Below are positions 1 through 64,000 of a stretch of 64,000 bases of DNA, in pieces (the first letter of the stretch is position 1; each line of letters opens with the position of its first letter). Below the pieces are notes generated by a model. It made no database searches, was not told the DNA's origin, and saw nothing but the letters and a program-made list of their open reading frames with translations. The DNA is from Ampullaceana balthica (lineage: Eukaryota > Mollusca > Gastropoda > Lymnaeidae). Both the position numbers and the translations under genes were made by a program. The stretch covers positions 186,001 through 250,000 of the forward strand of contig CALYLW010000180.1 in NCBI GenBank assembly GCA_944989445.1, read 5' to 3'.

Positions 1-251
1 TGACAGATCAGATGGGTGAGTAGTTGACAGATCAGATGGGGGATTAGTTGACAGATCAGATGGGTGAGTAGTTGACAGATCAGATGGGTGAGTAGTTGAC
101 AGATCAGATGGGTGAGTATTTGACAGATCAGATGGGTGAGTAGTTGACAGATCAGATGGGTCAGTAGTTGACAGATCAGATGGGTAAGTAGTTGACAGAA
201 CAGATGGGGGATTAGTTGACAGAACAGAGGGGGGATTAGTTGACAGATCAG
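1..251. repeat. 24-bp minisatellite
   Basis: About ten direct copies of a 24-bp unit with core TTGACAGATCAGATGGG, running in from the window edge. The array is cut by the hAT element at 252. A decayed remnant resumes at 1918-1975, so this is one array split by an insertion. Confidence 0.9.
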
Positions 252-539
252 TAGGGATCAGCCGAATATGGTTTTTTACTATTTGCCGAATCTGGATAGT
301 TTGGCCCTAATATTTTGCGAAGCCGGATTCCGGATCCGGATATCTCCACATTTAAGTGTAAGAGCTAATAGGGTGTACCTTACTACTTTATATCTATTAT
401 TTAATACTATTTATTAAAATATTTATTATCTTACAAATGGAGATTATCTGCTTTCCACTTATCGACATTGTCATCGTCAACGATGAACATTTTACAATTA
501 ATTGAATGAACTAACTTGAACGAAGTTCAACGAACTGTG

Positions 540-695
540 TAGTTTGTACAGAGCGAACAGTGTTGTACTGTGTGTGTAGTGTGTACCGAGCGAACAGTGT
601 TGTACTGTGTGTGTAGTGTGTACCGAGCGAACAGTGTTGTACTGTGTGTGTAGTGTGTACCGAGCGAACAGTGTTGTACTGTGTGTGTAGTGTGA
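540..695. repeat. 37-bp tandem repeat inside the hAT element
   Basis: Four nearly identical 37-bp copies (unit starts near 544, 581, 618 and 655) with core GCGAACAGTGTTGTACTGTG. The open frames over this stretch are repeat shadows. Confidence 0.9.
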
Positions 696-1557
696 TGTAC
701 AAGAAATCGTGATCAAGGGCCATAATTAAACTGTTCTTCTATTCTAACAATTTACGTTTAATGTGCTGTTAGTTAACTGAGTTTGTTATCTTATGTAGTA
801 AAGTAACATTTATGATTTTAACTTTTTAACTTAATATATTTTCCTTTATTGAAATTGATTCTATTACTATAGTTTGCATGGATTTGAATGATTTCATGTT
901 CAACACTTATTAATTTGTTTATTTTATTATATATTAATAACTAAACGTATAACTTAATTTGTTGCTTAACTTATTTTGTATAATTATAATATTCACAATA
1001 GACTAGAGTTTTAAAATTATAAGACTGAATAGGATATAACACGAGTTATAGAGACAAGCAACATTTTTATTTGTAAGTTCGCAAATCAAATCACCATTGC
1101 AACTGCCATTTAAAGTTTAACGGAAAAAAAAGAATATAAAATTATTATAATGATATAACTTATATCACATAATTAAAATGTTTAAATGTAAAACTGAATT
1201 GAAATTAGTACTGAATGACGGACTACTGTGAACGTACTAGTCAATGACAGAGAAGTTAAGCACGAAAGCAAACACTCAGCCTGCCCAAGTTTCGAAGGCT
1301 CCTGTTTAACTATAAAGTTTATAGTTTAAAGTAATAATTACAAATTAAACTTAAAATTATTATGATTTTTTAACATAAAAATATTATTTTTAACATAAAA
1401 TTAATATACCAGCTATATCAGTGAAAATAATTGAATGACATGAGTTAAATAAAATTGTTACTAGCTAGTAGTTACTAGTTACTAGTAAGTTGTGACATGG
1501 TACACAGCAGTACTTGTTGCATTTAAGTTTGTAGTTTGTTTCTTCAATTTTCAAGTT

Positions 1558-1701
1558 TCAAAAAATTAAGCATTTGTCATTATTACCCAAATTCTTTTTC
1601 ATGAACAATAACATCCCACATTCGTTCAGCGACAAGCGAGAACACTTATCACCATTTATCTTCCCCGCTGTGCTGAATGCTCCTCTCACTATCCAATCTT
1701 G
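1558..1701 (-). pseudogene. hAT transposase C-terminal (dimerisation) remnant
   Basis: Read on the minus strand from 1701 to a stop at 1558-1560, the frame contains RGAFSTAGKINGDKCSRLS followed by a leucine/methionine-rich stretch ending in FMKKN. This matches the usual C-terminal layout of hAT transposases (an FSTAG-type motif, then SRLS, then a hydrophobic LxFxKxN segment). A stop lies just upstream of this piece and no larger frame is connected to it. It assigns the 252-1917 element to the hAT superfamily independently of its ends. Confidence 0.8.
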
Positions 1702-1994
1702 TTAAATGTACTGATTTCTGGTTATTGTTTTTTACTTTTTATAAAATTGTTGATAAACTTATTAATATTAATTTAATTTGATTTCACAATTTCTTTACTA
1801 CATTGATATCCGGATACTATCCGGATCTGCCACAAGTATTTGCCGAATCCGGATAGTGGCGAAAATCCCGGTAACGGGCGCGAATATCCAGCATTCCGGA
1901 TATTCGGCTGTCCCCTACAGATCAGATAGATCAGTAGTTGGAAGATCAGATGAAGAGTAGTTTTTTTCCCTCAGATAGGAGAGTACTTGTTTGA

Positions 1995-3016
1995 CAGAAT
2001 GGTTCTTACAGATATGTGATTAGCTGGGGAATTGATTAGATTGGGTCGAAAGGGGGTGGCCTCTACGGGGCTCGGCGGATGAGTAAGGTCGTGGGGCACG
2101 GACCTGACCGCGACTCGGTGACCTGAAACCAACAACTCCCGGCAGGCAATGCCAAAGTCCGATATGTTAGGTGTTAGGTGCTAGTTACATATGATTACAG
2201 TCGCTGTACGGATCTTAGACAAAGCATCTTAAATGCATTGTCGATGATGAAAACCAAAGTACCCGTTGAGGGTCGGGTAAATCCGAAGCGACCGTTTCGT
2301 CCCCCTCAATTTTACTAGCAACGCCATTGAGCGGTGCCGGTTTAGGGCCAGGAGCGCCAGTACGGATTAGCAAAAGGTACCGCGAAGAACGCAGCGGACG
2401 CCAGCTCTGAGGAAACCTTCCAGTGAGGGGTTGCACCCTAGGTAGGTCATTGATGATCCCCCGCATTGCGGCGATCCTAACCATTGAGACTCGTATGCTT
2501 TGCCGGGGTGGCGCCGAAGTGGTAGCGGGTCGTAGTAAGGCAATTCCACCCCTCCTTGTGAGGTCAACTTAGTGGGAGGCATCCTCGACTTTCTGTCTTA
2601 GATGCCCAGGTGGCCGCTTCAGAAGCGACCGCTCCGGGGGGGGGGTTTCCCAGCTGTCAACGTCCTTTTCTGGGGGAGGGGGCCAGATAGCTGGGAGGGT
2701 CTTCCAGGAAGACCCATGAAGAGCACTAGGCTCGGGGCTTCTGATTTTCTTCCACATGTAGGATCATTAGATTGGGTGTACAGATATGTGATTAGCTGGG
2801 GAATTGATTAGATTGGTTGTTACAGACATGTGATTAGCTTGGGAATTGATTAGATTGGTTGTTACAGACATTTGATTAGCTGGGGCATTGATTATATTGG
2901 TTGTTACAGGCATGTGATTAGCTGGGGAATTGATTAGATTGGGTGTTACAGACATGTGATTAGCTGGGGAATTGATTAGATTGGGTGTTACAGATATGTG
3001 ATTAGCAGGGGAATTG
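1995..3016. repeat. 42-bp minisatellite, interrupted
   Basis: A 42-bp unit with core ATGTGATTAGCTGGGGAATT occurs once at about 1998-2046 and about six times at 2766-3015. The two parts are separated by the 719-bp insertion at 2047-2765. Confidence 0.9.
2047..2765. mobile_element. Unclassified 719-bp GC-rich insertion
   Basis: This block is far more GC-rich than its surroundings and is bounded by a perfect 12-bp direct repeat, ATTAGATTGGGT (2035-2046 and 2766-2777). It has no terminal inverted repeats, no poly-A and no recognisable protein motif. A 10-20 bp duplication would fit a target-primed retroposon, for example a LINE 5' region or a SINE, but the flank is also part of the interrupted 42-bp array. 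On the minus strand several overlapping frames are open through much of it, which would fit a decayed coding or 5'-leader segment. I cannot assign a family. Confidence 0.55.
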
Positions 3017-3192
3017 AATATATACACACGTAATTTAAGTGTTTTATAAGAGAATTTATTAAATTTTTTTAATAAAAATGGGGTAGTGACATTTTTCTTT
3101 AATTTTACTTAAAAGGCCTATACTTTTTGTTAGCTAAAAGGATGTAGTTACCTCTCATTACATCCCTTGATACGATGGGTTACTTTGCTTGT

Positions 3193-3294
<102 letters not shown>

Positions 3295-3317
3295 CAATAC
3301 ACATAATTTGCAATGTA

Positions 3318-3578
3318 TGTCACGTCTGTCTGTCTGTCCGACTGTCCCGTCTGTCTGTCCGTGACGCTACTAATTTTAGAAAGCAGCGCACCAAATTATT
3401 GCACCAAAAAATAACTATTTTCGAACGTCCGCATACAATTTTTCAATAGCGAAATAAATGAATAAAATAAGATAAATAAAATAAATGAAAGTTCTGTATT
3501 GCATTATTATTTAATCTGATGTGTATTTATTTTGAAAACTTCCGTCATTTTTGACGGGTGATACACTAGTAATAATAA
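3318..3578. repeat. Interspersed repeat, copy 1
   Basis: Contains TTTCGAACGTCCGCAT and ends near GGGTGATACACTAGT. The same order of motifs recurs at 40250-40513, and the CGTCCGC part recurs near 39760. It follows the AAT microsatellite and a CTGT-rich stretch. I see no coding potential; it is probably a short non-autonomous element. Confidence 0.6.
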
Positions 3579-3617
3579 TGCCTACATAATTATTTACATT
3601 AATCGTTTTCATGACAG

Positions 3618-3757
3618 ATGACCTTAGGGCCTACTGCAAAAAGAAAGTAGTAGGATTGGTAGAGGACATAACAGACTGTAGCAAATACTTCAGTTGTCAC
3701 TTGATGAATGGGCCCCAGCGTAGTCAATGTCCATGGAACCAGCTCTACGACAGCAAG
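3618..3757 (+). CDS. Chitin-binding (CBM14/peritrophin-A) gene, exon a
   Basis: This exon encodes most of a chitin-binding type-2 domain. Reading from the acceptor TTTCATGACAG it gives a cysteine in AYCKKK, then DCSKYFSCHLMNG and SQCPWNQLYDSK, matching the C...C...C...C spacing and the aromatic YF..C of peritrophin-A/CBM14 modules. Such modules bind chitin in secreted or matrix proteins. The exon starts in phase 1 and ends in phase 0 at AAG|GTAAGG. Exon b continues in phase 0 and supplies the remaining cysteines, so the domain is split by an intron. Earlier exons, with the signal peptide, were not found in the window. The domain call is firm; the full protein is unknown, and it could be a peritrophin-like protein or the tail of a chitinase. 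Confidence 0.8.
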
Positions 3758-3825
3758 GTAAGGCAAGCTATTACTAATAAACAATATCATCCTTTAGATA
3801 CATGTGTGACTTTATACATCAAATT

Positions 3826-4160
3826 TCTAGCTTTAAACATCAGACCTCTAGCTTTATACAGTAGACCTCTAGCTTTATAGAGCAGACCTCCAGCTTTATA
3901 CAGTAGACCTCTAGTTTTATACAGTAGACCTCTAGCTTTATAGAGCAGACCTCCAGCTTTATACAGTAGACCTCTAGCTTTATACAGTAGACCTCTAGCT
4001 TTATACAGTAGACCTCCAGCTTTATACAGTAGACCTCTAGCTTTATAGAGCAGACCTCCAGCTTTATACAGTAGACCTCAAGCTTTATACAGTAGACCTC
4101 CAGCTTTATACAGTAGAACTCTAGCTCTATACAGTGGATCTCTAGCTTTATACAGCAGTC
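3826..4160. repeat. 21-bp minisatellite in intron
   Basis: About 16 copies of a 21-bp unit with core TTTATACAGTAGACCTCTAG, between exons a and b of the chitin-binding gene. It is followed by (ATT)n at about 4167-4187. Confidence 0.95.
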
Positions 4161-4189
4161 TGTTGTTTATTATTATTATTATTATTCAG

Positions 4190-4297
4190 AGAAAAACTTG
4201 TGACGATGCACAACTGGTGAAGTGTAACAACAGGCCACAATTTCCAGAGACAAGACCAAGTCCGAGAACCACCACACCAGCCCCCACCACCGTAGCG
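4190..4297 (+). CDS. Chitin-binding gene, exon b (end of CBM14 plus linker)
   Basis: A 36-codon exon, phase 0 at both ends, between an (ATT)n-derived acceptor ending TTCAG and a GCG|GTAAGT donor. It encodes RKTCDDAQLVKCNNR, which closes the CBM14 domain, followed by a Thr/Pro-rich linker (RPSPRTTTPAPTT) of the kind that joins chitin-binding or catalytic modules in secreted chitin-active proteins. The acceptor lies directly at the end of a short ATT microsatellite. Confidence 0.78.
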
Positions 4298-4399
4298 GTA
4301 AGTAATGGATGTAACTCGCTGGACATCCACTCTTCACATCTAAGATATAAATCCTTAATGGTTGCTCTTCAAATTTTAGCCGATTGTGGTTACTTATTT

Positions 4400-4575
4400 A
4401 GACCATTCACATTGTGACCTTTCGTTGTCGCCATTTATCATGAAGTTTTATTGTGATTATTTATTCTATATTTATTGAGGCTATTTATTGTGGTCATTAA
4501 TCACAGCAATTTATTGCTTTTATTTATTGCCTTCATTTAATTGGGCTATTTATTGCGGCCCTTTATTACAGCTTT
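4400..4575. repeat. Degenerate TTATT-rich repeat
   Basis: Loose copies of a TATTTATTG-type word within the large intron of the chitin-binding gene, with no other signal. Confidence 0.5.
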
Positions 4576-4639
4576 TGAGTTGGTTCTTTATGGGAGTCTT
4601 CAAAGTCAATCAAATATTTAAAAAAAATAATTTGATAGA

Positions 4640-5846
4640 CAGGGCTGCGTAAATTAACGATTATTTAATCGATTTATCGCTAAATATTTTAATCGATTAA
4701 AATTAATTTGATCGATTACCATTCGATTAAAATGTAAGTAAATATTTCTTTTTTTTATCCCAATTTATTAATATTTGTTTTGTTACTTAAATACTTTTCC
4801 CTCGTATTATTATTATTTATTTAGACGCGTATACGTAAACACAAAGGGTTTTCTTACTTATTTCTTGCATAGCAGAACGCATTTGCTGTCCTACGTCACA
4901 AAATTTGTGAGCCATGAAAGTACATGTACCGTGACTTAACCGATTTCGCTAAAAAACATGAATCGCAACTTAACGGGGATCTATGTATTAGGGCTGTTAA
5001 CGATTAATTTAAATTTACTCGTTAACTTTTGAAAAATTAACGATTAATTAATCGTTAATTTAGATTAAAACCAAAAATTGAAACTTATTGTGTCATAAGT
5101 AACATTTATTAAAATGCTTGTCGAAAATCGAAATAACATTGGAATGTCTTCTTTATATGACATCTTTAAACCAACAACGCAATTGTCTTATTGACAATAT
5201 AACCAGCCGAGCCGAACAATCGTTCACATAGCTTTAGATTGTCTCAGCTGAAGTTTACGATACTGTAGTGGATGTTTGGTTTGCAGGTGATATGTAAGCG
5301 AAGTGTTAGAACCATGGTAGCGATGTTCCCTTTAAGCAGCGTGGCTGCGCAGATATTTGACCGATGCCACGAAGGAGTTTAGAATCACCGTGCAGCAAAT
5401 TTTGTAAAATATTGTATAAAAAATCTTTGCACACGCATTTTTTAAAACTTTGCACACGGACCAACGAAGCTTAGAATTAGAGGGAACATTGCATGGCTGG
5501 CAAACGATTTCTCTCATTAGACACAATAACCTTTATCAACATTTTAAACATTCACGTCAGTCAATTGTTTAAAACCAAAATGTTCGTGTAATCGTACGGA
5601 AATTAGTTTATATTTATCGGCCGAAATATTATACTTTTTTGACTTCCAGTACATTTATAAGTGGTGGGTCGATTAATCGTTAAAAAAATGTAATCGTTAA
5701 AATTTTGAACGATTAATCGGGAAATTAATTTCGTTAATTTCCGAAGCCCTGTTATATATGCTTTATAAAATATAATTAATAGAAATTAATCAATTAAATT
5801 TTCACCCGAATAACCGAATTAAAAAAATAATTCAGTACCAGCCCTA
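4640..5846. mobile_element. hAT-like MITE carrying a nested element
   Basis: The ends are CAGGGCTGCGTAAATTAACG on the left and ...ACCAGCCCTA on the right, flanked by similar octamers (TTGATAGA and TTGATAAT). Its outer parts match the shorter MITE at 6726-7115 over the ends and the internal TTTCTTGCATAGCAGAA and TTACGTCACAAAATTTG motifs. It is longer because a second element (4989-5751) is inserted in it. Confidence 0.75.
4989..5751. mobile_element. Nested hAT-like element
   Basis: The left end is TAGGGCTGTTAACGATTAAT and the reverse complement of the right end is CAGGGCTTCGGAAATTAACG. The flanks CTATGTAT and TTATATAT agree at 6 of 8 bases. The host sequence resumes exactly where the related MITE at 6726 is uninterrupted. 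No transposase frame is visible. A right-end relative of this family lies near 10395-10450. Confidence 0.7.
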
Positions 5847-6041
5847 TTGATAATGTTAATCTCAAACCTGAGTATAACACTGAGGACCAAAACAAACAAG
5901 TATATAGGAGTTCTAGGTAGTGAAGAGCAAAGCCCCTCAGGTCTGGAGAACCTTGTCAACATATTGAGGCTGTCAAACCCCGAACGGCTTTGTCGTGCAC
6001 CCTACACATTACCAAACTATTGTTTTGAAGTGTATTGAAAC

Positions 6042-6167
6042 TAGGGGTGTACCGGATTCAACATTTTTTAATCCGGCCGGAGCCTAATATGGCCGGATTT
6101 GTAAAAAAAAACAAATGACCGGAATCCGGATTTGCCGGAGCTGGAGCCGAAAACCAGTACACCCTTA
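6042..6167. mobile_element. 126-bp hAT-type MITE with target duplication
   Basis: Terminal inverted repeats TAGGGGTGTACCGG and TAAGGGTGTACTGG (right end, reverse complement) enclose a short palindromic interior. Perfect 8-bp duplications ATTGAAAC flank it at 6034-6041 and 6168-6175. Confidence 0.9.
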
Positions 6168-6211
6168 ATTGAAACTTGGAAGTATTGTGGATCTTCCCCT
6201 AACTCAAGTCT

Positions 6212-6615
6212 GGGTGCATTATTATAATGGCTCTTCCACGACTCTGAAATTTGATCGACTCTGAAATTTGATGGTCATTATTATAATGGATTATACTCGA
6301 ATCTGAAATCGGGGGGTCATTATTATAATGGATTATACTCGATTCTGAATTATGTGGGTCATTATTACAGTGGATTATACTCGAATCTGAATTCCGTGGG
6401 TCATTATTACAATGGATTATACTCGAATCTGAAATCGGGGGGTCATTATTATAATGGATTATACTCCATTCTGAATTCTGTGGGTCATTATTACAGTGGA
6501 TTATACTCGAATCTGAATTCCGTGGGTCATTATTACAATGGATTATACTCGAATCTGAAATCTGGGGGGGGGGTTCATTATTACAATGGATTATTCTCGA
6601 ATCTGAAATCTTGGA
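6212..6615. repeat. 39-bp minisatellite
   Basis: About nine copies of a 39-bp unit with core TCATTATTACAATGGATTAT. The unit length is a multiple of three, which produces a repetitive GHYYNGLYSNL frame that is not a gene. Confidence 0.95.
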
Positions 6616-6725
6616 ATATAACCGACACTTACAAATATAAACTATTTATTACACCGGTGTTGCACCGTATGTCTTTATATGCTGCCACATTTGTAGGATA
6701 TACTTCTTGACGTACACAAAAAAAT

Positions 6726-7115
6726 CAGGGCGGTGGAAATTAAGGATTATTTAATCGATTAATCGTTAAAATTTTTAATAGTTTAAAAATAATTTGATGG
6801 ATTAAAATTCTATTAAAATTTAAGAAAATAGTTCTATAAGTTTTTTTTCAATGTATTAATAATTTATATTTTTTGTTTCTTACATACTTTCTTCCTTATT
6901 TCTTGCATAGCAGAAGGAATTTGCTGTGTTACGTCACAAAATTTGGGAGGCTTGGAATTACCGCGACTTAACTGATTTCGGCGAAATAATGAATCACATC
7001 TTAACGGGATCTATATATATGCGTTATAAAAATATAATTAATCGAAATTAATAGATTAATAAATTGATGTTTTCCAGATTAATCTAACAATTTTTTTTAA
7101 TCGGTACCAGCCCTA
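6726..7115. mobile_element. ~390-bp hAT-like MITE, uninterrupted copy
   Basis: Starts CAGGGCGGTGGAAATTAA and ends ACCAGCCCTA. It is the uninterrupted relative of 4640-5846 and serves as the empty-site comparison for the nested insertion there. Confidence 0.75.
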
Positions 7116-7173
7116 AGAAACTATTACACTTTAAGAAAATGTCTTTAAACATGACTTGAATTCTCTACTTCAG

Positions 7174-7218
7174 GTTCAGAATGGTTGCTGCTGCAATGGA
7201 AATGCTGCAGGCAAGTGA
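7174..7218 (+). CDS. Chitin-binding gene, possible last exon
   Basis: After the acceptor CTCTACTTCAG the phase-0 frame reads VQNGCCCNGNAAGK and then stops (TGA at 7216-7218). It fits the phase-0 end of exon b and is followed by an AATAAA at 7357. It is very short and rests on splice signals alone, so another exon may lie in the 2.9-kb intron or this may be coincidental. Confidence 0.45.
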   Translation, partial: VQNGCCCNGNAAGK

Positions 7219-7356
7219 GTTCAGAAATCGCAACAGTGACAGTAGATTAGAACAATAATGGATGACACTGATATGTGGGACACGAATTGGAATATACAAT
7301 TAACAGACTTTTGAAAGTTCGTATAACAGGAAAATGTTACATAAGCAGTAATTTAA

Positions 7357-7362
7357 AATAAA
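7357..7362 (+). terminator. Polyadenylation signal candidate
   Basis: AATAAA about 140 bases after the possible stop codon of the chitin-binding gene. The motif is common by chance in AT-rich DNA. Confidence 0.35.
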
Positions 7363-7384
7363 AAGAAATACCAAGTTTTGTCTT

Positions 7385-7505
7385 TTTTAAGATTTAAATT
7401 TTCATGGGTTGTGATTGGCTAGATTTCATTCACATACATTTAATGCGTTATGATTGGCTGAATTTCATTCACACAGTTTTAATGCGCCGTTATTGGTTGA
7501 TTTTT
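7385..7505. repeat. Short direct repeat with inverted CCAAT boxes
   Basis: Three diverged ~50-bp copies, each with a GATTGG (reverse CCAAT) core and a TTTCATTCACA or TTTTAATGCG word. They might have promoter character, but there is no clear gene start nearby. Confidence 0.4.
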
Positions 7506-8040
7506 AAAAAAAATCTTAGTTTATTGTCAACTGTATAATCAGTCAGAAATATTGACTTCATAGAATCTCAACCAAACGGAAACGTGATTTTTGCTTCTTT
7601 AGTTTTTCTTCGCCTTCCCCCCAGGTATACATCTAAGTACTTAGTGATTCCAAACCTATCATCCATGCCCTCGATAATCCACTAAAAACGCAAATTTATG
7701 CAACATGTGAAACTTTCAGAATAGAATGTATGAAAACTTCCAGATAAGGTTTATGAAAATGAAAGAATTCAAACTAAATTGTAAAGAAATAGTAAGCATA
7801 GATAATCAATAAATAGATTTACAAATTTGACGTTTAAAAAGTACTGAACACAGTTTTTAACGCACAAACTAATTTTATAAAAAAAAATTAGGCGTAATTT
7901 TCTTACATCCCTTTTCTTGACAAGATTGTAATAACTCTTTTGTACAATGCACGGTAACAAGCCCAATGAAAAGTTACGAATTTTCGGAGCCGTAGTTAGT
8001 CTTCTCCGAAATGCCAAATCGTTAAAAGTAAGCCACTCTT
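7506..8040. other. No feature seen
   Basis: AT-rich sequence. The 82-codon minus-strand frame here shows no domain or splice signals. Confidence 0.5.
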
Positions 8041-8042
8041 AA

Positions 8043-8135
8043 CAAAAAGTAGGAGGCAACTTGTGCAGTGGCGTAGCTACAGGCGCGCGGACCGCCCTGG
8101 GTGACACCGTCCAAAGTGATGACACCAAAGTGAAA
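8043..8135. mobile_element. MITE end fragment (GTGGCGTAGCTA type)
   Basis: Contains CAGTGGCGTAGCTACAGG, an end sequence typical of hAT-like MITEs. Related words occur at 29830 (TGTGGCGTAGCTAGGGG) and 63020 (CAGTGGCGTCATTGGGTAGG). No matching right end was found. Confidence 0.5.
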
Positions 8136-8462
8136 GAATACAAATTTACAGAGGAAAAAAAAACTGGTGTGAGAATCTCATGAGCGGGTAACCGATCACA
8201 TTTAAGTTTTACATTGTTGTAATCAATCCAAATGATTGCTTTCTTTAAAGTTACGGGGCTTTCCTGTGAAAAATATAAGTATATCAGAAATAACGTACTT
8301 TAAGCCACGATTTAACGCCTTTGAAGATTTTCGGTACTTTTCGTTATTAACTTAAAGCTACTCTTACTTAACTTCAGAGATAGATAGCCTCGCAATTTTA
8401 GGTCACAAATGGGTAAATATATGACACATAACTACTTACTAAGTTATAGAGTTAATGAAATA

Positions 8463-9000
8463 CAGTGGAACCTCGGTATACGTCTGCTTTGTTATAAGTC
8501 CAACTTGGTATACATCCGGTTTTGACACGAAACACTTTGCTTGGTATACGATCTTTTGTTTGGAACACGACCAGCGTGAGTGCTAGAAATTGTATGTGTA
8601 AAACTGACAAATATAAAAAAAATCGCATGCGTAACTTGGATGAATCACAACATTACGTCAAATTCCACCTCTCACGAGTGTAAGTACTTTAGTTGCTACA
8701 ATACAGTGAACGACTCGCGCAATAACTTGAAAAGTTAAAGTAAATTCACTAAACATGAGTTCTAAAAAAGTTAATGAAAGGAGCCAAGAAAATAAAAAAA
8801 AATAACCAGGCAATGTCACATTTTTTAAACATCCTGAAGAGAGGGCAAAAACAAATATCTTTAAACGATTTTAAATAAAAGTCAAACTTAGTGAGCCTCA
8901 ACCATGGTCAACTAGGGAAAAGAGGCAGAAAATAGAAAAATAAATAGAGGTAAACATAAAAAAATTTTAAAAACACGTTTTTTATAAGTGGACTAAACAG
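8463..9000 (+). mobile_element. Tigger/pogo-like transposon 5' fragment
   Basis: Preceded by TA, the fragment starts CAGTGGAACCTCGGTATACG, the usual form of Tc1/mariner-superfamily pogo/Tigger termini. At 8755 a start reads MSSKKVNERSQENKKK and then stops. This resembles the lysine-rich N-terminus of such transposases. The rest is frameshifted or missing and no right end was found. Confidence 0.6.
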
Positions 9001-9194
9001 AAGAAAATAATTTAAAAGTTATAAGTTCGAGTACTTTGATTTAATATGACTAAAAACGTGGGGCGGGCGCTTATGAGGTTTTACATGTGCAGTTCACTCA
9101 TTCTCTCACTTATAGATCTCTCTTTTGCCTTCTCAATTATAAATCTTTAGTTTTTATACCAAACACCCGCCCAACGTTTTTGGACGCTGGCAGG

Positions 9195-9262
9195 ACCGGG
9201 CCCCAGTTTGAATTTTCAGCCAGGGGCCCCACGCAGTCTTAATCCACCCCTGGGTCATATGG
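9195..9262 (-). mobile_element. Fragment of the 55610 MITE family
   Basis: The reverse complement reads CAGGGGTGGATTAAGACTGC and then GGGGCCCCTGGCT, closely matching the left end of the element at 55610-55764. Confidence 0.6.
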
Positions 9263-9639
9263 TACCCTGCTTCCAGCACAAGACAAGCCAGAAACTGAAA
9301 TTCTCATGGATAACGTAAACGACCACGAAAAATAAAATAAAAAATAACAACATAAAAAAAACAATAAATAAAAAACAACAACTCTAAGACATTGAGATGG
9401 GGTATTGTCATTAATTAAGAAACTTTACCATTCTGGGATAGAGGTACCTGGAGCCCCTGGACGATTCGTGTAGCTGGTCTGTTTGGATGGACCGCACACG
9501 TCTATGCTGCTGCTCCCCGAGAACAACAAGATGACTAGTAAACATCAACATGTTGCAGTGCTCACTAGCTAACCAGCACTTTGCAGGACCCGTGACTCAT
9601 TTTACTAACCTACACCAGATTTGTGCAGCACTTATATTA

Positions 9640-10460
9640 CACATACTAGGTTGTGCTGCGGCGACGTGGCGCCTACGGCGCCTACGGCGCCCACGTTTAT
9701 TTAGGGCGCATACGGCGCCCACTTTTTTCAAAAGTCCAACTGAATTAACGTTGTTTGATAGATACGAAATATGAAACTTACTGAAATCTACACAAAGTAT
9801 TTTATAATGGTGGTTGTAGGGCGCCGTAGTGTCAAAAGCCCAAGTAACTTATCCTTGTATGGTAAATACGAACTATTCCTGAAATGTACACAAAGTATTT
9901 TATATATAACAATCCTCATAAAACAATGACGTCATTGTAAATGTTACTATAAAAGCTAACATGATTGCGATTTTTTACACGATTTTATTTAAGTCACACT
10001 GTTTGTATGTTGTATCCACCCTTCCCTCAAATCTTGTAACGTAAAATTAAACCACTTCTGATGGTCCTAGAGATCTCAAAATTTTACCACATATAGATCT
10101 TGGAGGACAATGCATTGTATCAAACTTTCAGATCGATCGAATGTACTTTAATTAAATTACGGCTATATTTTCAATTTAAAAAAAAAGCAGATTGATGTCC
10201 CTTAGCGTGACGGCATGAGTAAGTCAGTGATAATTAAGGGTTTTTATATAATAGACTAGTTTGTGCTGCGGCGCCGTGCTTACAACACAAAATTTAAAAA
10301 AAGCAGAGTGATGTCCCTTAGCGTTAGGCCACATAATTGAGCGTAAATATATATATGATTATAATCATACTAGGTTGTGCTGTGGCACAAAATTAAATTT
10401 TTTTAACGATTAATCGAGAAATTAATCGTTAATTTCCGCAGCGCTTGTAAAGATATATAA
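9640..10460. repeat. Dispersed short repeats
   Basis: The word ACTAGGTTGTGCTGCGG recurs at about 9645, 10255 and 10370, and GCAGAGTGATGTCCCTTAGC at about 10190 and 10300. A GGCGCCTACGGC stretch lies at 9670-9720. Part of 10080-10160 matches the family found at 28.1-29.6 and 43.2-45.5 kb (AATGCATTGTATCAAA, GATCGATCGAA). This is a patchwork of element fragments with no gene. Confidence 0.5.
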
Positions 10461-10506
10461 TATACCAGAACGTTGCAGTACACATATTATTACTGAAAAC
10501 ATATAA

Positions 10507-10773
10507 GGGGCCGTCCATAAAGTACATCATGCTCCAGAGGGGGGGAGGGGGTGTAAGAAAGTGTGACAGTTTGTGACAGGGGGAGGGGTGGGTCCAGCCA
10601 TGTGTGACGTCACGCTGTTTTATATTAAATTTTGATTATTTTGTTAATAAAAAACAACATTTTGGTTCGTACTTTAGGGGGGGGGGTCCTAGATGTGTGA
10701 CAGTTTGTGACAGGGGAGGGGTGGGGAGTTAAAAATGGTCAAAAATAGCGTGACGTACTTTATGGACGGCCCC
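10507..10773. mobile_element. MITE with GGGGCCGTCCATAAA ends
   Basis: Near-perfect terminal inverted repeats: GGGGCCGTCCATAAAGTAC on the left and ...TACTTTATGGACGGCCCC on the right. Inner repeats GTGTGACAGTTTGTGACAGG occur twice. TAA lies next to both ends and may be the target duplication. A left-end relative lies at 56374. Confidence 0.85.
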
Positions 10774-10779
10774 TAATAA

Positions 10780-11510
10780 TAATTTAAAGTCGTCAAGTGG
10801 CTATTGTCGAATTATTTCCTATAGTAACTTAAATGTCCATCTCCAAAATTCATTTTCTAAAAGATTAATTAACATGTCGCTAATGTCGAGGAAACAACTT
10901 CATTTACATCCGTTATTCAAATTTGTCCCCTTGGTAAATAATGAAATTTTTATGTGAGAACTATTAATTGACAAAATACATCAATAAAGCACAAATAAAG
11001 TGATACAAAAAAGATCTAAATGTAAACACTTGTTTTTTATTATTGTTTCTTTAAATGATGAAAACATTTCCACAGCATAACACGATGTCTGAGATGATAT
11101 TGCCTAACTTCACCAACAGTGTGGACGACAGTTTATATCGAGTTCATATTTGACCTCAAATAATTTAAGCTTTAAAGTATTTCGCGGCGGTTTAAAAACT
11201 TGCATCATAAATCAGGGCTTATTTCAATAGAAACGGAGAGGACAACCTTTTCTTTGTCTTTCAGATTCGGTAATTTGGCAATTTTACAGATATTGCAACA
11301 TACAAATTATTTATTTATTTATGTTGTTATTATTTTAAAAAAATCGTGACTTAAAGAAAGAGAGCTCGACAATATCAAGCTGATCTTTATATTGTTTCAT
11401 GGGTAAAAGTGGGATAAAACATCTACTGCTTTATTTCATTTTAGCTACATTTTACATCAATGGATTGTAGGAAGTTGAGCTTGTGAGAGAGTTTTGGATT
11501 CATTGTTTTT
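10780..11510. other. No clear feature
   Basis: AT-rich non-coding sequence without recognisable motifs. It lies downstream of gene A on the minus strand and could hold its 3' UTR. Confidence 0.4.
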
Positions 11511-11513
11511 TGC

Positions 11514-11620
11514 TTAGATCGCTGTGTTGTGTCGGACGATGTATTCACACCACAGAAACGGATGCTGCATTAAGAAGACTTCAGACTTCTGGGCTGTAGA
11601 GAGGGTCGTGGATCTTCTAC
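11514..11620 (-). CDS. Membrane-protein gene A, possible last exon (exon 4)
   Basis: The flanking DNA aligns loosely with the exon-4 neighbourhoods of genes B and C. With the acceptor GGTAGGCAG the phase required by exon 3 gives a frame open to a TAA at 11514-11516. An alternative acceptor AATGCAG at 11565-11567 lines up better with B and C but stops after five codons. The C-terminus of A is therefore unresolved, and it lacks the SSYND...YY ending of B and C. Confidence 0.25.
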
Positions 11621-11754
11621 CTGCCTACCAAATGATTAGTTCACTCTTTTTTTCTTATTTGTACCAATCACTTGAGTTAACCTGAGGCAGAAATTAAGAT
11701 TAGTCTTATTAGTTAGTTTATCTAATTAATAATAGCTTCGGTAGTCCCAGTCTA

Positions 11755-12290
11755 AATACCTACAGTCTCATTAGTTACAGTCACATTAGTTACAGTCTCA
11801 TTAGTTACAGTCTCATTAGTTACAGTCTTATTAGTTACAGTCTCATTAGTTACAGTCTCATTAGTTACAGTCTCATTAGTTACAGTCTCGTTAGTTACAG
11901 TCTCATTAGTTACAGTCTCATTAGTGACAGTCTCGTTAGTTACAGTCTTATTAGTTACAGTGTCGTTAGTTACAGTCTTATTAGTTACAGTCTTATTAGT
12001 TACAGTCTTATTAGTTACAGTCTCATTAGTTACAGTCTCATTAGTTACAGTCTTATTAGTTACAGTCTCATTAGTTACAGTGTCATTAGTTACAGTGTCA
12101 TTAGTTACAGTCTTATTAGTTACAGTGTCGTTAGTTACAGTCTCATTAGTTACAGTCTCATTATTGACAGTCTCATTAGTGAAAGTCTCAGAAGTTACAG
12201 TTTCATTAACTACTTCTCATTAGTGAAGTTCTCAGTAGTTACCGTCTCATTGGTGACAGTTTCATTAGTTACAGTCTCATTATTGATATT
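11755..12290. repeat. 15-bp minisatellite
   Basis: Roughly 33 copies of ATTAGTTACAGTCTC with single-base variants, decaying after about 12180. It lies in the last intron of gene A. The VTVSLVTVLL frame is a repeat shadow. Confidence 0.97.
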
Positions 12291-12479
12291 TGAAGATAGT
12301 CGCCATTTAACACCATATATAAAATGGTTGTGCCAAAAACAAGAACGAGAGAGATAAAATTTAATTTAATTCATATTTCGGGATGGGGTGGGTGGAGGTC
12401 CAAGAAGATATATGTACAGTACCAGGGGCAGGGCTGGTGCTGTCTAGGCTTTTATAATGATGAATTGCAAGGCTTGTCA

Positions 12480-12860
12480 AGCATTCCTGTGTGTCTTCTT
12501 TGACAACACTATATCATTGACAACCCTGGTATCTTCCAAAACCCTGGTATCATTGTTAACTCTGGTACCACTGACAACCTTGGAACCTTAAACAACCCTA
12601 GGACCTTAGACAACCCTGTTACTATTGACAACTCTAGCATCATTAACAAGCCTGGGTATTATTGACAACACTATTAATGACAGCACTGTATCATAGCCAA
12701 TACTATCATTGACAATACTCTCATTGACAACTCTTGTATCAATGACAGTAATGTTGTCAACCTTAATTTGATGTCACATAATACTATCATTGACAATACT
12801 ATCATTGACAACTCTTGTGTCAATGACAGTCATGTTGCCTGCCAACCTTAATTTGATGTC
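12480..12860. repeat. Degenerate CATTGACAAC repeat
   Basis: Diverged copies of a ~20-24 bp unit built on ATCATTGACAACnCT, with a longer direct duplication (TTAATTTGATGTCACATAAT at about 12762 and 12849). Confidence 0.8.
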
Positions 12861-12904
12861 ACATAATAATAATGCAACACAACAATCGACATGTAAATAC
12901 TTAC

Positions 12905-12975
12905 TGTCATATGTGGTATCCACATCATCCAGCAGAAGTGAGGATTTCCGCCGTTTTGACGACGAATCTTCTTTT
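12905..12975 (-). CDS. Membrane-protein gene A, exon 3
   Basis: Bounded on the minus strand by acceptor TCTCTGGCAG and donor ACA|GTAAGT. The frame set by exon 2 (phase 2 in, phase 1 out) encodes 23 residues, KEDSSSKRRKSSLLLDDVD and then TTYD. Genes B and C have a homologous exon at 27015-27097 and 42695-42777 with the same phases, a Ser/Lys/Arg-rich start and an acidic end. It follows the membrane segment, so it is a charged juxtamembrane tail. Unlike B and C, no minisatellite starts at its donor. Confidence 0.65.
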
Positions 12976-13560
12976 CTGCCAGAGAATCGACATATCATAA
13001 TTAAATACGGATTCCACAATACCTTACAAAACATTTAAACAAAATCAATTTTTCTTCGATTTGCGTCACGCCCAAAGAAGAGGAGTTATACGAGAGAATA
13101 AAGGTGGCAATTGAAATACTTCGTGCGAAATTTCTTCTAGAGAAAAGATCTAAGAGAAATGCTCTAAGAGAAAATATGTGATGTAAAAAACCACCTACAG
13201 TCTTTAACATTTTAGTTTAGGTAACAGGCTGTTCATCAAAGTCAGATATGCATGTGTGAACATTTTCTTACAAAACAGCTTCTTAACCAGCCATTAACTC
13301 AGAAATTTGTCATTGGAATATCGTTATTTATTATATATTTCATTAAAGCGTTGTTATTGAAAGTTTGGTCTCAGACATGTTATTAATGCCAAGTAGAAGT
13401 CTGTTGATTAAAATCTTTCATATGTTTGTAAACAATTCCTTTGTAGTTGTTGTCTAATGATAAAATTTATTTTAATGGCAAAAAATATTTGATTTTCATA
13501 AATCCTAATGCTATAATAAAACAACTAAAATAATTTTTAAATGATTTTAATAATCCATAC

Positions 13561-13708
13561 TTGAAGTCATTCCATGACTTAAACATGGCCACCATAATCA
13601 TGGTTACAAAAGCTGTCACACCAACAGCAGTTTCCACCTGCCATTCCTCTAAAGAGGCCAGATGAGTGAGAAACAATCCTGGACCTCCCATCTCGTCCAG
13701 ATCTTGAA
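13561..13708 (-). CDS. Membrane-protein gene A, exon 2 (transmembrane segment)
   Basis: Acceptor CTATTTTCAG and donor CAA|GTATGG enclose 148 bases (phase 1 in, phase 2 out). The product starts VQDLDEMGGPGLF, continues HLASLEEWQVET, and then has a membrane-spanning stretch AVGVTAFVTMIMVAMF followed by KSWNDFK. Gene B has the same exon at 30261-30408 with 9 residue changes. Gene C has a diverged one at 55401-55542 sharing QDL, LSSLE-W and FnxWexF. It is therefore a single-pass membrane protein whose topology is not established. I do not recognise the family. Confidence 0.75.
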
Positions 13709-14229
13709 CTGAAAATAGATCATTGTTTATTCTGAGTAAACTGCTGCATTTTTATTAAAGAACGGGTTCTCATCCCATGAGTCTCGACCCCCAAGAGAGA
13801 ATTCCACGTCGGGCCTTATGAAGGGTCACCAACTTATACAGTAAATTAACAAAATATGTAGCACAATGACATTTTTAAAATTTATTATTGAGGCCTGAGT
13901 TGGTATGCTGTGAATCCTGTCTTTGAAATGAAAGATCAAATCAATTATTTCCTGGAAGTTCAAGTGAAGCATGACCTTTTGAAATATTGTAACGAAAAAG
14001 CCTGATTTTGAAAGAGTAGTATATTTAGGACATATATTAGAATAGCAAAATAGGCTTAACCTTAAGGGAAAGGAACGAATATTATTACATTTTACGATAA
14101 TGTCAAAGGCATTTTAAAAAAAAATCGAGGCTGTAACAATGACGAACAAATATAAATCTGTGATAATATTGTCATGTTTAAGAAACTGTGCAGTGTAGTA
14201 AATGAATCTAAAAGTGAAATTAATTAAAT

Positions 14230-14765
14230 TTAGAGGAGGGAATTACTGGGCATCTAGAATACGTTGAAAAGAAATTCCAGCGAAACTTCACTGAGCTGAA
14301 AGAAGAAAAACTACACAGACATGAAATCCATTCTCTTCTTCCTTTGATGTAGCCAGCATTCCAAAAAAAATATTACAAGATGGATTCTTGAATTTGCAAA
14401 ATGATTCGTCAGCGAGTAACTTGCTTGATTAAAAATTTCTCACACAATTCTGATATGGTAAGCGTCAATTGTTCCAAAAAGTCACGATGTTTGCCTTTCG
14501 AGCAGTTCCATTTTTGCTGCGTATCTCACCAAAAGAAATTAATTAATTTTTGAGAATGACACGAGCTTGGCGTTAACCCGCGAAGTTTGGGTCTGGTTAG
14601 TAACATGAGCTTTTAAATTGTAATACAAAAATATTTTCGTGTTGTACTTGTTGGTGTTTTTTTTAAATTGGTATTTTAGAATTCTAATTAAAAATTTTCT
14701 TCGGGAGTCGCGGATCACTTTTATAAAAAGGGGCCGCCACTCGCCACCCGAAAAAGGTCGGGTAC
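14230..14765 (+). pseudogene. hAT (Buster/ZBED-like) 3' fragment, copy 1
   Basis: The plus strand reads KFQRNFTELKEEKLHRHEI, LLPFDVASIPKKILQDG and FQKVTMFAFRAVPFLL with stops and frameshifts. These are typical of the C-terminal half of hAT transposases of the Buster type found in ZBED5/FAM200-like genes. The block ends with GTCGCGGATCACTTTTATAA and CCACTCGCCACCCGAAAAA, matching the terminal region of the 43200-51402 element in reverse. It lies in the intron between exons 2 and 1 of gene A and is duplicated at 30950-31410. Confidence 0.7.
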
Positions 14766-14769
14766 CTGT

Positions 14770-15012
14770 GTATTACAGCGACATGCATCTGTAGTCTGGA
14801 CTAGTGTTAGACATACGTGCATCTGTAGTCTGGACTGGTGTTAGACATACGTGCATCTGTAGTATGGACTGGTGTTAGACATACGTGCATCTGTAGTATG
14901 GACTGGTGTTAGACATACATCCATCTGTAGTCTGGACTAGTGTTACGCATACATGCATCTGTAGTCTGGGCTAGTGTTAGACATACATGCAGCTTCAGTC
15001 CTGACTAGTGTA
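14770..15012. repeat. ~35-bp minisatellite
   Basis: About seven copies of a unit with core GCATCTGTAGTCTGGACTAG, shared with 31410-31565 in the duplicate. Confidence 0.9.
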
Positions 15013-15168
15013 AGACATGCTATTAACACAATTGTTATGAGAGGAATTGATTTTAGATAATCATGAGATCTAAGATATTTTATTTAATGCATAATTAAAT
15101 AGCACCATTCAGAGCGAAACTCGGGAAATACTTGCAAGTCTGGTATTGACCGCAGTACAGTGTATTAC

Positions 15169-15250
15169 CTTGTTCTTTTTTCCCACATTTTTTCCCCGCC
15201 AGATTCAATCCCAAAGATGATAACAGACCGGAAGCTTCTTTCCTTGGCAT
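15169..15250 (-). CDS. Membrane-protein gene A, exon 1
   Basis: The acceptor CCACAG leaves one base before ATG, completing the phase-2 end of exon 0. The donor is CAAG|GTAATA (phase 1). It encodes 27 residues, [16 protein letters not shown] followed by [11 protein letters not shown], which are basic and lie N-terminal to the membrane exon. It differs from gene B (31713-31794) at about one base. Gene C starts with the same MPRK but is longer. Because exon 0 joins in frame, this ATG is probably internal, although initiation here cannot be excluded. Confidence 0.65.
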
Positions 15251-15904
15251 TCTGTGGATTGTGTAAACACAGATTGCCGGCGTATTAATTAAAAAAATTA
15301 TTTACAGCTAAATTTTAAAATAAAATGGTCGTAGAAATAATTATTAATAAATATTTGGAGTTAAGCAAATTAATTCAGAAATAAATTATACATTCAATAG
15401 CACTGAATCTAACATTTATTTTAGCTTCGGTAAATATCATTCTAATACAAATACGCTTTAGTTTTAATGCAATGAGCAAAAGCTATGTTCATAGTGTGGG
15501 GAAGGGGCAAGACATGGCGTGAGGAACAGGAGTTTGGAAAGACTTAAGTGTTTACACCATAAACTGTTTGTTGAAAATTTTCTGAGAGAAATCTTCATAG
15601 ACTTCGGTAGGGCTCAGCATTCCCCGCTGTTCTTGCTGATAGGGAGCCGGAACTGCATGTCATAGAGTCATCACTGTAAAGTATGGAGACAGACACGATT
15701 TCATTTAATTGAGGGCCAAGAACCAAGGAACCCATTAAAACAAATCTTTAACATCATGGAGATCCTGGTAACTCGCCATCGTTCTTCCAGAGATTACCAA
15801 CTAGTACAGTGTTACCAACTGCCTGCCAACACTTGAAGTGTTCCTGTTAACTGCTATGTTCATAACATGCTGAAATTTACTGGAACCCTACAAACTGCCC
15901 GTGC

Positions 15905-16102
15905 CAGGGGTCGGCAACCAGCGGCTCGCGAGCCGCATGTGGCTCTTTCAAAGTCAAGTTGAGGCTCTCCAGTTCTATGCGCATATATAAATAATTATAT
16001 CATTTTGTTTTCAAACTCATGCTAGCAGCTCTTTAAAAATGTGGGAAAATTATTAAATTGTAATTTTTTGTCTCTTACGTCTCAAAAGGTTGTCGACACC
16101 TG
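15905..16102. mobile_element. hAT-type MITE, copy 1
   Basis: The left end is CAGGGGTCGGCAACCAGCGG and the reverse complement of the right end is CAGGTGTCGACAACC. It is orthologous to 32470-32666 in the duplicate. Here the left flank (GTGC) does not match the right flank (TCACAGAC) because about 20 flanking bases present in the other copy are missing. Confidence 0.85.
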
Positions 16103-16289
16103 TCACAGACTTAAGATACGTAGCACAGTAGTGGCAGGACAAATGTTTTATATGCCCTTTCCTTCCCTTTAAAGTTGGCGATATTATATTTAGCCCAATT
16201 TAATTGCCTATAATAATTCGTGTTGTTGACATTAAATTGTTCAACTGTGCCAGCAGGCTATGTTACAGAGTGCCAAGTGCGGTGGTCCG

Positions 16290-16392
16290 GGAATACACCG
16301 GTAGATTGTTGTTGGTGTAAAGAAAAATACACCGATAGATTGTTGCATGTGTAAAGACAAATACACAAATAGATTGTTGCTGGTGTTTGGTC
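16290..16392. repeat. 34-bp repeat, few copies
   Basis: About three copies of a unit with core AGATTGTTGCTGGTGTAAAG. The duplicate at 32850-33090 has about seven. Confidence 0.85.
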
Positions 16393-16479
16393 GGACACTT
16401 CGACCCCTGACGATTCGACCCCGGTTGGTTCGACCCTGCCAGTTCGACCACAGGACGTTTCGACCCCACGTTGAGACCC

Positions 16480-19428
16480 TTTGGTGCTTTACTTTACTCT
16501 TGAGACCTCCTGGTGCTTTACCCCTGAGACCTCCTGGTGCTTTACCCCTGAGACCTCCTGGTGCTTTACCCCTGAGACCTCCTGATGCTTTACCCCTGAG
16601 ACCTCCTGGTGCTTTACTTTACCCCTGAGACCTATTGCATCTTTACTTTACCCCTGAGACCTACTGGTGCTTCACTTTAACTATTGAGACCTCCTGATGC
16701 TTTACCCCTGATACCTCCTGGTGCTTTACTTTACCCCTGAGACCTCCTGGTGCTTTACTTTACCCCTGATACCTACTGTGTTTTACTTTACCCTGAGACC
16801 TCCTGGTGCTTTACTTTATCCCCTGAGACCTCCTGGTGCTTTACTTTACCCCTGAGACCTCCTGGTGCTTTACTTTACCCCTGAGACCTACTGGTGCTTT
16901 ACTTTACCCCCTGATACCTCCTGGTGCTTTACTTTACCCCTGAGACCTACTGGTGCTTTACTTTACCCCTGAGACCTCCTGGTGCTTTACTTTACCCCTG
17001 AGATCTCCCGGTGCTTTACTTTACCCCTGAGACCTCCTGGTGCTTTACTTTACCCTTGAGACCTCCCGGTGCTTTACTTTACCCCTGAGATCTCCCGGCG
17101 CTTTACTTTACCCCTGAGATCTCCCGGTGCTTTGCTTTACCCCTGAGATCTCCTGGTGCTTTACTTTAACTATTGAGACCTCCTGATGCTTTACCCCTGA
17201 TACCTCCTGGTGCTTTAATTTACCCCTGAGACCTACTGGTGCTTTACTTTACCCCTGATACCTCCTGGTGCTTTACTTTACCCCTGATACCTCCTGGTGC
17301 TTTACTTTACCCCTGATACCTCCTGGTGCTTTACTTTACCCCTGATACCTCCTGGTGCTTTACTTTACCCCTGATACCTCCTGGTGCTTTACTTTACCCC
17401 TGATACCTCCTGGTGCTTTACTTTCCCCCTGATACCTCCTGGTGCTTTACTTTACCCCTGATACCTCCTTATGCTTTACTTTACCCCTGATACCTCCTGG
17501 TGCTTTACTTTACCTCTGATACCTCCTGGTGCTTTACTTTACCCCTGATACCTCCTGGTGCTTTACTTTACCCCTGATACCTCCTGGTGCTTTACTTTAC
17601 CCCTGATACCTCCTGGTGCTTTACTTTCCCCCTGATACCTCCTGGTGCTTTACTTTACCCCTGATACCTCCTGGTGCTTTACTTTACCCCTGATACCTCC
17701 TGGTGCTTTACTTTACCTCTGATACCTCCTGGTGCTTTACTTTACCTCTGATACCTCCTGGTGCTTTACTTTACCCCTGATACCTCCTGGTGCTTTACTT
17801 TACCTCTGATACCTCCTGATGCTATACTTTACCCCTGAGACCTCCTGGTGCTTTACTTTACCCCTGAGACTTCCTGGTGCTTTAATTTACCCCTGAGACG
17901 CCTTAATGCTTTACTTTACCCTTGAGAACTCCTGGTGCTTTACTTTACCCCTGAGACTTCCTGGTGCTTTAATTTACCCCTGAGACGCCTTAGTGCTTTA
18001 CTTTACCCCTGAGACCTACTGGTGCTTTACTTTACCCCTGAGACCTACTGGTGCTTTACCCCTGAGACGCCTTAGTGCTTTACTTTACCCCTGAGACTTC
18101 CTGGTGCTTTAATTTACCCCTGAGACGCCTTAGTGCTTTACTTTACCCCTGAGACCTCCTGATGCTTTACTTTACCCCTGTGACCTCCTGGTGCTTTGCT
18201 TTACCCCTGAGACTTCCTGGTGCTTTAATTTACCCATGAGACACCTTAGTGCTTTACTTTACCCCTGAGACCTCCTGGTGCTTTACTTTACCTCTGATAC
18301 CTCCTGGTGCTTTACTTTACCCCTGATACCTCATGGTGCTTTACTTTACCTCTGATACCTCCTGGTGATTTACTTTACCTCTGATACCTCCTGGGGCTTT
18401 ACTTTACCTCTGATACCTCCTGGTGCTTTACTTTACCTCTGATACCTCCTGGTGCTTTACTTTACCCCTGATACCTCCTGGTGCTTTACTTTACCTCTGA
18501 TACCTCCTGATGCTTTACTTTACCCCTGAGACCTCCTGGTGCTTTACTTTACCCCTGAGACTTCCCTGTGCTTTAATTTACCCCTGAGACGCCTTAGTGC
18601 TTTACTTTACCCCTGAGACCTCCTGGTGCTTTACTTTACTTCTGAGACTTCCTGGTGATTTAATTTACTCCTGAGACGCCTTAGTGCTTTACTTTACCCC
18701 TGAGACCTCCTGGTGATTTACTTTACCCCTGAGACCTACTGGTGCTTTACCCCTGAGACGCCTTAGTGCTTTACTTTACCCCTGAGACTTCCTGGTGCTT
18801 TAATTTACCCCTGAGACGCCTTAGTGCTTTACTTTACCCCTGAGACCTCCTGGTGCTTTACTTTACCCCTGAGACCTCCTGGTGCTTTACTTTACCTCTG
18901 ATACCTCCTGGTGCTTTACTTTACCTCTGATACCTCCTGGTGCTTTACTTTACCTCTGATACCTCCTGGTACTCTACTTTACCTCTGATACCTCCTGGTG
19001 CTTTACTTTACCTCTGATACCTCCTGGTGCTTTAATTTACCCCTGAGACCTCCTGGTGCTTTACTTTACCCCTGAGACCTCCTGGTGCTTTACTTTACCC
19101 CTGATACCTCCTGATGCTTTACTTTACCCCTGATACCTCCTGGTGCTTTACTTTACCCCTGAGACCTCTGGTGCTTTACTTTACCCCTGAGACCTCCTGG
19201 TGCTTTACTTTACCTCTGATACCTCCTGGTGCTTTACTTTACCCTCTGATACCTCCTGGTGCTTTACTTTACCCCTGATACCTCCTGGTGCTTTACTTTA
19301 CCCCTGATACCTCCTGGTGCTTTACTTTACCTCTGATACCTCCTGGTGCTTTACTTTACCCTCTGATACCTCCTGGTGCTTTACTTTACCTCTGATACCT
19401 CCTGGTGCTTTACTTTACCACTGAGACC
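16480..19428. repeat. 29-bp minisatellite (~100 copies) starting at a splice donor
   Basis: About 100 units of a ~29-bp repeat with core GATACCTCCTGGTGCTTTAC, with GAGACC and TCTGATACC variants. It fills the first intron of gene A. The array resumes at 19683-19738 beyond a MITE, and its last unit contains the exon-0 donor itself (minus strand AGAAG|GTAAAGTAAAGC). Every unit therefore carries a GGG|GTAAAGTAAAGC donor-like sequence. A homologous, shorter array lies at 33326-33889. Confidence 0.97.
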
Positions 19429-19682
19429 GGTAAAAGCAAAGAGAACGGTGCGCTCGATAAATGGTATTTTTGGTTTTTATATTTTTTTTCTATTTTAATT
19501 TAAGAAATAGACAACTAAATCTAACCCAGACCCTAAAACTACAACCATATTTACGTTTATGGATAAAAATAATTGCACTTATTATGATTTATTCCCTAAA
19601 AATACAACATTTCATTCCCGGAAGTTACACTCTGCAATAACAATGTAAATAGTTGAGCGCACCGTTCTCTTTTCTTTAGCCC
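19429..19682. mobile_element. MITE inserted in the minisatellite, copy 1
   Basis: Inverted ends GGTAAAAGCAAAGAGAACGG and (reverse complement of right end) GCTAAAGAAAAGAGAACGG, with flanking octamers CTGAGACC and CTTAGACC that agree at 7 of 8 bases. This points to an 8-bp target duplication in the 29-bp array. A second copy is at 35011-35282. Confidence 0.85.
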
Positions 19683-19738
19683 CTTAGACCTCCTGGTGCT
19701 TTACCTTACCCCTGAGACCTCCTGGTGCTTTACTTTAC

Positions 19739-19857
19739 CTTCTCTTTCGAAACAACGGAAGGGCAGTGTGGCCGTTTCTTCCCTTCGACTTCGAATTTCG
19801 GCGACGCCTTCTGTCAGGTGATCGCAGTGGAGATCTTGACCTTTCTCTGCTAGACAT
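19739..19857 (-). CDS. Membrane-protein gene A, exon 0 (SR-rich N-terminus)
   Basis: The minus strand reads MSSRERSRSPLRSPDRRRRR, NSKSKGRNG, HTALPLFRKR (39 codons) to a phase-2 donor AGAAG|GTAAAG. Phase 2 joins exactly to exon 1 (AG+A, Arg, then MPRK). The Arg/Ser-rich start resembles SR-type low-complexity tails. The matching region upstream of gene B keeps SRDRSRSPL...RRQSRSSKR in one frame but its ATG is shifted. The ATG is preceded by a pyrimidine-rich stretch ending in CAG, so a further upstream exon is possible. Confidence 0.55.
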
Positions 19858-19859
19858 CT

Positions 19860-20400
19860 GTCGTCCGAAAAAAAACACGGATGACTTGAAACTTTGGGCT
19901 TTATTACTAATGACCCTATGTAATGTTATGTCCTCAGATCAAACTGCCTTAAGCATAAAGAAATGTTCAGTCACAGTGCTTTGTGGTGACTAAAATAAAC
20001 GTTCTGAGATTTGTACACTCTTGAAGTGCAATGATATATTGTGGTGCGCACTAATCTTTGGGTTCATCTAAACAATTGTTACAAGATAAAAATAAAAAAA
20101 GTCCTTGATAAATTAAACTGCATCAATTGTTCTTGCCCAAATTAACCTTGGCTGATGGTTCTTGTTCAACTAAACTGTAGCAAAATAATATTAATACTGT
20201 TCCCCCCTTACTCCTCATTACATGTCTACATGTATTTGCTTTTCTTTAACAAGTCCTTTCATGCCCCCTCAAGTCTTACATGCTTTCTCCTTAAAAATAA
20301 TCCTTATTTAATCCGTATATATGGAGAGGGGGGAATATGCTGTATGGACAACAGCTAATTCTCCATAATACCCGCCAAGGCTTGCATCAACTTTTGAGAG
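19860..20400. other. Duplicated non-coding sequence upstream of gene A
   Basis: Matches 35440-35750 of the second unit (AAGCATAAAGAAATGTTCA, GTGGTGCGCACTAAT, AACTGCATCAATTG). It may hold the gene A promoter. No convincing core promoter was found. Confidence 0.5.
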
Positions 20401-20485
20401 GACGCTCCGGCGTCTCAAAAAGCCCTGCACCGAGAAATGCAAAAAAAGAAAAAGAAGACCCCAGCTCTTCGAATCGCTAGCTGGA

Positions 20486-20566
20486 ACATGAGGACTACGT
20501 GAGGACTATGTGAGGACAATGTGAGGACTATGTGAGGACTATGTGAGGACTATGTGAGGACTACGT
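20486..20566. repeat. 11-bp repeat inside LINE endonuclease
   Basis: About seven copies of GTGAGGACTAT/C, immediately after the codons for WNMRT. This is a local amplification in the LINE coding sequence. Confidence 0.9.
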
Positions 20567-21235
20567 GTCCCGGCATCACAGATGACCCGCAGTCTATAAA
20601 CGACACATGGCAAACAGGAATAATTGATAGAGAGCTTAACAGACTGGAGATTGACATTCTATGGCTTCAGGAGACTAGGCTCCCATACAGCGGCTCATTG
20701 AAAGAGACAAATTACACCTTCTTCTGGCAAGGCAGACCTACAGACGAACCAAAACAGCATGGTGTAGGTTTTGCAGTTAAGAACACCCTCATACCATCGA
20801 TTGAACCCCCATCATCAGGCACGGAGAGTATAATCACTCTAAGACTCATAACAGCATCAGCATTAAATGCCTTTGGCAAAAAATCTCACAAAAACACGGA
20901 CTGGTTTGATGCACCTTGGGACGAGATGAAACCTGTCACTGAAGCTAAAAGGAAAGCTCTTAAGGCCTACAAGTAAAAGCATACACCCAACAGGCTGCAT
21001 GCCTTAAAAACAGCCCAGAAAGTCGCACGTCAATGTGCCAATACCTACTGGCTAAACTCTGTGCCAGCATACAGTCAGCTGTAGATATAGGCAATGTCAA
21101 AGACATGTATGAAAATATTAAAGAAGCAACTTGCCCTTTGACGTCCAAGGTTGGCCCCCCCTAAAGTCCAAAAGTGGAGAAATTATCCAAGACCAGGAAG
21201 AGCAGCTAAAATGGTGGATTGATCATTATCTGGAA

Positions 21236-21690
21236 CTGTACGCAACTGTTACCACATTCTCCAGCACTGCTCTATATGACATCAACTGTTACCACATTCT
21301 CCAGCACCGCTCTATATGACATCAACTGTTACCACATTCTCCAGCACTGCTCTATATGACATCAACTGTTACCACATTCTCCAGCATTGCTCTATATGAC
21401 ATCAACTGTTACCACATTCTCCAGCACTGCTCTATATGACATCAACTGTTACCACATTCTCCAGCACCGCTCTATATGACATCAACTGTTACCACATTCT
21501 CCAGCACTGCTCTATATGACATCAACTGTTACCACATTCTCCAGCACTGCTCTATATGACATCAACTGTTACCACATTCTCCAGCACTGCTCTATATGAC
21601 ATCAACTGTTACCACATTCTCTAGCACCGCTCTATATGACAACCCTGTTATGTCAATCAACTGTTACCATATTCTCCAGCACCGCTCTAT
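21236..21690. repeat. 40-bp repeat inside LINE RT region
   Basis: About eleven near-identical 40-bp units with core CTGTTACCACATTCTCCAGC. One unit in frame reads TVTTFSSTALYD, which joins the LINE coding pieces on each side, so the array was amplified from LINE coding sequence. Confidence 0.95.
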
Positions 21691-23769
21691 ATGACAACTC
21701 TGTTATGTCAATCATGGAAGAACTTGATGTCGTGCCCACACCGGAAGAGCAGAACAAAGCAATAGACTGCGTAGCTTGTGGAAAAGCTCCTGGAAATGAT
21801 GGTATACCACCAGAAGTTCTAAAAAATGGAAAGACAGTTTTACCCCAGCCCTTGTACGAGCTTCTGTCCCTCTGCTGGGAACAGGGATACATCCCCCAGG
21901 ACCTAAAGAATGCGAATATAGTGACACTATATACAAACAAGGGCGATAAAATTGACTGCAATAACTATCGCGGCATTTCACTCCTTAGTATTGTAGGAAA
22001 GGCTTTTGCCCTTGTCATACTAACACGATTACAAAATTTAGCCTCCCATTTTTATCCAGAATCTCAGTGTGGTTTCCGGGATGGTCGGACTACCATTGAC
22101 ATAGACATGGTGTTCTAAAAATGGTAGCTCCAAGAAAAATGCAGAGAGCAGCAGGTGCCATTATACATTGCCTTTGCTGATCTTACGAAAGCCTTTGATT
22201 TAGTCAGTCGCAGCGGGCTATTTCAAATCCTTGAAAAAGTTGGCTGCCCCCATCATCAGACAATTCCATGAATATTATGCAGGGTACAGTGCAGTTTGAT
22301 GGAGCTACGCCAGAAACCTTTCCAGTCAGCAGCGGAATTAAACAAGATTGTGTACTCGCACCAACACTGTTCGCAATATTCTTCTCTGTATTGCTTCGAT
22401 ACGCATTCAAGGATAACAATGATTGATTTTGGTTACACGCCAGAGCTGATGGAGGACATTTTAACACTGCTCGCCTCCGAGCCTAAACCAAAAATACAGA
22501 TTTCCTAATTCGCGAGCTACTTTTTGCGGACGATGTGGCATTAACAGCACACACAGAAACTGGTTTGCAACAACCCGTGTCAAGCTTCTCTAACGCCTGC
22601 AAAGAATTTGGTATGCAAATTAGCTTGAAAAAGACAAATATCATGGCCCAAGACACATGTTCTCCTCTTACCATCAATATCGACAATGAAAACTTGGAAG
22701 TTGTGGACAGCTTCACCTACTTGGGATCCCAGGTTTCCAACTCACTGTCCATCGAGGACGAAATAAACAGCAGAATTGGCAAAGCAGCTGCCACAATGGC
22801 TAAACTAAATAAAAGTGTTTGGAAAAACATCAAGCTAACGGAGAAAACCAAACTGTGTGTTTATCGAGCCTACGTCACCAGTACGCTGCTATACGGGAGC
22901 GAGATATTGACCTCTTATACATCAAATGAGCGCAAGCTTAATAGCTTCCACTTGAGGTGTCTGCGTCGCATCATTGGCATTAAATGGCAGGGAAAAGTGC
23001 CGAATAGTGAGATACTGATGCGTACCAATATCCAAAGCATGTTCTCAATCCTTAGTGAAAGACGCCTAAGATGGCTAAGACAGGTAAAAAGAATGAGCCC
23101 GGGTCGTATCCCCAAGAACTGGCATCGGGAAAGAGTAAGACAGGTCACCCACGTCTGCGATTTAAAGATGTCTGCCAGAGAGACATGAAAGCAGCCAGAA
23201 TAAACACAAGCGACTGGGAGTGTAAGGCAGAAGACCGATTTACTTGACAGACAGTTGTCAAAGAGGGCGTCATAGTAGCCGAGGAACGAAGGATGGAGGA
23301 GGCTACAGACAGAAGAGCTAGGAGAAAGGCCAAAACATTGGGAAGCAACGGAATTCGTGTGCAAACTGCAAACGCCGTGGAAAAGACTGCCACTCAAGGA
23401 TAGGACTGCTCAGCCACACGAGGAAATGCAACCCAACCCAACGGTGATGCACCATCGTCTTGCGAGACGGTAGGATGCCGACACACTATCCTTACGTGTC
23501 CAATCATTACATGCCACCTTTTTACATGTTCGCTTATTTTACATTTTACCGACTTACATATCCTCTTCTTACATGGTTTTTAACCTTACATGTCCCGTCC
23601 ATACTAACTATCCCATTATGTTCCATCCTTACGTCTCAAGTCTTTACATTTCTTCTCTTTATTTGCCCCTTTATTTAATTGTTTAAATGTCTAATTTTTT
23701 ATGTCCCTTGGCGCATTCTTTCCATACGTGTATGCCAATGTCAACCGTTTAATACTTTTCGGACTGTTC

Positions 23770-23890
23770 TACATGAAGTGGACTTTGGAATTTGTGTATT
23801 GAATTAACCACATGAAGTGGATTGTGGCTTGAAATTGTGGATTTTGTGTATTGACTTAACCACATAAAGTGGATTGTGGAGTTTGTTTGT
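23770..23890. repeat. Short repeat, ancestral state of the 38.5-kb array
   Basis: Three diverged copies around ACATGAAGTGGA. The duplicate unit has about 18 copies of the related 39-bp repeat (38465-39220). Confidence 0.8.
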
Positions 23891-23894
23891 TAAC

Positions 23895-24775
23895 TGCACA
23901 CACACCCACCCACACCCCTCCAGCGTCGCCGCTGACCTCCTCCAAATGTTATTTGATATTTGATTTTTGTTACCAATATTTTTATTTTATTTTGTACCCT
24001 TGAGTATTAAAAAAAAATTATTATCGGTATCATTTGAGTCGACAAAACAGTCATAGTACAATATCTGTATCAAGCCCTGGGGCCAAACCAAACATGAACA
24101 CAGCTAGGGGACAACTCAATTATAGTATAATGTTTTGTAAAAAAACAACTGGCTGTCGGAAATAATTTTTTGAGAAGAAATTTTGTGTCATGCATTTTTA
24201 GTATTAAAAAGTATTCTTTGTTTTAAAAAAAATTATTTCCAGGTAGAAGTAGAAAAGAAAGTGTTTTAAAAACTTTCAAGAATTATTATTATTATTATAT
24301 TTATAGACATATATTTTTTTTAATTTTATGAGTTTTTAAAAGTTGTATTTCTTACTTTCATGTTGCGCCAACTGGTCATTTCACGACACGTTTCCCCTTT
24401 CCATTTTTGTCTAACTTGACCCTGATTTCTTAGAGCGATGTTTTCATGTTTTGTTAGTCAATATTTAGTTTTGTGAGTAAACTGATGTACCAAAATAAAA
24501 GCAAATTTTTAGCACACGATTTTAACAAACACATTCAGTTGCAGTAACAATTTTTCATCATGATGTTGCAGTCCTCGTTTTAAGCCTTTAAAAACACAAA
24601 CCGTGATGTTGCAGCATTCATTTTACACATGCTACGAACATAATCAGAATATTCAGTCATCTCTTATATAATAAAGATATTGTCAAGTTTTTTTTCCTAA
24701 AGTGACTTTGTCATTCTTATTTTATTTTGACTTTTTTGTTGTTGTTTTGGTTAGTTCATTTCCTCGTGGTCGTTA
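23895..24775. other. Duplicated non-coding sequence
   Basis: Matches about 39225-40750 of the second unit in pieces (GTATCAAGCCCT, CTGATTTCTTA, ACTGATGTACCAAAA). No gene seen. Confidence 0.5.
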
Positions 24776-24779
24776 TAAC

Positions 24780-24966
24780 CCCGTAGTTGTAGTTGGTTCT
24801 AATGTTTCCAATAGAACATTCTCGGGCTTGATAGACCTGGCGGCGCCCATCCCTTCTCCAGTTCAGCGGAGGACTTTCTTAGCGTTAGTCATCCATCAGG
24901 ATTTTTATAGTGACATTTACGTGGCATCGATCCCACCCCCTCAGCTCGTGAGGCGAGCGCACTATT
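24780..24966 (-). mobile_element. tRNA-derived SINE fragment
   Basis: The minus strand begins AGTGCGCTCGCCTCACGAGC and then GGGTGGGATCGATGCC, resembling the anticodon arm and box B of a tRNA with the 5' part missing, followed by a unique body. It is absent from the duplicate at 40.8 kb. The plus-strand 88-codon frame is incidental. Confidence 0.45.
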
Positions 24967-25487
24967 GACTTCACTATCCAGGCGCCATTTTTTGTTGTTG
25001 TGAAAATGACTAAAAACAAACTATAAATTAAAAAAAACACAACCAATGTCATACAACTAACAAAATTCAACAATATTTAAGATATACATTCTTAATACAT
25101 TTTTATTGTGATGGTTAAACGTCTACAGCATTAATCTATGTTTGATGTAAGATAGCGCATCATCACCAACACTAATGTTTGATGTAAAATAGTGCATCCT
25201 CACCAATACTTATGTCTTCTTAAGTGATTAATAAACTACACGTTTAAACCAAGGACATATTTGACCTAAAACAATTTAAAACCGAGACCTTTTGATTATT
25301 TCACAGGAGTTAAATATGACAGCCTTGAAAGGTCAATTGTATATTTTTGGATGAGTAACAGAAAGGACAGAATAATTGAATTATTTATCTTTAAGATAGC
25401 TCGGAAGTTGGCTTGTTTATCTTGACAGACTTTGTAATAATGTTACAATACATTTCTTTCCTATTTAAATGTTCACAATCACAGCTG

Positions 25488-25558
25488 CTAGTAGTACATA
25501 TCTCTATCGTTATAGGAACTGTAGGCCACTGGCCTATCACACCCGGGTAAAATACAGG
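25488..25558 (-). CDS. Membrane-protein gene B, exon 4 (C-terminus)
   Basis: Acceptor CTTTGCAG, phase 1 in, stop TAG at 25488-25490. It encodes CILPGCDRPVAYSSYNDRDM followed by YY. Gene C has the matching exon at 41521-41612, sharing PGC-RP, SSYND and the terminal YY. The conserved C-terminal tyrosines could be a sorting or phosphorylation signal; this is inference. The exon itself is intact although exon 3 of this gene has stops. Confidence 0.65.
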
Positions 25559-25611
25559 CTGCAAAGTAAGAAAAAAAGTTATGAGAATATTTACTCTTAT
25601 TAGAGACATTA

Positions 25612-27014
25612 ACCTCCATTAACTTACAATCTGACTAACAGCCTACATTAACTTACAATCTGACTAACAGCCTACATTAACTTACAATCTGACTAACAGC
25701 CTACATTAACTTACAATCTGACTAACAGCCTACATTAACTTACAATCTGACTAACAGCCTACATTAACTTACAATCTGACTAACAGCCTACATTAACTTA
25801 CAATCTGACTAACAGCCTACATTAACTTACAATCTGACTAACAGCCTACATTAACTTACAATCTGACTAACAGCCTACATTAACTTACAATCTGACTAAC
25901 AGCCTACATTAACTTACAATCTGACTAACAGCCTACATTAACTTACAATCTGACTAACAGCCTACATTAACTTACAATCTGACTAACAGCCTACATTAAC
26001 TTACAATCTGACTAACAGCCTACATTAACTTACAATCTGACTAACAGCCTACATTAACTTACAATCTGACTAACAGCCTACATTAACTTACAATCTGACT
26101 AACAGCCTACATTAACTTACAATCTGACTAACAGCCTACATTAACTTACAATCTGACTAACAGCCTACATTAACTTACAATCTGACTAACAGCCTACATT
26201 AACTTACAATCTGACTAACAGCCTACATTAACTTACAATCTGACTAACAGCCTACATTAACTTACAATCTGACTAACAACCTACATTAACTTACAATCTG
26301 ACTAACAGCCTACATTAACTTACAATCTGACTAACAGCCTACATTAACTTACAATCTGACTAACAGCCTACATTAACTTACAATCTGACTAACAGCCTAG
26401 ATTAACTTACAATCTGACTAACAGCCTACATTAACTTACAATCTGACTAACAGCCTACATTAACTTACAATCTGACTAACAGCCTACATTAACTTACAAT
26501 CTGACTAACAGCCTACATTAACTTACAATCTGACTAACAGCCTACATTAACTTACAATCTGACTAACAGCCTACATTAACTTACAATCTGAATAACAGCC
26601 TACATTAACTTACAATCTGACTAACAGCCTACATTAACTTACAATCTGACTAACAGCCTACATTAACTTACAATCTGAATAACAGCCTACATTAACTTAC
26701 AATCTGACTAACAGCCTACATTAACTTACAATCTGACTAACAGCCTACATTAACTTACAATCTAACAGCCTACATTAACTTACAATCTGACTAACAGCCT
26801 ACATTAACTTACAATCTGACTAACAGCCTACATAACTTACAATCTGACTAACAGCCTACATTAACTTACAATCTGACTAACAGCCTACATTAACTTACAA
26901 TCTGACTAACAGCCTACATTAACTTACAATCTGACTAACAGCCTACATTAACTTACAATCTTACCAACAGCCTACATTAACTTACAATCTGACTAACAGC
27001 CTACATTAACTTAC
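25612..27014. repeat. 29-bp minisatellite (~48 copies) starting at a splice donor
   Basis: Nearly uniform 29-bp units with core CATTAACTTACAATCTGACT. On the minus strand each unit contains ATTGTAAGTTAATGTAGG, and the array begins exactly at the exon-3 donor of gene B (ACT|GTAAGTTAATG). It occupies most of intron 3. Gene C has the homologous array at 41885-42694 with about 27 copies. Confidence 0.97.
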
Positions 27015-27097
27015 AGTCATTCGTCAAATCATCCACACCTTACAGTATTGACGATCTCCGCTGTCTGGATGCAGATTACTTCTTAGCGCTGGAGGAT
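27015..27097 (-). pseudogene. Membrane-protein gene B, exon 3 with two in-frame stops
   Basis: Acceptor TCTCTGACAG, donor ACT|GTAAGT, 83 bases, phase 2 in and 1 out, the same as gene C. In the conserved frame it reads SSSAKK, stop, SASRQRRSSIL, stop, GVDDLTND. Both stops are TAA where C has codons for Ser and Phe. The intact splice sites and flanking exons suggest recent loss, unless the base calls are wrong. Confidence 0.7.
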
Positions 27098-27099
27098 CT

Positions 27100-27540
27100 G
27101 TCAGAGAAATTACAATTATTCATAAAGAAATAGTGTACAAGAGAAATTACGAAACATGGCATTTCAATTACTAACAACAAATCATTGGTCCATTTCATAT
27201 ACAAGTTGCTAAGTCTAGCATTGTTTTTATTTGAACCTTTTTTGTGTGTATAGTCTCAATTTTTTAAGATTGTAACTAATGTTAATGCTTTAATTCCTAC
27301 CAATCTTGTCAAGAATCATTTTAATTAGTCCCCCTCCCCATTTCATTTTAACCCGTCGTTTCGCCTCCACCGCCCCTTACGCAAAGGCCCAGGTCCCAAT
27401 ATAGGCGTGTGTCTACAGCGCAGCCAGAGAGTCATTATTTTAACTAACCAGCTAGTCTGCCAGGTATTCACCAACCACAAGGTCTTTCTTGATTATCATC
27501 AGTAATAACGTTTTCTTGTAATTCCCCCGAGACTAACAGC
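27100..27540. other. Duplicated intron sequence, empty site for the 8.2-kb insertion
   Basis: Matches 42780-43190 and 51403-51470 of the second unit. Near 27450 the text CCAGCTAGTCTGCCAGGTAT is continuous where the second unit is interrupted by the hAT-bounded insertion. Confidence 0.75.
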
Positions 27541-27760
27541 ACGCTATATAACATCATGTTATATGATAAACTATGTAAAATCACGCTTTGTAACATCACG
27601 TTTATATATCCCAAAGCTGTATAACACTAAGCTTTATAAAATCACGCTATATAACATCACGTTATATATCATAAAGCTGTATCGCATCAAGCTATATAAC
27701 ATCAATATGTAATATATAACGTAAAGCTATATTAAAAAGCCTCATAGCATTGAGCTGTGT
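27540..27760. repeat. Degenerate TATAACATCA repeat
   Basis: Diverged 15-bp-type copies of ATAACATCACGCT. The homologous place in the second unit (51480-52770) carries an almost perfect 45-bp higher-order array. Confidence 0.85.
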
Positions 27761-28049
27761 ATTTTTCGTAATGCTTTCAGAAAAGACTAAGTAAAAATAT
27801 ATTTTGTCATTTTCTATAGTTAATATTTTAAGATAAGCGAATATCCCCACTTTCTTTGTGAATTCAACTTTGAAAATTAGCTCTAAACAATCATAGGTCT
27901 AATATTCAGTCTTTTCATGCATATTTTGAAGATCACTTCTGACCTTTGCTCTTTATTGAATTTAACCGAAATTGAGAACCTGTGGTTACAGAACTCATCG
28001 TGCAACATCGAATCGTGACGTTTGGAAATACCGGTGAAAGATTGTAAAA

Positions 28050-29652
28050 AAAACAACAACCCGTAAAAACAAAGTTTTTGACTCGAAATCCCTTATATAT
28101 GAGACATAACTAACGGTATTGATTATTATGTTTAAACGCTACAAACATTTACAGACTGAATCTGTCTTAACTCCCCGGTGGGGGTGGGAGAGGGAAACGG
28201 TCTTGTCACCGATCGCTGGACCGAGCTCAGCGTGACACGCAAAATGTAAACAAAAGCATGCCGGTTTACCTGGTTAAAACACGAGATGTGTTCACCGAAG
28301 GCTGGGGTGAAGTCAAGTGACCCGTAAAATGTAAACGATAGCGACCGCTACATATAGTTTATATAGATAAACTAAAAATGCATTAATTTAATAACTATAC
28401 GTTCGATCGATCTGAAATTTTGATACGATGCATTGTTAGGCTACACGGGTCCGTGTGCCAAATTTCAGCTCGATGGCATGACGGGAAGTGGATAAATTTT
28501 GACTTCTAATTTTCCGCGGTGCCCAAGACTGAGAGAGACGGCGGTGAAGTTAATATAAGGGATTTAATAATAATAATAAAATAAACCCGTAAAAACAAAG
28601 TTTTTGACTTTAAATCCCTTATATATGAGACATAACTAAAAGTATTTATTATGTTCAAAAGCGACAAACATTTACAGACTGTATCTGCCTTAGCTCCTGC
28701 TGTATAACCGGGGGGGGGGATGGATGGGAGAGGTGAAAGGTCTGGTCACCGATAGCTGGACCGAGCTCAGCGTGACACGTAAAATGTAAGCAAAAGCACG
28801 CCGGTACTTCGATGGGTCGCGTCAACGCGCGAACTGAGCTCTCACGTGAAAAAAAACACAATAGCAAACTGTGAAATTGAATTACGTACCTCGTATAGAG
28901 ATAAACTAAAAATGCATAAATTTAATTACGGTACGTTCGATCGATCTGAAATTTTGATACGATGCATTGTTAGGTGAGATGGGTCTGTGTGCCAAATTTC
29001 AGCTCGATGGCTTCACTGGAAGTGGGTCATTTTTGAATTTTGTTTTTCCGCCCGCCCAAGACAGAGAGAGATGACGACAGAACAACAGAGAGAGACGGCC
29101 GTGAAGTCAATATAAGAAATTTAATAAAACAAACCCGTAAAAACAAAGTTTTTGACTATAAATCCATTATATATGAGACATAACTAACAGTATTGATTAT
29201 TTTCAAACATTTACAGACTGAATCTGTCTTAACTCAAGTTTGCTTCATAACCCTGTGAGAGGGGAAAAGTCTGGTCACCGATTCGCTTGACCGAGCTCAG
29301 CGTGACACGTAAAATGTAAACAAAAGCACCCCGGTGCTTCGATGGGTCGCGTCAACGCGTCTACTCAAACTTTCACGTGGAAAAAAAACAATAACAAACA
29401 GTGAATTTGAATTACATACCTCATATAAGGATAAACTAAAAATGCATTAATTTAATTACGATACGTTCGATCGACCTGAAATTTTGATACGATGCATTGT
29501 TAGGTCAGACGGGTCCGTGTGCAAAATTTCAGCTCGATGGCTTTACTGGAAGTGGGTCATTTTTTACTTTTGTTTTTCCGCCCGCCCGCCCATGAGATGA
29601 CGACAGACAGACAGAGAGAGACGGCCGCGAAGTTAATATAAGGGATTTAACA
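28050..29652 (-). repeat. Three tandem ~520-bp interspersed elements
   Basis: Direct copies start near 28055, 28590 and 29132, each opening CCCGTAAAAACAAAGTTTTT and closing near TTAATATAAGGGATTTAA. They are the reverse orientation of the four units at 43239-45510. Shared internal words include ACGATGCATTGTTAGG (28425 region) and GAGCTCAGCGTGACACG. There is no coding frame. Class unknown: the near-palindromic AAATCCCTTATAT ends could suggest a Helitron-like or foldback element. Confidence 0.8.
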
Positions 29653-29654
29653 AT

Positions 29655-29830
29655 GGCACACGTCAAAATTCGGTCAATTCTTCGGATTCGTTCACAGACA
29701 CAGGATTCTGAGTGTGCATAAATACATCAATTTATGTGGGTTCTAGCGCATGGGAGTCTATAAAGGCAAACGGCTTAGATAGAAAATGACATTCATAGAT
29801 TTGTCCTCCATCTGCATCAATGATAAGCTG
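29655..29830. other. Well-conserved duplicated intron-2 segment
   Basis: By eye about 95% identical to 53215-53392, including AATTCGGTCAATTCTTCGGA and TGGGTTCTAGCGCATGGGAG. No coding frame with splice sites was found. It marks the right edge of the first duplicated unit. Confidence 0.6.
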
Positions 29831-30260
29831 TGGCGTAGCTAGGGGAGGGAGTTCCAAGTCGAAAGTCCCCCCAGGCCCCCACTTGAGGTAGGCCCCCAAA
29901 GGAGTGTTCACTCATGCCGGTTAACCAGCCATCGATGACCACATCCCCATGTTTACAGCAAGGGGAGTTCAGCAGTCTGTCAATGTTTGTCACGCGATCC
30001 GTTTAAAGTTTAAAGAAATAAAAATTTTGATATACTCTATGATTTTACACTTAGACTAAAAAGAATAAAATAAAAAGAGTTAAAAAAGATTTTTAATTTC
30101 CTTTAAAAAGTACCGACTAAGATAAAGATTAGGACTAGATTGTTTGTAATTGTCTAACGATAAAATTTATTTTAATGGCAAAAAATATTTGATTTTCATT
30201 AATCCTAATGCTAAAATAAAACAACTCAAATAATTTTTAAATGATTTTTATAATCCATAC

Positions 30261-30408
30261 TTGAAGTCATTCCATGATTTAAAAACTGCTACCATAATCA
30301 TGGATAGAAAAGCCGCTACACCAACAGTAGTTTCCACCTGCCAGCCCTCTAAAGAAGCCAGATGAGAGAAAAATAACCCTGCACCTCCCATCTCGTCCAG
30401 ATCTTGAA
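30261..30408 (-). CDS. Membrane-protein gene B, exon 2 (transmembrane segment)
   Basis: Same borders and phases as gene A exon 2 (acceptor CTGTTTTCAG, donor CAA|GTATGG). The frame is intact: VQDLDEMGGAGLFFSHLAS, LEGWQVET, a hydrophobic TVGVAAFLSMIMVAVF and KSWNDFK. It differs from A at 19 of 148 bases (9 residues), while about 110 bases on each side differ at only 5-6 positions. Confidence 0.7.
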
Positions 30409-30949
30409 CTGAAAACAGATCATTGTTTATTCTGAGTAAACTGTTGCATTTTTATTAAAGAACGGGTTCTCATCCCATGAGTCGCGACCCCCAAGAGAGA
30501 ATTCCACGTCGGGCCGTATGAGGGGGCACCAAATTATACAGCAAAATAACAAAATATTCAGCGCAATGACATTTTTAAAATTTATTATTGAGGCCTGAGT
30601 TGATATTCTGTGAATCGTGTCTTGAAATGAAAGATGAAATCAATTAGTTCCTGGACGTTCAAGTGAAGCATGTCCTTTTGAAATATTGTAACGAAAAAGC
30701 CTGGTTTAAAAGAGTAATTTATTTAGGACATATATTAGACCATCAAAATAGGTTTAACCCTAAGATTTAGGGAAAGTACCGAATATTATTACATCCGAAT
30801 ATTATTACATTTTATGATAATGTCAAAAGGCATTAAAAAAAACTTAAGCTGTAACAATGACGAAAAAAAAATCTTGGATAATATTGTCATGTTTTAAGAA
30901 ACTGTGCAGTGTAGTAAATAAATCTAAAAGTGAAATTAATTAAATTTAG

Positions 30950-31410
30950 AGGAGGGAATTACTGGGCATCTAGAATACGTTGAAAAGAAATTCCAGGGAA
31001 ACTTCACTGAGCTGCAAGAAGAAAAACTACACAGACATGAAATTCCATTCTCTTCTTCCGTTTGATGTAGCCAGCATTGCCAAAAAAAAATTACAAGATG
31101 GATTCTTGAATTTGCAAAATGATTCGTCAGCGAGTAACTTGCTTAATGAAAAATTTCTCACACAATTATGATATGGTAAGTGTGAATCGTTCCAAAATGT
31201 CACGATGTTTGCCTTTTGAGCAGTTCCATTTTTGCTGCATTAGTAGCATGAGCTTTTAAATTGTATTACAAATCTATTTTTGTGTTGTACTTGTTGGTGT
31301 GTGTTTTTATTTTGTTTTTAAAAAAAATAATCTCATTAAAAAATTTTCTTCATGAGTCGAGGATCACATTTATAAAAAGGGGCCGCCACTCGCCACCCGA
31401 AAAAGTTTGG
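30950..31410 (+). pseudogene. hAT (Buster/ZBED-like) 3' fragment, copy 2
   Basis: Duplicate of 14230-14765: reads QEEKLHRHEIPFSSSV with a frameshift, then DVASIAKKKLQDGFLNLQ and ends with the same GTCGAGGATCACATTTATAA terminal region. A stretch after 31240 is deleted relative to copy 1. Confidence 0.7.
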
Positions 31411-31565
31411 GTACCTGTGTTAGACATAAGTGCATCTGTAGTATGGACTGGTGTTAGACATACATTTATCTGTAGTCTGGACTAGTGTTACGCATACATG
31501 CATCAGTAGTCTGGGCTAGAGTTAGACATACATACAACTTTAGTCCTGGCTAGTGTAAGACATGC
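31410..31565. repeat. ~35-bp minisatellite, duplicate
   Basis: About four copies of the GCATCTGTAGTCTGGACTAG unit, fewer than the seven at 14770-15012. Confidence 0.85.
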
Positions 31566-31712
31566 ATTTAACACAATTGTAATATGAGTAATTTATTTTA
31601 GATAATCATGTGATCTAAGATATTTTATTAATCAACGATTAGATATTACTATTCAGAGCGAAACTCAGGAACTACTTGCAAGTCTGGTATTGACCGCAGT
31701 ACAGTGTATTAC

Positions 31713-31794
31713 CTTGTTCTTTTTTCCCACATTTTTTCCCCGCTAGATTCAATCCCAAAGATGATAACAGACCGGAAGCTTCTTTCCTTGGCAT
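31713..31794 (-). CDS. Membrane-protein gene B, exon 1
   Basis: Encodes the same 27 residues as gene A exon 1 ([16 protein letters not shown], then [11 protein letters not shown]), with donor CAAG|GTAATA. The acceptor has changed from CCACAG in A to CCAGAG here. Splicing after GAG keeps the phase. It is intact by itself, but the preceding exon-0 region is shifted. Confidence 0.65.
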
Positions 31795-32469
31795 TCTCTG
31801 GATTCTGTAGACACAGATTCCCGGCGTATTAATTAAAAAATTATTTACAGCTAAATTTTAAAATAAAATGGTCGTAGAAATAATTATTAATAAATATTTG
31901 GAGTTAAGCAAATTAATTGAGAAATAAATTATACATTCAATAGCACTGAATCTAAAATTTATTTTAGCTTCGGTAAATATCATTCTAATACAAATACGCT
32001 TTAGTTTTAATGCAATGAGCAAAAGCTATGTTCATAGTGTGGGGAAGGGGCAAGACATGGCGTGAGGAACAGGAGTTTGGAAAGACTTAAGTGTTTACAC
32101 CATAAACTGTTTGTTGAAAATTTTCTGAGAGAAATCTTCATAGACTTCGGTAGGGCTCAGCATTCCCCGCTGTTCTTGCTGATAGGGAGCCGGAACTGCA
32201 TGTCATAGAGTCATCACTGTAAAGTATGGAGACAGACACGATTTCATTTAATTGAGGGCCAAGAACCAAGGAACCCATTAAAACAAATCTTTAACATCAT
32301 GGAGATCCTGGTAAATCGCCGTCGTTCTTCCAGTGATTACTAACTAGTACAGTGTTACCAACTGGCTGCCAACACTTGAAGTGTTCGTGTTAACTGCTCT
32401 GTTCATAAGATGCTGAAATTTACCGGATCCCTACAAACTGCCCGTGTTCTGGGTAAAAAGCTCCCAGAC

Positions 32470-32666
32470 CAGGGGTCAGTACATGGGGCTCGCGAGCCGT
32501 ATGCGGCTCTTTCAAAGTCAAGTTGAGGCTCTCCAGTTCTATGCGCATATATAAATAATTATATCATTTTGTTTTCAAACTCATGCTAGCAGCTCTTTAA
32601 AAATGTGGGAAAATTATTAAATTGTAATTTTTTGTCTCTTACGTCTCAAAAGGTTGTCGACACCTG
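32470..32666. mobile_element. hAT-type MITE with target duplication, copy 2
   Basis: Same element as 15905-16102. Here the 8-bp duplication TCCCAGAC is perfect (32462-32469 and 32667-32674), which defines the ends: CAGGGGTCAG on the left and GTCGACACCTG on the right. Confidence 0.92.
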
Positions 32667-32849
32667 TCCCAGACTTAAGATACGTAGCACAGTAGTGGCA
32701 GGACAAATGTTTTATATGCCCTTTCCTTCCCTTTAAAGTTGGCGATATTATATTTAGCCCAATGTAATTGCTTATAATAATTCGTGTTGTTGACATTAAA
32801 GTGTTCAACTGTGCCAGCAGGCTATGTTACAGAGTGCCAAGTGCGGTGG

Positions 32850-33090
32850 TGCGGGAATACACCGATAGATTGTTGCAGTTGTAAAGACAAATACACCGAT
32901 AGATTGTTGCTGATGTAAAGACAAATACATCGAGAGATTGTTGCTGATGTAAAGACAAATACACCGATAGATTGTTGCTGATGTAAAGACAAATACATCG
33001 AGAGATTGTTGCTGATGTAAAGACAAATACACCGATAGATTGTTGCTGATGTAAAGACAAATACATCGAGAGATTGTTGCTTGTTTAAGA
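32850..33090. repeat. 34-bp minisatellite, expanded copy
   Basis: About seven copies of a unit with core AGATTGTTGCTGATGTAAAG, alternating CCGATAG and TCGAGAG variants. Frames on the minus strand are repeat shadows. Confidence 0.95.
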
Positions 33091-33325
33091 CAAGGTGGTC
33101 GAGTGGCATGCGCGCTCGGCTGGCGTACCGATGTTCACGGGTTCAAATTCATGTGATGGGAAGGATTTGTTCCCGGGGCCTAGGGCATCCCTGAGTCCAC
33201 CCATCTCCGAATGGGTACCTAACACTGGTTAGGGAAAGGCGGCTGGATAATGCGTGGAATCCTCATAGCCGAGGCAATTATCTTCTGCATAGCAGAGCGC
33301 CTTACCGAACCTAGAGATCTTGGAT
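33091..33325 (+). mobile_element. tRNA-derived SINE, copy 1
   Basis: The head resembles a tRNA: GGTGGTCGAGTGGCATGCGC (box A) and CACGGGTTCAAATTC (box B). The body contains CTGAGTCCACCCATCTCCGA and GGGTACCTAACACTGGTTAG, and the tail is GCAATTATCTTCTGCATAGC. It is inserted at the edge of the 29-bp array and absent at the homologous place near 16400. The same family is at 59218-59475. The tail resembles the 3' end of the LINE at 39885-40250. Confidence 0.85.
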
Positions 33326-33889
33326 TTTACTTTACCCCTGATACCTCCTGGTGCTTTACTTTACCTCTGATACCTCCTGGTGCTTTACTTTACCCCTGAT
33401 ATCTCCTGGTGCTTTACTTTACCTCTGATACCTCCTGGTGCTTTACTTTACCCCTGATACCTCCTGGTGCTTTACTTTACTACTGATACCTCCTGGTGCT
33501 TTACTTTACCCCTGATACCTCCTGGTGCTTTACTTTACCTCTGATACCTCCTGGTGCTTTACTTTACCCCTGATACCTCCTGGTGCTTTACTTTACCCCT
33601 GATACCTCCTGGTGCTTTACTTTACTCCCTGATACCTCCTGGTGCTTTACTTTACCTCTGATACCTCCTGGTGCTTTACTTTACTCCTGATACCTCCTGG
33701 TGCTTTACTTTACCCTCTGATACCTCCTGGTGCTTTACTTTACCCCTGATACCTCCTGGTGCTTTACTTTACCCCTGATACCTCCTTGTGCTTTACTTTA
33801 CCCCTGATACCTCCTGGTGCTTTACTTTACTCCCTGATACCTCCTGGTGCTTTACTTTACCCCTGATACCTCCTGATGCTTTACTTTAC
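33326..33889. repeat. 29-bp minisatellite (~19 copies) starting at a splice donor
   Basis: Same unit as 16480-19428 (core GATACCTCCTGGTGCTTTAC), in gene B's first intron. It ends at the exon-0 donor (minus strand AGAAG|GTAAAGTAAAGC). Confidence 0.97.
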
Positions 33890-33976
33890 CTTCTTTTACT
33901 TGATCGTGATTGACGCCTTCCGTCGGGTGAGCTTGGTGTCAAAGGTGACCTTGACCTATCTCTGGAACCCAGACAT
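33890..33976 (-). pseudogene. Membrane-protein gene B, exon 0, start out of frame
   Basis: The minus strand keeps SRDRSRSPLTPSSPDGRRQS followed by RSSKR up to a phase-2 donor AGAAG|GTAAAG, matching gene A's SRERSRSPLRSPDRRRR. The ATG at the homologous place is in another frame and reaches a stop after six codons, so this copy cannot start as A does. With the two stops in exon 3, gene B appears to be a pseudogene. A frame open on the plus strand across this region is likely incidental. Confidence 0.5.
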
Positions 33977-33979
33977 TGA

Positions 33980-34655
33980 ATGGATCGTCCGAAAGAACAA
34001 TTTTACACTCGGAGATGGTTTTCTTACAGGAAATTTTATCTTTAGGCTCAATATCAGCTGTGGCAGCAATACAACTTTCAAGTTACCACTTCAAGCCGTC
34101 ATGCAGCCTCAAGTCGTTTTAACAATTTTGGATTTTAGGATTCCGGAAACAAGTCGTTCGAGCTGTAAAACATATTTTTTGAACGTGAGAACCTGAGCAA
34201 CAAGTCGCTAGATTGTGAATTCATTATAGTCTAAATTCAACGAACATAATTCATCCCCAGCCAATCTAATGTATTAAATATTCCGAATTTGGGAAAAGAC
34301 AAAAAATGAAAACTTTGCAGTGATCTCTTCCACTGTACTAGTTAGTGTCATTGCTGACAAGGGAGGGTTCTAGGGAAGACCAAGGGAAGTTGGTGCTGGC
34401 GAACCTTTTTGGGGCCGCTTGCCCAAAATTCAATTAAAATTAAAAGCTACTTTTATATAACAAAGTGCCAACACAAAGTGCCAGCGCAGTGGTTTGATTA
34501 AGGAATTAATGTTATAGTTGAGTGCCGGCTGATGAGGCTCTGCGTGCCGTCTTTGGCACGCGTGGGATATGTTCGCTATCACTAACCTAGAATCATATGT
34601 GGGGATAACTTCATTTATCCTAACACCTTTAACCTGTGTTACATAGAGAAATATA
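33980..34655. other. No clear feature
   Basis: Unique sequence upstream of gene B. GGAACCTTTTTGGGGCCGC and TGCCGTCTTTGGCACGCGTGG near 34400-34565 look like decayed hAT ends, but I could not pair them. Confidence 0.4.
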
Positions 34656-34659
34656 TAGA

Positions 34660-34920
34660 GAGACTGGAGAGGACAGACTGAGAGAACAGCTTCATAAAAT
34701 TCATTGGTGGAGAATATTCACAATTGACAAGAGTAACATCGTTAGGTAAATCACTAAACCTAGAAGCACTATAGACTATAGGATAGATGAACAAAGAGCA
34801 TAGAAGTAATAATACATGAAGTATTAAATTAAATATAACACAATAATTATATAAAAATATTAGAACACTCAGACATAGAGAAAATATTCTTGTTCCATTC
34901 GCAAAAATACATTTTAAAAA
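34660..34920 (+). pseudogene. LINE 3' coding fragment (CR1/L2-like)
   Basis: The plus strand reads SLGKSLNLEAL and MNKEHRSNN with stops, then ENILVPFAKIHF, paralleling SLNLETLEDRRTKSK and NTFLIPYARTN of the better copy at 39885-40176. It is truncated at an A-rich tract. Confidence 0.6.
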
Positions 34921-35010
34921 AAAACAAACAAACAAACAGACAAATAAAAAAACAAAACAAAAAACAACAAATCAACTTAAATTTAGAAGGAATGTAAATT
35001 ATAAGATATT

Positions 35011-35282
35011 GGTAAAAGCAAAGAGAATGGTGCGCTCGATAAATGGTAATTTTGGCTGCTATATTTGTTTTTTTCTATTTTAATTTAAAAAATAGACAAC
35101 TAAACCTAACCCAGACCCTAAAATTACAACCTTAATTACGTTTATGGATAAAAATAATTGGACTTATTCCCTTTTTAAGTGTAATAAATACAACATTTCA
35201 TTCCCGGGAGTACGCGCTTATCTTTATCCATAAACGTAATTAAGGTTGTAGTTTTGAGCGCACCGTTCTCTTTGCTTTAGCC
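35011..35282. mobile_element. MITE, copy 2 of the 19429 family
   Basis: Inverted ends GGTAAAAGCAAAGAGAATGG and (reverse complement of right end) GGCTAAAGCAAAGAGAACGG, about 85-90% alike to 19429-19682. It is not at the homologous position, so it is a separate insertion. Confidence 0.8.
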
Positions 35283-35439
35283 TACTACGATCAACTATCA
35301 ATATATACAAAGACATTGAATATTTTTTGTAAACATCATTTTTTTTTAGGACATTGAATAATCTCCAACCATCTTTCTTATTAAATTACTAGCTATTGAA
35401 TTTCGACATACCTCACTATTCTTAGTAGATTCTTACCAA

Positions 35440-35752
35440 TGCCGTATACTTAATGTCTGAAGTGATGAAGATTAAAACTGCCATAAGCATAAAGAAATGT
35501 TCATTCAGAGTGCTTTTTGGTGGCTAAAATAAAAGTTCTGAGATATTTCCACTCTCTTCAAGTGCAATGTATAATTGTGGTGCGCACTAATTTTTGGGGT
35601 TCAACCAAACAACTTGACTTACAAGAGAAAAAAAATTGTCCTTGCTAAATTGAACTGCATCAATTGCTCTTGCCCTAACAAACCTTAGCTGATTGTTCTT
35701 CCTCAACTGAACTGTAGCAAAAGAATATTAATACTGTTCCCTCCTTACTTCT
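35440..35752. other. Duplicate of 19930-20210
   Basis: Non-coding sequence upstream of gene B matching that upstream of gene A, at roughly 85% by eye. Confidence 0.6.
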
Positions 35753-35761
35753 CATTACATG

Positions 35762-36002
35762 CAGGGCCGTCTTAACGCATAGGCCAGTTGGGCATTTGCC
35801 CGGGGGCCCACGAGCATAGGGGCCCTATGCGAATATGTTGTAGGGTTTTAACAACAATTTTGTTGAAATTAGTTTAGTGATAATAAAATAAATAATGCAT
35901 TATTTTTTAATATTATCAACCAATTATTTTTTTCTTCCTGCGGGGGGAGGGGGTAGCACTCTTTCTTTGTCCGGGGCCCGAAATTGTGTAAAGACGGCTC
36001 TG
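35762..36002. mobile_element. 241-bp hAT-type MITE with target duplication
   Basis: Ends CAGGGCCGTCTTAACGC and (reverse complement of right end) CAGAGCCGTCTTTACAC. Perfect 8-bp duplications ATTACATG flank it at 35754-35761 and 36003-36010. The duplicate unit has uninterrupted CATTACATGTCT at about 20217. Confidence 0.93.
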
Positions 36003-36039
36003 ATTACATGTCTCCTTATTTGCCTTTCTTTAACATGTC

Positions 36040-36465
36040 TCATACATGCCTCCTATACATATGTCTTACATATCTCCTTTACATATGTCTTACATGTCAC
36101 CTTTACATATGTCATACATCTCTCCTTTACATATGTCTTACATGTCACCTTTACATATGTCATACATGTCTTCTTTACATATGTCTTACATCTCTCCTTT
36201 ACATATGTCTTACATACCTCCTTTACATATGTCTTACATGCCTCCTTTACATATGTCTTACATATCTCCTTTACATATGTCTTACATGCCTCCTTTACAT
36301 ATGAATTACATCTCTCCTTTACATATGTAAAGGAGGCTTGTAAGACATATGTAAAGGAGATATGTAAGACATATGTAAAGGAGGCATGTAAGACATATGT
36401 AAAGGAGGTGTGTAAGACATATGTAAAGGAGAGATGTATGACATGTAAAGAAGACATGTATGACA
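36040..36465. repeat. 22-bp array with a head-to-head inversion
   Basis: About 12 units with core CTCCTTTACATATGTCTTAC run forward to about 36312. After the junction CTCCTTTACATATGTAAAGG the same unit runs in reverse complement to about 36465. The array resumes forward at 36875-37010 and 37895-38095, separated by LINE fragments. Frames on both strands are repeat shadows. Confidence 0.95.
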
Positions 36466-36469
36466 TATG

Positions 36470-36872
36470 GCGAGCTCCAGCATGGCCAGCGGTCCCACGG
36501 TGGGCAAAAGAAACGCTACAAAGACACACTGAAAGTCTCACTGAAAGCGTTTGCCATAAACCCAGACACGTGGGAACTTGCTGCATTTGACCGTTCCACC
36601 TGGCGTTCTTCCATCCACGAAGGTGCCAGGTCATGCGAGGCAAACAGGATCACCTCAGCAGAAAAGAAGAGGCAAGCCCGAAAGGCCCGTGCTGTCAACC
36701 CTCCTGGAGATGTCCCACTCGCCCCTTGTCCCTTCTGTTCCCAAACCTTCCGTGCTAGGATCGGCCTCATCAGCCATCTGCGCACGCACAAACAAAACCA
36801 GTCCCAGCAACCCTCGGATGACTAGAGTAGTCTTCGTCGAATCGACGGACGAACAACAACAACAACAAGAAC
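36470..36872 (+). mobile_element. LINE 3' fragment 1 (zinc-finger C-terminus)
   Basis: An open frame gives YKDTLKVSLKAF, INPDTWELAAFDRSTWRSSI and, near the end, the C2H2 motif CPFCSQTFRARIGLISHLRT. A stop and a hairpin-like TCGTCGAATCGACGGACGA follow, then an (AAC)n tail. It is a 5'-truncated insertion of the family represented at 37017-37895, inside the 22-bp array. Confidence 0.85.
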
Positions 36873-37016
36873 AACATATGTCATACATGTCTCCTTACAT
36901 ATGTCTTACATTTCTCCTTACATTGTCATACATCTCTCCTTTACATATGTCTTACATCTCTCCTTTACATATGTCTTAGTGTTGATTAACATACATGTCT
37001 CCTTACATATGTCATA

Positions 37017-37895
37017 CATCAACACTAAGAAGACTGAGGTCTTCCATCAGCCTGCGCCTGGAAGGCCCTACGTAGAGCCCAACATCACTGTCAAAGGCCA
37101 GAGAATCAACACAGTGCACCGGTTCACATAACTAGGCAGCACACTGTCTCAAAATGTCACCATCGATGACGAAGTGAACGTCAGAATTGCCAGAGCCAGC
37201 TCCACTTTCGGCAGGTTGTACCCTAATGTCTGGAACAGAAGAGGCATTACCATCCAGACCACGCTGAAAGTGTTTAGGGCAGTGGTGCTCCCCACACTGC
37301 TATATGCTTGTGAAACTTGGACTGTTTATCAGCGCCATGCAAGAAAGCTTAACCACTTTCATATAACAAGCCTCAGGACGATTATCGGCATAAAGTGGCA
37401 TAACAAAATTCCAGACCAAGGCAGGTCTCCTCAGCATTTTCACCCTCCTGATGCAGACCCAGCTTCGCTGGGCAGGGCACGTTGTCCGAATGCCAGACGA
37501 GAGACTGCCAAAGAGAATCTTCTATGGTGATCTCCAGTATGGCCAGCGGTCCCACGGTGGGCAAAAGAAACGCTTCAAAGACACACTGAAAGCCTCAATG
37601 AAAGCGTTTGTCATCAATCCAGACACGTGGGAACGAGTTGCAATGGACCGATCCACCTGGCGCTCTTCCATCCACGAAGGTGCCAGGTCATGCGAGGCAA
37701 ACCTGATCACCGCCGCAGAAAAGAAGAGGTAAGCCCGAAAGGCCCATGCTGTCAACCCTCCAGGAGATGTCGCACTCGTCCCTTGTCCCTTCTGTTCCCG
37801 AACCTTCCGTGCAAGGATCGGCCTAATCAGCCATCTGCACACGCACAGACAACCCTCGGATGACTAGAGTGGTCCTCGTCGTATCGACGGACAAA
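37017..37895 (+). mobile_element. LINE 3' fragment 2 (RT end plus zinc finger)
   Basis: Reads VKGQRINTVHRFT, stop, LGSTLSQNVTIDDEVN, LLYACETWTVYQRHARKL, IIGIKWHNKIPDQ, a frameshift, QLRWAGHVVRMPDERLPK, DTWERVAMDRSTWRSSI and CPFCSRTFRARIGLISHLHT. The 3' end is CCTCGTCGTATCGACGGAC. A short inverted copy of its first bases (CTTAGTGTTGAT near 36975) precedes it, as in twin-priming. Confidence 0.85.
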
Positions 37896-38095
37896 CGAAC
37901 ATATGTCTAACATGTCTTCTTTACATATGTCTTACATTTCTCCTTACATATGTCTTACAAGTCTCATTTACATATGTCTTACATGTCTCCTTTACATATG
38001 TCTTACATGTCTCCTTTACATATGTCTTACATGTCTCCTTTACATATGTCTTACATGTCTCCATTACATATGTCTTACAAGTCTCATTTAATGCC
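37895..38095. repeat. 22-bp array, right part
   Basis: About eight forward units of the ACATATGTCTTACATGTCTC repeat, then unique sequence that matches 20260-20300 of the first unit. Confidence 0.93.
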
Positions 38096-38464
38096 TCCTC
38101 AAAGTCTTACATTCCTTCTCCTTACATGTTGACTTTTTATACGTCACCTCCTTATTTATTCAATATATAAATATATACATATATATATACACTGTATGTA
38201 CTATCCTCACGTATCCAATCCTTACATGCCATCTATTTACATGTTTGCTTTTTACATTTTACCCCCTTACATATCCTCTCCTTATACTTATATAGTTTTT
38301 AATATTACATGTCCCGTCCTTAATGGTTATCCCATTATGTTATATCCTTACATCTCGTGTATTTACATTTCTTCTCTTTTCCCCTTTATTAAATGTCTCC
38401 TTTTTTCAGTCCCTTGACACATTTGTCCTTATATAATATGTTTACAAATGTCTAAATCAACCGT

Positions 38465-39222
38465 TTAATTATTTGTTGACTGTAACACATGAAGTGAACT
38501 GTGGAGTTTGTTTGTTGACTGTGCCACATGAAGTGAACTGTGGAGTTTGTTTGTTGACTGTGCCACATGAAGTGAACTGTGGAGTTTGTTTGTTGACTGC
38601 ATCACATGAAGTGAACTGTGGAGCTTGTTTGTTGACTGTGCCACATGAAGTGGACTGTGGAGTTTGTTTGTTGACTGTGCCACATGAAGTGGACTGTGGA
38701 GTTTGTTTGTTGACTGTACCACATGAAGTGGACTGTGGAGTTTGTTTGTTGACTGTGCCACATGAAGTGGACTGTGGAGTTTGTTTGTTGACTGTGCCAC
38801 ATGGAGTGGACTGTGGAGTTTGTTTGTTGCCTGTACCACATGAAGTGGACTGTGGAGTTTGTTTGTTGACTGTGCCACATGAAGTGGACTGTGGAGTTTG
38901 TTTGTTGACTGGGCCACATGAAGTGAACTGTGGAGTTTGTTTGTTGACTGTGCCACATGAAGTGAACTGTGGAGTTTGTTTGTTGACTGTGCCACATGAA
39001 GTGAACTGTGGAGTTTGTTTGTTGACTGTACCACATGAAGTGAACTGTGGAGTTTCTTTGTGACTGTACACTGAGTAGCTGTGGAGTTTGTTTGTTGACT
39101 GTTCCACATGAAGACGACTGTGGAGTTTGTTTGTTGGCTGTGGCACATGAAGTGAACTATGGAGTTTCTTTGTTGACTGCACAACATAAAGTGGACTGTG
39201 GAGTTTGTTTGTATTTTTATGT
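38465..39222. repeat. 39-bp minisatellite (~18 copies)
   Basis: The unit has core CACATGAAGTGAACTGTGGA and a length that is a multiple of three, so it is open in several frames on both strands (LLTVPHEVNCGVC on plus, NKLHSPLHVAQST on minus). These are not genes. The first unit has only three diverged copies here. Confidence 0.97.
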
Positions 39223-39669
39223 TGTACCTTTTAGCAGTAAAATTTAAATTTAGTTTATTATTGGTATTGATAGAGTCGACACAACAGTGATAGCACAACT
39301 ACAACATCTGTATCAAGCCCTCGGTTCTAACAGCACATGAGCACAGCTAAGGGACTACTCAACTATAATGTAAACAAACAACTGGCTGTCTGAATTTTTT
39401 TTTGAGAAGATTTTTTGTCATTCATTTTGAGTAATATTAGTATTAAAAAGTATTCTTTGCTTTTGAATTCTTTCCAGGTAGCAAAGAAAGGTTTTTAAAA
39501 CTTTCAAGTATTATTATTTAATAAAAATTAATATACAAGCAACCAAGCCCATCCAAGGACGTTCCGCCACCGTTCGGTGGCATGTAGTAACTCCCGTCCA
39601 ACAGTCGTCTCGACCGGCATACATGTGCATCACGTCAAAAATACTTTTCATTATAGTTAAAATAAATAA

Positions 39670-39866
39670 CTCGTAAAAACAGAGCTTTTGACTATAAATC
39701 CCAACGCACATAACTCAAAATAAAGTCTTGGAAGAAATACTGCGCCAAAAATAACTCGTTTTGAACGTCCGCGTAAACTTGATATGATTGGCTGTAGGAG
39801 TCATGTGTTTGAGAGACCAATCGCTATAGATGACGGGACAGAACTTAGCCTTTTATTAGTATAGAA
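39670..39866. repeat. Interspersed repeat fragment
   Basis: ACTCGTAAAAACAGAGCTTT matches the ends of the 28-kb and 43-kb element family, and TTTTGAACGTCCGCGTAAAC matches the 3318 and 40250 repeats. It looks like a mosaic of the two families. Confidence 0.5.
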
Positions 39867-39879
39867 GGATAATTTGCTA

Positions 39880-40250
39880 TGCATTAGTTAAATCATTAAA
39901 CCTTGAAACACTAGAGGATAGAAGAACCAAGAGCAAAGTAGTAATCATACATAAAGCAATTAATTCTAATTTAGAAATACAACACAAAGATAACTTAATA
40001 CAACCCTCAGATAGACATAAGGATAAAAACACCTTTCTTATTCCGTATGCAAGAACAAACACATACAAGTTTTCCTTCTTCCCGTCCGGAATTCGGGCGT
40101 GGAATGGGTTGCCTGAAGAATCCAGGAAAACCAACACTTTATCAACATTTAAATCTCTAATCAAAATGCAGGACTAAACACAAACCATAGATAAGCGTAG
40201 GACGCAATAATCTTCTGTATAGAAGGAGCGTCTGTAAACAGATAAGATAA
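39880..40250 (+). pseudogene. CR1/L2-like LINE 3' end
   Basis: The plus strand reads KSLNLETLEDRRTKSKVVII, FLIPYARTNTYKFSFFPSGI, RAWNGLPEESRKTNTLSTFK and a stop, the usual C-terminus of CR1/L2-type reverse transcriptases. A 3' tail follows with GGACGCAATAATCTTCTGTA and AGATAAGATAAG. The tail is shared with the SINE copies at 33091 and 59218. Confidence 0.8.
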
Positions 40251-40513
40251 GTATGTTCGTTCGTTCGTAACGCTATTTGCGCACCGCTAAAAAAAAAGCC
40301 TTGAAAAAAATTACTGAAGCAAAAATAGATCATTTCGAACGTCCGCATAAAATTGCTTAATTTGGAAATGAGATTTAATTTTTCTCTCTCTGTCTCTTAA
40401 TTTTTGATTATTTACTATACGCCTTTCGGGCAAAAGGGACAAATATATGAATATATATTTATTTTGAAATATAATTGAAAACTTCCCTCATTTCTGTTGG
40501 GTAATACACTAGT
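40250..40513. repeat. Interspersed repeat, copy 2
   Basis: Same family as 3318-3578: ATTTCGAACGTCCGCAT, GAAAACTTCC and GGGTAATACACTAGT in the same order. Confidence 0.6.
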
Positions 40514-41515
40514 TATATACATATTTTCTAATTTTATGAGGTTTTAAAGGTTGTATTTCTTACTTTCATGTTACCTCAACCGTTCACTCCACGACAATTT
40601 TCCCCTTTCCATTTTTTTTTAAAGGGACCCTGATTTCTTAAGACGATGTTTTCATGTTTTGTTGTGAATATTTTGTTTTGTGAGTAAACTGATGTACCAA
40701 AAATCAAAGCAAATTTTTACCAAACGTTTTTAACAAACATATGCAGTAATAATTTTTCACATGCTACAAACACACATCATTATGTAGCAGTACTAACGTG
40801 TTTGTGTTAATTTTTTATGTTGTGAAAATGACTAAAAACAAACTACAAATTAAAAAAAACAAAACAAACAATATCATACAATAAACAAAATTCAACAATA
40901 TTTAAGATATACATTCTCAATATCTTTTTAATGTGATGGGTAAACATCTACAGCATTAATCTATGTTTGATGTAAGTTAAACATCTACAGCATTAATCTA
41001 TGTTTGATGTAAGATGGTGCATCATCACCAATACTAATGTCTTCTTAAGTGATTAATAAACTACACATTTAAACCAAGGAAATATTCGACCTAAAACAAT
41101 TTAAAACCGAGACCTTTCGATTATTTAACTGAGGTTCAGCAAAACAGCCTTGAAAGGTCAATGTATATTTGTGGATGAGTAACAGAAAGGACAAAATTAA
41201 TATCTTTAAGATTCGGTGATGGCTGGGAAGTTGGCTTGTTTATCTTGACAGACTTTTTAATAATGTTACAATACATTTTTTCCTATTTAAACGTGTTTTT
41301 ATGGGAAATAGTCAGTGTCAAGCTGACCTTTCGGTTGAGTTATGAGGAATTCGGAATTGTGTATTACTTATTTATTAATTATATTCTTATTTATCAATTT
41401 TGTTCGCCAAATTTTTTCAAGATTTAAATATAATAGTGTGGTTCTTTTGCATGGCTTTCTTGAGATTAATTTCTTAGATTTGGTGCTTGGCATCAGACGA
41501 GGAGTTCACAAGCTC
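40514..41515. other. Duplicated non-coding sequence downstream of gene C
   Basis: Matches 24340-25480 of the first unit without the 24.78-kb SINE fragment (ATATTTAAGATATACATTCT, CTACAGCATTAATCTATGTT). Two short plus-strand frames at 41236-41524 have no support. Confidence 0.6.
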
Positions 41516-41520
41516 TGCTG

Positions 41521-41612
41521 CTAGTAGTACAGCTCGCTATCGTTGTATGAACTGAAGCCAACTGCTGGCCTAGAACACCCGGGCCAAGAACAGCGGGGTA
41601 CCGATTGCAAGG
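41521..41612 (-). CDS. Membrane-protein gene C, exon 4 (C-terminus)
   Basis: Acceptor ACTGTGCAG, phase 1 in, stop TAG at 41521-41523. It encodes LQSVPRCSWPGCSRPAVGFS and SYNDSELYY. Compared with gene B it is seven residues longer near the start and keeps PGC-RP, SSYND and the final YY. The two Cys residues could form a disulphide or lipidation site; this is inference. Confidence 0.7.
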
Positions 41613-41749
41613 CTGCACAGTAAGGACGAAAGTTATGAGAAGATTTAATCTCGTTAGTGACTAGCACACAACTCAAAAATATTTAGTTCTAGCATACTTA
41701 TCAAACATCTTTACAATCTGAATTACAACATGAGTTACACTTACATTAC

Positions 41750-41885
41750 ATACAACACGACGTTCTTACAACCTGACTTAAATACAACCTGACTTAAATA
41801 CAACCTGACTTAAATACAACCCGATTTACATACAACCTGACTTAAGCACAATCTGACTTACAACCCTACCTTCAAGCTCACTGAC
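41750..41885. repeat. Degenerate ACAACCTGACTTAAAT repeat
   Basis: About six short irregular units leading into the 29-bp array. Confidence 0.7.
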
Positions 41886-42694
41886 AATCTAACAACCTAC
41901 ATTAACTTACAATCTGATTAACAACCTACATTAACTTACAATCTGATTAACAACCTACATTAACTTACAATCTGATTAAAAACCTACATTAACTTACAAT
42001 ATGATTAACAACCTACATTAACTTACAATCTGACTAACAACCTACATTAACTTACAATCTGACTAACAACCTACATTAACTTACAATCTGACTAACAACC
42101 TACATTAACTTACAATCTGATTAACAACCTACATTAACTTACAATCTGACTAACAACCTACATTAACTTACAATCTGACTAACAAACCTACATTAACTTA
42201 CAATCTGATTAACAACCTACATTAACTTACAATCTGACTAACAACCTACATTAACTTACAATCTGACTAACAACCTACATTAACTTACAATCTGACTAAC
42301 AACCTACATTAACTTACAATCTGACTAACAACCTACATTAACTTACAATCTGATTAACAACCTACATTAACTTACAATCTGACTAACAACCTACATTAAC
42401 TTACAATCTGACTAACAACCTACATTAACTTACAATCTGACTAACAACCTACATTAACTTACAATCTGATTAACAACCTACATTAACTTACAATCTGACT
42501 AACAACCTACATTAACTTACAATCTGACTAACAACCTACATTAACTTACAATCTGATTAACAACCTACATTAACTTACAATCTGATTAACAACCTACATT
42601 AACTTACAATCTGATTAACAACCTACATTAACTTACAATCTGACTAACAACCTACATTAACTTACAATCTGATTAACAACCTACATTAACTTAC
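41885..42694. repeat. 29-bp minisatellite (~27 copies) starting at a splice donor
   Basis: Homologous to 25612-27014 but with AACAACC in place of AACAGCC and mixed GACTAAC/GATTAAC variants. It begins exactly at the exon-3 donor of gene C (minus strand GATT|GTAAGTTAATG), and each unit repeats ATTGTAAGTTAATG. Confidence 0.97.
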
Positions 42695-42777
42695 AATCAT
42701 TCGTAAAATCATCCCCATCAAACAGGCTTGACGATCTCCGATTTCTCGATGCAGATGACTTCTTAGAGCTAGAGGAT
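42695..42777 (-). CDS. Membrane-protein gene C, exon 3
   Basis: Acceptor TCTCTGACAG, donor ATT|GTAAGT, 83 bases, phase 2 in and phase 1 out. The open frame reads SSSSKKSSASRNRRSSSLF and DGDDFTND: a Ser/Arg-rich stretch and then an acidic end, as in gene A exon 3. It is the intact counterpart of the stop-containing gene B exon. Confidence 0.7.
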
Positions 42778-43238
42778 CTGTCAGAGAAATTAAATTGATA
42801 AAGAAAGAGTGTCAAGAGAAAATTACGAAATATGGGTTTCAAATTACTAATAACAAATCATTGGTCCATTTAATATACAAGTTGCTAAGTCTAGAATTGT
42901 TTTTTTTTCTTAGGAAAAAAATTGTATAATCTTAATTTTGTAAGATTTTACCAAGTTTCAATTCTTTTATACTCACAACCTTATTAATAATCTTTTGTTT
43001 TAAATTAGCCCCCCCCCCGTCCTTTCCATATTAAGCCGTCTATTTGCCTCCACCGTCCCTAACGCAAAGCCCCAGGTCCCAATAGAGGTGAGTGTCTGCA
43101 GCGCAGCCAGAGAGAGAGAGCCATGCCATTCATCTAGCTAATCAGCCAGTCGGTCAGCCGGACATACAGCTAGCCAGTCAGAAAGTTAATCATCTAGTAC
43201 AGCGGTCCCAACCCTTTTTTTCGGGTGGTTACTCTTTT

Positions 43239-43832
43239 TAAATCCCTTATATTAACTTCACCGCCGTCTCTCTCTGTCTGTCTGTCTCTCTCTCTGTCTC
43301 TCTCTCATCATCTCATGGGCTCGGCGGGCGGAAAAACAAAAGTCGAAAATGACCCACTTCCAATGATCCGATCGAACTGAAATTTGGCACACGGACCCGT
43401 CTTACCTAACAATGCATCGTATCAAAATTTCAGATCGATCGAACGTACCGTAATTAAATTAATGCATTTTTAGTTTATCCTTATATGAGGTATGTAATTT
43501 TAATTCACGATTTGTTATTGTTTTTTTGCCACGTGAAAGTTTGAGCATTGAGGCGACCCAACGAAACGACGGTGCGCTTTTGTTTACATTTTACGTGTCA
43601 CTCTGAGCTCGGTCAAGCGAATCGGTGACCAGACTTTTCCCCTCTCCCCCCCACCCACCCCTCCCCCCCCACTAGGGTTATGATGCAAAGTTGAGTTAAG
43701 ACAGATTCAGTCTGTAAATGTTTGAATATAATCAATACTTTTAGTTATGTCTCATCTATAAGGGATTTATAGTCAAAAACTTTGTTTTTACGGGGTTGTT
43801 TAATTAAATCCCTTATATTAACTTCACCGGCG

Positions 43833-43870
<38 letters not shown>

Positions 43871-44399
43871 ATCATCTCATGGGCTCGGCGGGCGGAAAAA
43901 CAGAAGTCAAAAATGACCCACTTCCAATGATCCGATCGAACTGAAATTTGGCACACGGACCCGTCTTACCTAACAATGCATCGTATCAAAATTTCAGATC
44001 GATCGAACGTACCGTAATTAAATTAATGCATTTTTAGTTTATCCTTATATGAGGTATGTAATTTAAATTCACGATTTGTTATTGTTTTTTTGCCACGTGA
44101 AAGTTTGAGCATTGAGGCGACCCAACGAAACGACGGTGCGCTTTTGTTTACATTTTACGTGTCACTCTGAGCTCGGTCAAGCGAATCGGTGACCAGACTT
44201 TTCCCCTCTCCCCCCCACCCACCCCTCCCCCCCCCCACTAGGGTTATGATGCAAAGTTGAGTTAAGACAGATTCAGTCTGTAAATGTTTGAAATATAATC
44301 AATACTTTTAGTTATGTCTCATCTATAAGGGATTTATAGTCAAAAACTTTGTTTTTAAGGGGTTTGTTTAATTAAATCCCTTATATTAACTTCACCGGC

Positions 44400-44439
<40 letters not shown>

Positions 44440-44969
44440 CTCATGGGCTCGGCGGGCGGAAAAACAGAAGTCAAAAATGACCCACTTCCAATGATCCGAT
44501 CGAACTGAAATTTTGCACACGGACCCGTCTTACCTAACAATGCATCGTATCAAAATTTCAGATCGATCGAACGTACCGTAATTAAATTAATGCATTTTTA
44601 GTTTATCCTTATATGAGGTATGTAATTTAAAATCACGATTTGTTATTGTTTTTTTGCCACGTGAAAGTTTGAGCATTGAGACGACCCAACGAAACGACGG
44701 TGCGCTTTTGTTTACATTTTACGTGTCACTCTGAGCTCGGTCAAGCGAATCGGTGACCAGACTTTTCCCCTCTCCCCCTCCCACCCACCCCTCCCCCCAC
44801 CCCTCCCCCCCTAGGGTTATGAAGCAAACTTGTGTTAAGACAGATTCAGTCTGTAAATGTTTGAAAATAATCAATACTGTTAGTTATGTCTCATATATAA
44901 GGGATTTATAGTCAAAAACTTTGTTTTTACGGGTTTGTTTTTTAAATCCCTTATATTAACTTCACCGGC

Positions 44970-45015
<46 letters not shown>

Positions 45016-45510
45016 GTCTTGGGCTCGGCGGGCGGAAAAACAGAAGTCAAAAATGACCCACTTCCCATGATCCGATCGAACTGAAATTTGGCACACGGAC
45101 CCGTCTGACCTAACAATGCATCGTATCAAAATTTCAGATCGATCGAACGTACCGTAATTAAATTAATGCATTTTTAGTTTATCCTTATATGAGGTATGTA
45201 ATTTTAATTCACGGTTTGTTATTGTTTTTTTGCCACGTGAAATTTTGAGCTGACGCGTTGAGGCGACCCAACGAAGCGACGGGCGCTTATTGTTTACATT
45301 TTACGTGTCACTCTGAGCTCGGTCAAGCGAATCGGTGACCAGACTTTTCCCCTCTCTCCCCCACCCACCCCCCCCCACTAGGGTTATGATGCAAAGTTGA
45401 GTTAAGACAGATTCAGTCTGTAAATGTTTGAAAATAATCAATACTGTTAGTTATGTCTCATATATAAGGGATTTATAGTCAAAAACTTTGTTTTTACGGG
45501 TTTGTTTTAT
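43239..45510 (+). repeat. Four tandem ~570-bp interspersed elements
   Basis: Copies start near 43239, 43806, 44374 and 44944. Each begins AAATCCCTTATATTAACTTC, has a CT-rich microsatellite of varying length, and ends TTTTTACGGG. They are almost identical to each other, so amplification was recent, and they are the reverse orientation of 28050-29652. The element splits the left terminal region of the host hAT element. Confidence 0.88.
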
Positions 45511-45699
45511 TATAAAAGCCATGTGATCCGCAACCCCCGTGCAATTGAAAAACTCATTTTCAATCAGGTTTATTAAAAAAATAGTTTTAGGCATAATTTT
45601 ATTTTAAATTATGTTTACTAATTAATTTATTGTGATGGTTTAAATTACATGTCATCAACCAGCTTCAGAATTGTCAGGTAGTTTTTGTTAACGCCAACC

Positions 45700-46690
45700 T
45701 CACGTCATTCTCAACATTTAATTTATTTCTATCTTTATTTTTAAATAAAGAAAAGATGAAAATCCACTCTTACAGAGATATGTAGACACAAATGAAACTA
45801 AAACTAGAAAGGCAAGCATCGTCTCAATTTGGGTAGGAATGATACATACCACACAGAAACCGTGTGAGCAACTTTTCATTAAACAAGTTACATGCTGAGA
45901 GATTATTCTGCAAATCCCAGAAAGTATCTTGTAAATCATCGAAAATGCTGGCTACATCAAGGGAAGCAGAAAATGGATTTCTTGTCAATGTAGTTTCTTC
46001 TTCTTTCAGCTCAGGGAAGTAATGCTGCAGTTCGTTTTCAAACGTTTCGAGATGCCAGTAACAGCCATCTTCAAAGTTTCATTTATTTCACATAAAGATT
46101 TATCTACCACAATGGAGAGTGGAGAGTTTCTCAAACATGGCAATGTTTCCAAGACTTACATTTTACTTCGTCAGTTTTGGATTTTAAAAAATGCCTCGAA
46201 ATTTTTTAGAAATGCAATAATATTCGTTTCCTTTCCTTGAAGTTTCAGGTTCAGCCTATTTCGCAGTTCTAATACATCTGCTAGATACGCTACTCTTTTC
46301 AACCAATCTTCGCGTTAAAGTATACAAAAGTTCATGCTTCCCTTGCACTCCAAGAAACAAACTGATTTCATCTTTCAATTTAAGACAAGATTCACATTTC
46401 CTTTTGACAACCTTTCTACTTCATTTTAGAAACAAAGAACCTCGTGATCAGAATCAATTTCTTTGCGCAGTTCTTTAAACTTACGAGTGTTAAGAGCTCC
46501 ATTTTTTACGTAATTTACGATTTTTATCAGCGAATTAAGTACTTCTTGTAGAGGAGTTTGAAGATTCTTACTGGAAAAACATACTTGTGAATTATGCAAT
46601 GGATTCTCTTGCTTGGAGAGCAAGTCCTTTTACTTTTTTTGAAAGCCTGATTTTGAACCAAGCATAGATGATGCACCATCAGTACAAACC
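45700..46690 (-). pseudogene. hAT (Buster/ZBED-like) transposase remains
   Basis: The minus strand contains SKNLQTPLQEVLNSLIKIVN, YVKNGALNTRKFKELRKEID, YLADVLELRNRLNLKLQGKE and SKRLKTNCSITSLS in order, with several stops and frameshifts. This order matches the RNase-H-like and C-terminal regions of Buster-type hAT transposases (ZBED5/FAM200-like). It is the transposase of the 43200-51402 element. Confidence 0.75.
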
Positions 46691-46799
46691 TCACAGACGT
46701 TTTTCCACTTTAATCCTCCAGTCTCAAAATAACGTATTTATCTTCTCCATAATATATTCACTTTTTGTAGTAGTTTCAAGTCCACTACAAAATAGGAAC

Positions 46800-46985
46800 T
46801 CTTCTTTGATATTATCCGAATCTATATATATATTTCACCAAAGCGAGTATGTGCAAACAAGCATGATGAAAGACCCTTGCTGGGGTCGACCAATCACAGT
46901 TGGCAAGCGTAGTGGGATGAAAAGAAAAAAAGGAGGGTGGGGGCAACAATGCTTCATGCATTCACTTGCGTTGTTCTTTCACAGA
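46800..46985. repeat. Interspersed repeat family X, copy 1 (partial)
   Basis: Shares CTTGCTGGGGTCGACCAATC with copies at 50700-51010 and 58800-59130 (CCAATCACAGTT and a G-rich stretch). Truncated here. Confidence 0.6.
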
Positions 46986-47056
46986 ATAACACATCATAAC
47001 GTATCATAACATATCATAACATATCATAATATATCATAACATATCATAACATATCT
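46985..47056. repeat. 10-bp satellite AACATATCAT, left block
   Basis: About seven units of AACATATCAT. A longer block of the same unit lies at 50463-50645. Confidence 0.95.
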
Positions 47057-47354
47057 CTATACATATAAGACGCATTTGTTGTCTGTCTGTCTGTTCCCTA
47101 ATAACTCAAAGATCCAGACAACCAAATAACGTGAAATTTGGTACACGTACACAAAATTATACCGGAATGGTTATTAAACAGGTTTCGTTCCATATATATA
47201 AGATACTGGGGGCCGGGGGCCCAAAATGTAGTTTTTCCCTTATATGAGCTATATAAAATAAAAATTATTGAAAATTAAGATGTAAAATAATGACGCAAAA
47301 TTAATAAACATTTTGGTGTCGAGATTAACAAGAAGGCGATTATCGCCATAAAAT

Positions 47355-47838
47355 AATTTTTTTGTTGTTGTTGCTTTGTTGTTGTTGCTTTTGTTGTTGT
47401 AGTTGTTGTTTTGTTGATGTTGCTTTGTTGTTGTTGCTGTTGTTGTTGTAGTTGTTGTTGTTGTTGTTGTTGTTTTTGTTGTTGCAGTTTTTGTTGCTGT
47501 TGCTGTTTTTGTGTTGTTTTTGCTGTTGTTGTTGTTGTTGTTGTCCACATTCCTTGCCCTGCGACGACAATGTCCTTCAAGTTGTTGTTGCTTTGTTGTT
47601 GTTGCTGTTGTTGTTGCAGTTGTTGTTTTGTTGTTGTTTCTTTGTTGTTGTTGTTGTTGTTGTTGTTGTTTTGTTGTTGTTTTTGCTGTTTTTGTTGTTT
47701 TGTTTTTGTTGTTTTGTGGTTGATTTTGTTGTTTTTGTTGTTGTTTTGTTTTTGTTGTTTTGTTGTTGATTTTGTTGTTGCTCTGTTTTTGTTGTTTTGT
47801 TGTTGTTTATGTTGTTGTTTTTGTTGCTGTTGTTGTTA
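47355..47838. repeat. (TTG)n-rich microsatellite
   Basis: About 480 bases of TTG/GTT triplets with interruptions and one unique piece, ACATTCCTTGCCCTGCGACG, near 47550. It creates cysteine/valine/leucine frames on plus and glutamine frames on minus that are not genes. Confidence 0.95.
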
Positions 47839-48151
47839 AACCCGGGAAAAGCCGGGTACTTGCCCCTAGGTTGTGGAGCACGTACTGGAGAGTGGTAGTT
47901 TAGAACTTAAGTCGGTCATTAAAACGGGTGAGGGCTACATGGCGGCACACCCAACGGTGACATTGACACTAGAAGGTAAACCGGTCACAGGGAACCAGCG
48001 AGCTCAAGGGAGGGGTGAAGAAGGTAGAACCGGAGAAAATTACCAATGGAGGGGAGCGGGCAATTATATAGGTAGGGGATATGGCAATTATATAAACAGG
48101 GGAAATAAAAGATGACAAAAAGGTTGTTTTGCAGGGAGTGGGGGAGATATT

Positions 48152-49087
48152 GTGAACAAGAGTGGGGAAGTTAATGGGGTTAGAGTTAGGGTTGTACGGG
48201 ACACGGGGTGTGGAATCGTGGGGGTAAAGGAATCCTTACTCGAAAATGGTTGTTTTACAAATGAGACAGTCACGTGTATATTGTTTGATGGGGAGAGAAA
48301 AGTTTATAGAGTAGGTTATATACACGTAAAATCACCGTACTTTACGGGATGGACAAAGGCTGCCCTACTAAAGAGACCACCAGTTGACCTAATAATTGGA
48401 AATATCAAGGGATCTACCATGGGATGGGAGAAAAGTGGTCGGGGAGATTTCAGAGACGGAAGTAGAGCTGACCGGGTGGGTCGTAGATATGGTGATAATG
48501 GTGGAAGAGACTGTTATAAAGGTGGAAGGTCGGGAAATTGGGTCAGAGACTGCCGCACTGGGCCCGTCGGCAGTGCTACAATTGAGAAATACCGCGGAAG
48601 GCAAAGTCGGGAAAGAGACAGTTACGGATACACTCGAATTACTAGGAAACCGAGATGGAAGGTAAAGGGGGCTCAGAATCAGCAAGGGTACAACAGTATT
48701 AAAAACTATACAGAAGTATTAGCGGGGGCAGTAGTGACAAGAGCGCAGGGCAAACACCCCAAACAATCGAATCCATTAAAAAGACACATGACAGAACTGA
48801 ACATAACGGTAGAGGAGTTTAGAAGATTACAGAACAATGACGTCACTTTAAGACAAACCCATGAGCACGCGAACAGACAGAGGGGAGATGAGAAGTTAAA
48901 TTCACAATTTAAATACAATGAGGGACTTTTAGTGAGAGAGTATTATAACGCAGAGTCCAGTCATAATACTAGGTGGGAACAATTGGTTGTACCCGAAGCA
49001 CTGAGAAAAGTCATATTGGAGGTAGCCCATGATAATAATTTATCAGCGCACATGGGGAATAGCTCGCACAAAGGCGCGAGTGCTTGA
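48152..49087 (+). pseudogene. Gypsy-like protease and integrase zinc-finger frame
   Basis: A 311-codon frame. Residues about 10-90 hold the aspartic protease (DTG at about residue 19, LIIG at about residue 75). A Gly/Arg-rich stretch with a damaged zinc knuckle follows. From about residue 210 come ELNITVEEFRRLQNND and the His half of the integrase HHCC module. The frame shifts before the Cys half, which continues at about 49080. Confidence 0.75.
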
Positions 49088-49860
49088 AGAGTTTTGGTGG
49101 CCGGGTGTAGCCAGTGACGTACGGTATCACTGTAAGACATGTGATGTGTGTCAAAAAGTTAAAAATAAAAGCGCCGGTGGGATAGCTCCACTAGGCGAAA
49201 TGGAGTTGATAAAAAAATCATGGAGTAAAGTAGCAGTCGACCTTATTGGGCCAATAATACCAATGTCACAGAAGGGATATCGCTATATCCTCACTCTGGT
49301 AGACACAGCGACTAGATGGCCAGAAGCAATACCACTGAAAAGAATTGGTGCCGAAGACATACAGGAAGCACTTCTCATCATATTTACAAGAATGGGATTA
49401 CCTGATGAGATATTGTCAGACAACGGCAGTCAATTTAAGTGTGATTTAATGGCCCAGGTCACTAAACTAATGGGAATAACCCAACGTTTCAGCACCCCCC
49501 CTACACCCACAGAGCAACGGGATGGTGGAGAGGTTCAATGGTACACTTAAAACATTACTCACTAAACTATCAATCGAACAACCGAAAGACTGGGAAGCCC
49601 ACGTACCCGGGATATTATTCGCTTATCGGGATGTTAAGCAGGAATCAACAGGATTTTCCCCATTTGAACTAATGTTCGGGCGAAAAATAAGAGGCCCCAT
49701 AAATATCCTTAGAAATATTTTTGATGGAAGAAATGAAAAGATAGAGGGGCAAAAGCCACACGAGTATCTAGATAAATTACGAGAGAGATTACGGGTAAGT
49801 GGCACACTTGCGAGCAAGAACTTGAAAGCAGCGAAAGAAAAACAAAAAAAAATTGTATGA
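49029..49860 (+). pseudogene. Gypsy-like integrase core (frameshifted)
   Basis: Two overlapping frames join at about 49510-49540 across a C-rich slip (CACCCCCCCTACACCCACAG). The catalytic aspartates fall in VDLIGP and SDNGSQF, and the third acidic motif region reads VERFNG. The usual -NGMVER- is disrupted by the frameshift. Confidence 0.75.
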
Positions 49861-50473
49861 TCGTAAAGCCAGAAGAAGAGAGATTACAGTAGGGAGTCTT
49901 GTTGTGGTGATGAAAGCTTCGGGGGGGGGGAGTAAACTACAAAGAGCTCGATGGCATGGGCCATATAAAGTCGTGGGAAAAGTGGGGGATTGTAACTATA
50001 TAATCCTTGAAAAAGGGAAAAGGAAAACATATCATATCAATATGTTAGTAGAATATTTTAGGAGGGACCAATCAGGACAAAACCAGACTGAAACTGGTAT
50101 GGATAATAATATTAAGAACAAGGCGACAGTTACTGCTTATTCAGTAGTTATAGAAGATAACGAGACAGAAAATGAGGACCCAACCATTAACGCACTGACC
50201 ACTCAGACTATTGGGGTTAAAGAATCGGTGAAAGACGTAAAAATTAATCCCGATCTCAAATATTTTGACAGAGAAAGAATAGAAAAAATATTAAATAAAT
50301 ATGCTGACATAATAACTAACATACCAGGGAAATCCACTGTCGTGTCTCACTCTATAGAGTTAAACACGGACAAACCAATCTGTCTGAGACCATACCCTAT
50401 ACCCTTCTCATCAAAACAAGAAATAATAAGGGAAGTTCGGCAAATGGAAGATGAGGGCATTAACATATCATAA
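49853..50473 (+). pseudogene. Gypsy-like GPY/F module joined to RT N-terminus
   Basis: One frame runs from the integrase C-terminus (VGSLVVVMKAS, RWHGPYKVVGKVGDC, YHINMLVEYF) through an acidic linker into the region just before gypsy reverse transcriptase (ERIEKILNKYADIITNIPGK, SHSIELNTDKP, RPYPIPFSSKQEIIREVRQM). This contiguity is the evidence for integrase-before-RT order. RT motifs beyond the first are missing because the satellite begins. Confidence 0.75.
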
Positions 50474-50645
50474 CATATCATAACATATCATAACATATCA
50501 TAACATATCATAACATATCATAACATATCATAACATATCATAACATATCATAACATATCATAACATATCATAACATAACATATCATGACATATCATAACA
50601 TATCATAACATATCATAACATATCATAACATATCATAACATATCA
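50463..50645. repeat. 10-bp satellite AACATATCAT, right block
   Basis: About 18 units. The retroelement reading runs directly into the first unit (GGGCATTAACATATCAT). Confidence 0.97.
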
Positions 50646-50699
50646 TTCGTCGTGTAGTGAAAAGTCCTGTGTTTAAGCCCCAACTGGAATATTTTAAAA

Positions 50700-51010
50700 T
50701 TTTTATAGATGTTTATTTCTGCCTGCTCTTTTCATCCTTTTTTGCGAACATGACTAACCTTCGCTATGGTCAGCCAATCACAGTTTATGGGTTTATGGTT
50801 AGCAAGGGAGGGATGGTAGTAAAGGGTGGGGGAGCAGGTAACAACAACCGCAGTGCACATGTCTCCACGTTTACTCACTTTTTCCCCATTACTTCGTGCT
50901 GCTGCTTGTGTCCGTTCTCTCAACCCCCCCCCCTCGTTCTTTGCACTATCTATGATGTGCAAGTGTGCGGCGTATGCTACGCCGCGGGTCGTATCTAGTA
51001 AATATATATT
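50700..51010. repeat. Interspersed repeat family X, copy 2
   Basis: Contains TGGTCAGCCAATCACAGTTT, AGGTAACAACAACCGCA, CTTCGTGCTGCTGCTTGTG and GCGGCGTATGCTACGCCGCG, ending near GTCGTATCTAGTA. It closely parallels 58835-59112. Confidence 0.75.
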
Positions 51011-51479
51011 TCACGTAGACAAGCAGCTGAGCACACGAGCTTACGTCAGTTGATTCATCAACTTGAAAAGAAAACAATTGTGAAACCTTTAGTATGCATC
51101 GGGGCATCAGGTAAAGTGTGCGACCAATCACAAACATACTTTGAAGAACACGTGATATAAATTACTAGTTGAATATTGTTTCGTAGCGCTATAAAGACTA
51201 TACCTATAGCTATGTATACTAATCATCTTATAACTTCTCTAATCGGCATTAATGTTAAATGTATTTATATGCACGAGTATGAATTACGCAGTGCAAGATT
51301 GAAATATAGTAAATATTTTTTGTTGAATGTATAAGTTGGTGACCCCCAGAAAACCCTTTGCGACCCCCTTGGGGGTCACGACCCACAGGCTGGGAACACG
51401 GGATCTAGTCTGCGAGTCATTCACCACCCAAAAGCTCTTTCTTGATCGTTATCAAAAATAGCGTTTTCTTGTAACTTGT

Positions 51480-52775
51480 AACACCCCGAGACTAACATCA
51501 CGCTATATAAAACCAAGCTGTATAACATCACGCTATATAACATCAAACTGTATAACATCACCCTACGTAACATCACGCTATATAACATCAAGCTGTATAA
51601 CATCACCCTACGTAACATCACGCTATATAACATCAAGCTGTATAACATCACCCTACGTAACATCACGCTATATAACATCAAGCTGTATAACATCACCCTA
51701 CGTAACATCACGCTATATAACATCAAGCTGTATAACATCACCCTACGTAACATCACGCTATATAACATCAAGCTGTATAACATCACCCTACGTAACATCA
51801 CGCTATATAACATCAAGCTGTATAACATCACCCTACGTAACATCACGCTATATAACATCAAGCTGTATAACATCACCCTACGTAACATCACGCTATATAA
51901 CATCAAGCTGTATAACATCACCCTACGTAACATCACGCTATATAACATCAAGCTGTATAACATCACCCTACGTAACATCACGCTATATAACATCAAGCTG
52001 TATAACATCACCCTACGTAACATCACGCTATATAACATCAAGCTGTATAACATCACCCTACGTAACATCACGCTATATAACATCAAGCTGTATAACATCA
52101 CCCTACGTAACATCACGCTATATAACATCAAGCTGTATAACATCACCCTACGTAACATCACGCTATATAACATCAAGCTGTATAACATCACCCTACGTAA
52201 CATCACGCTATATAACATCAAGCTGTATAACATCACCCTACGTAACATCACGCTATATAACATCAAGCTGTATAACATCACCCTACGTAACATCACGCTA
52301 TATAACATCAAGCTGTATAACATCACCCTACGTAACATCACGCTATATAACATCAAGCTGTATAACATCACCCTACGTAACATCACGCTATATAACATCA
52401 AGCTGTATAACATCACCCTACGTAACATCACGCTATATAACATCAAGCTGTATAACATCACCCTACGTAACATCACGCTATATAACATCAAGCTGTATAA
52501 CATCACCCTACGTAACATCACCCTACTACCCTACGTAACATCACGCTATATAACATCACCCTACGTAACATCACCCTACGTAACATCACGCTATATAACA
52601 TCACCCTACGTAACATCACCCTACGTAACATCACGCTATATAACATCAAGCTGTATAACATCACCCTACGTAACATCACCCTACGTAACATCACCCTACG
52701 TAACATCACCCTACGTAACATCACGCTATATAACATCACCCTACGTAACATCACGCTATATAAAATTAAAGTATA
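51480..52775. repeat. 45-bp higher-order minisatellite
   Basis: Three 15-bp monomers (ATCAAGCTGTATAAC, ATCACCCTACGTAAC, ATCACGCTATATAAC) form a 45-bp unit repeated about 21 times almost without change at about 51540-52525. Irregular monomer orders follow to 52775. The 366-codon minus frame (MLYSLMLYSVMLRRV) is a repeat shadow. The first unit has only a decayed version at 27540-27760. Confidence 0.97.
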
Positions 52776-52779
52776 AAAT

Positions 52780-53392
52780 TAAGATATATAACATCACACT
52801 ATATGAAATTAAACTGTATAAAATCACGCAATATAACATCACGTGATATGTCATAAAGCTATATAACATCAAGCTATATCACATAAAGCTATATAAAAAG
52901 CCATATAGCATTGAGCTGTGTATTTTTACTTATTATTTCCAGAAAAAATAAATCAAATATATTTTGTCATTTTCTATAGTTAATATGTTTAAGATAAGCG
53001 TATTTCCCCACTTTCTTTGTGAATTCAACTTTGAAAAATCGCTCTAAACAATCATAGGCCTAATATTCAGTCTTTTCATGCATATTTTGAGGATCCCTAA
53101 TGACAATTGCTCTCTATTTGTTTCCGAAATTGAGAACCTGTGGTTGCAGACCTCATCGTGCAACATCGAATCATGACGTTTGGACATGCCGGGGAAATAT
53201 TGTAACAAAAATGGGACAAGTCAAAATTCGGTCAATTCTTCGGATTCGTTCACAGACACCGGATTCTGAGTGTGCATAAATACATCACACTATGTGGGTT
53301 CTAGCGCATGGGAGCCTATAAAGGCAAACAGCTTAGATAGAAAATGACATTCATAGATTTGTCCTCCATCTGCATCGATGATGAGAAGTGTT
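52780..53392. other. Duplicated intron-2 sequence
   Basis: Matches 27750-28020 and 29655-29830 of the first unit with high identity. The element array of 28.05-29.65 kb is absent here, so it inserted in the first unit only. Confidence 0.7.
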
Positions 53393-53600
53393 CCAAGAGA
53401 AATGCTCTGATATAAATGCTCCGGCAGAAATACTCAAATAAAACAAGTGCTCCGAAAGAAATGTGCTGATAGAAAGGCTGCGACAAAAATGTACTGATAA
53501 AAGTGCTCCGAGTAAAATGCTCACATGTAAATGCTCCAAGCGAAATAATCTTAAAGAAATGCTCCGAGAAAAAATGTCCCCAGAGAAATGCAAATATCTA
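53393..53600. repeat. Degenerate GAAATGCTCCGA repeat
   Basis: Irregular copies of AGAAATGCTCCGA-type words. Similar words (AAGAGAAATGCTC) occur near 13150. Confidence 0.7.
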
Positions 53601-53639
53601 ACAAACATTGGTAGACGTGCCCACTCCCCTTTCTAGTTC

Positions 53640-54910
53640 AGGTAACAGACTGGTGTCAACACAAGATGTGTTTGAACGTTGTCATCTGGTGTCAACACGA
53701 GATGTGTTTGAACGTTGTCATCTGGTGTCAACACGAGATGTGTTTGAACGTTGTCATCTGGTGTCAACACTAGATGTGTTTGAACGTTGTCATCTGGTGT
53801 CAACACGAGATGTGTTTGAACGTTTTCTTCTGGTGTCAACACTAGATGTGTTTGAACGTTGTCATCTGGTGTCAACACTAGATGTGTTTGAACGTTGTCA
53901 TCTGGTGTCAACACGAGATGTGTTTGAACGTTGTCATCTGGTGTCAACACGAGATGTGTTTGAACGTTGTCATCTGGTGTCAACACTAGATGTGTTTGAA
54001 CGTTGTCATCTGGTGTCAACACGAGATGTGTTTGAACGTTGTCATCTGGTGTCAACACGAGATGTGTTTGAACGTTGTCATCTGGTGTCAACACTAGATG
54101 TGTTTGAACGTTGTCATCTGGTGTCAACACTAGATGTGTTTGAACGTTGTCATCTGGTGTCAACAATAGATGTGTTTGAACGTTGTCATCTGGTGTCAAC
54201 ACGAGATGTGTTTGAACGTTGTCATCTGGTGTCAACAATAGATGTGTTTGAACGTTGTCATCTGGTGTCAACACGAGTTGTGTTTGAACGTTGTCATCTG
54301 GTGTCAACACGAGATGTGTTTGAACGTTGTCATCTGGTGTCAACACTAGATGTGTTTGAACGTTGTCATCTGGTGTCAACACTAGATGTGTTTGAACGTT
54401 GTCATCTGGTGTCAACACTAGATGTGTTTGAACGTTGTCATCTGGTGTCAACACGAGATGTGTTTGAACGTTGTCATCTGGTGTCAACACGAGATGTGTT
54501 TGAACGTTGTCATCTGGTGTCAACACTAGATGTGTTTGAACGTTGTCATTTGGTGTCAACACTAGATGTGTTTGAACGTTGTCATCTGGTGTCAACACGA
54601 GATGTGTTTGAACGTTGTCATCTGGTGTCAACACTAGGTGTGTTTGAACGTTGTCATCTGGTGTCAACACGAGATGTGTTTGAACGTTGTCATCTGGTGT
54701 CAACACGAGATGTGTTTGAACGTTGTCATCTGGTGTCAACAATAGATGTGTTTGAACGTTGTCATCTGGTGTCAACAATAGATGTGTTTGAACGTTGTCA
54801 TCTGGTGTCAACAATAGATGTGTTTGAACGTTGTCATCTGGTGTCAACACGAGATGTGTTTGAACGTTGTCATCTGGTGTCAACAATAGATGTGTTTGAA
54901 CGTTATCACA
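53640..54910. repeat. 36-bp minisatellite (~35 copies)
   Basis: The unit has core GATGTGTTTGAACGTTGTCA and a length that is a multiple of three. It is open on both strands (LVSTRDVFERCH on plus, TPDDNVQTHLVL on minus), giving frames of over 420 codons that have no gene support. Variants CACGAG, CACTAG and CAATAG are interspersed. It lies in intron 2 of gene C. Confidence 0.97.
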
Positions 54911-55400
54911 CAATTACGACTGCTTCATCAACGTCATCTTATTTAGAAATTAATTTTTATACTCGAAAATGAGATATTGCCAATAAAATATTGACGTCTC
55001 TCATTTTTCTTCAGTTATGTGTTGTTGTTGAAATGATTGTGTAATGTGAGAGAAGCAATGTGCAGCGAGTGCCTCTTGATTAACATTTATGTAATTTTAG
55101 TTTATTCAAGCCAGGCAGCGCCAGAACTGCAGACTAATACCTTATGTTGAGGTTCGCCGCAGAAATTGTAAGCCGGGTCATTAGACCCAAAGGCCGGACT
55201 CTCCAAAGAGACTGAAACATATTCAAGCCTTTAAAAATGTAGATATATCGATTTTGACAGATTTCTCGTGTCTTTCAGGGAGTGATAAATTCACATTTTG
55301 ATCGTCCCTTGATTTTCATTCGTTACATTTATGACAACACTTAACTTTGCCTTATCAATTCCCAAATCTAAACATATAATAGTTAGTTAATGACACGTAC

Positions 55401-55542
55401 TGGAATTTCTCCCAGGCATTGAAGACGGCAAGCATGAGTCCCCAGAGAAAGAGCGTGAAGGTGACAACAATGTCAAGCTTCCAGTTTTCCAATGAGCTCA
55501 GTTGGGTACACAGCCCTGGACTTTCGTTCTCTAGATCTTGAG
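55401..55542 (-). CDS. Membrane-protein gene C, exon 2 (transmembrane segment)
   Basis: Acceptor TTTTTTTCAG and donor CCA|GTACGT, 142 bases, phase 1 in and 2 out. It encodes SQDLENESPGLCTQLSSLEN, WKLD, a hydrophobic IVVTFTLFLWGLMLAVF and NAWEKFQ. QDL, the SLE-W motif and the F(N/K)xWxxF end are shared with genes A and B; the rest has diverged. It is the best-preserved member of the family together with its exons 1, 3 and 4, predicting about 144 residues from the exon-1 ATG. Confidence 0.75.
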
Positions 55543-55609
55543 CTGAAAAAAAATGTATTTGAGTTAACTGACGCATTGTATTATAGAAACATACATCTTT
55601 AGTCCGGGG

Positions 55610-55764
55610 CAGGGGCGGATTAAGATCGCGACGGGCCCCTGGCTACAATTATACACGGGGCCCGGTACAAACCACCTTAATTATCTAATATAATAATTTG
55701 GGGCCTTTAAACCATTGGGGGCCCCTGGCTTTGCCCAATGAGCAGCCCCCTCAATCCACCACTG
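55610..55764. mobile_element. 155-bp hAT-type MITE
   Basis: Ends CAGGGGCGGATTAAG and (reverse complement of right end) CAGTGGTGGATTGAG. Flanks GTCCGGGG and GTGGGGGG agree at 6 of 8 bases. It lies in the intron between exons 1 and 2 of gene C. Confidence 0.8.
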
Positions 55765-55972
55765 GTGGGGGGGGGGTTAATGCTAGACATGTATGTAACA
55801 CAACTGCTTCATACTAAACCTGTCCAAGTTTTAATAGATTGGCAAGACAGGCAAGAAAAGTACGAACATTTTATTTTATTCTATTTTAGATAATCATGTG
55901 AATTAAAATATTTGTTTTCTCCATTAAAAAATACTAATTAATGTCTGGAGCAAAACTCAAGAAAACACTCAC

Positions 55973-56090
55973 AGCTACAGGTTGTTCCTAGCCTCTTTCT
56001 TGTTGATCTCTTCTTGCTCTTTCCTCTGGAGATGATGTACGGCTCTCCATCCGACATGGAGAAACAATCGAACTGTGCTTTCCGCGGCAT
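55973..56090 (-). CDS. Membrane-protein gene C, exon 1
   Basis: The acceptor ACCACAG leaves one base before ATG, as in genes A and B, so an upstream phase-2 exon is expected. It encodes MPRKAQFDCFSMSDGEPYII and SRGKSKKRSTRKRLGTTCS, and ends in phase 1 at GCT|GTGAGT. It shares MPRK and a basic tail with A and B but is 12 residues longer. Exon 0 was not found; translation may start here. Confidence 0.65.
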
Positions 56091-56373
56091 GCTGTGGTTT
56101 TAGTAAACAAAAAAATATCTCTTAAGTATCAATTTATCAAATTTAAAAAAACAACCAAAAAAAACAAATGGAGGTCAAGTTAAAAATAAATCGTCACTAA
56201 GAGTAATTATAAAATGTCTTAAATAATTTTTTTTAAAGTAAAGTTTATAAACACTAGTTCTGAAGGTTATTTAAGCTGCTGTCATATAATTACTCAAATG
56301 CCGTCCGATTTCAAAGCAAAGAAGTGACGTCTAAAAATGTTGATATATTAGGGGGGGGGGTATTAGGGGTAAG

Positions 56374-56480
56374 GGGCCGTCCATAAATGACGTCAAGCAA
56401 TTTGGTCGATTTTTACCCCCCTCCCACTCGTCACACCTCGTCACAAAAACTTAGACCACCCCCCCCCCTCCAATATCCCC
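56374..56480. mobile_element. MITE left-end fragment (GGGGCCGTCCATAAA)
   Basis: Starts GGGGCCGTCCATAAATGACG and continues with TCACACCTCGTCACAAAAAC, like 10507-10773. No right end was found. Confidence 0.7.
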
Positions 56481-56574
56481 CTAAAACGATGTATTGTCTA
56501 TTTGAAAATGAGCTTGCCTCAGAACACTATTGATATTTTAGTATATATTTAGTGTAAGGCTGCACTCTAATGCA

Positions 56575-57230
56575 TTCGTCATTCATATGTAGGTTCAGAC
56601 AGCTTCATAATCAATGCATTGGTCACTCGTATGTATTAGGTTTAGACGGGTTCACTTCGTCACTCATATGTATAGGCTCAGACGGGTTCACATGGTCACT
56701 TATGTGTAGGTTCATATAGGTTGACAATCAATGCATTAGTCACTTATGTGTAGGTTCATATAGGTTGACAATCAATGCATTGGTCACTCGTATGTAGGTT
56801 AAGACGGGTTCACTTGGTCACTCATGTGTAGGTTCATATAGGTTGACAATCAATGCATTAGTCACTTATGTGTAGGTTCATATAGGTTGACAATCAATGC
56901 ATTGGTCACTCGTATTTAGGTTCAGACGGGTTCACTTGGTCACTCGTGTGTAGGTTCATATAGGTTGACAATCAATGCATTAGTCACTTGTGTGTAGGTT
57001 CATATAGGTTGACAATCAATGCATTGGTCACTTATGTGTAGGTTCATTTAGGTTGACAATCAATGCATTAGTCACTTGTGTGTAGGTTCATTTAGGTTGA
57101 CAATCAATGCATTAGTCACTTGTGTGTAGGTTCATATAGGTTGACAATCAATGCATTGGTCACTTGTGTGTAGGTTCATTTAGGTTGACAATCAATGCAT
57201 TAGTCACTTATGTGTAAGTTCAGACAGGTT
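56575..57230. repeat. ~44-bp minisatellite
   Basis: About 15 units with core TTGACAATCAATGCATTGGT and a CACTTGTGTGTAGGTTCATA half, in variant orders. It is upstream of gene C exon 1. Confidence 0.95.
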
Positions 57231-57810
57231 CACGATGTTTCTGGGTGATACTCGGAGACAGTATCTGAAACTGAATGTTTAAGTGTCTCAAGTGTCGTTA
57301 CGTCAACTGATCCTTTTTGGAAGCTAACTTCCATTCCTTTATTGACTCTTGGCAGATTCCAGACTATGCTCTTGCAGCCTGTCAGGGCCTCGTCACTGTC
57401 AAGATGTGGAGGGGGGAGGGGGCGGACGAAATTCTACTCCAATTCATCATGCAGCTCAGTTTGTCATCTTAAACAAAATGAACAGCCTGGATAATCGCCA
57501 TCGAAAGGGTATAAGTTACTTGCACAATGCTCTGTGTTTCTATTTCTCTTGCTGACTTTAGCACCTACATTAGAGCACTGCGGTAATCAACATAATTAAG
57601 GAGAACTATGGAAAACTAAAGTCTGTCCTTACACTAAGACTAAGGAGACTGTTCTAGCACAACATAATCTCTATGTGCACCTGTACCACATAGGCACATA
57701 GGCCCTTGCACTACAGAGTTTAATCGCAGTCTCCATGAGTAATCGAGCTTCTACAGACAGGACAATGCCATTGGATGCCAGAATTGTCACTCAGCGAAAT
57801 GTTTACAATA
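57231..57810. other. No clear feature
   Basis: Unique sequence. A short plus frame at 57349-57555 lacks support. If gene C has an exon 0 it should lie in or beyond this region on the minus strand, but I did not find the SR-rich signature. Confidence 0.4.
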
Positions 57811-57817
57811 GACTTAC

Positions 57818-57902
57818 CATTGACTATGATTGACCTTTGAACCGTTGAAAGCTTTGCGCTTATCCACAAGAACGCCAACACTAAGAAATACTCATCACTC
57901 AT
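57818..57902 (-). CDS. Candidate first exon with signal peptide
   Basis: From ATG at 57900-57902 the frame reads MSDEYFLVLAFLWISAKLST and VQRSIIVN, then a phase-1 donor AATG|GTAAGT. A hydrophobic core near the N-terminus and a phase-1 intron shortly after it are typical of genes for secreted or membrane proteins. The next exon was not identified. Its phase does not fit gene C exon 1 (phase 2), so it may belong to another gene or to an isoform. Confidence 0.4.
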
Positions 57903-57904
57903 TA

Positions 57905-58800
57905 CCCCCAGGCACAAACAAAGTAGAAAATATCGTCGCAGTTAAATAAAAAGTTTAAACAAATCTCATCTCCTTCTGTACATAATGATATTTATATTGC
58001 AATTAATTACAGTTTTAAAAATTGCATTTATATTCGTTTAGACTGTTAGCAGTGTGTTGTGTTCCTGGTTTACTCAGCACTAGCTATTGGAGTTTGCCAT
58101 ATCTTACCTTTAACTTGTTTTGCCAAGATGAGACTAACGGTCGTCGCCTTGTAGCGTAAAAACCAAAGAAAGTTCAGGCGCAGTGCGTTTTGGTGTTAAA
58201 GTTAATGGCTTTGAGAGTTCGACAGTATTTTGGCGTGAAGATTTTTTTTTAATGTTTTATTCGTGGTGCGCAATAGTGTTACTGCTCAAATTTATTGTGG
58301 CAAAGTGTTAAAGTTCTACTCCATGATGAGGTAGTCGTCGCTTTACCGTTTAAGCTCTTTGACTAGACTTTTCTTGCACAGCATGCACCGCAATATAATA
58401 TTATAATATGATGTGATGATTACGTTTTGAGTTGATCCCAAAAATAAATGTGCGCCATCTTGTTCTAAAATTTCTACACGTCTTCAGTGGTGTGCTAACA
58501 GATATTTCTAAATTCAAATATTTGCATGAAATTATTCTATACTGGCCATGTCGCCTCACTCAAACGTATGCTTAATACTATTAATAGAATTTTAATTTAT
58601 TTTCAAGCATAAACATGTCATGTCGATACAATAGTTACGGTATTGAACACATTACCTTTATTGACTTGATCTCATGTATTCATGTTATTTCAAATAAATT
58701 AGACCCTATATGCTTATAAATTTGGTATTCTCATATGTTTCTAGTTCCTATATAATTTGTGTTCTTTTGTGAGTTGGGATCTTTTATAAAAACATATAAT
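57905..58800. other. No clear feature
   Basis: AT-rich unique sequence, possibly promoter of the candidate exon at 57818. No coding frame. Confidence 0.4.
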
Positions 58801-58834
58801 CTACCAATAAATATAATTCACCGCAACAACCCGT

Positions 58835-59115
58835 GTTCAAATGAGCATGACGAAATACCCTCGCTGGTGTCCACCAATGACCAATCACAGTTTATGGTTG
58901 GCAAGCTACGGTAGTAAAGGGTGGGGGCGGGGGGCAGGTAACAATAACCACAATGCGCGTATCTTGAGACCTACAGAGCGTCGGCGATTCCGCATTGTTT
59001 TCATTTCTTCGTGCTGCTGTTTGTGATCTTTCTTTCCCGCCCTCCCCCCGTTATTTGAACAATCTATGAGCAAGTCTGCGGCGTATGCTGCGCCGTGGGT
59101 CGTATCTAGTAGTAT
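58835..59115. repeat. Interspersed repeat family X, copy 3
   Basis: GAGCATGACGAAATACCCTC, ACCAATCACAGTTTATGG, TAGTAAAGGGTGGGGGCG, CTTCGTGCTGCTGTTTGTG and GCGGCGTATGCTGCGCCGTG, ending GTCGTATCTAGTAGTATATA. This is the most complete copy, with no coding frame. Confidence 0.75.
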
Positions 59116-59217
59116 ATATATTTATATACATGTGTATAGTTAGTGTCTTGGAAGAGATGGTCATTGATTTGTTTAGAAAGTCAACCAGTGACATGGCAGA
59201 CACGTTCCACATTTGAA

Positions 59218-59480
59218 AGGGGCACGGTGGTCGAGTGGGATGCGCGCTCGGCTGGCGTACCGACGGTCACGAGCTCGTATCCATGTGAAGGCAAGGATTT
59301 GTTCCTGGGGCCTAGGTCGTCCCTGAGTCCACCCAGCTTCGAATGGGTACCTAACACTAGTTAGGGCAATGAGGGCGGCTGGGTAATGCGTGAAACCCTC
59401 ATAGCCGTGGCCTGTGAACGCTACATCACTTGCCAACAGACCGGCATGGTCTGTGGACGCAATAATCTTTTTTACAAAAA
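59218..59480 (+). mobile_element. tRNA-derived SINE, copy 2
   Basis: GGTGGTCGAGTGGGATGCGC and a weak box B (CACGAGCTCGTATCC), then the same body as 33091-33325 (CTGAGTCCACCCAGCTTCGA, GGGTACCTAACACTAGTTAG). The tail TGGACGCAATAATCTTTTTT matches the LINE at 39880-40250. The weakened box B suggests it is not transcribed now. Confidence 0.85.
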
Positions 59481-59784
59481 TATCTTTTCATTTGGTCCTT
59501 AAACTTAATGTAAAGTATTCTTAAACACGGTGTTTTTTTTTAAATATCTCTTTATTATATCATGAAGACTAACTATAACTTTCTTTTAGTTTTAATGAAA
59601 TATTCCTTTTCCTTGTAACGTGTGCAGATCACCACAAAAACACTCACTACGTAATAACATGTTTGAATATCTTCTGTGTGTTTAGATTTTTGAAATAGTT
59701 CCATCAACAGGGGCTTAGTTAACTTATTTAAGATAGCTGCAGGGAATTAGTGGTTTTAAAAGACTTCAATTTGAGACATCAGAG

Positions 59785-60070
59785 GTCCCTGTAGGTCAGG
59801 CAGGTCGTGATGATGGGGCAATCAGGGGTCCCGTTATGTCAGGCAGGTCACAATGATGGGGCAATCAGAGGTCCCTGTAGGTCAGACAGGTCGTGATGAT
59901 GGGACAATCAGAGGTCCCGTTAGGTCAGGCAGGTTGTGATGATGGGGCAATCAGAGGTTTCTACTGGTCAGTCCGGTCTCTATGATGGGGCAATCAGAGG
60001 TCCCTATATGTCAGGCAGGTCGTGATGATGGGACAATCAGAGGTCTCTGTAGGTCAGGCAGGTCTCGATG
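59785..60070. repeat. ~43-bp minisatellite overlapping the GH18 last exon
   Basis: About seven units with core GGTCAGGCAGGTCGTGATGA. The last unit (60030-60070) overlaps the end of the GH18 coding sequence, so the array was seeded from the exon's 3' end. Confidence 0.92.
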
Positions 60071-60183
60071 ACTTTGTTCCACAGCGGAAACGGGCCAAGT
60101 TCACACCCTGCCCCTGTGACGTCATCATAATTCAGCGAGTTTAGAGAGACTCCTCTTAGTTTTTTAAATATGACAGTGCTCAC
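60037..60183 (-). CDS. GH18 chitinase-like gene, last exon (X3)
   Basis: Acceptor TTTTAACAAACAG, 49 codons, stop TGA at 60037-60039, phase 0. It reads VSTVIFKKLRGVSLNSLNYD, DVTGAGCELGPFPLWNKVIE, TCLTYRDL. This aligns with the end of GH18 catalytic domains (usually GGxMxWxxDxDDF.G..C..G.FPL). The conserved Trp of the last barrel strand is Asn here (VSLNSLNYDD), so the protein may be a catalytically altered chitinase-like lectin. It ends right after the domain with no CBM14. Confidence 0.7.
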   Translation of the reverse strand: MSTVIFKKLRGVSLNSLNYDDVTGAGCELGPFPLWNKVIETCLTYRDL

Positions 60184-60702
60184 CTGTTTGTTAAAACACA
60201 ACACATGGCTCAAATGTGTATGTCTGAGAGCGTGTGTCTTTGTGTGTGTGTTCCGAAAAGTCATCTGTTAGGGATATTTTTCTTCTAAAGAGTAATTGAA
60301 ACCCCTTGAAATCGAAGGTTTCAGTGATTATTTAATGTTGTTGGTACGAGTAGATTAATTTATTGTTCAATGACAAAAGACCCCAACCTAAATTCAGTTG
60401 TTAAAAAAAATTGATCAAGTCCTATACGATTTTTTTTATAGATGTCTTAGTATTAAAGATAATAATTTTGACTATTATCACATGACTGACACATGTCTGG
60501 TCTAGTTAACTTAACATACAGGACTAATTTTATTTTATTGTCGGGCCAAGAAGGCTCATAGAGTTGATATTTGTGTTACAGGTCTTGCCAACCCCTTGTC
60601 TACCTGGTACATCCCTGCCCTCTGGTTGCCATGTGAGGGTTTGTTTTTTTATTACGAAATGTTATTGTTATGTAGATAGTAGATAGTATAAATAACTGTT
60701 AC

Positions 60703-60825
60703 CATATGATTGACACCTAACTTGTCCAAGTAGCCGAGCCAATGAGAAGAATCTTTGTAAACATTGGCCTCATAGTCGTAAGTGTAGTAAATGGTCGGTT
60801 TGTAGAGATTGATCAGCTCACAAGC
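60703..60825 (-). CDS. GH18 chitinase-like gene, exon X2
   Basis: Acceptor TTTGAACAG and donor ATG|GTAACA enclose 41 codons in phase 0: ACELINLYKPTIYYTYDYEA, NVYKDSSHWLGYLDKLGVNH, M. It corresponds to the GH18 segment with (Y)xEIC...YD...PY...W.GYDD. The first Gly-Tyr pair after Trp (HWLGYLDK) is the expected W-x-G-Y motif. All exon junctions of this gene are phase 0, which supports the join. Confidence 0.72.
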
Positions 60826-60839
60826 CTGTTCAAACATTG

Positions 60840-61415
60840 ACCAAAGTCATGAGGGAAAACGATAGTTTATTAACTTCCATGTTGTTGTTTTATTTTTAAA
60901 AACAAAATATAGAGAAAAGAATTGATTAATTAAATAAAGCCTAACAGTAAATTTAAAGCTTTATTAATGGACCAATGTTAAAACGTGTACTTATGACTTA
61001 AGAACGCTTGTAAACTACCTTCTTATGAAAATAAAGTTACACGAATGATTAGACTAACTGTCTAAAACATTCCTTTAAAAAAAGACCAAATTACATGCAC
61101 GCATATACATACAAACGCATACATTCGCGTGTACACTCGTTTACACGCTCACACGCACACGCATACGTTCACGTGCACATGTAAGTTTTCAAATGAATGC
61201 ACCTGCCTGTCAATTTGTGTTTGATAAGTGAACCACCAGGGACGTCGCCCACCTTTTGGAAGCCCCCTTGCAAAATGTGTGTTTTTCCCCTTTGCTTTCA
61301 AAGTTGGTCTTGAAATTTCTCTACCAATCTTAATTTTGGGTATTTTACTTGGCGAAGCCGACATTACACAAAGCATAACCCAGAAGGTTTCACAGTACTC
61401 TCTATGATTCCTTTT
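60840..61415. other. Intron, no clear feature
   Basis: AT-rich intron of the GH18 gene with a short CACGCA/ACGCATAC-rich tract at 61095-61190. The minus frame at 61149-61376 has no support. Confidence 0.5.
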
Positions 61416-61424
61416 TATAAATGT

Positions 61425-61875
61425 TACCTTGCTAGAAATCTGACTATAATTGTTACATCGCTAGGACTCATGATTACAATTGTTACCTCGCTAGGACTCA
61501 TGATTACAATTGTTACCTCGCTAGGACTCATGATTACAATTGTTACCTCGCTAGGACTCTGACTATAAATGTTACCTTGCTAGGACTCTATTTTACCTTG
61601 CTATGACTGTATTGTTACCTCGGTAGGACTCCTGATTATAATTCTTATCTCGCCACGACTCTGACTATAGCTGCTACCTCGCTAGGACTCTAATGTTACC
61701 TCGCTAGGAATCTAATGTTACCTCGCTAGGACTCTATTGTTACCTCGCTAGGACTCTAATGTTACCTCGCTAGGACTCTAATGTTACCTCGCTAGGTCTT
61801 TATTGTTACCTCGCTAGGACTCTAATGTTACCTCGATAGGTCTCTAATGTTACCTCGCTAGGACTCTATTGTTAC
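61425..61875. repeat. ~21-30 bp minisatellite starting at the GH18 X1 donor
   Basis: About 17 units with core GTTACCTCGCTAGGACTC in ~21-bp (CTAAT/CTATT spacer) and ~30-bp (CATGATTACAATT spacer) forms. On the minus strand each unit reads GCGAG|GTAACA, matching the X1 donor GTGAG|GTAACA where the array begins. Confidence 0.95.
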
Positions 61876-62058
61876 CTCACTATAAGGAACCACTCCATCG
61901 AGCCCAGTCAGTGGTGATTTCGAAGGTCCGGAGCAAGGCGAGTTTATCTTCAGAGTTTGATGTGGGCCCACCGCTACGTACACGCCGTAAAACGGGATGA
62001 TGATGGTCAGCTTACCCCATGGGTGACCCCAGTCAATCCAGGTCTCAATGTCTCTGAT
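61876..62058 (-). CDS. GH18 chitinase-like gene, exon X1
   Basis: Acceptor ACATTTGCAG and donor GAG|GTAACA, 61 codons, phase 0 at both ends. It reads IRDIETWIDWGHPWGKLTII, IPFYGVYVAVGPHQTLK, SPCSGPSKSPLTGLDGVVPY, SE. WIDWGHPWGKL...IPFYG is the GH18 block usually written W...G.P..KL..G.P.YGR; the Arg after YG is Val here. The catalytic DGxDxDWE block should lie in an upstream exon outside or near the window edge. GH18 proteins hydrolyse or bind chitin, usually after secretion. Confidence 0.82.
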
Positions 62059-62065
62059 CTGCAAA

Positions 62066-62760
62066 TGTGCAACAGGATTAGTTTTTAAAATATTAAATTA
62101 GAAATACAGTATTATTTTTTAATGCTAAAAAATTCATGATTAATGTGAAGAGCTGAAATAAGACAGGTTCCATAACTCATGTTTTTTTGATTGGTTGAAT
62201 TACGATCCTTAAAAAGTTTTCTCTTAAAATTCTTTACACTTAAAAATATTCCTATTCATTTCCAATGTTTGATGAGGACATACAAACGGACTGACGCGAA
62301 AGCAAATTTATAAAACGTTGTAAGAAAATAACCTTAAGCCAAATTATTTCTTGATTATTATTTATAACTATTTATCTAGTTTCTTGATTTACACTGTTAG
62401 GGATACGTTCAAATGGAAAACATTATTTTATATTTTCCTCTTGAATATTAATTGGCTTTTTTATTTTTGGTTTTGCTTAGTAAACCTGACTTTGATTAAA
62501 AGTACCATGCATTGAGGGGAAAACATTTCTAGACCTAGTCTAGTATTATATTTCTTTAAATACAGTATTTATTTGGCTCCAATTTGGTTTATATAGTACC
62601 GGTATATAAAACTATAAGACTGAAGAAGCCATGCCAAAAACAGCAACCAAAAAAAAATTAGTAATAAAAATGTAAACAGAATGAAAGACTCCCTATGTTC
62701 GCCCGACGTGTTCAACGAAGACCACACTGAAAATCATGGGGATATTAGTCTGTGGCAGTT
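62066..62760. other. Intron, no clear feature
   Basis: AT-rich sequence within the GH18 gene. No coding frame. Confidence 0.5.
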
Positions 62761-62764
62761 GGAT

Positions 62765-62975
62765 GAGTTAGGGGCCGTTTTGACCGGGGCCATTTTGAAC
62801 GGGGCCGTTTTGACAGGGGCCGTTTTGACCGGGGCCATTTTGACCGGGGCCATGTTGACAGGGGCCGTTTTGACCGGGCCGTTTTGACAGGGGCCGTGTT
62901 GACCGGGGCCGTTTTGACAGGGGGTCGTGTTGACAGGGGCCCTTTTGTCAGGGGTCGTTTTGTCCGGGGCCGTCT
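62765..62975. repeat. 15-bp minisatellite
   Basis: About 13 units of TTTTGACCGGGGCCG with variants. The pentapeptide-like VLTGA frame is a repeat shadow. Confidence 0.95.
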
Positions 62976-63017
62976 TGTCGGTGAGCCATTAAATTAAATG
63001 AAAATGATGTTTGCTCT

Positions 63018-63205
63018 AGCACAGTGGCGTCATTGGGTAGGTGCGAGGGTGCGGACCACACCGGGTGAAACCGTCACAAACGGAGACACCTACGGGTAAA
63101 ATTCTGTATGTTCCCTTTATTTTTCACAGGCAGACCCGGAGGAGGGTAAGTTGTGAGGCGGTGACACCATGACCTAACGCACTGGGTGACACTAATCCTA
63201 GTGAC
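63018..63205. mobile_element. MITE-like fragment
   Basis: Starts CAGTGGCGTCATTGGGTAGG and contains GCGGACCACACCGGGTGA, like 8043-8135 (GCGGACCGCCCTGGGTGA). The right part GGTGACACTAATCCTAGTGA could be the other end. No target duplication established. Confidence 0.5.
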
Positions 63206-63264
63206 GACTCTGCTCTAGCTACCTACTATTAAATAAAAAGCCTCATGTTGTTTTTTTCCTAGCA

Positions 63265-63715
63265 ACTTACCATGGCCTTAAAAGCAACGTCATGTTTGCC
63301 AAGCTACATACCATGGCCTTAAAAGCAACGTGATGTTTGCCAAGCTACATACCATGGCCTTAAAAGCAACGTGATGTTTGCCAAGCTACATACCATGGCC
63401 TTAAAAGCAACGTGATGTTTGCCAAGCTACATACCATGGCCTTAAAAGCAACGTGATGTTTGCCAAGCTACATACCATGGCCTTAAAAGCAACGTGATGT
63501 TTGCCAAGCTACATACCATGGCCTTAAAAGCAACGTGATGTTTGTCAAGCTACATACCATGGCCTTAAAAGCAACGTCATGTTTGCCAAGCTACATACCA
63601 TGGCCTTAAAAGCAACGTGATGTTTGTCAAGCTACATACCATGGCCTTAAAAGCAACGTGATGTTTGCCAAGCTACATACCATGGCCTTAAAAGCAACGT
63701 GATGTTTGCCGTGGC
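63265..63715. repeat. 40-bp minisatellite with a donor in each unit
   Basis: About 12 nearly perfect units with core TACCATGGCCTTAAAAGCAA. On the minus strand each reads AAGGCCATG|GTATGTAGC, a good donor match, and the right-most unit abuts a possible exon (63683-63716). Confidence 0.97.
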
Positions 63716-63716
63716 T
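63683..63716 (-). CDS. Possible small GH18 exon at the array edge
   Basis: After a plausible acceptor (TTCAAACTGCAG) come 34 bases ending ATG|GTATGT. In the frame ending in phase 0, as GH18 X1 requires, it reads HGKHHVAFKAM, reminiscent of the helix after the GH18 catalytic block (K.NF..LLKAM). It is very short, and the same bases recur in all 12 repeat units, so the call is speculative. Confidence 0.2.
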
Positions 63717-63719
63717 GCA

Positions 63720-64000
63720 GTTTGAATCTAAATACGCTCTTCCGAATATTGTTTCGTCAACATAACTGAATAGATAAAACAGTTTTTAAATATCTAAAGT
63801 GTTTTTTATGTTATTGTTTATTTTATTTAATTGATTACATTTTTAACAGAAATTTTCACAAAACAGAATGTCTTGATTATTTTTGAACAACTTGCTTTAG
63901 GTTGTTGTTTATGAATATTTGTTTATCATTAGTTGTTTATGATTAGTTGTTTATTATTAGTTGTTATGATTAGTTGTTTGAGTAAAACAGTTAGACCTAA
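63720..64000. other. No gene seen; TTAGTTGTTTATGA repeat at the end
   Basis: AT-rich. Four irregular copies of TTAGTTGTTTATGATTAG-type words lie at about 63895-63985. Confidence 0.5.

Follow-up and report, generated by a model that had tools for sequence, protein, structure and literature searches.

Some introns of the gastropod Ampullaceana balthica open with a minisatellite that begins at the 5' splice site and carries that site along in its repeat units. These arrays are probably boundary minisatellites of the kind described in amphioxus as mirages, that is, tandem duplications over an existing exon-intron border that are tolerated as the exon-adjacent donor is the one used. By this mechanism a short tandem duplication would span a pre-existing 5' splice site, taking in between 0 and about 45 bases of the exon and 13-39 of the intron; slippage or unequal exchange would then carry the array further into the intron, up to a length of 5-100 units; the first donor would stay intact and in use, so that the exon would be unharmed, and the later donors would be by-products. 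What we infer are slippage as the driving process, splicing at the first donor and a lack of function; the exons are consistent in phase.

The window (64,000 bp of contig CALYLW010000180.1) was scanned for tandem arrays with TRF, array starts being measured relative to the donor G. Five arrays begin 1-7 bases upstream of a donor that is backed by homology or phase: at exon 0 of genes A and B, exon 3 of genes B and C, and exon X1 of a GH18 gene (the exons and arrays given here with coordinates all lie on the minus strand). The exon-0 arrays of A and B lie within one segmental duplication and the exon-3 arrays of B and C within another, so that the five represent three independent origins. The claim of an earlier note on this DNA, that arrays start at donors, thus stands for five cases, but as three origins and not five, and the exon of its further candidate, at 63.27-63.72 kb, is unproven. 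That candidate is a 41-bp array (63254..63710) with units containing ATG|GTATGT; the adjoining exon, which is only proposed, is one open frame of 33 residues with no Pfam or PDB match, and the array extends 30 bp inside it. A 5-residue motif scan gave a match, FGRAY, in that frame, too short to count.

Exon 0 of gene A (MSSRERSRSPLRSPD...LFRKR; 19739..19857) ends at the donor AAG|GTAAAG (19738, phase 2), joins exon 1 (15169..15251) in phase and forms one open frame with exons 1, 2 (transmembrane; 13561..13708) and 3 (12905..12975); its RS-rich frame is found again in B. The intron starts with a 29-bp array of about 105 units (16482..19739; start at -1), interrupted by an inserted element at 19429-19679. 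The duplicate of this array in the B exon-0 intron (33326..33890) has 19 units and also starts at -1, at donor 33889. An exact 21-mer of the unit occurs 65 times in the 1.10-Gb genome, always inside these two arrays. A used donor at the array edge is also what one would see if the intronic array had come first, the original donor had decayed and the first donor-like unit had taken over. Exon 0 of A and B fits that history, with little or no exonic match to the array unit and no array-free relative found. Such recruitment of a donor is nevertheless improbable: exon 3 of A has its donor without a B/C-type array, and two pairs of paralogous myosin exons described below (L037/L039 and L059/L056) share a donor with and without an array, with 19 exon bases in the unit.

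At exon 3 of B the 29-bp array has 49 units (25613..27015; donor 27014, start at -1) and makes up 1402 of the about 1456 intron bases, provided that the acceptor has been read correctly at 25558. Its duplicate in the C exon-3 intron, of 28 units (41889..42698), starts at -4 from the donor ATT|GTAAGT at 42694; exons 1-2-3 of C join in phase in an open frame. Judged by its reading frames, B looks like a pseudogene, with stops in exon 3 and a shifted start in exon 0 (the latter read by eye). The exon-3 donor GTAAGT is present in A (ACA|GTAAGT at 12904) with no B/C-type array at its edge; an array of different sequence begins 36 bases into that intron. In A, a candidate trace of the exon-3 unit, in single copy, was discarded as not significant, 345 of 2000 shuffles being equally good. 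Pfam, PDB and protein searches with pieces of the A/B/C protein returned nothing significant.

The GH18 exon X1 (61876..62058; donor 61875) ends ...GVVPYSE|GTAACA, and its spliced product with X2 (ACELINLYKPTIYYTYDYEANV...; 60703..60825) aligns with solved chitinases across the junction, where there is no gap (best E 3.9e-12). The 22/30-bp array of its intron (61415..61882) starts at -7; 6 of the final 7 exon bases match the array unit, and most units have GAG|GTAACA or a close variant, with altered donor words among the distal ones. Another array of this gene lies at an exon edge that has no splice donor: the first unit of a 43-bp array at 59778..60071 consists of the final codons and the stop of the terminal GH18 exon. 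A protein search with a GH18 fragment gave no match at E 0.001, and scanning L009-L013 and the window for the GH18 catalytic motif turned up no occurrence. The longest open reading frames of L009-L033 resemble mostly transposons.

Overall, an array adjoins the donor in three of the eight independent donor families in the window. At the remaining donors examined there, no array start was found within 8 bases; edge arrays are absent from exon 1 (in A the nearest array begins 150 bp into the intron) and the transmembrane exon of A, B and C, A exon 3, GH18 X2 and two donors of a plus-strand CBM14 gene. None of the 12 acceptors in the window has an array edge within 30 bp, the nearest being 35 and 55 bp off. 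In a rigid-shift test with duplicates collapsed, 7 of 63,999 shifts match the observed three of eight, in a window that had been selected because of this very pattern; without exon 0 the figure is 394 of 63,999. Donor-like words scoring >=5.5 are carried by 11 of the 39 non-redundant repeat units of the window (8.0 expected), a weak enrichment that 34 of 300 shuffles reach. The window also holds a retroelement whose closest named relatives, among the best 120 of 1016 matches, are from Batillaria (a gastropod; 67-68%); Branchiostoma comes at 59%.

The earlier note had proposed measuring the distance from arrays to donors genome-wide. The test run here used a sample of 5' borders, 47 myosin-head exon ends of the same 1.10-Gb genome, the list being fixed before any array was seen. 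Left out of the 80 myosin matches were 25 with internal stops, 4 that ran to the end of the model, 1 from a very long open frame and 3 for want of sequence; the first 40 ends were analysed before the final 7 were taken, in list order. Six ends have no clear donor. At 4 of the other 41 an array lies over or at the donor (4 of 39 if the doubtful donors of L036 and L052 are dropped), against a chance expectation of 0.7-1.3 (P 0.035-0.081, with a null in which coding DNA is as open to array starts as introns are). The four are L037 (period 32, 8 copies, -19..+242 around the donor), L059 (period 33, 14 copies, -19..+447), L055 (period 61, 5.5 copies, -49..+283 by TRF, 42 exonic bases being clearly within the unit) and L069 (period 39, 12 copies, beginning at +3). 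In three of them the unit includes, along with the donor, from 19 to about 45 bases of the exon, and L037 has an identical second donor 34 bp downstream. The L069 donor was placed by hand from the alternative exons L073, L075 and L076; the donor picked automatically falls within the array, 31 bases beyond, and with it the array would likewise have counted as spanning. The paralogous exons L039 (of L037) and L056 (of L059) share the donor of their partner but show no array over 450 bases of intron, so in these two cases the donor preceded the array.

Enrichment of arrays at donors across the genome is likely, but not settled. In 20 random 10-kb stretches 13.5% of the sequence lies in arrays, and of the 148 array edges there 5 begin with a donor-like word, which is close to background and compatible with an effect of a few percent. 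These figures, and the size of the myosin P value under its null, fit coincidence, in which minisatellites would be dense enough for some to fall on donors and the window would have been chosen for having several of these. The scarcity of matching shifts, with or without exon 0, and window offsets of merely 1-7 bases speak against coincidence, which we regard as doubtful. It touches the enrichment alone; the anatomy of a duplication across a border is compatible with it. The idea that amplification favours exon-intron borders has modest support from the shifts and the myosin ends, and gets none from array starts in random stretches, which have no excess of donor words. A stronger version, rather unlikely in our estimation, would have an active genome-wide process making minisatellites preferentially at 5' splice sites, at about 1 donor in 10, through a border-specific driver (such as R-loops or breakage during transcription at the donor) that continually seeds introns with donor ladders.

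The repeated donors might also be of use as decoys that retain U1 snRNP, delay splicing or cushion the effect of donor mutations. The donor hexamer is unchanged in every aligned row of four uniform arrays (20 rows in B exon 0, 49 in B exon 3, 28 in C exon 3 and, for GH18 X1, the proximal 10 rows only; the two exon-3 arrays do not count as independent). No block of these arrays is better kept, but 9, 7 and 15 of 29 blocks and 5 of 22 blocks tie with it. Among the arrays examined only that of A (104 units) has diverged much; its donor columns are of average variability (mismatch 0.073 vs 0.076), and 13 of its 29 blocks show better preservation. Moreover, distal GH18 units have altered donor words, paralogs dispense with the array, and after splicing at any decoy the reading frame would run into a stop 2-16 bases past the exon. 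The earlier suggestion of a U1 sink or mutational buffer thus finds little support, and we think such a function very improbable. Paralogous exons that share a donor and differ in array do offer a natural experiment on the choice that the spliceosome makes among tens of near-identical donors.

Duplication across an existing border is argued for by the arrays at independently supported donors, with their offsets and phases in the window; by exon bases inside units (three myosin cases, and seven bases at GH18 X1); by array-free paralogs that have the donor (A exon 3, L039, L056); by a decoy word without excess conservation in the A array; by the confinement of the A/B unit to its own loci in 1.10 Gb; and by the like features and apparently regular splicing of amphioxus mirages. 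Weighing against it are the exonic share of just 1-4 bases at exon 0 and exon 3 in the window, which is below that of typical mirages, and the unchanged donor word in B exon 0, B and C exon 3 and the proximal GH18 units; nor is it obvious that a neutral process alone gives three of eight donor families in one window.

The earlier note knew of no named class of repeat like this, but mirages fit. In the parts of the amphioxus papers drawn on here (PMC3087553, PMC3902484), mirages are described in Adh3, TnC and the globins BflGb6/9, PGBD5 is likened to them, similar structures are reported in Rdh and presenilin, and RT-PCR suggests regular splicing; the name was not found outside amphioxus in the literature searched. 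The units seen here (22-61 bp) fall inside the 10-72 bp given there for Adh3. Units span the exon-intron boundary in L037 and L059 (19 exonic bases) and in L055 (42-49); L069, the exon-0 and exon-3 arrays of the window (<=4 bases from the donor) and GH18 X1 (7 before it) would, by themselves, be borderline as boundary-spanning. Many units carry the splice signal, as intact donor words counted in each window array and the second donor of L037 indicate, and the presence of an array differs between paralogs (in one assembly). As against the amphioxus cases so described, the host is a gastropod, the largest array reaches about 105 units and 3 kb, and the window arrays begin almost exactly at the donor; mirages also affect 3' borders, whereas the window acceptors are free of array edges to 30 bp and the myosin test was of 5' borders only. 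The human internal tandem repeats of PMC2812944, as far as its cited part goes, are likewise ~30-bp minisatellites at exon-intron boundaries of recent paralogs, in segmental duplications; transcripts give evidence that these alter exons or give rise to introns, whereas there is no sign of an altered exon here. The Rogers model, as discussed in that part of PMC3087553, shares a duplication that carries the donor, and has introns gained by tandem duplication of AG|GT proto-splice sites; here the donor predates the array wherever an array-free paralog can be compared (exon 3 and two myosin exons), and for these exons intron gain was rejected. The recurrence in a gastropod of a structure otherwise placed, in these sources, in amphioxus suggests a more general route of intron growth.

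Repeats in the window (85 TRF rows, merging to 48 minisatellite loci with a period of at least 9) cover 16.8 of its 64 kb, and five of the 48 loci start 1 to 7 bases upstream of a 5' splice site supported independently of the array. The donors concerned are those of exon 0 in A and B and exon 3 in B and C (related minus-strand gene copies), and that of exon X1 of a chitinase-like gene, GH18. The earlier note had proposed these cases and, as a probable one, an array at 63.27-63.72 kb (41-bp unit); phase or homology upholds the former, while for the latter open frame, Pfam and PDB yielded no exon support. The spliced GH18 X1/X2 peptide (...GVVPYSE-ACELINLYK...) aligns across its junction with chitinase-3-like 2 and chitotriosidase (best E 3.9e-12) and matches Pfam Glyco_hydro_18 at 1.9e-5, under the curated cut-off. 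Phases match at the joins of A exons 0-1-2-3 (open frame, 140 residues) and C exons 1-2-3 (114 residues); no significant relative of the A/B/C protein was found in Pfam or PDB. The exon-0 donor, backed by phase and by an RS-rich frame common to A and B, has weaker support than those of GH18 X1 and exon 3.

The five arrays represent three origins, because the A/B and B/C arrays lie within segmental duplications (A/B: 13450-14520 and 30150-31238, 90%; 14872-16386 and 31417-32950, 94%; B/C: 24987-25469 and 40810-41291, 87%; 26177-27431 and 41848-43114, 88%). B, with two stops in exon 3, looks like a pseudogene. Genome-wide, 21 bases taken from the A/B unit occur 65 times, always inside the A and B arrays, so that this array is local and not a dispersed satellite. 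In the A array, an inserted element with inverted ends (19429-19679; relative at 35011-35211) separates the first two units from the rest. Domain matches also mark the relics of two elements on the plus strand, one a non-LTR retroelement with reverse transcriptase (20536-23188), the other LTR-type with an integrase core and H2C2 (48116-50473). Among the best 120 of 1016 matches listed for a retroelement in the window, the closest named relatives belong to the gastropod Batillaria (67-68% identity); another contig reaches 86% and Branchiostoma belcheri 59%. This is indirect evidence that the host is likely a gastropod.

Other arrays are placed differently. In the plus-strand CBM14 gene, about three quarters of the intron at 3758-4189 is a 21-bp array (3826-4155) that begins 68 bp past the donor and stops 35 bp short of the acceptor. 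A 24-bp array of ~2.3 kb spans the window start (window 1-251 and 7924-10000 of stretch L012), its unit including a strong donor word (GGGTGAGT), and close to the window an 18-bp array of ~294 copies fills L010 1-5303.

Pooled into eight families (A/B/C exons 0, 1, transmembrane and 3; GH18 X1 and X2; two plus-strand CBM14 donors), the window's donors have an array start inside -8..+3 in three, a number that shifting all arrays together, rigidly, reaches at 7 of 63,999 offsets (mean 0.13). All such figures from this window are flattering because it was selected for showing the pattern. Without exon 0, two of seven families remain, matched by 394 of 63,999 shifts. A seven-family version, exon 1 not yet included, gave 5 of 63,999 (203 without exon 0), and independent random placement reached three families in 5 of 50,000 trials. 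Wider intervals weaken the enrichment (+/-20: three families, 232 shifts; -40..+80: four, 856 shifts). All 12 acceptors examined in the window are more than 30 bp from the nearest array edge.

For the genome (1,097,344,711 bases, 3363 contigs searched), a Pfam myosin-head search gave 80 exon matches; the sample was 47 exon 3' ends, each with 400-450 intron bases, in a list fixed before any array was seen. A clear donor was present in 41, and in four of these an array lies over or at it: L037 (unit 32 bases, 19 of them exon end; 8 copies), L059 (33, 19 exonic; 14 copies), L055 (61, with 42 exonic bases inside the unit, TRF start -49; 5.5 copies) and L069 (39, beginning 3 bases past the donor; 12 copies). 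The paralogous exons L039 and L056 have the identical donor and no array in the fetched stretch; eight arrays begin deeper within the introns (18.1 kb). If array starts are as free in coding DNA as in introns, 0.7 to 1.3 arrays over donors are expected (P 0.035 to 0.081, by interval width and test); for the first four intron bases only, one was observed and 0.07 expected (P 0.07-0.08). Of the 148 array edges in 20 stretches of 10 kb, taken at arbitrary spacing, 5 start at a donor-like word, close to the background outside arrays (1028 words, ~3.6-3.8% per 12-base window). Most arrays thus lie away from donors, and the suggestion that amplification favours exon-intron borders survives as an excess at donors that is likely but not proven. 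L069 belongs to a row of similar myosin exons (with L073, L075 and L076; contig C430, 316-320 kb; HMM positions ~118-160) resembling a mutually exclusive cluster, and is apparently one among a single gene's several alternative exons.

Exon bases within units show that the duplicated piece crossed the exon-intron border, and comparison of A with B/C at exon 3, and within two myosin pairs, shows a donor older than its array. An array would then arise by duplication across the border of a pre-existing donor and expand toward the intron, growth that would leave the exon and first donor unchanged. The earlier note allowed for the decoy donors, the donor-like words repeated in each unit, to be either tolerated or used. 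Across 104 rows of the A array, donor columns average 0.073 mismatch versus 0.076 elsewhere, 13 of 29 circular blocks being better kept, and use of a decoy would place a stop codon 2, 12 or 16 bases into the intron in the three cases; the average conservation and the stops together favour tolerated slippage, the exon-adjacent donor probably being the one used. The donor hexamer is invariant in the units of B exon 0, B exon 3, C exon 3 and proximal GH18 X1, as are 9/29, 7/29, 15/29 and 5/22 blocks, respectively, which leaves room for some constraint on decoys. An origin based on U1 is argued against by a 43-bp array at 59778-60071 (minus strand), whose first unit is the GH18 coding end with its stop codon and whose later copies are 3' flank: exon-edge arrays are not restricted to donors.

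Arrays over exon borders have precedents, among them Adh, for which the original paper is reportedly that of Canestro et al. in 2002. Among the papers listed by searches aimed at molluscs or gastropods, and by wider ones, no title or abstract opening reports such a case, though mention inside one of the molluscan papers is possible. Excerpts of published accounts describe tandem repeats at exon-intron boundaries of human genes (PMC2812944), a C. elegans minisatellite tied to alternative splicing (PMC4039745) and, likened to the repeats called mirages in amphioxus, units of 60 and 108 bp at PGBD5 splice sites, with Adh and TnC mentioned alongside (PMC3902484).
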